From a virus: 38,181 nucleotides of DNA. Location of the stretch: IMG/VR virus record IMGVR_UViG_3300037189_015955, positions 1 through 38,181 of that record; one strand, 5' to 3'. Under the pieces are notes generated by a model, which made no database searches, had not been told where the DNA came from, and saw only the letters and a program-made list of their open reading frames with translations. This document shows positions 1 through 38,181 of this stretch, piece after piece. Position 1 is the stretch's first letter; every line of letters starts with the position of its first letter. The position numbers and the translations under genes are program-made.

Positions 1-87
1 CTGGGTAACGACGATCCAGAATGCGTTTACCGATATGGGAACAGGCATCGCAATTCTGTGGGAACAGATGTGGACTGCCCTAACAAC
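1..87. repeat. Terminal redundancy, left copy
   Basis: These 87 bases are identical to 38095-38181. Joining the two copies keeps the tape measure frame open across the junction, so the window is a circular or circularly permuted molecule written out linearly with one overlap. An overlap this short, inside a coding gene, looks like an assembly overlap rather than a physical terminal repeat. Confidence 0.95.
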
Positions 88-916
88 AACGGAAATCGGC
101 GCTACGCTGCTGGGCGTTTTCGACAACATCGCAAACGGCGTTATGGCAACGTGGGATTGGCTTGTGTCCGCGATTCAAAAGGCATGGATTCGCGTTCAAG
201 ATTTCATGTCTGGCGCGACCGACACGCAAACCAAACTGGATGCGATCGATCAGAAGAACCAAGCCAACGCCAGCGAACGGGAAAGATCGAGGCCGGGAGT
301 TGTGGAACGTCAACGGGTAGCGCGGGAGGAGGCGGATAGGGTTCGGGCCGAAAGCGCTCAGCGTACCGATGCGATGGTTCGCGGAGGCGAAGCTACGAAG
401 CAAGGCCGCGCAAATGAAAACAAACGGCGGGCAGATGAACGGCGGGCAAACACCCAAGCTGCGGAACAGCGCGTTTCGCAGAAAGCCAATGGGGCGAAGG
501 ATCGCCGCGCTGGAGGAAAACGGGCCGACGAACTGCTAGACGAACTTTCGACCGCTGAAACAATGGACGAACTTCGCGCCATTGCCGCGGAGTTTCACGC
601 GCTGAACGCATCCGGTGCGATTTCAGACGAACAAATGCAGCGGTTCCAATCGAAGGCCGATCAAGCCGGGGAACGCATCCAGCAAAACGCAAGCGGCACG
701 ATTAGCCAATCGGAACGGGCGGCAGCCGCTGGGGCTGCCGGGGCTGCGGATGCGGCGCAGAGTAAGGGCGAAATTGCCGGTGCGTTTTCCGCGTTTGCAG
801 CCGCCGGAATGTCCTACGGTCAGTCACTCGCGCAGAAAACCGCGGATGCCGCCGTAGCTACCGCGAACAATACGCAGCGGATCGCGGATCAAGGCGAATC
901 AACGGTAGGCGAATAA
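2..916 (+). CDS. Tail tape measure protein, C-terminal part (partial at window start)
   Basis: This is the C-terminal end of the tape measure protein whose start is at 35498. The frame is continuous when the 87-base overlap is merged, giving about 1,170 residues. The segment first continues the alanine-rich hydrophobic region, then becomes a long charged stretch rich in Arg, Glu, Ala and Gln (roughly codons 60-230) that reads as coiled coil. It ends in an Ala/Gly-rich tail. Tape measure proteins set tail length, fill the tail tube and help DNA pass the host envelope. The next gene starts 2 bases after the stop, in the usual position for tail-tip genes. Confidence 0.9.
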   Translation, partial: WVTTIQNAFTDMGTGIAILWEQMWTALTTTEIGATLLGVFDNIANGVMATWDWLVSAIQKAWIRVQDFMSGATDTQTKLDAIDQKNQANASERERSRPGVVERQRVAREEADRVRAESAQRTDAMVRGGEATKQGRANENKRRADERRANTQAAEQRVSQKANGAKDRRAGGKRADELLDELSTAETMDELRAIAAEFHALNASGAISDEQMQRFQSKADQAGERIQQNASGTISQSERAAAAGAAGAADAAQSKGEIAGAFSAFAAAGMSYGQSLAQKTADAAVATANNTQRIADQGESTVGE

Positions 917-918
917 CC

Positions 919-1812
919 ATGCAATGGGTAGAGACAAACGATAGCCGCAGCGCCACGATCCACCGAAAAGGCAAAAAGGCGGAATCGAGCGTAACGCGCA
1001 CCTATAAGGTGTTCGGCAGTTCGTCGGATACCGAAGTTCACGCCGCAGCAAACGCCAAATTCAGCGCCGAAAGGTTTTACCAGATTGGCGAATATACGTT
1101 GATGGTCGAATCCTACAGCGTTTCCTACCTAGGGGATCAAGCGTGGGAAGTAACCGTAACGTACACGAAGACCGGCGCGGATGATGATAACCCGATGCGC
1201 CGCACGCGCAGTTTTGATACCGGAGGCGGAACGGCGCATATCACGCAAGCCGTGGAAGTTGACCCAACGATAGCGCCTTTCGGGGAACTGCGGTTCCCTG
1301 CCCAGGGCGCCATCGGTTCCGTTCCGCCTTCGCAATACGGCGCCATTGCAGTCGATGGCGAAACGGTTCACGGTGTGGATATCGTGATTCCCGCCTTACA
1401 GTGGACTGAAACCTACGATGTTCCCAGCGCGTACGTTACAGCTACATACGTTAAGCGTGTCGCGCAGCTAACCGGAACCGTGAATAACGCTGCGTTTCGG
1501 ACGTTTGCGGCTGGGGAAGTGTTGTTTGTAGGCGCCACCGGATCGCAGGAATGGGATTCGGAAAAGGGGGATGGCCCGTGGCAACTAAGCTACAAATTCG
1601 CCGCCAGCCCAAACGCGGGCGATAACCAGACGCTTCCCGCGTTGACGATTGGCGACATAACAGGGATCGAGAAAAAAGGCCACGATTACCTATGGGTGCG
1701 GTACGCGGACGATGTTTCCAGTTCTTCGAAGATCAAAAAACCGAAGTTCGTCTATGTCGATAGCGTGTATCGCCGCAGCAATTTTGCGTTGCTAGGAATC
1801 GGGGTAACGTGA
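919..1812 (+). CDS. Tail-tip / distal tail-type structural protein
   Basis: This 297-residue protein starts just after the tape measure gene, where distal tail and baseplate-hub genes lie in siphophages. It is rich in beta-prone stretches, with a conserved-looking core near residues 180-225 (ending in AAGEVLFVGATGSQEW) that resembles planctomycete prophage tail proteins I recognise only by general pattern. No enzyme motif, signal peptide or membrane segment is seen. It shares one base with the next start (TGATG), so the two are translationally coupled. A distal tail protein role is inferred from position. Confidence 0.6.
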   Translation: MQWVETNDSRSATIHRKGKKAESSVTRTYKVFGSSSDTEVHAAANAKFSAERFYQIGEYTLMVESYSVSYLGDQAWEVTVTYTKTGADDDNPMRRTRSFDTGGGTAHITQAVEVDPTIAPFGELRFPAQGAIGSVPPSQYGAIAVDGETVHGVDIVIPALQWTETYDVPSAYVTATYVKRVAQLTGTVNNAAFRTFAAGEVLFVGATGSQEWDSEKGDGPWQLSYKFAASPNAGDNQTLPALTIGDITGIEKKGHDYLWVRYADDVSSSSKIKKPKFVYVDSVYRRSNFALLGIGVT

Positions 1813-2378
1813 TGGGTCGCGCCGATGGTCGAGTAGAGAAAGGCCAGAAGATCGGCGCGGCATTTTCTGCCCGCGCGTGGAACCGTGCGCAGGATGCCGC
1901 CGATATCGTGTTTCGCGGTGCCGACACTGGCGGCAGCGCACCGCTAACGTATCGCCTGCCGTCCATTCAAATCCCGGTCTATCTGCAAACCCCCCTGCCG
2001 TCCGCGCTGGTTGCCGGATATGCGTTCAAGCTGTTATCCGCCGGGGAGTCTACGGTGTGGGATGCCGGGTATATCGATTACGTTCTAGGCGAACTGGCGC
2101 AGCCTGTTGATCTGATCGCAAACGAAACGGATTCAACGATCTTCCCTAGCGTGTTTGGCGTTTCTGTTGAACCAGCCGCCCAGGGCGCGAGGATGGTGCG
2201 TTGTGCCATCGCGGGAATTGCGGTAGCGAAAATTCGGATGTTGTCTTCCTCGCATCGCTACGTTTCGCTGCCAACCACACGATCGTCTAGCGCTTCACCG
2301 CAGGCTGGCGTTCTGGAATCGTCCGATACCGGCTATGCCGTGATTCTGAACCCATCGCAGGGGTTGATAAGACTCTAA
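1812..2378 (+). CDS. Putative tail-tip protein
   Basis: The gene encodes 188 residues. It could also start at GTG 1809, but ATG 1812 overlaps the previous stop as TGATG and is preferred. An N-terminal helical segment (FSARAWNRAQDAAD) is followed by beta-rich sequence with Gly and Ser turns. It lies between two tail-tip genes, with a one-base TAATG overlap to the next. That implies coordinated translation and a part in the tail tip or baseplate. No catalytic motif is visible and the exact role is unknown. Confidence 0.6.
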   Translation: MGRADGRVEKGQKIGAAFSARAWNRAQDAADIVFRGADTGGSAPLTYRLPSIQIPVYLQTPLPSALVAGYAFKLLSAGESTVWDAGYIDYVLGELAQPVDLIANETDSTIFPSVFGVSVEPAAQGARMVRCAIAGIAVAKIRMLSSSHRYVSLPTTRSSSASPQAGVLESSDTGYAVILNPSQGLIRL

Positions 2379-4561
2379 TGGAATGGACGCCACTAGCCGC
2401 CGCGTTTGCGGGGATGCCGCGCCAATTCAGCCAGCCTATATCGTCACTCGATCCGGTGCATCTAATTGCGCAGGATACGAATTGGTATTCCCTGGGATCG
2501 TATTCGTACCCTAACGGATCATCGACCGCGACGTTTAAGGTGATTGATGATCCATCGGTTTTCTGCCAATCGCGGCCTATGGCGGCTGCGATGCAATTCC
2601 CAATTCGATTCGCCAATTCTAGCGGTTTGCCGTGGGCGCCGGTTGTAGGCGAAATGGATTTGCGGTTATGCACAGATGCCGCGCGAACGTCTGGCGTGTA
2701 TTGCAGGGTAAAACGATACACGCTGCCGCCTAAACTATATTGGGGCGGCGATTCCTACAGTTCCATTCTGGCTGACACAATCCCTGCCAGCCGCATAGAA
2801 TTAACGGATGCGTTTCCATTTTTAGGATCGCCAGACGTTAGCGCGAACAGCGCGAACAGCGTAGCCGCGTGGCCGATCGCTACCGAAATATCATACGGAA
2901 TTATCGGGCAGTCTCCAATAGCTACAATGGCTATGGATTTGTATACAGCCGCGTACCATGCGGAAACGCAAAGTTCTTTGGGCGTTACTCTTGCAATCGA
3001 ACTTGGGGTTTACCAGCCGCCGGGAGTGTCGCAATCGATCGCATACGTTACGGAACGAACGCGCCCGCACCAATGGTGCAAAACATTTACGGCGCCTTCC
3101 TATAGGCAAACTGGTGAAGTGTTTTCGCGATCATACGCAACGCTTTCGCTTACTGGATACGCTACGCAAACGGAAGCGGTAACCATCCAGCCTCCGCGAT
3201 CTGATTCGGCAAGCGTTTCAGCGCCGCTATTCCCGATTTCGCTTTACCGCGGATGGGTTTCGCGCCGATCGGTCGAGTTTGATTGCGGCGAAGTTGCGCG
3301 TATTTCTGGCAGCCAAGATTTCCGCCGCGGGTCTGGCGCAGATTCCGATACGGAAGGCAGGGTTAAAGGCGCGGGCAATGCCATCCGCCAAACGTCTTAT
3401 TTGGCAACTGTATCCGACACGATCACGAACCAGCATCGCACGCGCTTTACAAAAGGGTTGTTTGGGGCGCCAGTAACCAACGCGCAAAACCATTGGCCCG
3501 CGCTTGGAACTTCCCGCAACGGCGGGGCAACGATCAAGATTAATAACCAGAGTTTCTACAACGCCGGTAAACGAACTGCCGTTATCGGGCATACGTTTCG
3601 CCTGGGCAAAACCGTTGCGCGCGGAACTTCCCTGGCACCGAATAGCGCCGCCGGTCTGCAAGAGAATATCGGCACAACTGCCTACGTTTGGCCGCAGGAT
3701 ATGACAGTGGAGGGCGAATCGTGGAAATCTGCCTACGCTGCCAGCCATCCCCCCGCCTTTCAAGGCGAAACCGTTTGGCAGGCTATAGCCGTTTCGGATT
3801 GGGATGCATTTGTGGCTTTATGGGAAGCCGCAATAGATTCCCATTCGGCAACGATAACAATCCCATTCGTAACCGGCGCCAGCGGAGGAACGCCAGTTGC
3901 CGAAGGATGGAGTTACCCATTTCCAGCATATAGAACATGGGATCAGTTGAAATATGAACGGGCAGGCGCCGAAAGTTTTCTGACCGTCTACGAAGCAACG
4001 GAACGGCAATCATCGCCAGTTGTTGCAATTACCGACAATGCACCGGTTACGTTTGCCGGAACCAACGCCGATGCGTTAATAGCTACCAGCGGTGGAGTTT
4101 CAGCCAACAGGCAGGGGGCAACGGTTGGCGTGTTGAAATACAACCCGCAAACGTACATCACGGCCAGCGGCAAAGTAACCGCGCTGACAACAAAATCGAG
4201 GATTGGCCGCGCCTATAAAACCGCGCTTTTCAAATCTTCGGAATATACCTACCCGTCTGGCGGTTTAATCGCCGCGATGGCTGGAAAGCGTTGCGTAGAC
4301 GCGCAAACGCGCACGCTTCGCTACACGGTTTCGGACGTTTCGCCGCAAGAGAAAGTAGCGTTTTCGCTGGAAACCTTTACGCTGAACGTAAAGTTAACCG
4401 CAGCACAGACCGCAACGCTGAACAGCGGTGCAACGCTGACGATCCCCTATGCGGCAAACCGTCTAGAGCTAACCGGCGGCATCGAGCGAAGCGGGGTAAT
4501 CGACCCTACCGGGGCAAACCCAAACATAGCGAATACAACGGTAGAAATAACCATTCTGTAA
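2378..4561 (+). CDS. Large tail-tip / baseplate structural protein
   Basis: This 727-residue protein is the largest product downstream of the tape measure. It is rich in Ser, Thr, Ala, Tyr and Asn with alternating hydrophobics, as in beta-sheet tail proteins. Position suggests a central tip, hub or receptor-contact protein. No collagen-like repeat, peptidase or lysozyme motif is evident. The start overlaps the previous stop (TAATG). The gene may end the tail module, because enzyme-like genes follow. A fibre role is less likely, since a repeat-rich fibre is encoded at 29507. Confidence 0.65.
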   Translation: MEWTPLAAAFAGMPRQFSQPISSLDPVHLIAQDTNWYSLGSYSYPNGSSTATFKVIDDPSVFCQSRPMAAAMQFPIRFANSSGLPWAPVVGEMDLRLCTDAARTSGVYCRVKRYTLPPKLYWGGDSYSSILADTIPASRIELTDAFPFLGSPDVSANSANSVAAWPIATEISYGIIGQSPIATMAMDLYTAAYHAETQSSLGVTLAIELGVYQPPGVSQSIAYVTERTRPHQWCKTFTAPSYRQTGEVFSRSYATLSLTGYATQTEAVTIQPPRSDSASVSAPLFPISLYRGWVSRRSVEFDCGEVARISGSQDFRRGSGADSDTEGRVKGAGNAIRQTSYLATVSDTITNQHRTRFTKGLFGAPVTNAQNHWPALGTSRNGGATIKINNQSFYNAGKRTAVIGHTFRLGKTVARGTSLAPNSAAGLQENIGTTAYVWPQDMTVEGESWKSAYAASHPPAFQGETVWQAIAVSDWDAFVALWEAAIDSHSATITIPFVTGASGGTPVAEGWSYPFPAYRTWDQLKYERAGAESFLTVYEATERQSSPVVAITDNAPVTFAGTNADALIATSGGVSANRQGATVGVLKYNPQTYITASGKVTALTTKSRIGRAYKTALFKSSEYTYPSGGLIAAMAGKRCVDAQTRTLRYTVSDVSPQEKVAFSLETFTLNVKLTAAQTATLNSGATLTIPYAANRLELTGGIERSGVIDPTGANPNIANTTVEITIL

Positions 4562-4610
4562 ATGCGGAAACCGGGATTGACCGTTGGCGGATGCCGGGGA
4601 AAATCGCGCC

Positions 4611-4892
4611 ATGCGTGGAACACGGCATAACGTCTACATAGGCGGCGATCGATGGAAGATCGTGCGCTGCCGCGTCCCGTCCGATCGCTGGGGCGATTGC
4701 GATTATGGCTCCCGCACGATCCGCATTGCCCGATCGATTCACGGCGAAGACTTGCTAAATACGATCGTGCATGAATGGATGCACGCGCGGTTTCCAGAAT
4801 TCCACGAAGAATCGATCGTAGAAATCGCAGACCAGTTAGGCGGATACCTACACGCTATCGGGTTTCGTCAACCGGATGATCACGAGGATTGA
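4611..4892 (+). CDS. Small HExxH zinc-metallopeptidase-like protein
   Basis: This 93-residue protein carries HEWMHARFP near residues 56-64, a zincin-type HExxH motif. Similar small SprT-like proteins occur in phage tail or host-takeover regions. ATG 4611 is chosen, with a purine-rich stretch about 11 bases upstream. A TTG at 4584 would add nine residues. A 22-codon ORF at 4562 overlaps the 5' end and is probably spurious. Whether the protein cleaves anything is unproven, because a third zinc ligand cannot be assigned with confidence. Confidence 0.65.
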   Translation: MRGTRHNVYIGGDRWKIVRCRVPSDRWGDCDYGSRTIRIARSIHGEDLLNTIVHEWMHARFPEFHEESIVEIADQLGGYLHAIGFRQPDDHED

Positions 4893-4895
4893 CCA

Positions 4896-5150
4896 ATGAA
4901 GAAAAAACCATTGCTGGAATCGATCCGCGAATCCGCGTGCGCCCGCCCTGGGGGTGTTCTCCCGTGGCACAAACGGCTATCCGCCAGCGACCGCAAGGAA
5001 CTGGAATCGGTACGCGCGGCATGGCTGCGCGGGGAAATCAACACCCCAAAAACAACTCTTGCGCGGCAGTTGTCGGCGGAACTGGCGTTGCGCGGAATCT
5101 GCAATATCGGAAGGGATAGGGTTTCCCTATGGCTGGCAAAAAAGGATTAG
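4896..5150 (+). CDS. Small basic HTH-like protein
   Basis: This 84-residue protein is basic. Its C-terminal half (TTLARQLSAELALRGI...RVSLWLAKK) looks like a helix-turn-helix. The start has a GAGGA ribosome binding site about 8 bases upstream. The last 22 bases overlap the start of the metallophosphoesterase gene, so the two are probably coupled and may work together. It could be a DNA-binding partner of that enzyme. A small terminase role is possible but unsupported, as the terminase gene is far away. Confidence 0.6.
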   Translation: MKKKPLLESIRESACARPGGVLPWHKRLSASDRKELESVRAAWLRGEINTPKTTLARQLSAELALRGICNIGRDRVSLWLAKKD

Positions 5151-6226
5151 CCGATTCGGTTCGGCAGTCGCTCGCGCAGTCGCGCGAACTGGCAGCCGAT
5201 GCCGAAATAGCGCGGCTGCGGTCTGAAATCGGAACGCTGCGCGGTCGCTATAAGGCCGCGCTTGGGGCAATTGATGCGGAACGTGCGCGGGCAGACTCGA
5301 TTGCCAGCCTTTCGGGCATCAAGGCCGCGCCGCTGGCTGGTGCATCGAGCCGATCCCGCGGGCGGCAGCATTCGGCAAGCGTGATCGTGCTGCTATCGGA
5401 TTGGCATTGCGAAGAAACCGTAGACCCTGCCACGGTCAATTTCTTAAATTCGTTCAATCTGGACGTTTGCGATCAGCGGATAGCGGAGTTAACGGAACGG
5501 TTTTCCGCGCTTCTGGAACACGAACGAAGGTTAGCCAAAATCGATCGGGTTGTCGTTTGGCTGGGGGGGGATTTTATTACTGGCGCGATCCATGAAGATT
5601 GCGCGGAGTTGGCGCAGCTATCCCCCCTGGCAGCGTTGCGATTTGCCGGGGAACGTATTCGCGCGTTCATTGATCGCGTAGCGGATCAAGCGAAAACCGT
5701 GATCGTTGCAACCAATAGCGGCAATCATGGGCGCACAACCCCGAAGCTGCGGATTGGAACGGAACTGGAACACAGTTTCGAACAGCATCTATACCTATCG
5801 ATGGCTGCGGCGGAACGTAGAAAAAACGTGTCCTGGCAAGTAGGCACGGGTTATTTGAATTACGTTCCCCTGGATGATTTCCTAGTTCGATTCCATCACG
5901 GGCACGCGATCCGATACAGCGGCGCCGGGGTTGGCGGAATCACGATCCCGGTTAACAAATCGATTGCCGGATGGGACAAAATCCGCCCCGCATCGCTAAC
6001 GTGTTTCGGCCACTACCATCAATTCCAATGGCTTCGCGCTGGGCGCTATGTCGCGAACGGCTCCCTTATCGGGCATTCCGCGTTTGCGCAGGTAGTTATG
6101 AAAGGTAGTTATGAACCCCCTTGCCAATCGCTAATTGTTGTCGATCACGGCAGGAACGAAGTTACGAAGGCGCTTCCGATTTTCTGCGATCGCGACCTAC
6201 AGCGCAGGGGGGCCGATGCTGGATGA
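5129..6226 (+). CDS. Calcineurin-like metallophosphoesterase
   Basis: This 365-residue enzyme shows the metallophosphoesterase signature in order: DWH at 91-93, GGDFITG at 146-152, NSGNH at 196-200, FHHGH at 255-259 and GHYH at 294-297. The N-terminal 80 residues are helical and charged and may form a coiled coil. Family members hydrolyse phosphomono- or diesters, and some phage members are nucleases or DNA-processing enzymes. The substrate cannot be deduced here. It is coupled to the HTH-like gene upstream and overlaps the DUF6378-like gene downstream. Confidence 0.85.
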   Translation: MAGKKGLADSVRQSLAQSRELAADAEIARLRSEIGTLRGRYKAALGAIDAERARADSIASLSGIKAAPLAGASSRSRGRQHSASVIVLLSDWHCEETVDPATVNFLNSFNLDVCDQRIAELTERFSALLEHERRLAKIDRVVVWLGGDFITGAIHEDCAELAQLSPLAALRFAGERIRAFIDRVADQAKTVIVATNSGNHGRTTPKLRIGTELEHSFEQHLYLSMAAAERRKNVSWQVGTGYLNYVPLDDFLVRFHHGHAIRYSGAGVGGITIPVNKSIAGWDKIRPASLTCFGHYHQFQWLRAGRYVANGSLIGHSAFAQVVMKGSYEPPCQSLIVVDHGRNEVTKALPIFCDRDLQRRGADAG

Positions 6227-6908
6227 TGCCTATTTGCGCGAAGCTGAATACCGGGCGCGAAGGTTCTCCGGTGCGTATACCGGAACTTCGGGGGCGCTGG
6301 CTGCGGACGTTATTAGATTGCTGAACTACTGTGCGGAACTGAAAAAGGGAAACGACATGGAATGGCAGGAAGGTGCGGCGGCGATTCGGTCTGCGGTCGA
6401 GTCTAGGAACGCAGCGCGCGAATCAGACGCGGGCGGATGCTGCGACGGCGGCAGGATGTGCCAGCCGGAAGTTAGTGCGTTGCCGCAGCAACCGGAACCC
6501 ATTGCCGATCGCCTGGAATCGAAATGGGATGCCGATTGGATTTTGCGTGGGGCCGCGGAACTTGAACGGCAGCGCGCCGGGGATGAACCGCGGTTAACCG
6601 GCGACGGCATTTTGAATGCCGCCGATGATCTTCCCGAAGCTGAACGGCTGTTGTTGGCGGCGCTGGATGTGATCCGCGACCGGCGACCGAAATACGGCGG
6701 GCCGAAGGCGCATTTCGGAAGAACCGTGGGCATGATTAACGCTGCGTTCGCGGACGTTTTGAAGCGACCGCTCACCCCGGCGGATTGGGCAATCTTTATC
6801 ATGCTCGACAAACTTGGGCGTTACTGCGGCGCCGGTCAGAAAACGGCAGACGGGCCGATTGATCTGGCTGGGTATGCCGCGTGTCTCGCTGAATGCGAAA
6901 AGCCATAG
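6216..6908 (+). CDS. DUF6378-like protein
   Basis: ATG 6216 lies inside the end of the metallophosphoesterase gene and follows a G-rich ribosome binding site, giving 230 residues. The C-terminal 75 residues (RRPKYGGPKAHFGRT, then LTPADWAIFIMLDKLGR and LAGYAACLAECE) match the pattern of the phage DUF6378 family, whose biochemical role is unknown. The middle is Gly/Cys/Glu-rich and probably a linker, with a short Cys-containing patch near residue 70. Its stop codon TAG overlaps the first copy of the repeated promoter-like box. Confidence 0.65.
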   Translation: MLDDAYLREAEYRARRFSGAYTGTSGALAADVIRLLNYCAELKKGNDMEWQEGAAAIRSAVESRNAARESDAGGCCDGGRMCQPEVSALPQQPEPIADRLESKWDADWILRGAAELERQRAGDEPRLTGDGILNAADDLPEAERLLLAALDVIRDRRPKYGGPKAHFGRTVGMINAAFADVLKRPLTPADWAIFIMLDKLGRYCGAGQKTADGPIDLAGYAACLAECEKP

Positions 6909-6940
6909 ACGGCAGCGGGCGCGTTTTACGGGGGTAGGCT
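6902..6940 (+). promoter_or_regulatory. Promoter-like element, copy 1
   Basis: The box GCCATAGACGGCA (6902-6914) is followed after exactly 20 bases by TAGGCT (6935-6940), a -10-like hexamer. The same 13 bases and spacing occur at 24975 and 33675, each ahead of a structural module. The next gene at 6961 has a GGAGG site at 6950, so transcription starting near 6947 would give a short leader. Candidate late promoter; the recognising factor is unknown. Confidence 0.55.
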
Positions 6941-6960
6941 GCCCGTATGGAGGCGCAGCC

Positions 6961-7188
6961 GTGATCGCGCGTTGGTCGCATTGGCGGAATAGTGCAGATC
7001 GCCGCGATCCAGTGGCAGCGCCTGGGGATGCGCAGTCGATCGCCACTAGCTACATCGCGCCCCGGCAACACTGGGGAAAAATTACCAGCCGCCCGCAAAT
7101 CACGCGGGATCGTCTGGAAGCCGTCGCTTATGAGCTTGGTTGTACGGTGGAAGCCGCGCGCAAGGCAATCGAACAGGGGTTGATTTGA
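6961..7188 (+). CDS. Small hypothetical protein heading the appendage/lysis operon
   Basis: The frame is open from 6814, but GTG 6961 has a GGAGG site 7 bases upstream and gives 75 residues. The C-terminal part (ITRDRLEAVAYELGCTVEAARKAIEQG) looks like a three-helix or winged-helix DNA-binding segment. It is the first gene after promoter-like element 1 and overlaps the next by one base (TGATG). It may be a small regulator, but nothing in the sequence proves a function. Confidence 0.55.
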   Translation: MIARWSHWRNSADRRDPVAAPGDAQSIATSYIAPRQHWGKITSRPQITRDRLEAVAYELGCTVEAARKAIEQGLI

Positions 7189-7691
7189 TGGCGGAATCGA
7201 TTGCCGACATTTTCGCCGGAACTGTGACCACAAAACTGCAATGGTCGCGCGTCGATTCGCAGGAAGTAGGAAGCGTCACCAACAAAAAAACGGCATCATC
7301 AACGTACACGTTTGGCGACGGCGAAACCGCCGGTAGTGCCGATCTGGTATATGCCGACACGCGGACGATTGCGGCGAACGGTGTTGATACGCTCGATTTC
7401 GGCGCGATCACTCAACAGACGTTAGGGGTCGCGGTTCCATTTGCGTTTTCGTCTGTGCGCATCGTCCGCGTTACGAACAATGAAACGGCAGCCGGAAAGC
7501 AAATACTTGTGGGCTGTTCGGAAGATTCGCCGTTTGCCGTCTACGCGCAGGCAGTGGGGCCGGATTCGGAATTCCTGGCCGTGAACCGGCAAGATGCATG
7601 GGAAGTTACGGAAGGCAACCGGATCGTTCGCATTTCAAACCCAAACGCGGGCGCGGCTAGCTATTCGATCGTCATTATCGGGGCTGCCTAA
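7188..7691 (+). CDS. Phage appendage / decoration-like structural protein A
   Basis: This 167-residue protein is rich in beta strands. Its C-terminal half (VRIVRVTNNETAAGKQILVG...NRIVRISNPNAGAASYSIVIIG) has the layout of a beta-sandwich domain seen in many uncharacterised phage structural proteins that decorate heads or tails. It overlaps its neighbours by one base each side. The next gene encodes a probable paralogue of nearly the same length, so this looks like a tandem duplication. Exact placement on the virion cannot be read from sequence. Confidence 0.65.
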   Translation: MAESIADIFAGTVTTKLQWSRVDSQEVGSVTNKKTASSTYTFGDGETAGSADLVYADTRTIAANGVDTLDFGAITQQTLGVAVPFAFSSVRIVRVTNNETAAGKQILVGCSEDSPFAVYAQAVGPDSEFLAVNRQDAWEVTEGNRIVRISNPNAGAASYSIVIIGAA

Positions 7692-8188
7692 TGTCCGCGA
7701 CGTTTTCGCTTTCAGCGCTGCTAAAGGTTGTCCCGAAATGGGTTGATTCGTTCGGCGCAACAGACGTTTACGATTCCGTAACGGCTACGCATTCGCTTGC
7801 GCTGACCGATGGCAGCGGCAGCGGCAACGCTTCTGCCTACTGGCGCGATCAGATCACGATCCCCGCGGGGCAGATGGTCGCCCTCGATCTGCGGTCGCTA
7901 ACGTCGAAAGCGTTCGGCGGAACGGGAACCATCGGGTTATCTACGGTTAAAGCCGTAATGGTTGTAAACAACTCAACAGATTCGCCCGTAGCGTTTGGCG
8001 TTGTCGTGGCTAATCACTGGGGGGAGTATTCCGAAGGGGGCATTTCCGTTGCGCCTGGGGGTGTTCTCTACTCGACAAACGCGGGGGCTGGCTGGCAGAC
8101 CGCGGCAAATTCAAAAGCCATCGGCATTGAGAATTACGGCAGCGGTTCCGCAGCCATAGACGTTTATCTAGTGGGGGTGTTGTTGTGA
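7691..8188 (+). CDS. Phage appendage / decoration-like structural protein B
   Basis: This 165-residue protein shares the layout of the preceding one: a beta-rich N-terminal half, a VKAVMVVNNSTDSPVAFGVV segment aligning with VRIVRVTNNETAAGKQILVG, a Gly-rich middle and a final KAIGIENYGSGSAAIDVYLVG strand pair. The two are probably diverged paralogues. Two related forms could build a hetero-oligomer or give variable surface contacts; that is inference. The downstream gene starts at GTG 8185, overlapping by four bases. Confidence 0.65.
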   Translation: MSATFSLSALLKVVPKWVDSFGATDVYDSVTATHSLALTDGSGSGNASAYWRDQITIPAGQMVALDLRSLTSKAFGGTGTIGLSTVKAVMVVNNSTDSPVAFGVVVANHWGEYSEGGISVAPGGVLYSTNAGAGWQTAANSKAIGIENYGSGSAAIDVYLVGVLL

Positions 8189-8556
8189 TTTCCGAAGCGC
8201 CAGCGAAGGCGGCGAACGATCTAGTTTCGCTTTCAGATAAGGTTTCCGCATACGTTGCCGTGGCAAAAGTAAAAGCCGCGGATGGTTTGACGGTCGCGGA
8301 GTTTTCGGAACTGATCGTTTCCGCGCTGCCGATCCTTATTGCCGCGCTTGATGTTTCCAGCCTTCCCGGCGCAGAGCGAAAGGCTACGGTTGTCGATTTT
8401 GTTGGGACGATGTTCGATCAGTTTTCGGATCGATGCATCCCGATTTATTTCGTTCCGATCTGGTGGATCATCAAGCCATCGTGTCGATCGCTCGCGCTCG
8501 CGTGGGCTGGCGGCGCCGTTGAATCCTTGCTGCCAATCGTTAGGGGTGCGAAATGA
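8185..8556 (+). CDS. Holin-like hydrophobic protein
   Basis: This 123-residue protein starts at GTG 8185, overlapping the previous stop. Residues about 42-56 (ELIVSALPILIAALDV), 86-97 (IPIYFVPIWWII) and 105-119 (LAWAGGAVESLLPIV) are hydrophobic, so it may cross or lie in the membrane. It opens a run of small membrane proteins before a cysteine protease, consistent with a holin or lysis accessory protein. Similar proteins are common in phages but usually unnamed. The holin assignment is inferred from position and hydrophobicity. Confidence 0.5.
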   Translation: MISEAPAKAANDLVSLSDKVSAYVAVAKVKAADGLTVAEFSELIVSALPILIAALDVSSLPGAERKATVVDFVGTMFDQFSDRCIPIYFVPIWWIIKPSCRSLALAWAGGAVESLLPIVRGAK

Positions 8557-8804
8557 TTTTGGCGTTGATCTGCGCCGCCGTTGCGGTGTTTCTGTTTCCG
8601 CTGCCCGCAAACGGCTCGAGCCGTGTTTTCAAGGGTTTTCGTGATCTGTTCAAAACCGGCAGCGCGGATTCTTTCGGCGCTTCAATCGGTCAGCTATCGC
8701 GCGTTCGCGCGCGGCTTGCTGCAACCAATGCGCTGACAGAAAAAGAAAAAACAGCCATCGAAACGCTAACGCTGGCGCTGGTCGCGGGGAGTGAAATCCC
8801 GTGA
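8553..8804 (+). CDS. Small membrane-anchored protein, possible lysis accessory
   Basis: This 83-residue protein has an N-terminal hydrophobic helix (residues 1-18, MILALICAAVAVFLFPLP) followed by a short charged domain ending in a helical LTEKEKTAIETLTLAL segment. The start overlaps the previous stop by four bases (ATGA). A 29-base stretch beginning at 8613 is nearly repeated at 26696 near the capsid gene. Size and context suit a spanin- or holin-like role, but no lipobox is visible and function is unknown. Confidence 0.5.
   Translation: MILALICAAVAVFLFPLPANGSSRVFKGFRDLFKTGSADSFGASIGQLSRVRARLAATNALTEKEKTAIETLTLALVAGSEIP
8613..8641 (+). repeat. 29-bp dispersed repeat, copy A (palindromic head)
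   Basis: It begins with the palindrome GGCTCGAGCC and shares its first 17 bases (GGCTCGAGCCGTGTTTT) and its last six (TTTTCG) with 26696-26724, 26 of 29 identical. This copy lies inside the 8553 coding region. The other copy is upstream of the capsid gene. Confidence 0.7.
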
Positions 8805-9253
8805 TCAGAAAAGCCATTGCCGCCGCGTTACTGGCAGCCGCGTTTCTGTGGTGGCTGGCGCATATCGAGCCTAGCCAGCCAACCCCCGCGCCCGCGCCGC
8901 TTGGGGGATTGGTTTTGCGCGGCCTGTTCGTTTCGCCAACAGCCGCTTCGGATTCGCAGATCATCGCCGCGCTGTGCGATGAAGTGGCAAGCGTGATCGA
9001 ATGGGATGGTATGCAAGATCGCCCGCGGCTAACTACCGGCGCCGCGTTTGACGATCTGCGGACGATTGCCCGCGAATGCCGGATGCGGGGCGAATCAATC
9101 GGCGCCCGTCAGCCGCGCGTGCGCGATGCCATCGCTGCCTACATGACCGAAAAACTAGGAACGTCTGGCGGGCCGGTTGGGCCGGAAGCGCGGGCGCAGT
9201 GGGTTGCGACCCTCCGCGATGTATCGAGGGCAGCCGCCGATGCAACGCGATAG
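8801..9253 (+). CDS. Membrane-anchored hypothetical protein
   Basis: Starting at GTG 8801 (GTGA overlap), it encodes 150 residues. Residues 4-20 (KAIAAALLAAAFLWWLA) form a signal anchor, followed by a Pro-rich stretch and a soluble domain with two Cys and many Arg. This is a type II membrane topology, with the bulk probably outside the cytoplasm. It sits directly before the membrane-anchored cysteine protease and overlaps it by 14 bases, which supports a shared role in lysis or envelope passage. Confidence 0.5.
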   Translation: MIRKAIAAALLAAAFLWWLAHIEPSQPTPAPAPLGGLVLRGLFVSPTAASDSQIIAALCDEVASVIEWDGMQDRPRLTTGAAFDDLRTIARECRMRGESIGARQPRVRDAIAAYMTEKLGTSGGPVGPEARAQWVATLRDVSRAAADATR

Positions 9254-10322
9254 CCGCGCCTTAATCGCCGCCGTTCTTCTGTTCGTTGCCGCGGTTGTCG
9301 CGGTGCGATCCTGGCCGATGCCGCGCCCAACGGCGGCGCAGGCTGGCAACTTCGGCTACACACCCAATCCCGAAGGATCGCGGCAATTCCTCCGCGAACT
9401 GCGGCAGCCGTATTTTTCGGATGCCGGGGCCGAAATTCTCGACAACGCGCAGGGCCGCGATACGTTCTTATGGCGCTACGCTGATCGCGCGCATCGGCAA
9501 GTTTATGGAAAACCGTATGGCCCCTGGAAACAGGGGATCGGGGATTGTGTTTCGTTTGGTTTCGCTTTATCCGCCTATGTCGGGCAAGCGGTCGATTTTT
9601 GCGAGGGGGAATTGCCGGAACCGCCGTTGCTGGTAGCAACGGAACCGCTGTATGGCGGTTCGCGCTGCGAAAGCCGCGGGATCGAGTTTGCAGGGTGGCA
9701 GGATGGCAGCTACGGGGCAGCCGCGGCGCGATGGGTTGCCGGTCTGAAAAACGGAACCGGCGGCATCATCTACCGAAAAAAGTATGGGACGAATGATTTG
9801 ACCGAATACGATCCGCAGCGCGCAAAGGATTGGGGCGCGTATGGCTGCGGCGGGCGCGGCAATACGGAACTAGATCATGTTGCCAACGAACACACCGTTC
9901 GCGCCGTCGCGTTGGTAACGAACTGGCAGGAAGCCGCCGCGTCGATCGAGGCGGGCGCGCCCGTGGCTGTCTGTTGCGGGGTTGGGTTTTCCTCCCGCCG
10001 TAATAAGGATGGATTTTCGGAACGCATCTATCCCGGCTGGGCGCATTGCCAAGCCATGATTGCGGTTCGCTACGCGCACAACGAAGGCGGGCGCGATGGG
10101 ATTCTGGTTATGAATTCCTGGGGTGTGTGGAATGGCCCGCCGGAAAACAAATGGCCGAAGGATCAACCGGACGGCAGCTATTGGGTTTCGCGCGAAACCG
10201 TTAACGAAATGCTGAAAGGTGGCGATTCCTTTTCCCTTGCTGGCGTGAATGGGTTTCGCTGGCGCGAATTGAATCACGGCGATTTTCTGGCAGTTCCTCC
10301 CGATACGGACGGCAGCAAATGA
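9240..10322 (+). CDS. Membrane-anchored papain-like cysteine protease
   Basis: ATG 9240 gives 360 residues and follows a GAGGG site. Residues 7-23 (ALIAAVLLFVAAVVAV) form a signal anchor. The C1-type triad is visible: Cys103 in GIGDCVSFG, His268 in WAHCQAM and Asn291 in MNSWG. The oxyanion Gln expected just before the Cys may be Gln98 in WKQGIGDC. Papain-like folds are unusual as phage lysins. Its place among membrane proteins suggests envelope or surface-layer degradation during lysis. A role in virion maturation is less likely, as the prohead protease is encoded at 26776. Confidence 0.8.
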   Translation: MQRDSRALIAAVLLFVAAVVAVRSWPMPRPTAAQAGNFGYTPNPEGSRQFLRELRQPYFSDAGAEILDNAQGRDTFLWRYADRAHRQVYGKPYGPWKQGIGDCVSFGFALSAYVGQAVDFCEGELPEPPLLVATEPLYGGSRCESRGIEFAGWQDGSYGAAAARWVAGLKNGTGGIIYRKKYGTNDLTEYDPQRAKDWGAYGCGGRGNTELDHVANEHTVRAVALVTNWQEAAASIEAGAPVAVCCGVGFSSRRNKDGFSERIYPGWAHCQAMIAVRYAHNEGGRDGILVMNSWGVWNGPPENKWPKDQPDGSYWVSRETVNEMLKGGDSFSLAGVNGFRWRELNHGDFLAVPPDTDGSK

Positions 10323-10576
10323 CAACGATTACGAACGGACGGTTGGCGCTGGTGTGCGCGGTTTGCTTCGCGGCTGGTTGCTGGTTTGGCTATGGCAACG
10401 GAAAGGCTGCCGCCGCGCAGGATCGCCCCGTGTTGCGCGCAATTGCCCGCGTTGCGAAACTTGGATTGTGGATGATGTTCCTCGCTGAATCCTCGCCGCC
10501 CGCTGAACCGGCGCACGTTGCGCATATCTACCGGCATCATGGCGGGGATCAGATCACGCACCGGGAAGGCTGGTAA
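10319..10576 (+). CDS. Small membrane protein
   Basis: This 85-residue protein has a hydrophobic N-terminal helix (residues 8-26, LALVCAVCFAAGCWFGYG) with two Cys. An amphipathic stretch (RPVLRAIARVAKLGLWMMFLAE) could lie on the membrane surface, and a polar tail follows. ATG overlaps the protease stop by four bases. In the lysis-like cassette it could be a holin, antiholin or protease partner. The sequence does not decide between these. Confidence 0.5.
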   Translation: MTTITNGRLALVCAVCFAAGCWFGYGNGKAAAAQDRPVLRAIARVAKLGLWMMFLAESSPPAEPAHVAHIYRHHGGDQITHREGW

Positions 10577-10579
10577 ACG

Positions 10580-10927
10580 ATGTGGGAATATGTGCTAGCC
10601 GCCCTGGCAGCGCTGTCCGCAGACCCGCGGGCGGTTGATCTGGAACCGCCGCAGGCTGCCGCCGCGGTTGGCGTTGCCTACGCGGCGCTGGCGCCCGCGG
10701 GCGAACCGCAGCCGGTTCCGCCCGCCCCGGCCCCGCCTGGGAAGTGTTGCGCGGAATGCAAGGGCAGCGGCAGCATCGTTCAGCCAGATGGGCATAGAAC
10801 CGATTGCCCATGCCCCAGCGGCTGCAAATGCAAGCCAACCAAGCGCGCCGAATTTTGGCCCGAATGGCCCGTTTCGCCCGCTGCCCCTGCGCCTGTTGTA
10901 TCGCCCGCGTCGAATCGCAGGGGGTAA
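10580..10927 (+). CDS. Cys-rich, Pro-rich small protein
   Basis: This 115-residue protein has an Ala/Pro-rich N-terminal half and a Cys-rich patch near residues 57-84 (CCAECKGSGSI, then CPCPSGCKCK). Its CxxC spacing resembles DnaJ-type zinc motifs. It ends in a Pro/Ala-rich tail. The N-terminal residues are mildly hydrophobic. It lies three bases after the preceding gene in the lysis-like run. Metal binding is likely from the Cys spacing; the role is unknown. Confidence 0.5.
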   Translation: MWEYVLAALAALSADPRAVDLEPPQAAAAVGVAYAALAPAGEPQPVPPAPAPPGKCCAECKGSGSIVQPDGHRTDCPCPSGCKCKPTKRAEFWPEWPVSPAAPAPVVSPASNRRG

Positions 10928-10929
10928 CC

Positions 10930-11331
10930 GTGGGGGCCGCGGGCGAAACGCGATTGGAACAACTCCGCGCCGCGGTGCGCGACCGCATCGGCCAGCCAGC
11001 GCATACGCTATCGCATTCCTGCGATGTGATGGTTGATGAAGTTTGCCGGTTCTGGCCGCTTAAAGAATTTCAGCGGCTGGCAGACGATCAGCACGGGCCA
11101 GCGACCGGCGGCGACGTTATCCGCGCCATGCGGGTTGTAGTGGCGAAGGCGCGGGAGAATCTGGAAGCGCGCTGGGGGCTGGCGAAGCCGACACAAAACG
11201 CGATCGATCTATTGATGGAAGCCATCGTAATCGAACTGGCGAACATCTGGTTTCGGTCTGCGGAATCGCGGGAAGCGATGGCAGACGTTATCGCGGCCAT
11301 ACGTTCATCCGCGGCAGATCGTAAAAAGTAG
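10930..11331 (+). CDS. Hypothetical alpha-helical protein
   Basis: GTG 10930 follows the site AGGGGG and sits two bases after the previous stop, giving 133 residues. The frame is open further upstream, but that part is a shadow of the Cys-rich gene. The product is mostly charged helices (LEQLRAAVRDRI, DVIRAMRVVVAKARENLEARW, AIDLLMEAIVIELANIWF) with no recognised motif. It is the last + strand gene before the integration region, and its 3' end overlaps a small minus-strand ORF by 27 bases. Confidence 0.5.
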   Translation: MGAAGETRLEQLRAAVRDRIGQPAHTLSHSCDVMVDEVCRFWPLKEFQRLADDQHGPATGGDVIRAMRVVVAKARENLEARWGLAKPTQNAIDLLMEAIVIELANIWFRSAESREAMADVIAAIRSSAADRKK

Positions 11332-11436
11332 ATCGACCGCATCCGCGATCAGTCGAGCCGCGCGGGAATCCGATCCCAATTCCTGGCCTAGTCGCACCAG
11401 AACCAGCGCACGAATCAGCGCATCCATTCGCATCAT
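11305..11436 (-). CDS. Small ORF downstream of integrase (43 aa)
   Basis: This minus-strand ORF starts at the ATGATG just after the integrase stop, with a GGGGG tract 4-5 bases upstream. It encodes a 43-residue helical, Leu/Arg/Ala-rich peptide (begins MMRMDALIRALVLVRLGQEL). It would be cotranscribed with the integrase. Its end overlaps the convergent + strand gene by 27 bases. It could be a small integration or excision cofactor, but without homologues it may be spurious. Confidence 0.35.
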   Translation of the reverse strand: MMRMDALIRALVLVRLGQELGSDSRAARLIADAVDLLFTICRG

Positions 11437-11442
11437 TGCCCC

Positions 11443-12351
11443 CTAGTCCAGCGGCTGCGGCGCCACCATGCGCCGCGATGCCGCCAATATGGTTGGATCG
11501 ACATAGGCCGAATACGCGAGCCGTGAACCCGGCGCGTGTCCCAAATGCCGCGATGCGCCTCCCGGTTCGCGGCATTCAACGTCAGTCGCACCGGCGCGGC
11601 GAATCCATTTCCATGTACCTTTTCTGATACCCGCCTTCCGCACCAGCGCCCGCATCTGATCCGCGAATGTTTCATGGCTGCCCATCCACGGGGTAACCAA
11701 TTCGCGCGGGCAGCGCTCCAGCGATCCGCGGAGGGCGGCCAGGGTCGAGTCTGCAAGCCGCGCCACCATCACGCGCCCGGTTTTGTGCTGAACGAATGCC
11801 ATGCACCCATCGGGTGAAATCATGTCGCACCGCAGCCGAAACATCTGATCTTCCCAGCGAAGGCCCGTATCCCATGAAATGCGGATGGCAAGCTGCCACC
11901 ATTCAGCCCGCCTTAGTCCGCAACGATGCCAGCGCGGCAGCCGTGCGCACGTTGCCGTAAGCGTCTGGATTTCCTCGCGCGTCCATGCCGTGGGCGCGAT
12001 CATCGGGCATCGCACGGGGCGCACGCGCTTTAATGGCGGATCGCAGAGATCATCATCCGCAGCCGCGCGCCATAGCGCGAGAATCTGCGATCGCTTCGAT
12101 CGAACCGTGCGCGGCGAAACCTGTTTTCCATAGGCGGCTACGAATTCCGAAACCATGCGCGAATCAAGTTCGTCTAGCGCAACTTCGCGACCGGCCCACG
12201 TTTCAAATAACTTCGCCGTGATCCGATATTGGCGCAGCGTGTCGGCCCCCAGCGGATGCGTTAGCGCGTATTCGTCAACGTAGGTTCCGATCGTCTGCCG
12301 GTTGTGTTGCTGGATCACGGGTGCGCTCTCGCGGGTGGCACCCCCATCCAT
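11443..12351 (-). CDS. int: Tyrosine recombinase integrase
   Basis: This 302-residue site-specific recombinase has a SAM-like N-terminal core-binding domain (about 17-105) and a catalytic domain. Catalytic residues fit Arg165 (DTGLRWED), Lys190 (QHKTGR), Arg251 (KWIRR, with Lys replacing the usual His of HxxR), His272 (HLGH) and Tyr283 (SAYVDP). The frame stays open upstream to 12813, but that stretch runs through a tRNA fragment and gives the classic false tRNA translation AGLEPATFGSVDRC, so ATG 12351 is chosen. The adjacent attP and repressor show a lysogenic phage. Confidence 0.85.
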   Translation of the reverse strand: MDGGATRESAPVIQQHNRQTIGTYVDEYALTHPLGADTLRQYRITAKLFETWAGREVALDELDSRMVSEFVAAYGKQVSPRTVRSKRSQILALWRAAADDDLCDPPLKRVRPVRCPMIAPTAWTREEIQTLTATCARLPRWHRCGLRRAEWWQLAIRISWDTGLRWEDQMFRLRCDMISPDGCMAFVQHKTGRVMVARLADSTLAALRGSLERCPRELVTPWMGSHETFADQMRALVRKAGIRKGTWKWIRRAGATDVECREPGGASRHLGHAPGSRLAYSAYVDPTILAASRRMVAPQPLD

Positions 12352-12421
12352 GCGGGCGACATTCGGTAGGGGGGCTACTGTCCCCCATCTGGAAATTTCA
12401 TCAACCCCCGCGGATGGGCGC

Positions 12422-12450
12422 GCGCTCCCCCCAATGGCGGGGCGCTCCCC
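12422..12450. repeat. Direct repeat near attP
   Basis: The 9-mer GCGCTCCCC occurs at 12422-12430 and again at 12442-12450, exactly 20 bases apart, just left of the tRNA-derived core. It could be an integrase arm-type binding site. Two copies alone are weak evidence. Confidence 0.35.
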
Positions 12451-12453
12451 TCG

Positions 12454-12506
12454 ATAGCATCGGTCTACGGAACCGAAGGTTGCTGGTTCGAGCCCAGCGG
12501 GGTGTA
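12454..12506 (+). other. attP core: 3' part of a tRNA-Arg(ACG) gene
   Basis: The stretch folds as the 3' half of a tRNA. The anticodon stem TCGGT/ACCGA (12460-12464, 12472-12476) flanks loop CTACGGA, giving anticodon ACG (Arg). Variable bases AGGTT follow, then T stem GCTGG/CCAGC with loop TTCGAGC (12482-12498), 3' acceptor strand GGGGTGT (12499-12505) and discriminator A. The 5' half is absent, so it is not a functional tRNA gene. Lying between the integrase start and the repressor, it is the phage attachment site. Integration would restore the 3' end of the host tRNA-Arg gene. Confidence 0.85.
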
Positions 12507-12571
12507 TTGCTAAAAACCATCCTACCCTGCCTGGGGGGGTAGGGCAAATCGCGGGAATGGAGGCCGGGAAT

Positions 12572-12823
12572 ATGGCTGGGACACGACACGCGGGAGGGCG
12601 CCCGCGGATTCTCAAATACACCCCGATGGGCAAACGGATCGTGGCCGAAGCTAACCGGCTAGGGCTGGCGATCGATGAAGTGGCGGAAGCCGCCGGGGTT
12701 TCGCGTCCAACGCTGTACCGCATTCTGTCGGGCCGCATCGGCTCCCCCCGGCTGCAAACCGTTCTGGCAATCGCAGCCGCGCTGCGAACCCCCGCCAGCC
12801 GTCTAATCGGCAAGGGCGCCTAG
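12572..12823 (+). CDS. XRE-family HTH repressor
   Basis: This 83-residue protein has a Cro/CI-type helix-turn-helix at about residues 35-57 (IDEVAEAAGVSRPTLYRILSG) in a compact helical domain. There is no dimerisation or LexA-like cleavage domain. ATG 12572 has GGAGG 8 bases upstream; an ATG at 12557 would add five residues but lacks a site. It lies between attP and a perfect inverted repeat overlapping a promoter for the early genes. It is the best candidate for the lysogeny repressor, though a Cro-like role cannot be excluded. Confidence 0.75.
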   Translation: MAGTRHAGGRPRILKYTPMGKRIVAEANRLGLAIDEVAEAAGVSRPTLYRILSGRIGSPRLQTVLAIAAALRTPASRLIGKGA

Positions 12824-12837
12824 GTTCCTTGAATCGC

Positions 12838-12883
12838 AAACGCACAAACTGGGATTGACGATAGTTTGTGCGTTTCCGATACT
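12838..12883 (+). promoter_or_regulatory. Early promoter with inverted-repeat operator
   Basis: The perfect 13-bp inverted repeat AAACGCACAAACT / AGTTTGTGCGTTT occupies 12838-12850 and 12863-12875 with a 12-base centre. A -35 TTGACG (12855-12860) and a -10 GATACT (12878-12883) are 17 bases apart and overlap it, directed into the early genes. It lies 14 bases after the repressor stop, so it is a likely repressor-controlled promoter. The same repeat could fold as a hairpin, but there is no T-run after it. Confidence 0.65.
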
Positions 12884-13007
12884 TCTCCCCGCACGGCGCC
12901 GGTATGCGTTGTGCCGCTACCGCTATGGCGGCGGCGACAAGGAATCTAATCGCCTACGGAGGGGCGCCAGATGCCAGCCGCACCGCGCCCCCGAAAGGGA
13001 AAACGGA

Positions 13008-13328
13008 ATGCGCGTGATCTTGACCGATCAGCAATTGCGCCGCTGGCGCCGCGAGGGAAGAACACCGGAAGCGATCATGGCGGCAACGGGGTGGAGCGAA
13101 CCGCACTACCGGCGCCGAATCGCGCAGGCATACGGCAGGCCCGCGGCGGGCGATCCCTCGCCGGAAGCGATAGCGGCAGCCTGCCTGGAAATTCAACAGG
13201 AATGGAGTCACGCGGAACGCCAGCGGCGATTGATCCAATCGGGCAGCGCGTTCCGCTGGAAGGGAAAAGGGCGCGGCGGCTGCCCAAAAAAATCGGAAGG
13301 CAGTCGCGGGGATGGCTTCGCTGCCTAA
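13008..13328 (+). CDS. HTH-like early protein
   Basis: ATG 13008 gives 106 basic residues. The N-terminal part (LTDQQLRRWRREGRTPEAIM, then AATGWSEPHYRRRIAQAYG) reads as a helix-turn-helix. The segment PSPEAIAAACLEIQQEWSHAE resembles the C-terminal helix of small phage regulators. It is probably the first early protein and may control early transcription. A frame open from ATG 12971, which has a strong GGAGGGG site, overlaps it but translates into low-complexity Gly/Arg/Pro sequence. The true first start of this operon is therefore uncertain. Confidence 0.6.
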   Translation: MRVILTDQQLRRWRREGRTPEAIMAATGWSEPHYRRRIAQAYGRPAAGDPSPEAIAAACLEIQQEWSHAERQRRLIQSGSAFRWKGKGRGGCPKKSEGSRGDGFAA

Positions 13329-13411
13329 CTCGCGTTCACGCGCTCTTGCGTCATGTTGTCGCGCAGTTCGGCACGTTATCGCAGACGCGCCACGATGAAT
13401 ACGCGCGGCGC

Positions 13412-13645
13412 ATGGCGGCTTGTGATCGAACGGTGTTGCTGGACGCGGCATCAGAAGCAATCGCCCAGCTAGAACGGCTGCGGCAGTCGATCGAGGCGGC
13501 TATGTCGGCAACTCAACCAACGGAAGCGGAACCTGGATCGGCTGAAAAAATCGCCGTGCTGGCGCGGCGGTTCGCGGGCAGCCGTTCGCTTTGGATCGAA
13601 GGCGACAAACAATCAGAACTGCCGCAGGCAGGGGGGGCGGATTGA
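13412..13645 (+). CDS. Hypothetical early protein (start uncertain)
   Basis: The frame ending at 13645 encodes a helical acidic protein (LLDAASEAIAQLERLRQSIE, then SAEKIAVLARRFAGSRSLW). ATG 13412 gives 77 residues but lacks a clear ribosome binding site; TTG 13346 would add 22. The frame stays open back to 12971, where the sequence is low complexity, so a start after the 13328 stop is favoured. Its stop overlaps the csrA start (TGATG), indicating coupling. Function unknown. Confidence 0.45.
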   Translation: MAACDRTVLLDAASEAIAQLERLRQSIEAAMSATQPTEAEPGSAEKIAVLARRFAGSRSLWIEGDKQSELPQAGGAD

Positions 13646-13872
13646 TGTTGTGGCTACGAAGGAAACGCGGCGAATCGATCGTAATCGGGGATGGCGAAAT
13701 CGAGGTAATCGTGTCGCGGATCGACGGCGACACGGTACGCATCGGCATCCATGCCCCCGATTCTGTATCGATCAACCGTGGGGAAGTCTGGTTGTCGCGT
13801 GAGCGTTGCGCGGCAACGGTTCTGGATTTGGACGCAATCAAGGAACAGGGGAAACGAAATGGCAATGTTTGA
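13645..13872 (+). CDS. csrA: CsrA-family translational regulator
   Basis: This 75-residue protein aligns with CsrA over its whole core. MLWLRRKRGESIVIGDG matches the MLxLxRKxGExIxIGD start, followed by IEVIVSRIDGDTVRIGIHAP and SVSINRGEVW. The RNA-contacting Leu4 and the Arg corresponding to Arg44 of the E. coli protein are present, with a short basic tail. CsrA dimers bind GGA motifs in hairpin loops and usually block translation or change mRNA stability. The start overlaps the upstream stop, and the end overlaps the ATPase gene by 14 bases. It could retune host or phage translation early in infection. Confidence 0.9.
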   Translation: MLWLRRKRGESIVIGDGEIEVIVSRIDGDTVRIGIHAPDSVSINRGEVWLSRERCAATVLDLDAIKEQGKRNGNV

Positions 13873-14773
13873 ACCGGCGAGGAAATCGCAAAGCTGGCTG
13901 CGGCTGGGATTCTGCGGCATATCTGGCGGCGGCAAAACGCTAACCGGATTGCGTGTCGCAACGGGGCTGGCGAACGGCGGGCGCGTTGCCGTGATCGACA
14001 CTGAACATTCATCCGCCAGCCTTTACGCTTCCGCGGGGCTGCAATTCGACGTTCGCAACCTCGATTCGTTCAGCGTTGATCGGTACATCGAATCGATCGA
14101 AGCCGCGGAACAGGCGGGGTATGCCGTTCTGCTGATCGATTCCCTTTCCCATGCATGGAGCGGCAAAGACGGCATTCTGGAATTCGTAGACAAAACCGGG
14201 AAGCGGAACGCGGGCGGCGGGAACTTCTCCGCGTGGCGCGATGCAACGCCACGGCATAACGCGCTGATCGAGGCGATCCTTTCCGCGAAGATGCACATCA
14301 TCGCGACGATGCGCAGCAAAACGGAATATGTTGTGGAGTCTGTCGGCGGCAAAACGTCGATTCGTAAGGTTGGGTTGGCGCCGGTACAGCGGGATGGGCT
14401 GGAATACGAATTCACGGTTTGCGGCGATATCAACCAAGATCACGAACTGATCGTTACGAAGACACGCGCCCCGTTTTTAAAGGATGCGGTTATCCGCGAA
14501 CCTGGGGAGGAACTGGGCAGGCAACTCCGCGAATGGCTGGAAACGGGCGATGCCCCGGCGCCGCAGCCGTTCAAGGTTCCGCAGCCGCCCGCGCCGTCGA
14601 TTGCCGACACGCTCGCGCGGGTTGCGGCTGCCAGCCCCGCGGCGCTGGAATCGTTACTGCCGCGTGTCGAGCAACGATTCGCCGCCGGGGAAATCACGGC
14701 GGATCAGCGGTCGCAGATCATCGGCGCGATTTCGGCCCGTCTGGAATCGGCTACGGCGGAAGGGGGCGCATGA
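13859..14773 (+). CDS. RecA-like AAA ATPase (Sak4-type recombination protein)
   Basis: This 304-residue protein has Walker A GISGGGKT (20-27), a Walker B-like VLLIDS (90-95) and the conserved WLRLGFCG lead-in. This matches phage nucleotide-binding proteins related to Sak4 that anneal or exchange single strands. ATG 13859 follows GGGGAAACGAA; ATG 13865 is an alternative. The C-terminal third is Pro/Ala-rich with a helical end and may contact the SSB-like protein encoded at 15653. It is in the early operon, where such proteins aid replication and recombination. Confidence 0.75.
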   Translation: MAMFEPARKSQSWLRLGFCGISGGGKTLTGLRVATGLANGGRVAVIDTEHSSASLYASAGLQFDVRNLDSFSVDRYIESIEAAEQAGYAVLLIDSLSHAWSGKDGILEFVDKTGKRNAGGGNFSAWRDATPRHNALIEAILSAKMHIIATMRSKTEYVVESVGGKTSIRKVGLAPVQRDGLEYEFTVCGDINQDHELIVTKTRAPFLKDAVIREPGEELGRQLREWLETGDAPAPQPFKVPQPPAPSIADTLARVAAASPAALESLLPRVEQRFAAGEITADQRSQIIGAISARLESATAEGGA

Positions 14774-15450
14774 TGCGTGTTCTGGTCGCCTGCGAATACA
14801 GCGGCATGGTGCGCGATGCGTTCAGCGCACGCGGATACGATGCCGCACGCTGCGATCTACTCCCCAGCGAAACGGCTGGTGTGCATTACCAGTGCGACGT
14901 GCGCGACGTTATCGGGAAGGGATGGGATTTGATGATTGCCCATCCGCCATGTACCTACCTAACAGCATCCGCAGAATGGGCCTATCGCGATCAGCAAACA
15001 AAAGCCATTCGACATGGAACGCTGATCGGACACGCGCGAAGAATGGCCCGCGAAGATGCGATCCAGTTCGTGATGGATTTGGCAAGCGCACCCATTCATC
15101 GAATCGCGATCGAAAACCCGGTAGGGGTTCTGTCTACGCGATGGAGGAAGCCGGATCAGTTCATTCAGCCCTACGAATACGGCGACAACGCCAGCAAACG
15201 AACGTGCCTATGGCTGAAAAATCTTCCGCCGCTAATTCCAACGGCATTCGCCGCGCCGCGTTTGGTGCGTTCTCCAGATGGAAGGGGATATGTCATGCGA
15301 TGGGCAAACCAGACAGATAGCGGGCAGAACAGGGAGCCGCCATCGGCGGATCGATGGAAGATACGCAGCGCGACATGGGCCGGATGGGCCGAAGCGATGG
15401 CGGATCAGTGGGGGGAATATGCCGTTTTACGGGAAGGGGGCGCGGCATGA
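14770..15450 (+). CDS. DNA methyltransferase-like protein (C5-type fold)
   Basis: This 226-residue protein begins VLVACEYSGMVRDAFSARGY, matching the SAM-binding motif I region of phage C5-methyltransferase-like proteins. It has HPPCTYL (motif IV-like PPC near residue 59) and IAIENPVG (ENP motif VI). It is shorter than full restriction-type C5 methylases and lacks an obvious target-recognition domain. Start ATGATG at 14770 overlaps the ATPase stop. It could protect phage DNA or alter regulation; the target sequence is unknown. Confidence 0.65.
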   Translation: MMRVLVACEYSGMVRDAFSARGYDAARCDLLPSETAGVHYQCDVRDVIGKGWDLMIAHPPCTYLTASAEWAYRDQQTKAIRHGTLIGHARRMAREDAIQFVMDLASAPIHRIAIENPVGVLSTRWRKPDQFIQPYEYGDNASKRTCLWLKNLPPLIPTAFAAPRLVRSPDGRGYVMRWANQTDSGQNREPPSADRWKIRSATWAGWAEAMADQWGEYAVLREGGAA

Positions 15451-15656
15451 CAACTGACGCGATGCCCTGGGAAGAATCGCCGCAGATCAATTCGATCCAA
15501 CAGATCGAACGGCGGTTGCAGTCTGGTTCGCTGTCGATTCCGCAGGCGCTGGGGATTGCCTACGCGCTTGGCTTTTCGGGCGGTCTGAAAGCCGCCATGC
15601 TCGATTCGCGGATCGTCCGCGTTGGCGAAGTTTCAACACCGGAGGTTTTATCGTGA
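15447..15656 (+). CDS. Small hypothetical early protein
   Basis: The gene encodes 69 residues, starting with an ATGA overlap and ending with a GTGA overlap to the SSB-like gene. The middle (IQQIERRLQSGSLSIPQALG) looks like an amphipathic helix pair, followed by a Gly/Ala hydrophobic stretch too short for a sure membrane helix. It may be a small partner of the ATPase or SSB-like protein. No motif is recognised. Confidence 0.5.
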   Translation: MTTDAMPWEESPQINSIQQIERRLQSGSLSIPQALGIAYALGFSGGLKAAMLDSRIVRVGEVSTPEVLS

Positions 15657-16183
15657 AGCTTGATTGGTCTACGTTCGCAGACGAACCCGCGCCGCAGCCG
15701 CCAAAGGATCGAGGCGAAATCGTTCCGCACGGTACGCACCGCGGCACAATCAAATCCGCAAAGGAACAACAGGGTTGGCGCGTCACTCCGCAAAACCCCA
15801 GCGGCGATGTTGTTTCTTTCGGCGTTGATTTTTCCACAGATGCGAAGCGCTTCCAGTGGATTTTCTACGCGATCCCCGCGAACGACACGCGGGCGCTGGT
15901 CGAGTTTTGCAAGCTGATCGGCGTTCCTGGGCCGCAGCCTGGGGAAGCCGATTGGGACGAACTTGAATGCGAAGGCTGCCCGATCTACGCGCAAACGGAT
16001 TCATACATCATCCAGCGCGGGCCGAATGCGGGCAGCGAGCGCGGCAGCATCGTAAAGGTTCTGCCTTTGCCGCCGAAAACGGAATTGCCGCAGGAACGGC
16101 GGGCGCGGCACGATCCCAACGAAATCGTTCGTTCCGGCAAGAAACAGCTGCGGGAGGCGGGCAGCGATGATATCCCATTCTGA
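15653..16183 (+). CDS. Single-strand DNA-binding-like protein
   Basis: Starting at GTG 15653, it encodes 176 residues. It ends in acidic DDIPF, the C-terminal tip typical of bacterial and phage SSB proteins that recruits partners. The body has alternating beta strands (HRGTIKSAKEQQGWRVT, VVSFGVDF, FQWIFYAIPA) consistent with an OB-like or DUF669-type fold. It is in the early operon between the ATPase and replication genes. The body was not matched to a named family, so the assignment rests mainly on tail and context. Confidence 0.65.
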   Translation: MKLDWSTFADEPAPQPPKDRGEIVPHGTHRGTIKSAKEQQGWRVTPQNPSGDVVSFGVDFSTDAKRFQWIFYAIPANDTRALVEFCKLIGVPGPQPGEADWDELECEGCPIYAQTDSYIIQRGPNAGSERGSIVKVLPLPPKTELPQERRARHDPNEIVRSGKKQLREAGSDDIPF

Positions 16184-16385
16184 TTGCAAGATGGTTGGCG
16201 GGCCGTTCGACGGCGGCGACTACTTCCTGGCGGGTGGAGTTAATGCGTATCCGTATTTTCTTCATCTGCCGCACCGCGGGCGAATGCATCTGTACCGGCT
16301 AACGCTGCGGAAGCGTGATGGGAAGCTGATTCGAACCTATGCACACAAAGGGGCGATGCTGCCCGATGGAGCGGAAATTAAATGA
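16167..16385 (+). CDS. Small hypothetical early protein
   Basis: ATG 16167 lies within the SSB-like gene's end, with a GGGAGG site about 11 bases upstream, giving 72 residues. An alternative ATG is at 16191 (MVGGPFDGG). The MVGGPFDGG motif and the following aromatic-rich strands occur in small proteins of unknown function in other phages. It overlaps the next start by four bases. Confidence 0.5.
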   Translation: MISHSDCKMVGGPFDGGDYFLAGGVNAYPYFLHLPHRGRMHLYRLTLRKRDGKLIRTYAHKGAMLPDGAEIK

Positions 16386-16654
16386 GCGACGATCGCACGG
16401 TTATTCGCGACGAAACATCGACCAGCCCAACGGGCGCGGTTCGCCGCGTTGTCGAGTATTCGGACGGTAGCCGTTTTGAATTCGTCACGATGCCAACCGC
16501 CGGAACGATACGGGTTCCGATGGGCGGGCCGCTTGATATTTCGAATGTCAGCGCCGCGGGCATCGCGAGGATGGAAGCGGATGCGGCAACCGAAAACGAT
16601 CGATCGGAACTGGAATCCCGATGGGATGAAACCTGGGGAACTTCCGCCCCCTAG
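16382..16654 (+). CDS. Hypothetical acidic early protein
   Basis: It encodes 90 residues, starting with an ATGA overlap. It has a beta-like core (VRRVVEYSDGSRFEFVTMPTA) and an acidic helical C-terminus (RMEADAATENDRSELESRWDE). No family is recognised. The 84 bases after it hold only a 15-codon ORF at 16687-16734, too short to call, before the next gene. Confidence 0.45.
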   Translation: MSDDRTVIRDETSTSPTGAVRRVVEYSDGSRFEFVTMPTAGTIRVPMGGPLDISNVSAAGIARMEADAATENDRSELESRWDETWGTSAP

Positions 16655-16738
16655 CGGCGGCGCTGTGCGAGTCAGCGCGGGCGGCATGGATGCGGGCAGC
16701 GCGCCCGCTGGTGTGGTAAAGGAAACGGAGTAGGAACG

Positions 16739-17221
16739 ATGAAAAAGAATCGGAAGAGGAATGGAAACGCGATCGAACGGATCGTTACGGACGAATCGCA
16801 GATTCCGGCGGGATGGGTTTCGACAATGCACTACCGCGGCATGGCGAACAGCATCTACACGCGGGTTAAGGAATGGGCCTGTTACCGGCAGATCGCTAGC
16901 GTGGCGCTGTTCCCGGCTGGGATCAGAACCAGCAAGCCCGCCCGCTGGGTCGATCCCGCCGAAGTCGAGCGGAAGATCGCTGAACGGAAGCCGAAGGGGG
17001 CGAACGTGTTCGCGGACGAACCGCGATCCGTTGCGGTCGATCGTGCCGCGCGGAAGCCGGTCGCGATCCGCGATGCGCGGACGGTGCGGATCAGCATCGA
17101 ACGGATCGGGGAACTGATTTCGTCGCTTGATCTGTTGACGATGGCGCTGGCCGATCTGCGCTCCCTGGAGCCGTCTGCGAACCGGCGGGAAACGGTTCCC
17201 GGCGAACTGTTCCCCAGCTAG
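16739..17221 (+). CDS. Hypothetical early protein
   Basis: This 160-residue protein is basic at the N-terminus (MKKNRKRNGN). It has an amphipathic central part (ARWVDPAEVERKIAERKPKG) and a helical C-terminal segment (RISIERIGELISSLDLLTMALADL). A GGAG site lies about 8 bases upstream. It is the last gene before a perfect 14-bp hairpin, so it may end a transcript segment. No recognised domain. Confidence 0.5.
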   Translation: MKKNRKRNGNAIERIVTDESQIPAGWVSTMHYRGMANSIYTRVKEWACYRQIASVALFPAGIRTSKPARWVDPAEVERKIAERKPKGANVFADEPRSVAVDRAARKPVAIRDARTVRISIERIGELISSLDLLTMALADLRSLEPSANRRETVPGELFPS

Positions 17222-17235
17222 CCGCCGGTCTGCGT

Positions 17236-17276
17236 AGCCGCCAGCCGCCCGCTACCAACGGCGGCGGCTGGCGGCT
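17236..17276 (+). terminator. GC-rich hairpin between early genes
   Basis: Arms AGCCGCCAGCCGCC (17236-17249) and GGCGGCTGGCGGCT (17263-17276) are a perfect 14-bp inverted repeat with a 13-base loop. No T-run follows, so it is not a textbook intrinsic terminator. It may attenuate transcription, stabilise the upstream mRNA end or act with a termination factor. Confidence 0.55.
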
Positions 17277-17306
17277 GTCCGTACACACTCCAATGGAGGG
17301 TAAATC

Positions 17307-18176
17307 GTGTCGCGCGAATGGATTCCCGTAGATATCGGGCTACCGGACAAACCGGAAATTCTGGAAATCATGGACGTTTGCAACGTAAGCGAGGAATTCG
17401 CTTGCTGGCGGTTCGTTCGTCTGTGGGGATGGTTCTCCCTAAACACTACGGATGGCACCGCACGCGCAACGCCAGAGCGCCTAGCGCGGGCCTGCGGCGG
17501 GGATGCCGATTTCTGGCTGGCGGCTGAACGTGTCGGATGGCTGGCGTTTGACCATTCAGCCCAAACTGCCACGGTTCCCAATTGGGAAAAGCGGTTTTCG
17601 AAGTCTGCGAAGGCCCGCGCAGCCGACACGCAACGCAAATTCGCGGAACGTAGGGCAATGTCCGAAACAGTTCGGACAAAAACCGGACACGGTTCGGACA
17701 AAAATCGGACTACAGAAGAAGAAGAAGACAGTTCTTCTTCTTCTTCACCTTCCAGCATTGCTTCGCAATCTGGAACGGAACCGGACACGGCGGCGGCATG
17801 GCCCGCGTTCCTGGCTCGCTGGAACGCTGGCGCCGGGGAAAGATTCCTGGCACCGCGCCCGCCGGTCGAATTTGCGGCACGGCTGGCGGAACCTGGGTGG
17901 ATGGAGGCGGCGCTATTGGCGATCGACCGGCTGCCAGCGGCGAAGTTCTTTCGAACCCCCGTGAACCTTCCGCAGTTCTGCCGCGCTGGCTTCGCGGATG
18001 ATCTGCTAGCGGGGAAGTTCAACAACCGCCGCGAACACGCGCAATGGCAATCGCGCGGAATGGGTTTGACCGATAAGGCGCCCCCGCGAGAATTCGTAGG
18101 CGACGACGCGGCGCGGTTCGCCGCAACGCAGGCGCGGCTAGGACAGAACGCAGGAAGCGAGGAACGACATGGTTAG
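17307..18176 (+). CDS. Replication initiator / replisome organiser-like protein
   Basis: This 289-residue protein starts at GTG 17307 after a GGAGGG site. Its N-terminal 110 residues begin MSREWIPVDIGLPDKPEILE and contain a winged-helix-type domain like phage replisome organisers. A low-complexity linker of Glu, Asp and Ser (about 137-150) leads to a helical C-terminal domain (residues about 160-250) that may contact helicase or loader. The DNA of the linker region holds repeated CGGACA units, the arrangement of lambda O with its internal origin. No helicase gene is encoded, so host helicase is probably recruited. Confidence 0.65.
   Translation: MSREWIPVDIGLPDKPEILEIMDVCNVSEEFACWRFVRLWGWFSLNTTDGTARATPERLARACGGDADFWLAAERVGWLAFDHSAQTATVPNWEKRFSKSAKARAADTQRKFAERRAMSETVRTKTGHGSDKNRTTEEEEDSSSSSSPSSIASQSGTEPDTAAAWPAFLARWNAGAGERFLAPRPPVEFAARLAEPGWMEAALLAIDRLPAAKFFRTPVNLPQFCRAGFADDLLAGKFNNRREHAQWQSRGMGLTDKAPPREFVGDDAARFAATQARLGQNAGSEERHG
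17660..17790. other. Candidate replication origin (iteron-like repeats)
   Basis: Inside the initiator gene, TTCGGACAAAAAyCGGAC occurs twice (17671-17688, 17693-17710). Its reverse half TGTCCGAA lies at 17660-17667, and CCGGACACGG occurs at 17683-17692 and 17781-17790. Between them, GAAGAAGAAGAA (17715-17726) and TTCTTCTTCTTC (17732-17743) form a perfect 12-bp inverted repeat that is locally AT-richer. Repeats beside an easily melted stretch inside the initiator gene are typical of phage origins, but coding bias could create part of this. Confidence 0.5.
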
Positions 18177-18417
18177 CGAGAACAGTACGCAAGAGAGAAT
18201 GATCGCGGGCCGGTTCGAAGAACTGCGCCGCGCTGCGAAAACGATCATTCTTCACGCGATCGAAGAACATGGCGAAAAAACCGGGATCAGCGCCGCTACG
18301 GTCTGCGCTGTGTTCCGCAGCGTTGCCGCAGAATGCGCGGCTTTCTGTCGAATGATCGACCGCGACGAAATCGCGGAAGAATTTCGCGACGAAATGGACG
18401 CTACAGAAAATGGCTAA
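18169..18417 (+). CDS. Small hypothetical early protein
   Basis: This 82-residue helical protein (ERMIAGRFEELRRAAKTIIL...AFCRMIDRDEIAEEFRDEMD) has three Cys. ATG 18169 overlaps the initiator gene and follows an AGGAA/GAGGAA site. Its end overlaps the methyltransferase start by eight bases. Coupling to both neighbours places it in the replication operon. No motif is recognised. Confidence 0.5.
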   Translation: MVSENSTQERMIAGRFEELRRAAKTIILHAIEEHGEKTGISAATVCAVFRSVAAECAAFCRMIDRDEIAEEFRDEMDATENG

Positions 18418-19348
18418 ACACGAAATGTTTTGGCACGGCGCCGCGGACGCACAGATCATTACCGCGGATTGTGTCGATGGGCTGCGCGCCCTGGCCGATG
18501 GATCGGTTCAGTGTTGCGTAACGTCGCCGCCGTATTGGAATTTGCGGAACTATGGCGCCGATGGGCAAATCGGGTGCGAAGCAACACCGGAGGAATATGC
18601 GGCGCGGCTGGTAGCGGTGTTGGCGGAAGTGCGCCGCGTGTTGCGGCAAGATGGAACGCTGTTTTTGAACATCGGGGATACCTATCGAGGCGGGCAGGCT
18701 GTTGGCATCCCGTGGCGTGTTGCGTTTGCGCTGGTCGATGACGGCTGGAATCTGGTTCAAGATGTGATCTGGCACAAGCCAAATCCCATGCCTGGGGCAA
18801 TGCAAAACCGATGCGTTCGATCGCACGAATACGTTTTCGTATTAGCGAAGGGCGCACGCTGGTTCTTCGATCCCGAAGGGTTGCGCGATTGGGGTCATAA
18901 CAGGCATTCGGTTTGGAAGGTTCCAACGGCTAGCTACCGTGGCGCACATTTCGCAGCGATGCCGCCAGCGTTGGCGCGGCTATGCATCGTCGCGGGAACC
19001 GGCGCCGGGGGGCGCTGCGATTCGTGCGGAAAACCATACCTAAGAACCGTCGAACGCATCCGCACACCAACTAGGCCGGGGATGGCGACGAAATCCACGG
19101 GAGATTCCGCCCGCGAAGGCAACCGCGATCCGCAACGCCACGTTACAACCGTTCGCACGATCGGCTGGGCGCCCGCGTGTCTGTGCGATGGAGGCGCCCC
19201 CGTGCCATGCGCGGTTCTAGACCCGTTTGCGGGTAGCGGAACAACTTTGGCAGAATCGCTATCCTTGGGCCGCAGTTGCGTTGGCATCGAGTTGAATGCC
19301 GCCTATGTCGAGTTAATACGGAAACGCATCAATAGGGTGCAGGAATGA
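18410..19348 (+). CDS. DNA N4-cytosine / N6-adenine methyltransferase (beta class)
   Basis: This 312-residue enzyme has catalytic TSPPYW (motif IV, near residues 38-43) before the SAM-binding DPFAGSGTT (motif I, near residue 275), the order of beta-class aminomethyltransferases. A Cys-containing insertion (CDSCGKPY and CLCDGG) may bind zinc. Such enzymes methylate N4 of C or N6 of A in short DNA sites. No endonuclease partner is nearby, so it is probably a solitary phage methylase protecting against restriction or marking DNA. The target site cannot be read. Confidence 0.85.
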   Translation: MAKHEMFWHGAADAQIITADCVDGLRALADGSVQCCVTSPPYWNLRNYGADGQIGCEATPEEYAARLVAVLAEVRRVLRQDGTLFLNIGDTYRGGQAVGIPWRVAFALVDDGWNLVQDVIWHKPNPMPGAMQNRCVRSHEYVFVLAKGARWFFDPEGLRDWGHNRHSVWKVPTASYRGAHFAAMPPALARLCIVAGTGAGGRCDSCGKPYLRTVERIRTPTRPGMATKSTGDSAREGNRDPQRHVTTVRTIGWAPACLCDGGAPVPCAVLDPFAGSGTTLAESLSLGRSCVGIELNAAYVELIRKRINRVQE

Positions 19349-19611
19349 AAACGCGACACGAATGCATGGCGCAATATCTGCGCGACCGTGCCACCAGCGG
19401 TCTGCCCGATCCGCTGTTGGAGTTAGCCGCAGACACGATCGAGCGCCTGCGCGAAGTGTCGCGATCGTATCTGCAAACGATCGAGGCCCAGCGGGCGGAA
19501 CTGTGTTCGCAGCGCGTGCATATCGCGCGGCTAACGGAAATTGTCGAAAGTTGCCGTTGCGATGGATCGCGAACGGCTGGTTCGGTTGGTTCTAGTGGAA
19601 AGGATCGATAA
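19345..19611 (+). CDS. Coiled-coil hypothetical protein
   Basis: The gene encodes 88 residues, starting with an ATGA overlap to the methyltransferase. The body is a long charged helix (DPLLELAADTIERLREVSRS and onward to about residue 68) likely to form a coiled coil, with three Cys. Stop and next start share a base (TAATG). Function unknown. Confidence 0.5.
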   Translation: MKTRHECMAQYLRDRATSGLPDPLLELAADTIERLREVSRSYLQTIEAQRAELCSQRVHIARLTEIVESCRCDGSRTAGSVGSSGKDR

Positions 19612-19910
19612 TGCGTTTTGCTGTTGTTGCTGTGTTGCTGTTGTGCGCCGTGTCGGCCCGTGCCGAAACGGTGATCGTTCGCCGGAATGCCGTTGCCGTT
19701 GTCGGCAGCGCGCAGGATGCCGCCGTTGTCATGGCGCGGCGCGGAACCCTGGTGCATACCGGATGCTGCCAGTGTGAGGGTATCGGATTCAGCACATCAT
19801 CCAGCGATGCCGCCGTGCGTAATTGCTGCTACTGGGGCAAGCGGCAGCCGGTTGATATCGGCGTTGCGAGGGGGCCGCGCGGCTGGTTCGCGGTTGTTCG
19901 CTACCGCTGA
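19611..19910 (+). CDS. Secreted Cys-rich small protein
   Basis: This 99-residue protein has a clear signal peptide: MRF, then VVAVLLLCAVSARAE with likely cleavage after SARA (about residue 18). The mature part contains five Cys (TGCCQCEGIGF and NCCYWGK), suggesting disulfides or metal binding. Similar short Cys-containing exported proteins with an EGIGFS core occur in planctomycete genomes by my recollection. An exported protein in an early operon may alter the envelope, for example in superinfection exclusion, but no evidence fixes the role. Confidence 0.55.
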   Translation: MRFAVVAVLLLCAVSARAETVIVRRNAVAVVGSAQDAAVVMARRGTLVHTGCCQCEGIGFSTSSSDAAVRNCCYWGKRQPVDIGVARGPRGWFAVVRYR

Positions 19911-19925
19911 TCCGTTGCGATGGAT

Positions 19926-19962
19926 GCGGCCCCGCGCGTGAACGGATTGCGCGCGGGGCCGC
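19926..19962 (+). terminator. GC-rich hairpin with ACGGAT loop
   Basis: Perfect 13-bp arms GCGGCCCCGCGCG (19926-19938) and CGCGCGGGGCCGC (19950-19962) enclose an 11-base loop containing ACGGAT. It lies between two early genes and lacks a T-run. It may be a terminator or processing hairpin. The loop also fits the ANGGA core bound by CsrA proteins, so a regulatory RNA site is possible. Confidence 0.5.
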
Positions 19963-19995
19963 GCCGTCGATGTTGCATCTGTGAAAGATCGAGCA

Positions 19996-20181
19996 ATGGC
20001 AGACACTGCAAACGGGTTTCAGATACTGGCGGCGCTGGTTGTGGAGTTGTGCGGAACGCAGCGCATGGATCGCGAAGATTTCGTAAGGGAAGCCAGCCAG
20101 CTATCGCACGATCTGGCGCCATCCGATCGAGCATGGGCCGCATACGTTGCGATAACGCATCTGGAACGCGATGCGACATAG
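19996..20181 (+). CDS. Small hypothetical early protein
   Basis: ATG 19996 gives 61 residues; GTG 19981 would add five. The product is helical and acidic (FQILAALVVELCGTQRMDRE, then EASQLSHDLAP), without membrane or signal sequence. It lies 34 bases after a perfect hairpin and its end is just before the resolvase-like gene. The ribosome binding site is weak. No family recognised. Confidence 0.45.
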   Translation: MADTANGFQILAALVVELCGTQRMDREDFVREASQLSHDLAPSDRAWAAYVAITHLERDAT

Positions 20182-20191
20182 CGAGGATGTG

Positions 20192-20590
20192 ATGGGCCGA
20201 ATGTCGAGACAGAAGGGAAAGCGCGGGGAACGCGAATGCGCCGCGGAGTTAGGCGCGTTGCTTGGCATCGGCTATGGGGCGGATGGCGCGCGGCGCGGTG
20301 TTCAGTATCAAGGCGGCAACGAATCGCCCGATGTGGTGTTGCCTGGATGCGCCATTCATGTGGAAGCAAAGCGCGTGGAATCGCTGGCGCTCTATCCAGC
20401 GGTCGAGCAAGCTAGGGGCGGTGCCCCGGCATCATCTGTGCCGATCGTCTGGCACAGACGCAATGGGAAGCCTTCCGTATGCATCGTGGAAACAACGCGA
20501 TTGCTCGACCTAGCGCGCGAACTGGTAAGGGTTGCAGACCGGCCCGAAGCGCCGCAAAATGCAACGCGCACGAAAACCCTAGAAAAATAG
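20192..20590 (+). CDS. Hjc-like / PDDEXK nuclease (putative Holliday junction resolvase)
   Basis: ATG 20192 follows GAGGATG and gives 132 residues. An early KGKRGERE (about 6-13), then PDVVLPG and HVEAKR, fit the Glu, Asp and ExK residues of Hjc/PDDEXK nucleases. The C-terminal half (VPIVWHRRNGKPSVCIVETT) completes the fold. Such enzymes resolve branched replication intermediates before packaging. ATG 20171 and GTG 20189 are alternatives. It is the last gene of the early run, ending in a bidirectional terminator. Confidence 0.75.
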   Translation: MGRMSRQKGKRGERECAAELGALLGIGYGADGARRGVQYQGGNESPDVVLPGCAIHVEAKRVESLALYPAVEQARGGAPASSVPIVWHRRNGKPSVCIVETTRLLDLARELVRVADRPEAPQNATRTKTLEK

Positions 20591-20623
20591 GGGTTTTTGA
20601 TCGCGACACGCGAAAAACCCCTA
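20588..20623 (+). terminator. Bidirectional intrinsic-type terminator
   Basis: TAGGGGTTTTT (20588-20598) pairs perfectly with AAAAACCCCTA (20613-20623) across 14 bases. The stop codon TAG of the nuclease gene is part of the stem. Runs of T and A on both arms let it work on either strand. It ends the early transcript before the convergent minus-strand operon. Confidence 0.75.
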
Positions 20624-20725
20624 CAAAACAGGCACGAAACGCGCCTGCCATAGTGGCCCCCCCCCTGGGTAGGTTCTCCCGCGAAAAATGGCCGAAATCG
20701 GGGCATCACGAACCTATCCAAAAAC

Positions 20726-20757
20726 AAACAGGCTTTCTTTCGAAAGCCCGCCTGTTT
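20726..20757 (-). terminator. Intrinsic terminator of the minus-strand operon
   Basis: AAACAGGC (20726-20733) pairs with GCCTGTTT (20750-20757), with an inner stem GGCTTTC/GAAAGCC. On the minus strand the stem is followed by TTTGTTTTT (reading from 20728 down), a U-run as in rho-independent terminators. It lies just beyond the end of the 20786 gene. Confidence 0.8.
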
Positions 20758-20785
20758 CCAAAATCCACCAGCCGCCGCGCCCCGG

Positions 20786-21238
20786 TCAGCGCTGATCGAG
20801 GTAATCGACCGCATCCAGCGGATCGTGTTGCGCTTCCGCCCATCCTTCCAATCGATCATCGATGATCCGATGGATGATGAACAGACACGCGCGCCGCAAC
20901 GTGGCTGGGTTCTCTCGCTTCACGCGCACCCCGTTCACAATGTCCGCGCCCTGGAACGATTCGACCGGCCCGTAGATTGTGACAACGTCCACATCGTCGG
21001 GATAGCCGGGATCGCCGTTCGGCATCGTATGGCAACCGGGAACGTGAATCGCCACATCGACCGCGAAGCCGATGCCCCCTGGCGCGTCCGCTCGATAGAG
21101 CAAATAGCCATCGCAATCGATCGACAGAACGCCGCCGTATTCGGCCAGTTGGCAGACCGGCGGCTGCGCGAATCCGCAGGCTGCGATCATCCCGCGGAAC
21201 ATATCGAGCGCCGCGGCCCAATCGTAATCGCTGTTCAT
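20786..21238 (-). CDS. Hypothetical protein, last gene of minus-strand operon
   Basis: This 150-residue acidic protein has mixed alpha/beta character (DWAAALDMFRGMIAACG, VLSIDCDGYLLYRADAPGG, GFAVDVAIHV, VDVVTIYGPVESFQ) and a helical end. The start has a GGGAAG site 4-5 bases upstream and overlaps the RHH gene stop (ATGA). It ends 28 bases from the operon terminator. No known domain. Cotranscription with an RHH regulator suggests an accessory cassette function. Confidence 0.55.
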   Translation of the reverse strand: MNSDYDWAAALDMFRGMIAACGFAQPPVCQLAEYGGVLSIDCDGYLLYRADAPGGIGFAVDVAIHVPGCHTMPNGDPGYPDDVDVVTIYGPVESFQGADIVNGVRVKRENPATLRRACLFIIHRIIDDRLEGWAEAQHDPLDAVDYLDQR

Positions 21239-21441
21239 TTGCTTCCCTTTCGCTGTTGAGTTGCAGCGCGGGGGATATCCCGGCTGTTTTCCATGTAGTA
21301 ATCGAGCGCCTTCCGCACCAGTTCCGCCTTGCCGGAAATCCCCATCGAGGCGGCAAGCGCCGCCAGCCGCGCATCCTGTTCCGCGGTCAATCGAACCGAA
21401 AGAATCGAGCCGCGCGCCGCGGGTTTGCTAGAAAATGCCAT
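21235..21441 (-). CDS. Ribbon-helix-helix (CopG/Arc-type) DNA-binding protein
   Basis: ATG 21441 gives 68 residues with a GGGGATTTGGAAA ribosome site region. The core SILSVRLTAEQDARLAALAA (about 14-33) and GISGKAELVRKALDYYM (35-51) form beta-strand, helix, helix as in RHH proteins, which bind palindromes as dimers. The frame upstream to 21477 runs through a 14-bp palindrome and is less likely translated. It may autoregulate this operon. No toxin partner with a known fold is seen, so a toxin-antitoxin pair is unproven. Confidence 0.7.
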   Translation of the reverse strand: MAFSSKPAARGSILSVRLTAEQDARLAALAASMGISGKAELVRKALDYYMENSRDIPRAATQQRKGSK

Positions 21442-21464
21442 TTTCCAAATCCCCTTCTGTGAGT

Positions 21465-21478
21465 GTTGATCGATCAAC
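21465..21478. promoter_or_regulatory. 14-bp palindrome upstream of the RHH gene
   Basis: GTTGATCGATCAAC is a perfect palindrome 24 bases ahead of the RHH start, overlapping the stop codon of the upstream minus-strand gene. RHH proteins bind such sites, so it may be an operator. GATCGATC is common in this genome, which weakens the case. Confidence 0.35.
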
Positions 21479-21806
21479 GAACCGATTTCTTCGCCGCCTG
21501 GAACGTGTACGGCTGAACGCGCCGCGTTTCCTTGCGATCATCGCTATACAAAGGCGCTTCCGTTCTGTCCCAATCCGGCGCGATGCCTTGCAGCGCTTCG
21601 CGCAGTTGTTTGGTAGTCCATTGATCCGGCGCAAAATCCCATCCGCATTGATCGTAGGCAGCGTAGATTGCCACAATCTGTTTCACGCTGTACCGATCCC
21701 AAAGGGATTCGTTGCAGAAATCGCACATCGCGACAACCGCCCGCAATAGTTCAGCCGCCGAAATGAACTGTTCCGGCTGCCCCATCTTCGAAACGATCTG
21801 ATTCAT
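21474..21806 (-). CDS. Hypothetical protein of minus-strand operon
   Basis: This 110-residue protein has Cys and aromatic residues in its middle (AMCDFCNESLWDRYSVKQIV, AIYAAYDQCGWDF) and a basic C-terminus. A GGAGG site lies about 8 bases upstream of ATG 21806. The CxxC and later Cys could bind metal, but no named zinc motif is evident. It sits between the first gene and the RHH gene, separated by 66 bases from the former. Function unknown. Confidence 0.55.
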   Translation of the reverse strand: MNQIVSKMGQPEQFISAAELLRAVVAMCDFCNESLWDRYSVKQIVAIYAAYDQCGWDFAPDQWTTKQLREALQGIAPDWDRTEAPLYSDDRKETRRVQPYTFQAAKKSVR

Positions 21807-21872
21807 CGCATCATCCTCCGCTAACCCAATCGTTCAGCCCCCGCCGCAACGCGCGGCGGGGGCAATCGCGAA

Positions 21873-22151
21873 TCAACGTGCGTTCATGTTTCCCAAGCAA
21901 ACAGCGAATTTGCCGTTAAGGCTGGCAGTCAGGCAGACGGTACGAAACCCGTCGCATTCGTAGGCGCGGCGAACGTCGCGGTTTTCCTCGCCGGTAACGA
22001 ACCAGTTGACCGCGCCAGCGCCGGTATGGCAGATCAGATCGACCGCGGCATCAAAATGAGCGGAAGCGGTTTCGTAATCGTTGTAGAAAAACGATTCGTA
22101 GCGGCTGGCAAACTGGCAAGCGAAATCGTCGGTGGCGTTGGTGGCGTTCAT
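21873..22151 (-). CDS. Hypothetical protein, first gene of minus-strand operon
   Basis: ATG 22151 has GGAGG 9 bases upstream and gives 92 residues. The frame continues to 22352 but crosses the promoter, so that extension is rejected. The protein has mixed sequence (FASRYESFFYNDYETASAHF, DAAVDLICHTGAGAVNWFV) and four Cys. It resembles no family I can name. The leader between the promoter at 22204-22231 and the start is about 47 bases. Confidence 0.55.
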   Translation of the reverse strand: MNATNATDDFACQFASRYESFFYNDYETASAHFDAAVDLICHTGAGAVNWFVTGEENRDVRRAYECDGFRTVCLTASLNGKFAVCLGNMNAR

Positions 22152-22203
22152 CGTTTCTTCCTCCGGTTCGTGTTCCGCGGTTTCCTTGCCGCGTCTGCCA
22201 TTC

Positions 22204-22231
22204 ATTATCGGCATACGGAAACGTATGTCAA
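22204..22231 (-). promoter_or_regulatory. Sigma70-type promoter with internal operator
   Basis: On the minus strand, -35 TTGACA (complement of 22226-22231) and -10 GATAAT (complement of 22204-22209) are 16 bases apart, almost perfect consensus. Within the spacer, CATACG and CGTATG (22212-22217, 22222-22227) form an inverted repeat around GAAA that overlaps the -35. This suits repression by a dimeric protein such as the RHH product. It reads into the four-gene operon. Confidence 0.8.
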
Positions 22232-22345
22232 CATGGATTCCGGCGGGGGGGATCGGATTTTTTGGGATTGCGCCACGGGAGAAGGCTGTTAGGCTGTTTT
22301 GCCCGCGGATTGCCAGCCTTTCCGGCCCGTCCGCAACCGGCAGCA

Positions 22346-24562
22346 ATGGCAAAAAAGGCGCCCCGAAAAATCGGCAGACAGTCTGGCAAGCGGCCTCGCA
22401 AGGGGGCCGGGAAGCCTGCCCGCGCCCCAGCCAAGCCGCGCGCCCAGCCCCGCCCCCCTGCCCCGGCCCCCGCGCCGCCGAAGCCAGACCATACGGCAGC
22501 GGCTTCCGAAGCGTATTCCGCGCACCGCGAACGGGCGGCGAAGCGTCAAGCGAAGCTGTCGGAATCTGGACGCGATATCGGCCCGATCCCTCCGGTAGTC
22601 AATCCAGATCGGAAGGCTGCCGCGGCACGATCGTTTCGCGCGTTCTGCGAAAGCTACTTCGCGGCTACGTTTGCCCTGGAATGGTCTGCCGATCATCTGC
22701 GCGTAATCGCAGCGATTGAATCCGCCGTTTTGACCGGGGGGCTATTCGCATTTGCCATGCCGCGCGGCAGCGGCAAAACGTCGCTGGTCGAAACCGCAGC
22801 GCTATGGTCGCTGCTATACGGGCATCGGGATTTTGTCGCGATCATCGGGGCCGATGAAGAACACGCGCGCACGATGCTCGATTCGGTAAAAACGGAATGC
22901 GAAGTAAACGAAGACCTACTAGATGATTTTCCAGAAGCGATCTACCCGATAGCCGCGCTAGAGAAAATCCACCAACGCGCGAGCGGTCAGCTATTCAAGG
23001 GAAAGCCAACCTACATAGCCTGGACTGCCGGTGAAGTTCAGTTTCCCGCGATCGAGGGCAGCAAGGCTGCGGGCGGCATCATCCGCGTTGCCGGGATCAC
23101 GGGCCGCATCCGCGGAATGTCCGCGAAGCGCGCGCTTGATCGGCGGAAAGTTCGCCCGTCGCTGGTTCTGATCGATGATCCGCAAACGGACGAATCCGCC
23201 AAATCGCCTTCGCAAGTGGCAACGCGCGAAAGCGTGATGGAAGGCGCTATCCTGGGGTTGGCTGGGCCGGGAACGAAGATATCCGGCCTATGCACCGTAA
23301 CGGTAGTTGCGCCGGATGACCTTGCGGATCGATTGCTAGACCGTTCGCAGCATCCAGCATGGCAGGGCGAACGAACCAAACTGGTTTACGCATGGCCCAC
23401 GGCGGAAGCGCTGTGGAGCCAATACGCGGAACTTCGGCGGGAAGGCCAGCGCACGGGGCGCGGCACGGCAGACGCGGACGAATTCTACCGGCAGCGGCAG
23501 GAAGAAATGGACGCGGGCGCCGCCGTGGCATGGCCCGCGCGGAAGAATCCAGACGAACTAACCGCGCTGCAACACGCTTGGAACCTACGGATAGACCGCG
23601 GGGAATCAGCGTTTGCCGCGGAGTTTCAGAACGAACCGATCGTTCGGCAGAACGAAACGGGCAGGCTGGCAAAACGGGAACTGGCTGCCCGCGCGACGAA
23701 TGTTCCGCGCGGTGTTGTTCCGCTCAACTGCGATCAACTGACCGCATTCGTAGACGTTCAAGAAAAACTGTTGTTCTGGCTGGTGGCAGCCTGGAATCCC
23801 GCATTCGGCGGAAGCGTTGTTGCCTATGGCGCCTATCCAGAACAGGCATCCGCGTTCTTCGAAGCCGCGCACGCGAAACGAACGCTAGCAATGGCTGCAA
23901 ATGGGGCGGCGTTTGAAGCGTCTATAGCCGCGGGCCTGGAAGCCGTCGCCGTGGAATTGATGGGCCGGGAATGGATGCGGGAAGATGGAACCGCAATGCG
24001 GATAGGCCAGATGATGATCGATGCGAACTGGGGGCAATCAACGCAAGTTATCCGCACGTTCGCCCGCCGGTCAGCGTTTGCCGCCTCGATCCTGCCTTCG
24101 CACGGTCGCGGCATTGGAGCATCGGGGCAGCCGATATCCGATCGATCGAAAGGCCGCGGGGATCGCCTGGGCCTTAACTGGCGTGTAGGCCAGATTTCCG
24201 CCGGTCAGCGCAGCGCGCTCTACGATACGAACTTTTGGAAATCCTTCGTAGCGGCGCGGATGCGGCTGCCGGTTGGCGATCCCGAAGCGATATCGCTACA
24301 CGCGGGCGAACACGATCTATTCATCGAACACTGCGTAGCGGAATACCCCGTTCGAACAGAAGCGCGCGGGCGCGTTGTTGACGAATGGAAATGGACGGGC
24401 CGCGATAATCATTGGCTTGACTGCCTAGTTGGTTCAGCCGTCGCCGCCTCAATCGCTGGCATCCAGCCAAGCGCAACCGAAGCGGGCGGGCGGTCGCGGA
24501 AAAAGGTTCAGATTCCGAAGGGCGCTGGCGGGAAGATCATCGTTACGCGGAGGGTTGGCTAA
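22346..24562 (+). CDS. terL: Terminase large subunit (GpA-like)
   Basis: ATG 22346 gives 738 residues; the frame opens earlier at 22262 without a better start. A basic Ala/Pro-rich N-terminus (about 1-50) precedes the ATPase with Walker A PRGSGKT (139-145) and Walker B LVLIDD (273-278). A C-terminal nuclease domain begins at LTAFVDVQEKLLFWLVAAWN and ends with DNHWLDCLVGSAV. It packages DNA into proheads and cuts it; GpA-type enzymes usually cut at cos sites. No small terminase gene is recognised next to it. 22232-22345 holds no gene; a weak TTGCGC-16-TAGGCT promoter lies at 22268-22295. Confidence 0.85.
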   Translation: MAKKAPRKIGRQSGKRPRKGAGKPARAPAKPRAQPRPPAPAPAPPKPDHTAAASEAYSAHRERAAKRQAKLSESGRDIGPIPPVVNPDRKAAAARSFRAFCESYFAATFALEWSADHLRVIAAIESAVLTGGLFAFAMPRGSGKTSLVETAALWSLLYGHRDFVAIIGADEEHARTMLDSVKTECEVNEDLLDDFPEAIYPIAALEKIHQRASGQLFKGKPTYIAWTAGEVQFPAIEGSKAAGGIIRVAGITGRIRGMSAKRALDRRKVRPSLVLIDDPQTDESAKSPSQVATRESVMEGAILGLAGPGTKISGLCTVTVVAPDDLADRLLDRSQHPAWQGERTKLVYAWPTAEALWSQYAELRREGQRTGRGTADADEFYRQRQEEMDAGAAVAWPARKNPDELTALQHAWNLRIDRGESAFAAEFQNEPIVRQNETGRLAKRELAARATNVPRGVVPLNCDQLTAFVDVQEKLLFWLVAAWNPAFGGSVVAYGAYPEQASAFFEAAHAKRTLAMAANGAAFEASIAAGLEAVAVELMGREWMREDGTAMRIGQMMIDANWGQSTQVIRTFARRSAFAASILPSHGRGIGASGQPISDRSKGRGDRLGLNWRVGQISAGQRSALYDTNFWKSFVAARMRLPVGDPEAISLHAGEHDLFIEHCVAEYPVRTEARGRVVDEWKWTGRDNHWLDCLVGSAVAASIAGIQPSATEAGGRSRKKVQIPKGAGGKIIVTRRVG

Positions 24563-24981
24563 TGCACACCATCACGGTATCGCGAGTGGATCGCCTGGAA
24601 TGTCGCGACGTTTGCGCGATCATCGACCGGCTAACGCATGAAGAAAGCGAATGGCAGCAAGAATTGCGGCGGGCAGTCGATAGCGGAAAACCTTCCGTTA
24701 CCCCCGTTGCGTTGTGGCATGAATCCGGTTCGTTGCTGGGCTGGTGTTGTTCTCACAAATGGCAAGGGATGCAGACAATCGAAACATTTGTCGATGAATC
24801 GGAACGCGGCAACGGCATAGCAACGGCATTGGCCGCTTGTCTGGCTGCCGCCGGGGTTCTCGACAGGGCGCGGCCCGTCGCGGTGTTTTCCGATGACGTT
24901 GAACGCATGGCAAACCGAATGGGGTTTGCGGAAGTGTTGCGTTACGAATGGAACGGTTCAGCCTGGGCATGGATGCCATAG
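24562..24981 (+). CDS. GNAT-like acetyltransferase-fold protein
   Basis: This 139-residue protein shows the GNAT core: a strand-rich middle (PVALWHESGSLLGWCCS), IETFVDESERGNGIATALAA with the RGNGIA acetyl-CoA loop (near residues 82-87), and a closing DDVERMANRMGF motif typical of N-acetyltransferases. It overlaps the terminase stop (TAATG) and its own stop lies inside promoter-like element 2. Phage GNAT proteins next to terminase are known, but their substrates are mostly unknown. Confidence 0.7.
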   Translation: MHTITVSRVDRLECRDVCAIIDRLTHEESEWQQELRRAVDSGKPSVTPVALWHESGSLLGWCCSHKWQGMQTIETFVDESERGNGIATALAACLAAAGVLDRARPVAVFSDDVERMANRMGFAEVLRYEWNGSAWAWMP

Positions 24982-25013
24982 ACGGCAGCGAAACGCGCGC
25001 GCCCTGTTAGCGT
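24975..25013 (+). promoter_or_regulatory. Promoter-like element, copy 2
   Basis: GCCATAGACGGCA (24975-24987) is followed after 20 bases by TAGCGT (25008-25013), the same box and spacing as at 6902 and 33675. The head operon starts at ATG 25021. If TAGCGT is a -10, transcription would begin almost at the start codon, giving a leaderless or near-leaderless mRNA. The GGTGG at 25014 would then fall upstream of the RNA. Confidence 0.55.
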
Positions 25014-25020
25014 TGGTGGC

Positions 25021-25221
25021 ATGGAACCAGATGCCCTGCGCGATCAGATCGAAGCTACGGCGGCTGCGCCGAAGCGCGTGCGCACCGATGCGGGCGAAGT
25101 TGAAACCCGCGACCTTTCGCAACTGATCGAGGCGGATAAGTATCTGGCCGCAGCCCGCGCGGCGAAAAGCCGTTACGGCGGTTTGCGGATCACGAAACTG
25201 ATTCCGCCTGGAACGATCTAG
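25021..25221 (+). CDS. gpW-like head-tail connector / portal-adjacent protein
   Basis: This 66-residue protein directly precedes the portal gene. Its pattern (VRTDAGEVETRDLSQLIEAD, then KYLAAARAAKS and GGLRITKLIPPGT) is that of small gpW-type proteins in lambda-like head modules, which fill the portal end and create the tail-attachment surface. The portal GTG overlaps its stop by one base (TAGTG). The gene follows promoter-like element 2. Confidence 0.7.
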   Translation: MEPDALRDQIEATAAAPKRVRTDAGEVETRDLSQLIEADKYLAAARAAKSRYGGLRITKLIPPGTI

Positions 25222-26687
25222 TGGGATTCATCGAGCGTTTTTTCGGCGGGAAGCGTGAACCGCGCAGCCGTGCCGCTGCGCCGGTGAGCATTCGCGCCCG
25301 CTACGATGCCGCGGAATCAGGCGACGATCGCCGCCATTGGGCAGCCGCGGATGCGTTTTCGCAGGATGCCGCCCTGGCGCCTACGATCCGCCGCACGATC
25401 CGCAACCGCGCACGATACGAACGGCAAAACAATTCGTACCTTTCTGGCATTGCTGAAACGGTCGCAAATGATCTGATCGGCACGGGGCCGCGGTTGCAGC
25501 TATCGACCGGCAGCGCAGACGCTGACCGCGAAATCGAACGCGGTTTCTTCGATTGGTCATGGCGCGTTCATCTGGCAAGCAAACTGCGCACTATGCGGCA
25601 GTCGAAAATGATCGACGGCGAAGCATTCGCCGTTATGTTTTCGAACCCCGCTCTAGACGGTGTGCAACTCGATCTAAGGCTCGTGGAGTGCGATCAAGTT
25701 TCAACCCCTACCGGGGTTTATAACGCCGATCAAACCCCCGAAGGGTCGATCGTAGACGGCATGGAATTTGATGCCGTGGGCAATGTTGTCGCGTACAAAA
25801 TCCTAAAAAATCATCCCGGCAGTAACTTCCGTTTCAACTTCGCCTACGATCGCGTATCGTCCGCGAACGTGTTTCATTGGTTCACGGCGTTTCGCCCCGC
25901 GCAGCATCGCGGAGTAAGCGAGGTTGCGCCTTGCCTACGGCTGTTCGCTGATCTGCGGCGCTATACGGCAGCCGTAATTGCCGCAGCTGAAACCGCTGCG
26001 GATTTTGCGGCATTTTTGCATAGCAATTCGCCAGCCGCGGAAGTTGATTCGATCGATGCATTCCAGAGTATGGATATCGAAAAGCGGTCGCTTGTGACGC
26101 TGCCCGAAGGCTGGGATATTTCGCAACTCCGCGCGGAACAGCCAACCGCGAACTTCGGGGATTTCCGCCGCAACATCATTTCGGAAATCGGAAGATGCTT
26201 GCAAATCCCATACAACATCGCGGCGCTCGATAGCAGCAACCACAATTACGCATCGGGACGCATGGATGCGCAACTCTATCACGCAAACCAGCGCGTTACC
26301 CGCGACGAAATCGAACGATCGATTTTGGATCGTCTGTTCGCCGCTTGGTGCGATGAAGCGGTTTTGATCGGCGCGATTCCCGGCGGCATTGGCCCGATGA
26401 ATGAATGGGATTGGGCCTGGACTTGGGACGGGCGCGAACACGTTGATCCTGCGAAGGAAGCAAGCGCCGCAGAAATTCGGTTGCGCACTTACACGACAAC
26501 GCTTGCCAGCGAATACGCGCGGCAGGGCAAATCGTGGGAAGCGGAATTGCGGCAGCGCGCCGCGGAACTGGCGTTGATCAAGGAACTGGGGTTGCCGCCC
26601 GCCGTCGATCCGATGGCACCGCAGCAACCGCAGGCGCGGCAACAGCCATCCGATGCGGTCTATCACGACACGGGCGAATCGGATTAG
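25221..26687 (+). CDS. Portal protein (lambda gpB family)
   Basis: This 488-residue protein, starting at GTG 25221, has the features of lambda-type portals: N-terminal segment MGFIERFFGG, an RYDAAESGDDRRHW motif, IRRTIRNRARYERQNNSYLS, and the central NVFHWFTAFRPAQHRGVSEV stretch followed by a long helix. The C-terminal region is Ala/Gln-rich. Portals form the dodecameric ring for DNA entry. It is between the gpW-like protein and the protease-capsid gene, the order of lambda-like head modules. Confidence 0.85.
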   Translation: MGFIERFFGGKREPRSRAAAPVSIRARYDAAESGDDRRHWAAADAFSQDAALAPTIRRTIRNRARYERQNNSYLSGIAETVANDLIGTGPRLQLSTGSADADREIERGFFDWSWRVHLASKLRTMRQSKMIDGEAFAVMFSNPALDGVQLDLRLVECDQVSTPTGVYNADQTPEGSIVDGMEFDAVGNVVAYKILKNHPGSNFRFNFAYDRVSSANVFHWFTAFRPAQHRGVSEVAPCLRLFADLRRYTAAVIAAAETAADFAAFLHSNSPAAEVDSIDAFQSMDIEKRSLVTLPEGWDISQLRAEQPTANFGDFRRNIISEIGRCLQIPYNIAALDSSNHNYASGRMDAQLYHANQRVTRDEIERSILDRLFAAWCDEAVLIGAIPGGIGPMNEWDWAWTWDGREHVDPAKEASAAEIRLRTYTTTLASEYARQGKSWEAELRQRAAELALIKELGLPPAVDPMAPQQPQARQQPSDAVYHDTGESD

Positions 26688-26695
26688 CGGCGATA

Positions 26696-26724
26696 GGCTC
26701 GAGCCGTGTTTTTAGGTGTTTTCG
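26696..26724 (+). repeat. 29-bp dispersed repeat, copy B (upstream of capsid gene)
   Basis: It is 26 of 29 identical to 8613-8641 and begins with the palindrome GGCTCGAGCC. Here it is intergenic and ends two bases before a small ORF start at 26726. TAGGCT at 26694-26699 resembles the -10-like hexamer of the repeated promoter-like element. It may be a regulatory site or a recombination-derived duplicate. Confidence 0.6.
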
Positions 26725-26725
26725 A

Positions 26726-26779
26726 ATGTTCAGCATCGACACAACCGAAGATGAAATCGAACTGGTGGAATTCCTGTGA
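26726..26779 (+). CDS. Small coupled ORF upstream of capsid gene (17 aa)
   Basis: ATG 26726 has an AGGTG site about 8 bases upstream. The 17-residue acidic peptide MFSIDTTEDEIELVEFL ends at a TGA that overlaps the GTG start of the protease-capsid gene (GTGA). That gene lacks a strong site of its own, so translation of this ORF may deliver ribosomes to it. The peptide may have no function beyond coupling. Confidence 0.45.
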   Translation: MFSIDTTEDEIELVEFL

Positions 26780-28608
26780 ACACGCTCGCGCTCGCTTCTG
26801 ATGTGCAGTTCCTCGCCGCCGCTGACGGGCAGTCCGAAGCGGGGCCGATGCGCTTTACGATCGAGGCATACACCGGCGCCGCCATCCGGCAAAGTTGGTC
26901 GCGCGAACCGATCGTTATTGATCTGCAAGGAATGGAGTTGCGCCAGAAACTTCCGATCGTGATGGGACACGATTATTCGATCGGCTCGATCGTCGGGCAG
27001 ACCACTAGCGTGCGCGTGGAAGGCGGAAAGCTGTTGGTTGATGCCGAAGTTTTTGCCAGCGGCGACGTTGCCAAGCGCGTTAGGGAACTGGCTGCCAGCG
27101 GCTACCCGTGGCAGGCGAGCGTGGGCGCTGATGTGCGCCGCCACCAGAAGATCGACGCGGAACAGACCGCGACCGTCAACGGGCAGATGTTTCAAGGCCC
27201 GATCCGAATCGTAAAGGCTTCCAGTTTGCGGGAAGTTAGTTTTGTCGTTTTGGGTGCGGATGCAAACACGCACGTTTCAATCGCCGCCGAAGAATCGGCG
27301 GAACCGGAGGAAATCACTATGGCGAACAACGCCAGCGAATCCCCCGCGGTCGAGCCGGAATCGGCCCCGCCCGCGGAAATCACGGCGGCTGTCGCCGTGG
27401 ATGCTCCCCAGACCGACAACACCCCCAGCGACGATACCGCATCCGTTATCGCCGCGCTGACGCAGAAAGTGGAAACGATGGAAAAGCTGATCGCGACCCG
27501 CGACAACCGCGGCCCCGCCATTCACGTTGCGGAGAAGGCCAGCGGCGCCAACGTGATCGAGGCGGCGCTGTGTCTCCAGGCTGGTTTGCCGCAACCGGAA
27601 AAGTTCTTCGATGATCGCACGATCGAGGCGGGAGAGAAGGCCAAGCGCAACGTGTCGCTTACGGATGCGTTTGTCGAGGCTGCCGTCGCCAACGGCTACG
27701 ATGGGCATCGCAAGGTTTCGACGGGAACGCTTCCCGCGATCATCAAGGCTGCGTTTTCGACGTATGACATTTCCAATCTGTTGTCGAACGTCGCGAACAA
27801 GTTCCTTCTGGCTGGGTTCAACGCTGTGGAAAGCTCCTGGAGCGAGATTTCGAACATCCGCAGCGTGAACAACTTCAAGGGGGTGAACCTGTTCCGCCTT
27901 AACGGTTCGTTCAAATTCTCCCGCGTGGGCAACGGCGGCGAACTTCGCAGCGCCGCTGGCACCGATGAGAAGCGCACCGTGAACGCTGACGAATACGGCG
28001 TTTCTACGGTGATTACGCGGGTTGATCTGATCAATGATGATTTGTCGGCGTTGTCGCAGGTGACGCAGCGAATCGGTCGCGGCGCCATGCTGTCGGTTAA
28101 TGAAGTTGTTTGGGGCGAATTCCAGAGCGGAAACGCTTCGTTCTACGCGAAGGCAACCGCCGGTTCCGGCAATGCCTTTTCGATGGCTTCGCTCAAGGCC
28201 GCAACTACCGGCTATCGGAAGTTGAACGATCGCGACGGTAATCCGCTTGGGATCACGCCCCGCGTTCTTCTGGTGCCGCCCGATCTGGAACTGGCTGCCC
28301 ATGAAATCATGTCTTCTTCGCTGATGATTTCCGGCAGCGGTGCGGCGCAGGGCAACGCGAATATCCTGGCTGGTCGATACCGCGTTGTTACTTCGGCCTA
28401 TCTGACCAGCGCTACTACTTGGTGGCTGTGTTCGGATGCCGCCGATCTGGCGCCGATGGAGGTTGTCTTTCTTAACGGCCAGATGGGGCCGACGATCGAG
28501 CAAGTTGTACCGGACTACAACACATTGGGCATCGGCCTCCGCGGCACCCTCGATTTCGGGTGTGCGAAGGGCGAAGACCTCGCCGCCTACCGCATGGCGG
28601 TTTCGTGA
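26776..28608 (+). CDS. Prohead protease - major capsid protein fusion
   Basis: This single 610-residue frame joins two usually separate proteins. Residues 1-165 look like a phage prohead serine protease, with His65 (MGHDYSIGS) and Ser115 (WQASVGADV) as likely catalytic residues. A linker of Glu, Ala and Pro (about 170-245) leads to a capsid domain (about 255-610: SLTDAFVEAAVANGY, GLRGTLDFGCAKG end). Such fusions occur in some phages and may self-cleave during maturation. An internal GGAGG with ATG at 27319 could produce the capsid part alone, about 429 residues. Start GTG 26776 is coupled to the small upstream ORF. Confidence 0.85.
   Translation: MNTLALASDVQFLAAADGQSEAGPMRFTIEAYTGAAIRQSWSREPIVIDLQGMELRQKLPIVMGHDYSIGSIVGQTTSVRVEGGKLLVDAEVFASGDVAKRVRELAASGYPWQASVGADVRRHQKIDAEQTATVNGQMFQGPIRIVKASSLREVSFVVLGADANTHVSIAAEESAEPEEITMANNASESPAVEPESAPPAEITAAVAVDAPQTDNTPSDDTASVIAALTQKVETMEKLIATRDNRGPAIHVAEKASGANVIEAALCLQAGLPQPEKFFDDRTIEAGEKAKRNVSLTDAFVEAAVANGYDGHRKVSTGTLPAIIKAAFSTYDISNLLSNVANKFLLAGFNAVESSWSEISNIRSVNNFKGVNLFRLNGSFKFSRVGNGGELRSAAGTDEKRTVNADEYGVSTVITRVDLINDDLSALSQVTQRIGRGAMLSVNEVVWGEFQSGNASFYAKATAGSGNAFSMASLKAATTGYRKLNDRDGNPLGITPRVLLVPPDLELAAHEIMSSSLMISGSGAAQGNANILAGRYRVVTSAYLTSATTWWLCSDAADLAPMEVVFLNGQMGPTIEQVVPDYNTLGIGLRGTLDFGCAKGEDLAAYRMAVS
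27306..27321 (+). promoter_or_regulatory. Internal ribosome binding site and in-frame ATG
   Basis: GGAGG (27306-27310) lies 8 bases before ATG 27319, in frame at codon 182 of the fusion, exactly between the protease and capsid parts. It would initiate a separate 429-residue capsid protein. In fused protease-capsid genes an internal start lets the ratio of capsid to protease be set by translation. Confidence 0.5.
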
Positions 28609-28631
28609 GTTAGTGCGGAAACGCATCAATC

Positions 28632-28662
28632 CCCCCTCCGCGGCATCGGGCCGCGGAGGGGG
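28632..28662 (+). terminator. Strong hairpin after the capsid gene
   Basis: CCCCCTCCGCGG (28632-28643) and CCGCGGAGGGGG (28651-28662) are a perfect 12-bp inverted repeat with a seven-base loop, 24 bases after the capsid stop. Only TT follows, so it is a weak intrinsic terminator. It probably limits readthrough or protects the abundant capsid mRNA end. A second small inverted repeat, GCCGGT/ACCGGC, lies near 28683-28696. Confidence 0.6.
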
Positions 28663-28717
28663 TTACGCAACATTCCTAGGGGCCGGTTTACCGGCTAGAA
28701 AACGGGGTTAAAGAATC

Positions 28718-29047
28718 ATGGCAGTTGCTTCCTATCTCTACGATGGCGATCGGGTGTATCACACCAGCGGCAGCGATGTTCCGGTTGGAACGGTGTTGCT
28801 GATTGGCGACACGGTTTCGGTGGCCGATCGTCCGCTGGTCGCGAATGTCCTGGGCAGCGTTGCTGTCGAAGGCATTTTTTCGATGCCGAAGGCCGCGGAA
28901 GCGATTTCGCTGGGGGTTGTCGTCTACTGGGACAACACGAACGGCGTTATCACAACGACGGCGACGAACAACAAGCGGGCGGGCAAGAGCGCTTCCGCTG
29001 CCGCGTCTGGCGATGCGACGGTTCATGTAAACCTGAACGTCGGTTGA
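28718..29047 (+). CDS. DUF2190-like capsid decoration protein
   Basis: This 109-residue protein immediately follows the capsid gene. It is rich in Val, Gly, Ala and Thr, with the pattern LYDGDRVYHTSGSDVPVGTV, then IFSMPKAAEAISLGVVVYWD and a C-terminal small-residue strand. This fits DUF2190, a decoration or accessory protein bound to capsids. No strong ribosome site is visible. The gene lies between two hairpins, so it may form its own transcript segment. Confidence 0.7.
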   Translation: MAVASYLYDGDRVYHTSGSDVPVGTVLLIGDTVSVADRPLVANVLGSVAVEGIFSMPKAAEAISLGVVVYWDNTNGVITTTATNNKRAGKSASAAASGDATVHVNLNVG

Positions 29048-29065
29048 TCGCACGATCGTTCGATT

Positions 29066-29117
29066 CACACCGCAAGCCCAGCGGGCGCGCGCAACATAGC
29101 GCGCCCGCTGCGGTGTG
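29066..29117 (+). terminator. Two-part GC hairpin after the decoration gene
   Basis: The inner stem CAGCGGGCGCGC (29079-29090) pairs with GCGCGCCCGCTG (29099-29110) over an eight-base loop. The outer stem CACACCG (29066-29072) pairs with CGGTGTG (29111-29117), leaving a six-base bulge. No T-run follows. It probably terminates or stabilises the head mRNA before the adaptor gene. Confidence 0.6.
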
Positions 29118-29144
29118 CGGGGCTACGGATGTAGGGGCTGCGCA

Positions 29145-29504
29145 ATGAGCGATCTAATCCGCGATGGCGCAGCCTTCCTGGCCGATGCGTTGCGTTCATC
29201 GGCGGGAACCGCTGTTGTCTATTCGCGCGGTGCATCTTCGCAGACCGTGATAGCTACGATCGGTAAATCGATTTTTGAATCGCAGGATGCCAGCGGTGTA
29301 GTCGAAACGTGGGAAAGCCGCGATTTCATCGTGCGGCTTTCTGATCTGCCTTTTGGCGAACCGCAGCGGAACGATCGCATAACCGAAACGATTGGGGGTT
29401 CCTCGATCGTGTATGCGGTTTCTGCGCCCCGTGGCGTTCCCCTTTTCCATTACGCGGATGCCTTCGGGCAATCAGCAAAAATTCACGCAAAGCGGATCGA
29501 TTAG
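29145..29504 (+). CDS. Head-tail adaptor protein
   Basis: ATG 29145 gives 119 residues. The sequence (SDLIRDGAAFLADALRSSAG, VVYSRGASSQTVIATIGKSI, ESRDFIVRLSDLP and RNDRITE) matches small head-tail connector proteins that join the portal to the tail. A GGGG tract lies upstream. Its stop is two bases before the fibre start. This is the last clearly head-associated gene. Confidence 0.7.
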   Translation: MSDLIRDGAAFLADALRSSAGTAVVYSRGASSQTVIATIGKSIFESQDASGVVETWESRDFIVRLSDLPFGEPQRNDRITETIGGSSIVYAVSAPRGVPLFHYADAFGQSAKIHAKRID

Positions 29505-29506
29505 CC

Positions 29507-31861
29507 ATGCCGTTTTATTCGCTTCCATCTGGTTCCGGTTCCGGCGGCGCGCCTACGTTGTCCGGTTCCGGCGCGCCTAGCAACGCAATTGGGAACAACG
29601 GTCAGCTATATATCGACACTGTTTCCAAAACGCTTTACGGGCCGAAAACTGCTGGTGAATGGGGAACAGGCATCCCCCTCACAGGGGCAACGTGGGCCGA
29701 AGTTACTGAAAAGCCATCGAGTTTCCCGCCTTCGGCGCATACGCACGACATTTCAGACGTTACCGCGCTGCAAACCGCGCTAGATGGCAAGGCAGCTACA
29801 ACGCACACCCATGCCATAGCAGACGTTACCAGCCTGCAAACGGCGCTGAACGGTAAAGCGGCAACGTCGCACAGCCATGCGATATCGGACGTTAGCGGAC
29901 TGCAATCAACCCTGGATGGCAAGCAAGCTGCCGGAAGTTATTCGGCGGCAACGCATACCCATGCGATTGCAGACGTTACGGGTTTGCAAACGGCGCTGGA
30001 TGGCAAAGCTGGCACATCGCACACCCACACCATTTCGAACGTAACTGGATTGCAGACCGCCCTAGACGGCAAGCAAGCCGCGGGCAGTTATGCGGCGGCT
30101 GTTCATACCCATTCCATCGCAGACGTTAGCGGACTGCAAACGTCGCTGAACGGAAAAGCGGCGGCTTCCCATACGCATTCCATTTCGGACGTTACGGGCC
30201 TGCAAACTGCGATGGACGGGAAACAGGTCGCCGGGAGTTACGCGGCGGCATCCCATACGCATTCGATTACGGAGGTTAGCGGGCTGCAAACTGCGCTGAA
30301 TGGAAAGCAAGCCAGCGGGGACTATGCCGCGGCAACGCATACGCACATCATCGCGGACGTTACGGGGCTGCAAACCGCATTAGACGGGAAACAGCCTGCC
30401 GGAAGCTATGCCAGCGCTTCCCACACCCATTCCATCGCAGACGTTACGGGGCTGCAAACGGCGCTGGATGGCAAGGCTGGCACATCCCATACGCACACCA
30501 TTTCGAACGTAACCGGATTGCAGACCGCCCTAGACGGCAAGCAAGCCGCGGGCAGTTATGCAACGCTGGTAGACGGGAAAATCCCGCTGGCGCAAATACC
30601 ATCGGGAATTAGTAGCGGATCATCGATTGCGACAACGGACGATCTTTCAGAAGGATCGTCGCATCTTTATTTTACATCGTCGCGCGCCCTGGCTGCGATC
30701 CCTACCGCAACCGATTCCGTTGCCGGTCTGGTGAAAGTTGGCAGCGGGCTACAGATTTCCGGCGGGATTCTGTCGGCATCAAATTCTGGAGGCGGCGGCG
30801 GGTTGTCATGGTCAAGCGTACCGAATTCTGCCACGGCAAGCGGCACGGCTGGGCAACTCGCATATGACGATGGCGGATACCTATACGTTTGTACCGCGGC
30901 AAACACTTGGAAAAGGGTTGCGCTATCGAGTTGGGCCACGCCAGTCATCTCAATTTCAGCCCAGCCGTCAAATCAAACGGCGTCTTCAGGATCGGCTACG
31001 TTCTCTTTAACGGCATCTGTAACGTTGGGAGGCAGCCTCACATATCAGTGGCAAAAAAGCACAGACGGCGGCAACACCTGGGCGAACGTCAGCGGCGCAA
31101 CGTCTTCTTCGCTGGCGCTTACTTCGCAGACCACAGCCAACAACAACAATCAATACCGCGTTATGGTGACAAGCACCGGCGCAACCAGCGTGACCAGCAA
31201 CGCGGCCACGCTGACGGTAGCCGCCTCATTTGCGCAGACCGCAGTTATTCTAACGTCAGGGCAGACATACCAAGTGCCATCGGGTGCGCAGACGATGAAA
31301 ATTTGGGCGATTGGGGCTGGAGGCGCGAGCGGAGCGCCTGGTGGAGCGGCTGGCGGATGTGTGTATAGAACTTTTAATGTGACCGGCGGTTGGTCGGTTA
31401 CTTGCGCAGTTGGCGCGCGCCCCGCTGGATCGACAGGCGTCGGCGGAGATACCACAGTTACATTTCTGGGGTTTACGTTACGCGCCTACGGCGGCAGCTA
31501 CAACACGGGGGGCGGATACTCAGGGGGAGATGGAGGCGCGACGGGCGGGGCGTCGGTTGGTGACGTTGGGTCAGAAAACGTGACCGGAGGTGCAGTAGGT
31601 GGTAATGCCGCATCGATCGCGTCGTGCGGCAGACGGCCAGCAACTGACGTTTCCGGCCTTCTCGCAGCCGTCGCTCTGGCTAACGGAAAAACCACCGAAG
31701 ATTGCGGCGACATTGGCGCATTTGGTTCTGGCGCCGCTTATCACAAATTTTCAGCGTCAAAACAGGCTGGATACGGCGGCGGCTCTGGATATTATCAAGC
31801 CCAATCCGGCGGGCAGCGATCCTGGGCGGGAGATGGGGCTGTAGTGTTGCTGTTTTCGTGA
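29507..31861 (+). CDS. Tail fibre-like protein with HTH-type repeats, Ig-like domain and Gly-rich C-terminus
   Basis: This 784-residue protein starts with a Ser/Gly-rich head. It then has 11 repeats of about 22-28 residues based on HTHxIxxVxGLQTALDGK (about 78-350), whose HxH motifs are typical of trimeric, metal-bound phage fibres. An Ig-like domain (about 480-575, SAQPSNQTASSGSATFSL) and a Gly-rich terminal domain follow. It probably binds receptors. Its place between head connector and tail genes is unusual. A near-exact duplication occurs inside the repeats. Confidence 0.85.
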   Translation: MPFYSLPSGSGSGGAPTLSGSGAPSNAIGNNGQLYIDTVSKTLYGPKTAGEWGTGIPLTGATWAEVTEKPSSFPPSAHTHDISDVTALQTALDGKAATTHTHAIADVTSLQTALNGKAATSHSHAISDVSGLQSTLDGKQAAGSYSAATHTHAIADVTGLQTALDGKAGTSHTHTISNVTGLQTALDGKQAAGSYAAAVHTHSIADVSGLQTSLNGKAAASHTHSISDVTGLQTAMDGKQVAGSYAAASHTHSITEVSGLQTALNGKQASGDYAAATHTHIIADVTGLQTALDGKQPAGSYASASHTHSIADVTGLQTALDGKAGTSHTHTISNVTGLQTALDGKQAAGSYATLVDGKIPLAQIPSGISSGSSIATTDDLSEGSSHLYFTSSRALAAIPTATDSVAGLVKVGSGLQISGGILSASNSGGGGGLSWSSVPNSATASGTAGQLAYDDGGYLYVCTAANTWKRVALSSWATPVISISAQPSNQTASSGSATFSLTASVTLGGSLTYQWQKSTDGGNTWANVSGATSSSLALTSQTTANNNNQYRVMVTSTGATSVTSNAATLTVAASFAQTAVILTSGQTYQVPSGAQTMKIWAIGAGGASGAPGGAAGGCVYRTFNVTGGWSVTCAVGARPAGSTGVGGDTTVTFLGFTLRAYGGSYNTGGGYSGGDGGATGGASVGDVGSENVTGGAVGGNAASIASCGRRPATDVSGLLAAVALANGKTTEDCGDIGAFGSGAAYHKFSASKQAGYGGGSGYYQAQSGGQRSWAGDGAVVLLFS
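29738..30561 (+). repeat. Tandem coding repeats of the fibre gene
   Basis: Eleven units of about 66 or 84 bases encode HTHxI...LDGK repeats. The unit pair at about 29988-30093 is repeated at 30456-30561, exactly 468 bases later, with about five differences in 106 bases. That points to a recent internal duplication. These are coding repeats, not CRISPR. Confidence 0.9.
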
Positions 31862-31869
31862 GGTGAGAT

Positions 31870-32373
31870 ATGGGAAATGTAATGCGAATGCCAAGCGGCG
31901 TCGGCGTGATTTTAACGCCGCGCAGCGGAAGCCATTCGCTTGCCGCTGCCGCTTTGCAGGCTCATTGGCCTGACGCTTTTGCCGAATGGGTAGCATCCGG
32001 CTGCGAGGGGCATCCGGCTGCGTTTCTGCCCTGCGATGAAAATTTTTGCGGGCAGGAAGACCTTGCAATTGTCGTGCGCAACCCAGTGGAGCGGTTCCGA
32101 TCCATGTGCGCACATCGGCCAGAGCGCACCGTCGAAGAGCATCTGGCAAGCCCTGTTTACGGGCCGTTGCCGCAAGGAAAGTTTTCCCGCACATTCCTAT
32201 TCGAGTCAGGTCTGGACGCTGTAGCCGAATATCTCGCGCTGCCATTGCCTATGATTCATCTTGACGCTACTGACGAGGCAAAGAAACCAACGCTTACGGT
32301 CGCACAACAATCGCGGGTGCGCGATATGTATGCGATGGATATAGCGCTGTGGGAATCCATCGGCGGCGCATAA
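31870..32373 (+). CDS. Sulfotransferase-like protein
   Basis: This 167-residue protein has TPRSGSHSL (about 16-24) resembling the 5'-phosphosulfate loop of sulfotransferases, and VVRNPVERFRSM (about 67-78) resembling the 3'-phosphate-binding motif. It ends in DMYAMDIALWES, like sulfotransferase C-termini. Sulfotransferases move sulfate from PAPS to sugars, lipids or proteins. It is short, so it may be a minimal form. It lies directly after the fibre gene and could modify the host surface or the fibre. GATC occurs once in 504 bases, against eight in the next 459, suggesting recent acquisition. Confidence 0.65.
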   Translation: MGNVMRMPSGVGVILTPRSGSHSLAAAALQAHWPDAFAEWVASGCEGHPAAFLPCDENFCGQEDLAIVVRNPVERFRSMCAHRPERTVEEHLASPVYGPLPQGKFSRTFLFESGLDAVAEYLALPLPMIHLDATDEAKKPTLTVAQQSRVRDMYAMDIALWESIGGA

Positions 32374-32399
32374 TCAATCAGCACATTCAATGGTGCGCA

Positions 32400-32858
32400 G
32401 TGCCTAGTTTTATCCGCGGACTATCTGACGCTGTAGCCAATAGCCTTTCGGCTATTTCCTGGCCTGTTGCTGGCACAACCGTAGAACGTCGAAACTGGGC
32501 TGCCGTCGATCTTCTGGAACTGGAATCGCCGGTAATCCTTGTGGCTCCCGGTAGCGTTGAAGTGTCGCGCGTTGGCAGGCTGGTTTCGCAGATCGACTAC
32601 ACGGTTAACGTGTTCGTTGGCATGCGCTGCAACGATGATGCAGCGATCGATTCAACGATCGATCTTGCCGATTCTGTTGCGCTTCACATTCGCGCCCATG
32701 ATTGGCCGGAATACGTTTCGTGGCCCGAAGGCGCAACGTCGCCTAATGCCGTGTCGATCGATATCGATCCCGAAAGCGGACTGAATGAACGGAACGTATG
32801 GCGGGCAATGATTTCCGCAACGTATCGGATTATCGAGGCGGATCGGCTACCGGAGTAG
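32400..32858 (+). CDS. Tail terminator / tail completion-like protein
   Basis: GTG 32400 gives 152 residues, starting MPSFIRGLSDAVANSLSA like small tail-completion proteins. The core (ILVAPGSVEVSRVGRLVSQI, DYTVNVFVGMRC) is beta-rich, and the C-terminus (NVWRAMISATYRIIE) ends in strands. Such proteins cap the tail tube and bind the neck. The frame opens at 32349, but that stretch is not conserved-looking, so the shorter start is used. No good ribosome site is visible. Confidence 0.6.
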   Translation: MPSFIRGLSDAVANSLSAISWPVAGTTVERRNWAAVDLLELESPVILVAPGSVEVSRVGRLVSQIDYTVNVFVGMRCNDDAAIDSTIDLADSVALHIRAHDWPEYVSWPEGATSPNAVSIDIDPESGLNERNVWRAMISATYRIIEADRLPE

Positions 32859-32865
32859 CGCAGCC

Positions 32866-33672
32866 ATGATTCCGGTTGTTGTCGATAAATCATTTTGGCC
32901 GCGATCCGCTGGCGGAACCGGCGGGCGCATCCAGACAAAACTAGAATTACGCATTAAAAAGGGGTTTTTCGATCAAGCCCGCGTAAAGCGGATGCTCGAT
33001 GCGGCAAACCAGCGCGGGCTAGAGAAGGCGGCGGATCGTATCTGGGAAGCCGCGAAGCGCGGCATTGGCAGGGCGCCGAAGCGAACGAAGAAATGGGAAC
33101 GCGCTGCCGGGGTTAACGATCTGGTCGAAATCCGCGGCGGTCTATACCGCGACGTTACGCAAGCAAATAGCGGGCAACCCCGCCCGCCTGGGCAGCCGGT
33201 GAAATCGTGGGGGCCGAAAAGGCTACTCTACAAATCATTGCGGCGCTATTACCAGCATTCGAGCCGATCCGCCATTATCGGCCCCGCGTTTATCCCGTGG
33301 CTTGTGCAGCTACACGAATTCGGCGGCAACCTAACGATGCGCGCCTATGGTCTGGCAACGAAACAGGCGCGGATAGCCAAGCGGCAGCGGGATCAAGCCG
33401 GTCGATCCGGCGGGGGCCGGGATACCCGCGGGCGATTCACAAAAGGCAAGCGGCGCGACGGGATCGCGACGTTCGCGAACGGGATGCCGAAAACCGGGGT
33501 TCTGTTGTGGTCGAGCCGTGCCATCCGCACGGGGCGGCTATGGACTGATTTACATATGCGGCGGCGGGCGCATTACCCGGCGCGGCCCTACATGGGATCG
33601 CAGGCAGTTCAGACGGCAAAAGCCAAGATTGCCGCGCAATTCCGCGACACGATCCGCGGCCCCGGAATCTGA
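32866..33672 (+). CDS. HK97 gp10-like tail/neck protein
   Basis: This 268-residue basic protein contains LVQLHEFGG (about 145-153) and, near its end, AHYPARPYMG, two motifs found in HK97 gp10-type proteins that act in head-tail joining or tail completion. The Lys/Arg-rich middle (TKQARIAKRQRDQAGRSGGG and on) is probably an insertion or disordered loop. It lies seven bases after the tail-terminator gene and is followed by promoter-like element 3. Confidence 0.7.
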   Translation: MIPVVVDKSFWPRSAGGTGGRIQTKLELRIKKGFFDQARVKRMLDAANQRGLEKAADRIWEAAKRGIGRAPKRTKKWERAAGVNDLVEIRGGLYRDVTQANSGQPRPPGQPVKSWGPKRLLYKSLRRYYQHSSRSAIIGPAFIPWLVQLHEFGGNLTMRAYGLATKQARIAKRQRDQAGRSGGGRDTRGRFTKGKRRDGIATFANGMPKTGVLLWSSRAIRTGRLWTDLHMRRRAHYPARPYMGSQAVQTAKAKIAAQFRDTIRGPGI

Positions 33673-33674
33673 AT

Positions 33675-33713
33675 GCCATAGACGGCATTGCGCCGCAACG
33701 GCGGGGGTAATCT
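33675..33713 (+). promoter_or_regulatory. Promoter-like element, copy 3
   Basis: GCCATAGACGGCA (33675-33687) is followed after 20 bases by TAATCT (33708-33713), the best -10 match of the three copies. Unlike copies 1 and 2 the box does not overlap a stop codon; the preceding gene ends three bases before. The tail-tube gene starts at GTG 33745 with GGGAG at about 33731. Confidence 0.6.
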
Positions 33714-33744
33714 AGGTTCATTCACGGCAACGGGAGAAAATCTA

Positions 33745-34071
33745 GTGCCATACGCATTCGGGATTCAACTGGGAAAAGATGTGGAGATTACGGGCATTGC
33801 TAATGCCCGATCTTGCACGATTTCCAACAGCGCTAACGAAATCGACGTTACGAAATTTGGCGACACTTCGCGCAAATTCCGTAAGGGATTGATCGAGCAA
33901 ACCGCAGAAGTTGAGTGCGTTGACGATCCTGGCGTGGAAGCTGGCGACGTTTTTTCGTTGGCTGGCACGAACACGGGTAACGCTGTTTACATCGTCACCA
34001 GCGTGAAGCGCGACGAGCCGCTCGATGGCATTGTTACCTACACCGTTTCGGCTACGCGCACGCTCGACTAA
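33745..34071 (+). CDS. Tail tube-like protein A
   Basis: GTG 33745 follows GGGAGAAAAT and gives 108 residues; the frame starts earlier at 33688 but that part is unlikely. The product begins PYAFGIQLGKDVEITGIANA, then SANEIDVTKFGDTSRKF. This beta-rich layout, shared with the next two genes, fits major tail tube proteins, which stack as rings. It is the first gene after promoter-like element 3. Confidence 0.65.
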   Translation: MPYAFGIQLGKDVEITGIANARSCTISNSANEIDVTKFGDTSRKFRKGLIEQTAEVECVDDPGVEAGDVFSLAGTNTGNAVYIVTSVKRDEPLDGIVTYTVSATRTLD

Positions 34072-34094
34072 CCGCATCAAAAGGGGATTACCGC

Positions 34095-34415
34095 ATGTCT
34101 ATTTCGCTGGGCAAGGATCAGAGCGCGCCACCAGTTGGCGCAGGAATCATTTCCGCTTCGTACACCGAAGAGCGCGAAGTTGTTGACGTTTCAAACCGCA
34201 GCAACATCGGCGGCGCCGCTGGCGGGCCGGGGTATAAGGCGAACCTTGGCGGTTTCTCTACGAAAACGTGGGAAATCGAGTGTCACGATGCATCCGGTTT
34301 GATCGCTGCCCTGCAAGCCGCGCCGAATTCTGGCGATTGGGCGGTAATGAGCGTTTCAGAGAACATCGCAGTTGATGGGGCCGTTACATATAACGTGACC
34401 ATTAAACAGGCTTAA
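34095..34415 (+). CDS. Tail tube-like protein B
   Basis: This 106-residue protein shares the opening SxSLGKD, the EVVDVSNRSN segment aligning with EIDVTKFGD, and a closing INxxVAYNVTIK-like strand pair with its neighbours. It is the second of three tandem tail-tube paralogues. A GGGG tract precedes its ATG. Different tube subunits could build distinct sections of the tail or compete for assembly. Confidence 0.65.
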   Translation: MSISLGKDQSAPPVGAGIISASYTEEREVVDVSNRSNIGGAAGGPGYKANLGGFSTKTWEIECHDASGLIAALQAAPNSGDWAVMSVSENIAVDGAVTYNVTIKQA

Positions 34416-34418
34416 TCC

Positions 34419-34775
34419 GTGGCGATCGTTCTAGGGAAAGATTGCACAGTGTCGGTAGGCGGCACGATCGCAAGCGCGCGCAACGTATCCTTTTCCGCAT
34501 CCGTTCGCACGATTGACGTTAACGAATTCGGTTCGCGTTACCAGACGGTATACCCTACGGGGTATGAAATGTCTGCGCAGATCGAGTTTAACGATAGCGC
34601 CGACATTGGATCGGTAATGGGTTGGATTGAATCGGGAACGTGCGTTACAGTTTCCGGCGGCGCTGCCGGATGGAGTTTTCCGGCAATCATCACATCGTTT
34701 TCAGAATCCGATCCGCTCGATTCCGCCGTGGCGTTTAGCGTAGAAGCCAAAATGACTAAGCAAGGATTGCGATAA
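34419..34775 (+). CDS. Tail tube-like protein C
   Basis: Starting at GTG 34419, it encodes 118 residues. AIVLGKDCTVSVGGTIASAR and TIDVNEFGSRYQTVYPTG align with the LGKD and IDV..FG motifs of the two upstream genes. It ends in a strand-rich FSVEAKMTKQG. It overlaps the chaperone gene by one base (TAATG). The first four residues align well with both paralogues, supporting repeated duplication of one tube gene. Confidence 0.65.
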   Translation: MAIVLGKDCTVSVGGTIASARNVSFSASVRTIDVNEFGSRYQTVYPTGYEMSAQIEFNDSADIGSVMGWIESGTCVTVSGGAAGWSFPAIITSFSESDPLDSAVAFSVEAKMTKQGLR

Positions 34776-35293
34776 TGGCAAGAGAATTTCGCGACGATCA
34801 AGGGCGCCCCTGGACGGTGGCGCTAACGTGCGAAGCCGCGAAGCGCGTTAAGGGGCTGGTTACCGTTGTAAACGAAGAGGGCGCAACCGTTCCTTTTGAT
34901 CTGGTAGATACCGCGACGATTAACCAGACCATCACGGTTCTGCGGTCGCAGTATCTGACGATCGGTGAAACGCTGTGCGCGATCCTATCGCGGCAGATCG
35001 AGGATCGAGGGTTAACGCGGGAACAGTTCCTAGAAGGTTTGCGCGGCGATGCCCTGGACGATGCGGCAAAAGCCGTAGAAGAGGAACTGATAAATTTTTT
35101 CCCGAAGCGCCTTCGCCGGATGATCGGTCTGATCGCGTCCAAAATGGACGAAGTATCGACAACGATGATGGCGAAGGCGGAAGCGCAGTTGGAAGCGGTA
35201 ACGGTGGAAAGCCTTCTCGCATCTGGCGCGCCATCTACGAAGCTGCCGGAATCATTGGATGCGATCCCAGCAACTGGACTTACAGAGAGTTAG
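34775..35293 (+). CDS. Tail assembly chaperone, first protein (gpG-like)
   Basis: This 172-residue helical protein lies between the tail tube and the tape measure genes, the place of lambda G. It has no signal or membrane segment. Such proteins coat the tape measure during tail assembly. A TTTTTTC heptamer at 35095 in this frame and a second frame open beyond its stop suggest that a fraction of ribosomes shift to make a longer GT-type chaperone. Confidence 0.75.
   Translation: MAREFRDDQGRPWTVALTCEAAKRVKGLVTVVNEEGATVPFDLVDTATINQTITVLRSQYLTIGETLCAILSRQIEDRGLTREQFLEGLRGDALDDAAKAVEEELINFFPKRLRRMIGLIASKMDEVSTTMMAKAEAQLEAVTVESLLASGAPSTKLPESLDAIPATGLTES
35095..35101 (+). other. Programmed -1 frameshift slippery site
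   Basis: The heptamer T TTT TTC, read as codons TTT TTC after AAT, fits the canonical X XXY YYZ rule for -1 slippage. CGAAG/CTTCG (35103-35107, 35111-35115) forms a small hairpin immediately downstream. A shift here enters the frame that stays open to 35511. Confidence 0.65.
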
Positions 35294-35511
35294 CAATAGC
35301 CCGCGATGCGCGGCTAGAGGCGGATTGGTGGCACACCGCTAATTTGATGTGTCAGTTTTACAACGCCAACAGACCTAGCAGTAAACCGGCAGCCGATCCC
35401 CACAAATTCCATCCGTTCGCCAGTAGGCGAAAACCGAAGGCACGGCAAGCAACCCCAGCGGAAATAGCCGCGCTATTCGGAAAAAAGGTTGGAACAAATG
35501 AGCGCGAGTAG
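35101..35511 (+). CDS. Tail assembly chaperone frameshift extension (gpT-like)
   Basis: Read in the -1 frame after the slippery site, this 136-codon extension would give a GT fusion of about 245 residues. Its first half is Gly/Ser/Asp-rich linker. The last 90 residues (RAIYEAAGIIGCDPSNWTYR, RLEADWWHTANLMCQFYNAN, DPHKFHPFASR) resemble the T part of phage chaperone pairs. No good start codon is found in this frame before 35346, which supports frameshifting over independent initiation. The end overlaps the tape measure start by 14 bases. Confidence 0.65.
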   Translation, partial: PEAPSPDDRSDRVQNGRSIDNDDGEGGSAVGSGNGGKPSRIWRAIYEAAGIIGCDPSNWTYRELAIARDARLEADWWHTANLMCQFYNANRPSSKPAADPHKFHPFASRRKPKARQATPAEIAALFGKKVGTNERE

Positions 35512-38181
35512 GGTACGGCAGGGGCAAGTCTACGTTGAAATCGGTGCCGATCCGCGCAAGTTCTTTTCGGCGCTGAATCGCGTCCAGGCGCGAATCGGAT
35601 CGCTGGGCCGGTCGCTCGCCTCCGCTGGCGGAAGCATCGGCGGCATAGGCATGGGGTTGGCCGCGCCTTTCGTGGCTAGCGTTTCCGCCGGTGCGAAGTT
35701 TCAAGATACCCTGTTGAACATTCGCGCATCGACCGGCGCCACAGAAGCCGAATTAAAGGCTGTTCGTGAATCCGCCATGCAAATGTCGCAGGCGCTGGGG
35801 GTTGGGCCGACAGAAGCGGCTACGGCGTTTCTGGAACTGATGAAAGCGGGAATGGGCCTAGAAACGGTTCTAGGCGGCGCTGGTCAGGCTGCGATCGAAT
35901 TTGCGGCAGTGGGCCAAATGGGCGTTGCCCAGGCTGCGGTAGTCATGTCGGATGCCATGAACGTGTTCGGCGTTAGCGCCGAAACTGCATCTAACGCAAT
36001 CAGCGCCGCGGCGGATGCGTCTAGTACCTCGATCGAGCAAATGGCCCAATCGTTTTCGATGGCTTCCGCCGTTGCTGGTCTGGCGAATCAATCCATAGGC
36101 GATCTGTCGGCTGCGCTGGCGATTCTGGCAAACAACGGCATTAAGGGAAGCGATGCCGGAACCTCGATTAAAACGATGCTGTTGCGCCTGATGGCGCCTG
36201 CGGATGATGCCGTAGCGGCAATGGCGCAGATCGGCCTTACGGTCGATTCGTTCCGCGGCGCCGATGGCAAGGTTCGCCCGATGGTGGAAATCATCCGCAC
36301 GCTCAACAAAGCGATGGCGGGTATGGATCAGGCGGCGAAAGATGATGTGTTCCGGCGCATCTTCGGCGCGGATGCAATTCGCGCCGCCGCAATCCTCACA
36401 TCTGCCGGGGTAGCTGGCTTCGATGCCATGACTCAATCTATGGATGGCGCCCTGCCCGTAAGCGAGAAATACAAAACGCTTATGTCTGGCATTACCGGCG
36501 GAATGAAAGCGCTAGTTGCATCGCTGGAACGGATGGCAATTGCGATTACCGATGCGGTTGGAGGATCAATCGCCGCTGTTCTTCCGGTAATCACGGCGTT
36601 TGTGGGTGGCATTACGCGGCTAATCAATCGCAACAAAGAAACCGCCGCAAAGTTTTTTAAGCTGACGGCAGCCGCAATCGCAACTGGCGGGGCGTTAATC
36701 GGTTTGGGTGTAACGCTGCAAGTTGTCGCTTTCGCGCTGGGCGGTCTGGTTACGGCTGCCGCCATCGCTTTGTCGCCGCTGGCGCTTGTCGGCGGCGCGG
36801 CGCTGTTCGTGGGATCGTGTTTTACAGCGGTAATTCCTGGCGTTATTTCCCTCGCCTATGCGGCGGGAACGGCAATCGTGGCGTTAGGTTCTGTGGCCGT
36901 TCCAGCGATGGCGGCTGTAGGGGCTGCCGTCGCAACTGCAATGGCTGGGGCATCCGTTGCCATTGCCGGTTTCGGCGCTTCGGCGCTGCCACCCATTTTG
37001 CGATTCGGAACGGCGTTGCGTGGGGTTTTCCGGTCGCAATATCTGATCGCGCGGTCTGTCGGGCAATCAATGGCACAGGCTGTGGTTACGGCGTTTGGGA
37101 AAATGCTGTTGTCGATCGGCCCGATTCGGACTGCGTTCAATGGTCTATCATCGCTTGCCGTGGCGATCGGTTCGGATATCGTGAAAGCGCTATCGCCCAT
37201 CACAACGGCAGCCGCGCCGATCGCCGGTAGATTCGTCGCCGCCGGTCGCGCCGCGATGGAGTGGGCCGCGGCTACGGCGACCGCTGCGACAACCTACATG
37301 GCATCGATCGGTTCCGCCATCGCGGCGACGGTTACCGCACGCGCCAAAATGGTTGCGTCCTATGCCGGTCAGATGATCGCGCCGGTAGTGGAGTGGGCAA
37401 AGCGAACAGCCGCCAGCGCCGCCGCATACGTTTCATCGCTGGCGGCGGCTGCGGCTGCCACGGTAGTTAGCGCCGCCACAATGGCGGGCGCCATGCTGAC
37501 CAGCGCCGCCCCAGCTACGGCAGCCTGGGTAGCGGGGGCCGCGGTTTCCGTATACCGCTATATCGCATCGATTGCGCAGGCAGCCGCCGCGACCGTCGCA
37601 AACGCGGCGCGGATCGCCATTGCGTGGGTTGCCAGCGGAATGCCTGGGCTATGGGCGTTTGCTAGCGGGGCAATGGCGGCAATTGGCAGCTACATGGGAA
37701 GCGTAGCGATGGCGGTTGCGTCAAGCGTAGCCGGTGCCGCGGCAATTGCTGCGGCATGGCTGGCGCCCCTGGCGCCCGTTGTCGCGATGGGCGCAGCCGT
37801 TGCGGTTGCGGGAGCCGTCGCGTATTCCTTTGGCGGAAAGATCAAGGGCGCGCTTAACGGTGTAGGCGAACTGGCATCGACCGCAGGCGCGTCTATCGGA
37901 ACGGCGTTTAGCGGAATTGCCGCCGATGCCGGGGTAGTGTTTTCCGATTTGTACGGCATCGCTGAAACGACGTTTAGCGGCATCAGCGATGCGATCATGT
38001 CGGGCGATTTGATGGGCGCGATGGATATTCTGTGGGCCGGTCTGATCGCGGGATGGTTGCGCGGCACAGAAGCCATCATGTCTTATGTCGTTTCCTGGGT
38101 AACGACGATCCAGAATGCGTTTACCGATATGGGAACAGGCATCGCAATTCTGTGGGAACAGATGTGGACTGCCCTAACAAC
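35498..38181 (+). CDS. Tail tape measure protein, N-terminal part (partial at window end)
   Basis: The protein starts at ATG 35498 and runs off the window end, continuing at position 2. Residues about 40-320 match the TP901-type tape measure core (AKFQDTLLNIRASTGATEAE, QALGVGPTEAATAFLELMKA, DAMNVFGVSAETASNA). From about residue 370 there are many Ala/Gly/Val hydrophobic segments that could insert in a membrane for DNA entry. Full length is about 1,170 residues, which by the usual proportionality would suggest a tail of very roughly 170 nm. A GGAACAA site precedes the start. Confidence 0.9.
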   Translation, partial: MSASRVRQGQVYVEIGADPRKFFSALNRVQARIGSLGRSLASAGGSIGGIGMGLAAPFVASVSAGAKFQDTLLNIRASTGATEAELKAVRESAMQMSQALGVGPTEAATAFLELMKAGMGLETVLGGAGQAAIEFAAVGQMGVAQAAVVMSDAMNVFGVSAETASNAISAAADASSTSIEQMAQSFSMASAVAGLANQSIGDLSAALAILANNGIKGSDAGTSIKTMLLRLMAPADDAVAAMAQIGLTVDSFRGADGKVRPMVEIIRTLNKAMAGMDQAAKDDVFRRIFGADAIRAAAILTSAGVAGFDAMTQSMDGALPVSEKYKTLMSGITGGMKALVASLERMAIAITDAVGGSIAAVLPVITAFVGGITRLINRNKETAAKFFKLTAAAIATGGALIGLGVTLQVVAFALGGLVTAAAIALSPLALVGGAALFVGSCFTAVIPGVISLAYAAGTAIVALGSVAVPAMAAVGAAVATAMAGASVAIAGFGASALPPILRFGTALRGVFRSQYLIARSVGQSMAQAVVTAFGKMLLSIGPIRTAFNGLSSLAVAIGSDIVKALSPITTAAAPIAGRFVAAGRAAMEWAAATATAATTYMASIGSAIAATVTARAKMVASYAGQMIAPVVEWAKRTAASAAAYVSSLAAAAAATVVSAATMAGAMLTSAAPATAAWVAGAAVSVYRYIASIAQAAAATVANAARIAIAWVASGMPGLWAFASGAMAAIGSYMGSVAMAVASSVAGAAAIAAAWLAPLAPVVAMGAAVAVAGAVAYSFGGKIKGALNGVGELASTAGASIGTAFSGIAADAGVVFSDLYGIAETTFSGISDAIMSGDLMGAMDILWAGLIAGWLRGTEAIMSYVVSWVTTIQNAFTDMGTGIAILWEQMWTALT
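38095..38181. repeat. Terminal redundancy, right copy
   Basis: Identical to 1-87. Removing one copy gives a circle of 38,094 bp. The overlap falls in the tape measure coding sequence and carries no sign of a physical genome end such as a cos site. Confidence 0.95.

Follow-up and report, generated by a model that had tools for sequence, protein, structure and literature searches.

The three identical 13-bp boxes in this phage genome are, with a probability of about 0.72, the upstream elements of late promoters for the head, tail and a third operon, each pairing the predicted site of a phage-specific activator with a sigma70-type −10 hexamer. The window, meaning the whole stretch of DNA analysed here, is IMG/VR virus record IMGVR_UViG_3300037189_015955 (38,181 nucleotides). 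It contains exactly three copies of GCCATAGACGGCA, all on the plus strand, at 6902, 24975 and 33675, and a TAnnnT hexamer begins 33 bp past the box start in every case. These exact matches confirm what the initial annotation had reported for the boxes and their spacing.

6902..6914, plus strand: box copy 1 (exact match; relatives have a box at the same boundary)
6935-6940, plus strand: −10-like hexamer TAGGCT (from the sequence; geometry common to copies 2 and 3)
24975..24987, plus strand: box copy 2 (exact match)
25008-25013, plus strand: −10-like hexamer TAGCGT, 7 nt before the ATG at 25021
33675..33687, plus strand: box copy 3 (exact match)
33708-33713, plus strand: −10-like hexamer TAATCT (from the sequence)

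Transcription would start near 6947, 25020 and 33720. As claimed earlier, copies 1 and 2 overlap stop codons, the box-internal TAG being the stop of the preceding gene (6906-6908 and 24979-24981, respectively), while copy 3 starts 3 nt past a TGA (33670-33672). A promoter scan reported no sigma70-like −35/−10 pair at the boxes. The motif TGCC-N6-GGCA can be read in copies 2 and 3, and some other box types contain imperfect inverted repeats.

The repeat by itself is weak evidence, since 56 of 300 first-order Markov sequences hold some 13-mer with at least three copies and seven 13-mers reach that number in the window, the box being one of them. Only the box, among these seven, has copies with TAnnnT at one offset, the density of TAnnnT being 0.0044 per base. 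The rare feature is thus the common hexamer geometry and not the three-copy 13-mer. The only one-mismatch matches to the box are two copies of GCCCTAGACGGCA, at 30059 and 30527, which we rejected as boxes because they are in-frame coding repeats within 29507-31861 and have no TAnnnT at +33. They are explained by the internal repeats of this fibre-like gene, in which, for example, the 13-mer TGCAAACGGCGCT occurs three times. The record ends in an exact 87-bp repeat (1-87 = 38095-38181), and the tape-measure ORF (1170 aa) crosses the record junction, from 35498 to 916. IMG/VR lists the record as linear, but the terminal repeat and this ORF indicate that it is probably a circular map, complete at 38,094 bp, and the count of three boxes therefore applies to the whole genome.

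The genes behind the boxes are as follows.

6961..7188, plus strand: first gene of the third operon, 75 aa, GTG start (gene call; GGAGG at 6949-6953)
25021..25221, plus strand: 66-aa first gene of the head operon (orthologues in relatives; start-codon geometry)
25221-26687, plus strand: portal (PF05136, E=1e-57)
26776-28608, plus strand: capsid-type protein (PF25209, E=1.6e-33)
33745..34071, plus strand: tail-tube-like gene, GTG start (PHROGs major tail protein, E=2.5e-4, with a longer ORF; GGGAG at 33732-33736)

The capsid protein has matches to Phage_capsid_4 and to Mu-like gpT, and box 3 is followed by the major tail protein, then paralogous tail genes and then the tape-measure gene. Box 1 heads a run of conserved genes from 6961-7188 to about 11331, for which family searches gave no useful matches; the product of 6961-7188 matched nothing in Pfam or PHROGs. 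Protein families thus bear out two of the modules proposed in the initial annotation, the head at box 2 and the tail tube at box 3, whereas appendage/lysis for box 1 has no family matches behind it. In the window, the tail operon and the third operon have GGGAG or GGAGG and a short leader, unlike the head operon. Elsewhere the phage encodes an integrase-type protein, an XRE regulator, a replication-initiation-like protein, a methylase and a gpA-type terminase.

As the boxes overlap or directly follow stop codons, they could instead be terminators or RNA elements closing the preceding operon. A hairpin is possible at copy 3 (z −1.33), but copies 1 and 2 fold worse than their shuffles (z +1.07 and +0.76), none of the three boxes was called as a terminator, and such a role leaves the fixed spacing between box and TAnnnT unexplained. 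We rejected this reading on the folding z-scores and consider it extremely unlikely.

To compare related phages, we collected IMG/VR matches to portal and tail-tube queries, at about 60-76% amino-acid identity, and read 16 relative contigs over their full length; for the tail-tube gene 33745-34071 there are at least 80 relatives. The literal GCCATAGACGGCA box is not found at the equivalent sites of the relatives read. Instead, one genome-specific box is common to the head and tail operons in 15 of 15 phages with both sites (window included), and the offset from box to TAnnnT is equal at the two sites within ±1, with a 1-bp shift in three of the 15 pairs. The box similarity score averages 15.8 within a genome; comparisons across box types give 6.1 and 1440 other TAnnnT sites give 3.9, and permuting tail regions among genomes gave a p of about 5e-5. 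There are five box types in all, and the following boxes were read in relatives.

G005: GCCAYAGGYGGYACGAA
G006, G010 and G017: ACGGCAYACCCGGTCT
G007 and G009: CGACACCCCCTACGGTC
G014: CCAYACCCCCTGCGG
L006: AACCCCYACCAACCCCATACGTTTT, a direct repeat with a 10-bp period

The box CGGCAYACCCGGTCTAG lies ahead of the tail tube in relatives among L042-L101 (for example L061-L069). A third box copy was scored in 12 phages, mostly directly ahead of the 6961-7188 orthologue, and a CATAG-type box lies upstream of this orthologue in all 13 phages where it was called. Two relatives (G002 and G003) have a fourth copy, ahead of a GNAT-like gene. The TAnnnT rule misses the third-site hexamer in some phages, such as G014.

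Mapping box type onto a portal tree requires at least five changes, with type B alone needing two origins, so the boxes do change. Since box type mostly tracks the phylogeny, local composition could account for part of the similarity within genomes; the sequence around the boxes is not conserved. The earlier proposal that absence of the box from related phages would refute its function is invalid, because relatives swap the box and keep its position and geometry. This conserved geometry gives good support to the view that the sites are late-module promoters whose upstream element is not of the sigma70 type; their late timing is something we infer. A search of IMG/VR for the exact box followed by N20 and TANNNT returned eight matches, none of them in recognised relatives, and these were discarded as related promoters since most resemble coding sequence of unrelated contigs.

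These comparisons suggest how the promoters may work. The box, at about −45 to −30 and in the place of a −35 element, would be bound in trans by a DNA-binding factor, which the phage most likely makes before the late phase. Once bound, this factor would recruit the RNA polymerase of the host, carrying the housekeeping sigma, to the TAnnnT −10. Box and reader would have diverged jointly along the phage lineages, with promoter position, −10 and spacing kept.

The head operon offers a closer look at the −10 element. Among 77 viral loci, namely those with a readable small gene ahead of the portal, in 70 a TAnnnT lies 11-15 nt ahead of the start codon chosen, with a spacer of 6-8 nt between hexamer and ATG, compared with the same layout in 8 of 1925 control windows (0.4%). 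The exceptions appear mostly to be cases where the wrong start codon was picked, while L287 has no hexamer. With transcription starting about 7 nt after the hexamer, a 6-8-nt spacer would place the mRNA start at or just before the ATG, and the head operon is probably transcribed as a leaderless or nearly leaderless mRNA. TANNNT is the −10 element of leaderless promoters in Deinococcus (PMC12340547), and TANNNT leaderless promoters are reported in Mycobacterium as well (PMC3898074). The phage promoters resemble those of Deinococcus-Thermus and Mycobacterium in having the hexamer directly ahead of the ORF and a predicted leaderless mRNA (PMC12340547). They differ in adding an upstream box, and the form is present in all relatives at the head operon only.

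A two-part motif with nearly fixed spacing is also what a dedicated alternative sigma factor (of the phage, or a host ECF-type) would read, the box being a large −35 and TASCGT the −10. Consistent with this, 40 of 48 distinct head promoters have TACCGT or TAGCGT, a narrower choice than is usual for a sigma70 −10. However, tail hexamers are diverse (TAATCT, TAGTTT, TAGGCT), box and hexamer stand about 19-20 bp apart, more than is usual for sigma, and none of 17 phages has a sigma region-4 (PF08281) match over the cut-off, sub-threshold matches being weak and control genomes being detected. We regard this alternative as fairly unlikely. The initial annotation had left the choice between an activator site and an unusual sigma recognition element; our results favour the activator and make the sigma less likely on the grounds of the gap and the region-4 search.

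It seems probable that the host belongs to the Planctomycetota. The nearest relatives of the phage group are in Planctomycetota genomes: the terminase has relatives at 416 loci in bacterial genomes, and the 80 of these that were listed (54-59% identity) are mostly from Planctomycetota, especially Phycisphaerae, with a few in MAGs under other names. A stretch resembling a tRNA 3′ half (Rfam tRNA) adjoins the integrase gene at 12444-12506, of which 51 bp match a Planctomycetota genome at 98% in a search within Planctomycetota. This is a candidate attP, and the match is as expected for an attP in a tRNA gene; ARAGORN found no complete tRNA. The tail-tube query found no relatives in GTDB genomes, a phage collection or 392 Planctomycetota genomes, and the promoter arrangement was not found ahead of portal genes in the prophages of bacterial genomes, as far as these could be read. 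Because the tRNA search covered Planctomycetota only and these prophages do not have the arrangement, we hold the host assignment no firmer than probable.

Three proteins of the window were considered as potential readers of the box.

13008..13328, plus strand: candidate regulator, a small HTH protein whose tail reads DPSPEAI (HTH_23 match weak, E=0.033)
12626-12823: XRE protein, candidate reader (HTH_31, E=9.9e-11)
21235-21441, minus strand: ribbon-helix-helix protein, candidate reader

The first is favoured solely because it is widespread, and we treat it as a candidate only. Each of the eight contigs that reach 38 kb has ORFs related to it, their orthology being unsure; the family has a DP(S/T)PEEI tail, in some relatives the gene sits directly ahead of the terminase, and in the window it lies behind the XRE gene. 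A structure model of its product has a confident helical N-terminus (pLDDT about 90), a PDB fold search with this model gave no useful match, and a wider search with the product returned mainly short matches to the tail motif. Known activator families were also sought. The Mor family (PF08765) is absent from all 17 phages at E<=1. No GcrA match (PF07750) is over the curated cut-off, the best reaching 20.9 bits against the 26.9 needed and none being in the window; sub-threshold matches to GcrA are seen for the candidate HTH protein in three relatives (G001, G004 and G006), along with a weak one to the DNA-binding domain of GcrA. In an indirect look at 80 early proteins, from the window, G003 and G005, the Ogr/Delta zinc-finger activator is absent from the best 25 of 38 Pfam families.

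The XRE and ribbon-helix-helix proteins, together with the imperfect inverted repeats of some boxes, raise the possibility that the box is an operator through which a repressor silences the late operons in the lysogen. Yet the box lies upstream of the −10 with no −35 to block, so that the promoter would be weak without the box anyway, and no box occurs near the XRE, integrase or early genes. An operator role therefore seems distinctly improbable. The box could also be read by a host regulator, with phages matching the version of their own hosts. For phages of Alphaproteobacteria, use of the host CtrA is reported (PMC9437464), and the phages analysed yielded no phage regulator that is both universal and clearly orthologous; if a host protein were the reader, box change without reader change would give the same pattern. 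Against this, one box type recurs over many contigs while related phages differ sharply, and host sites are usually more stable. A host reader is, in our judgement, unlikely.

The favoured reading, activation by a phage-made factor, has parallels in phage Mu, where one activator, C, serves the lys, I, P and mom promoters (PMC4461284), and where Pm, which uses sigma70 polymerase, has in place of a −35 a site for a Mor dimer with inverted repeats of 5 bp (PMC4390567). As with the Mu C promoters, separate late modules including head and tail would have one common activator and non-consensus elements (PMC4461284), and the box would stand in the −35 place with the −10 kept, as at Mu Mor/C promoters. 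There are clear differences: no PF08765 match was found in the 17 phages, the box itself differs, and Mu transposes, whereas the window phage has an integrase-type gene. The Mor site at Pm is centred at −43.5, compared with about −39 for the box here if transcription starts 7 nt past the hexamer, and only some box types have an inverted repeat. Since no Mor-family gene was found, we would say that the system works like Mu C/Mor and is not a member of that family. With the sigma70-binding GcrA of Caulobacter there is no functional link, and the matches of the candidate HTH protein are all below the cut-off and none is in the window.

The regulatory sites are real, and most likely they are late promoters whose activator box is specific to the lineage. 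They are of a known kind, but we have not found this family described, in which the boxes diverge while their places stay fixed; the open-licence literature yielded no account of such promoters in planctomycete phages. It is conceivable, if doubtful, that they form an undescribed late-activation system specific to planctomycete phages, where a small HTH protein of the phage (perhaps the one with the DP(S/T)PEEI tail, distantly GcrA-like) activates and its specificity changes together with the box, giving each lineage a private switch on a frozen architecture. Our analysis maps predicted late promoters at the sequence level for a phage group that is large and apparently uncharacterised. At their constant places the diverged boxes form a natural series, in which co-evolution of activator and site can be tested directly and the activator sought, and head-operon mRNAs of these phages are predicted to be leaderless.

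Two other observations concern the early regions and the promoter scan. Two proteins match CsrA (PF02599, best E=4.5e-17) among the 80 early ones of the window, G003 and G005, the early regions of the latter two being L105-L107 and L125-L127, respectively. The best sigma70-type promoter match in the scan, TTGACA-16-GATAAT (11/12), lies at 22231-22204, directly upstream of 21873-22205 (minus strand) and a four-gene minus-strand cluster, which includes a ribbon-helix-helix protein.
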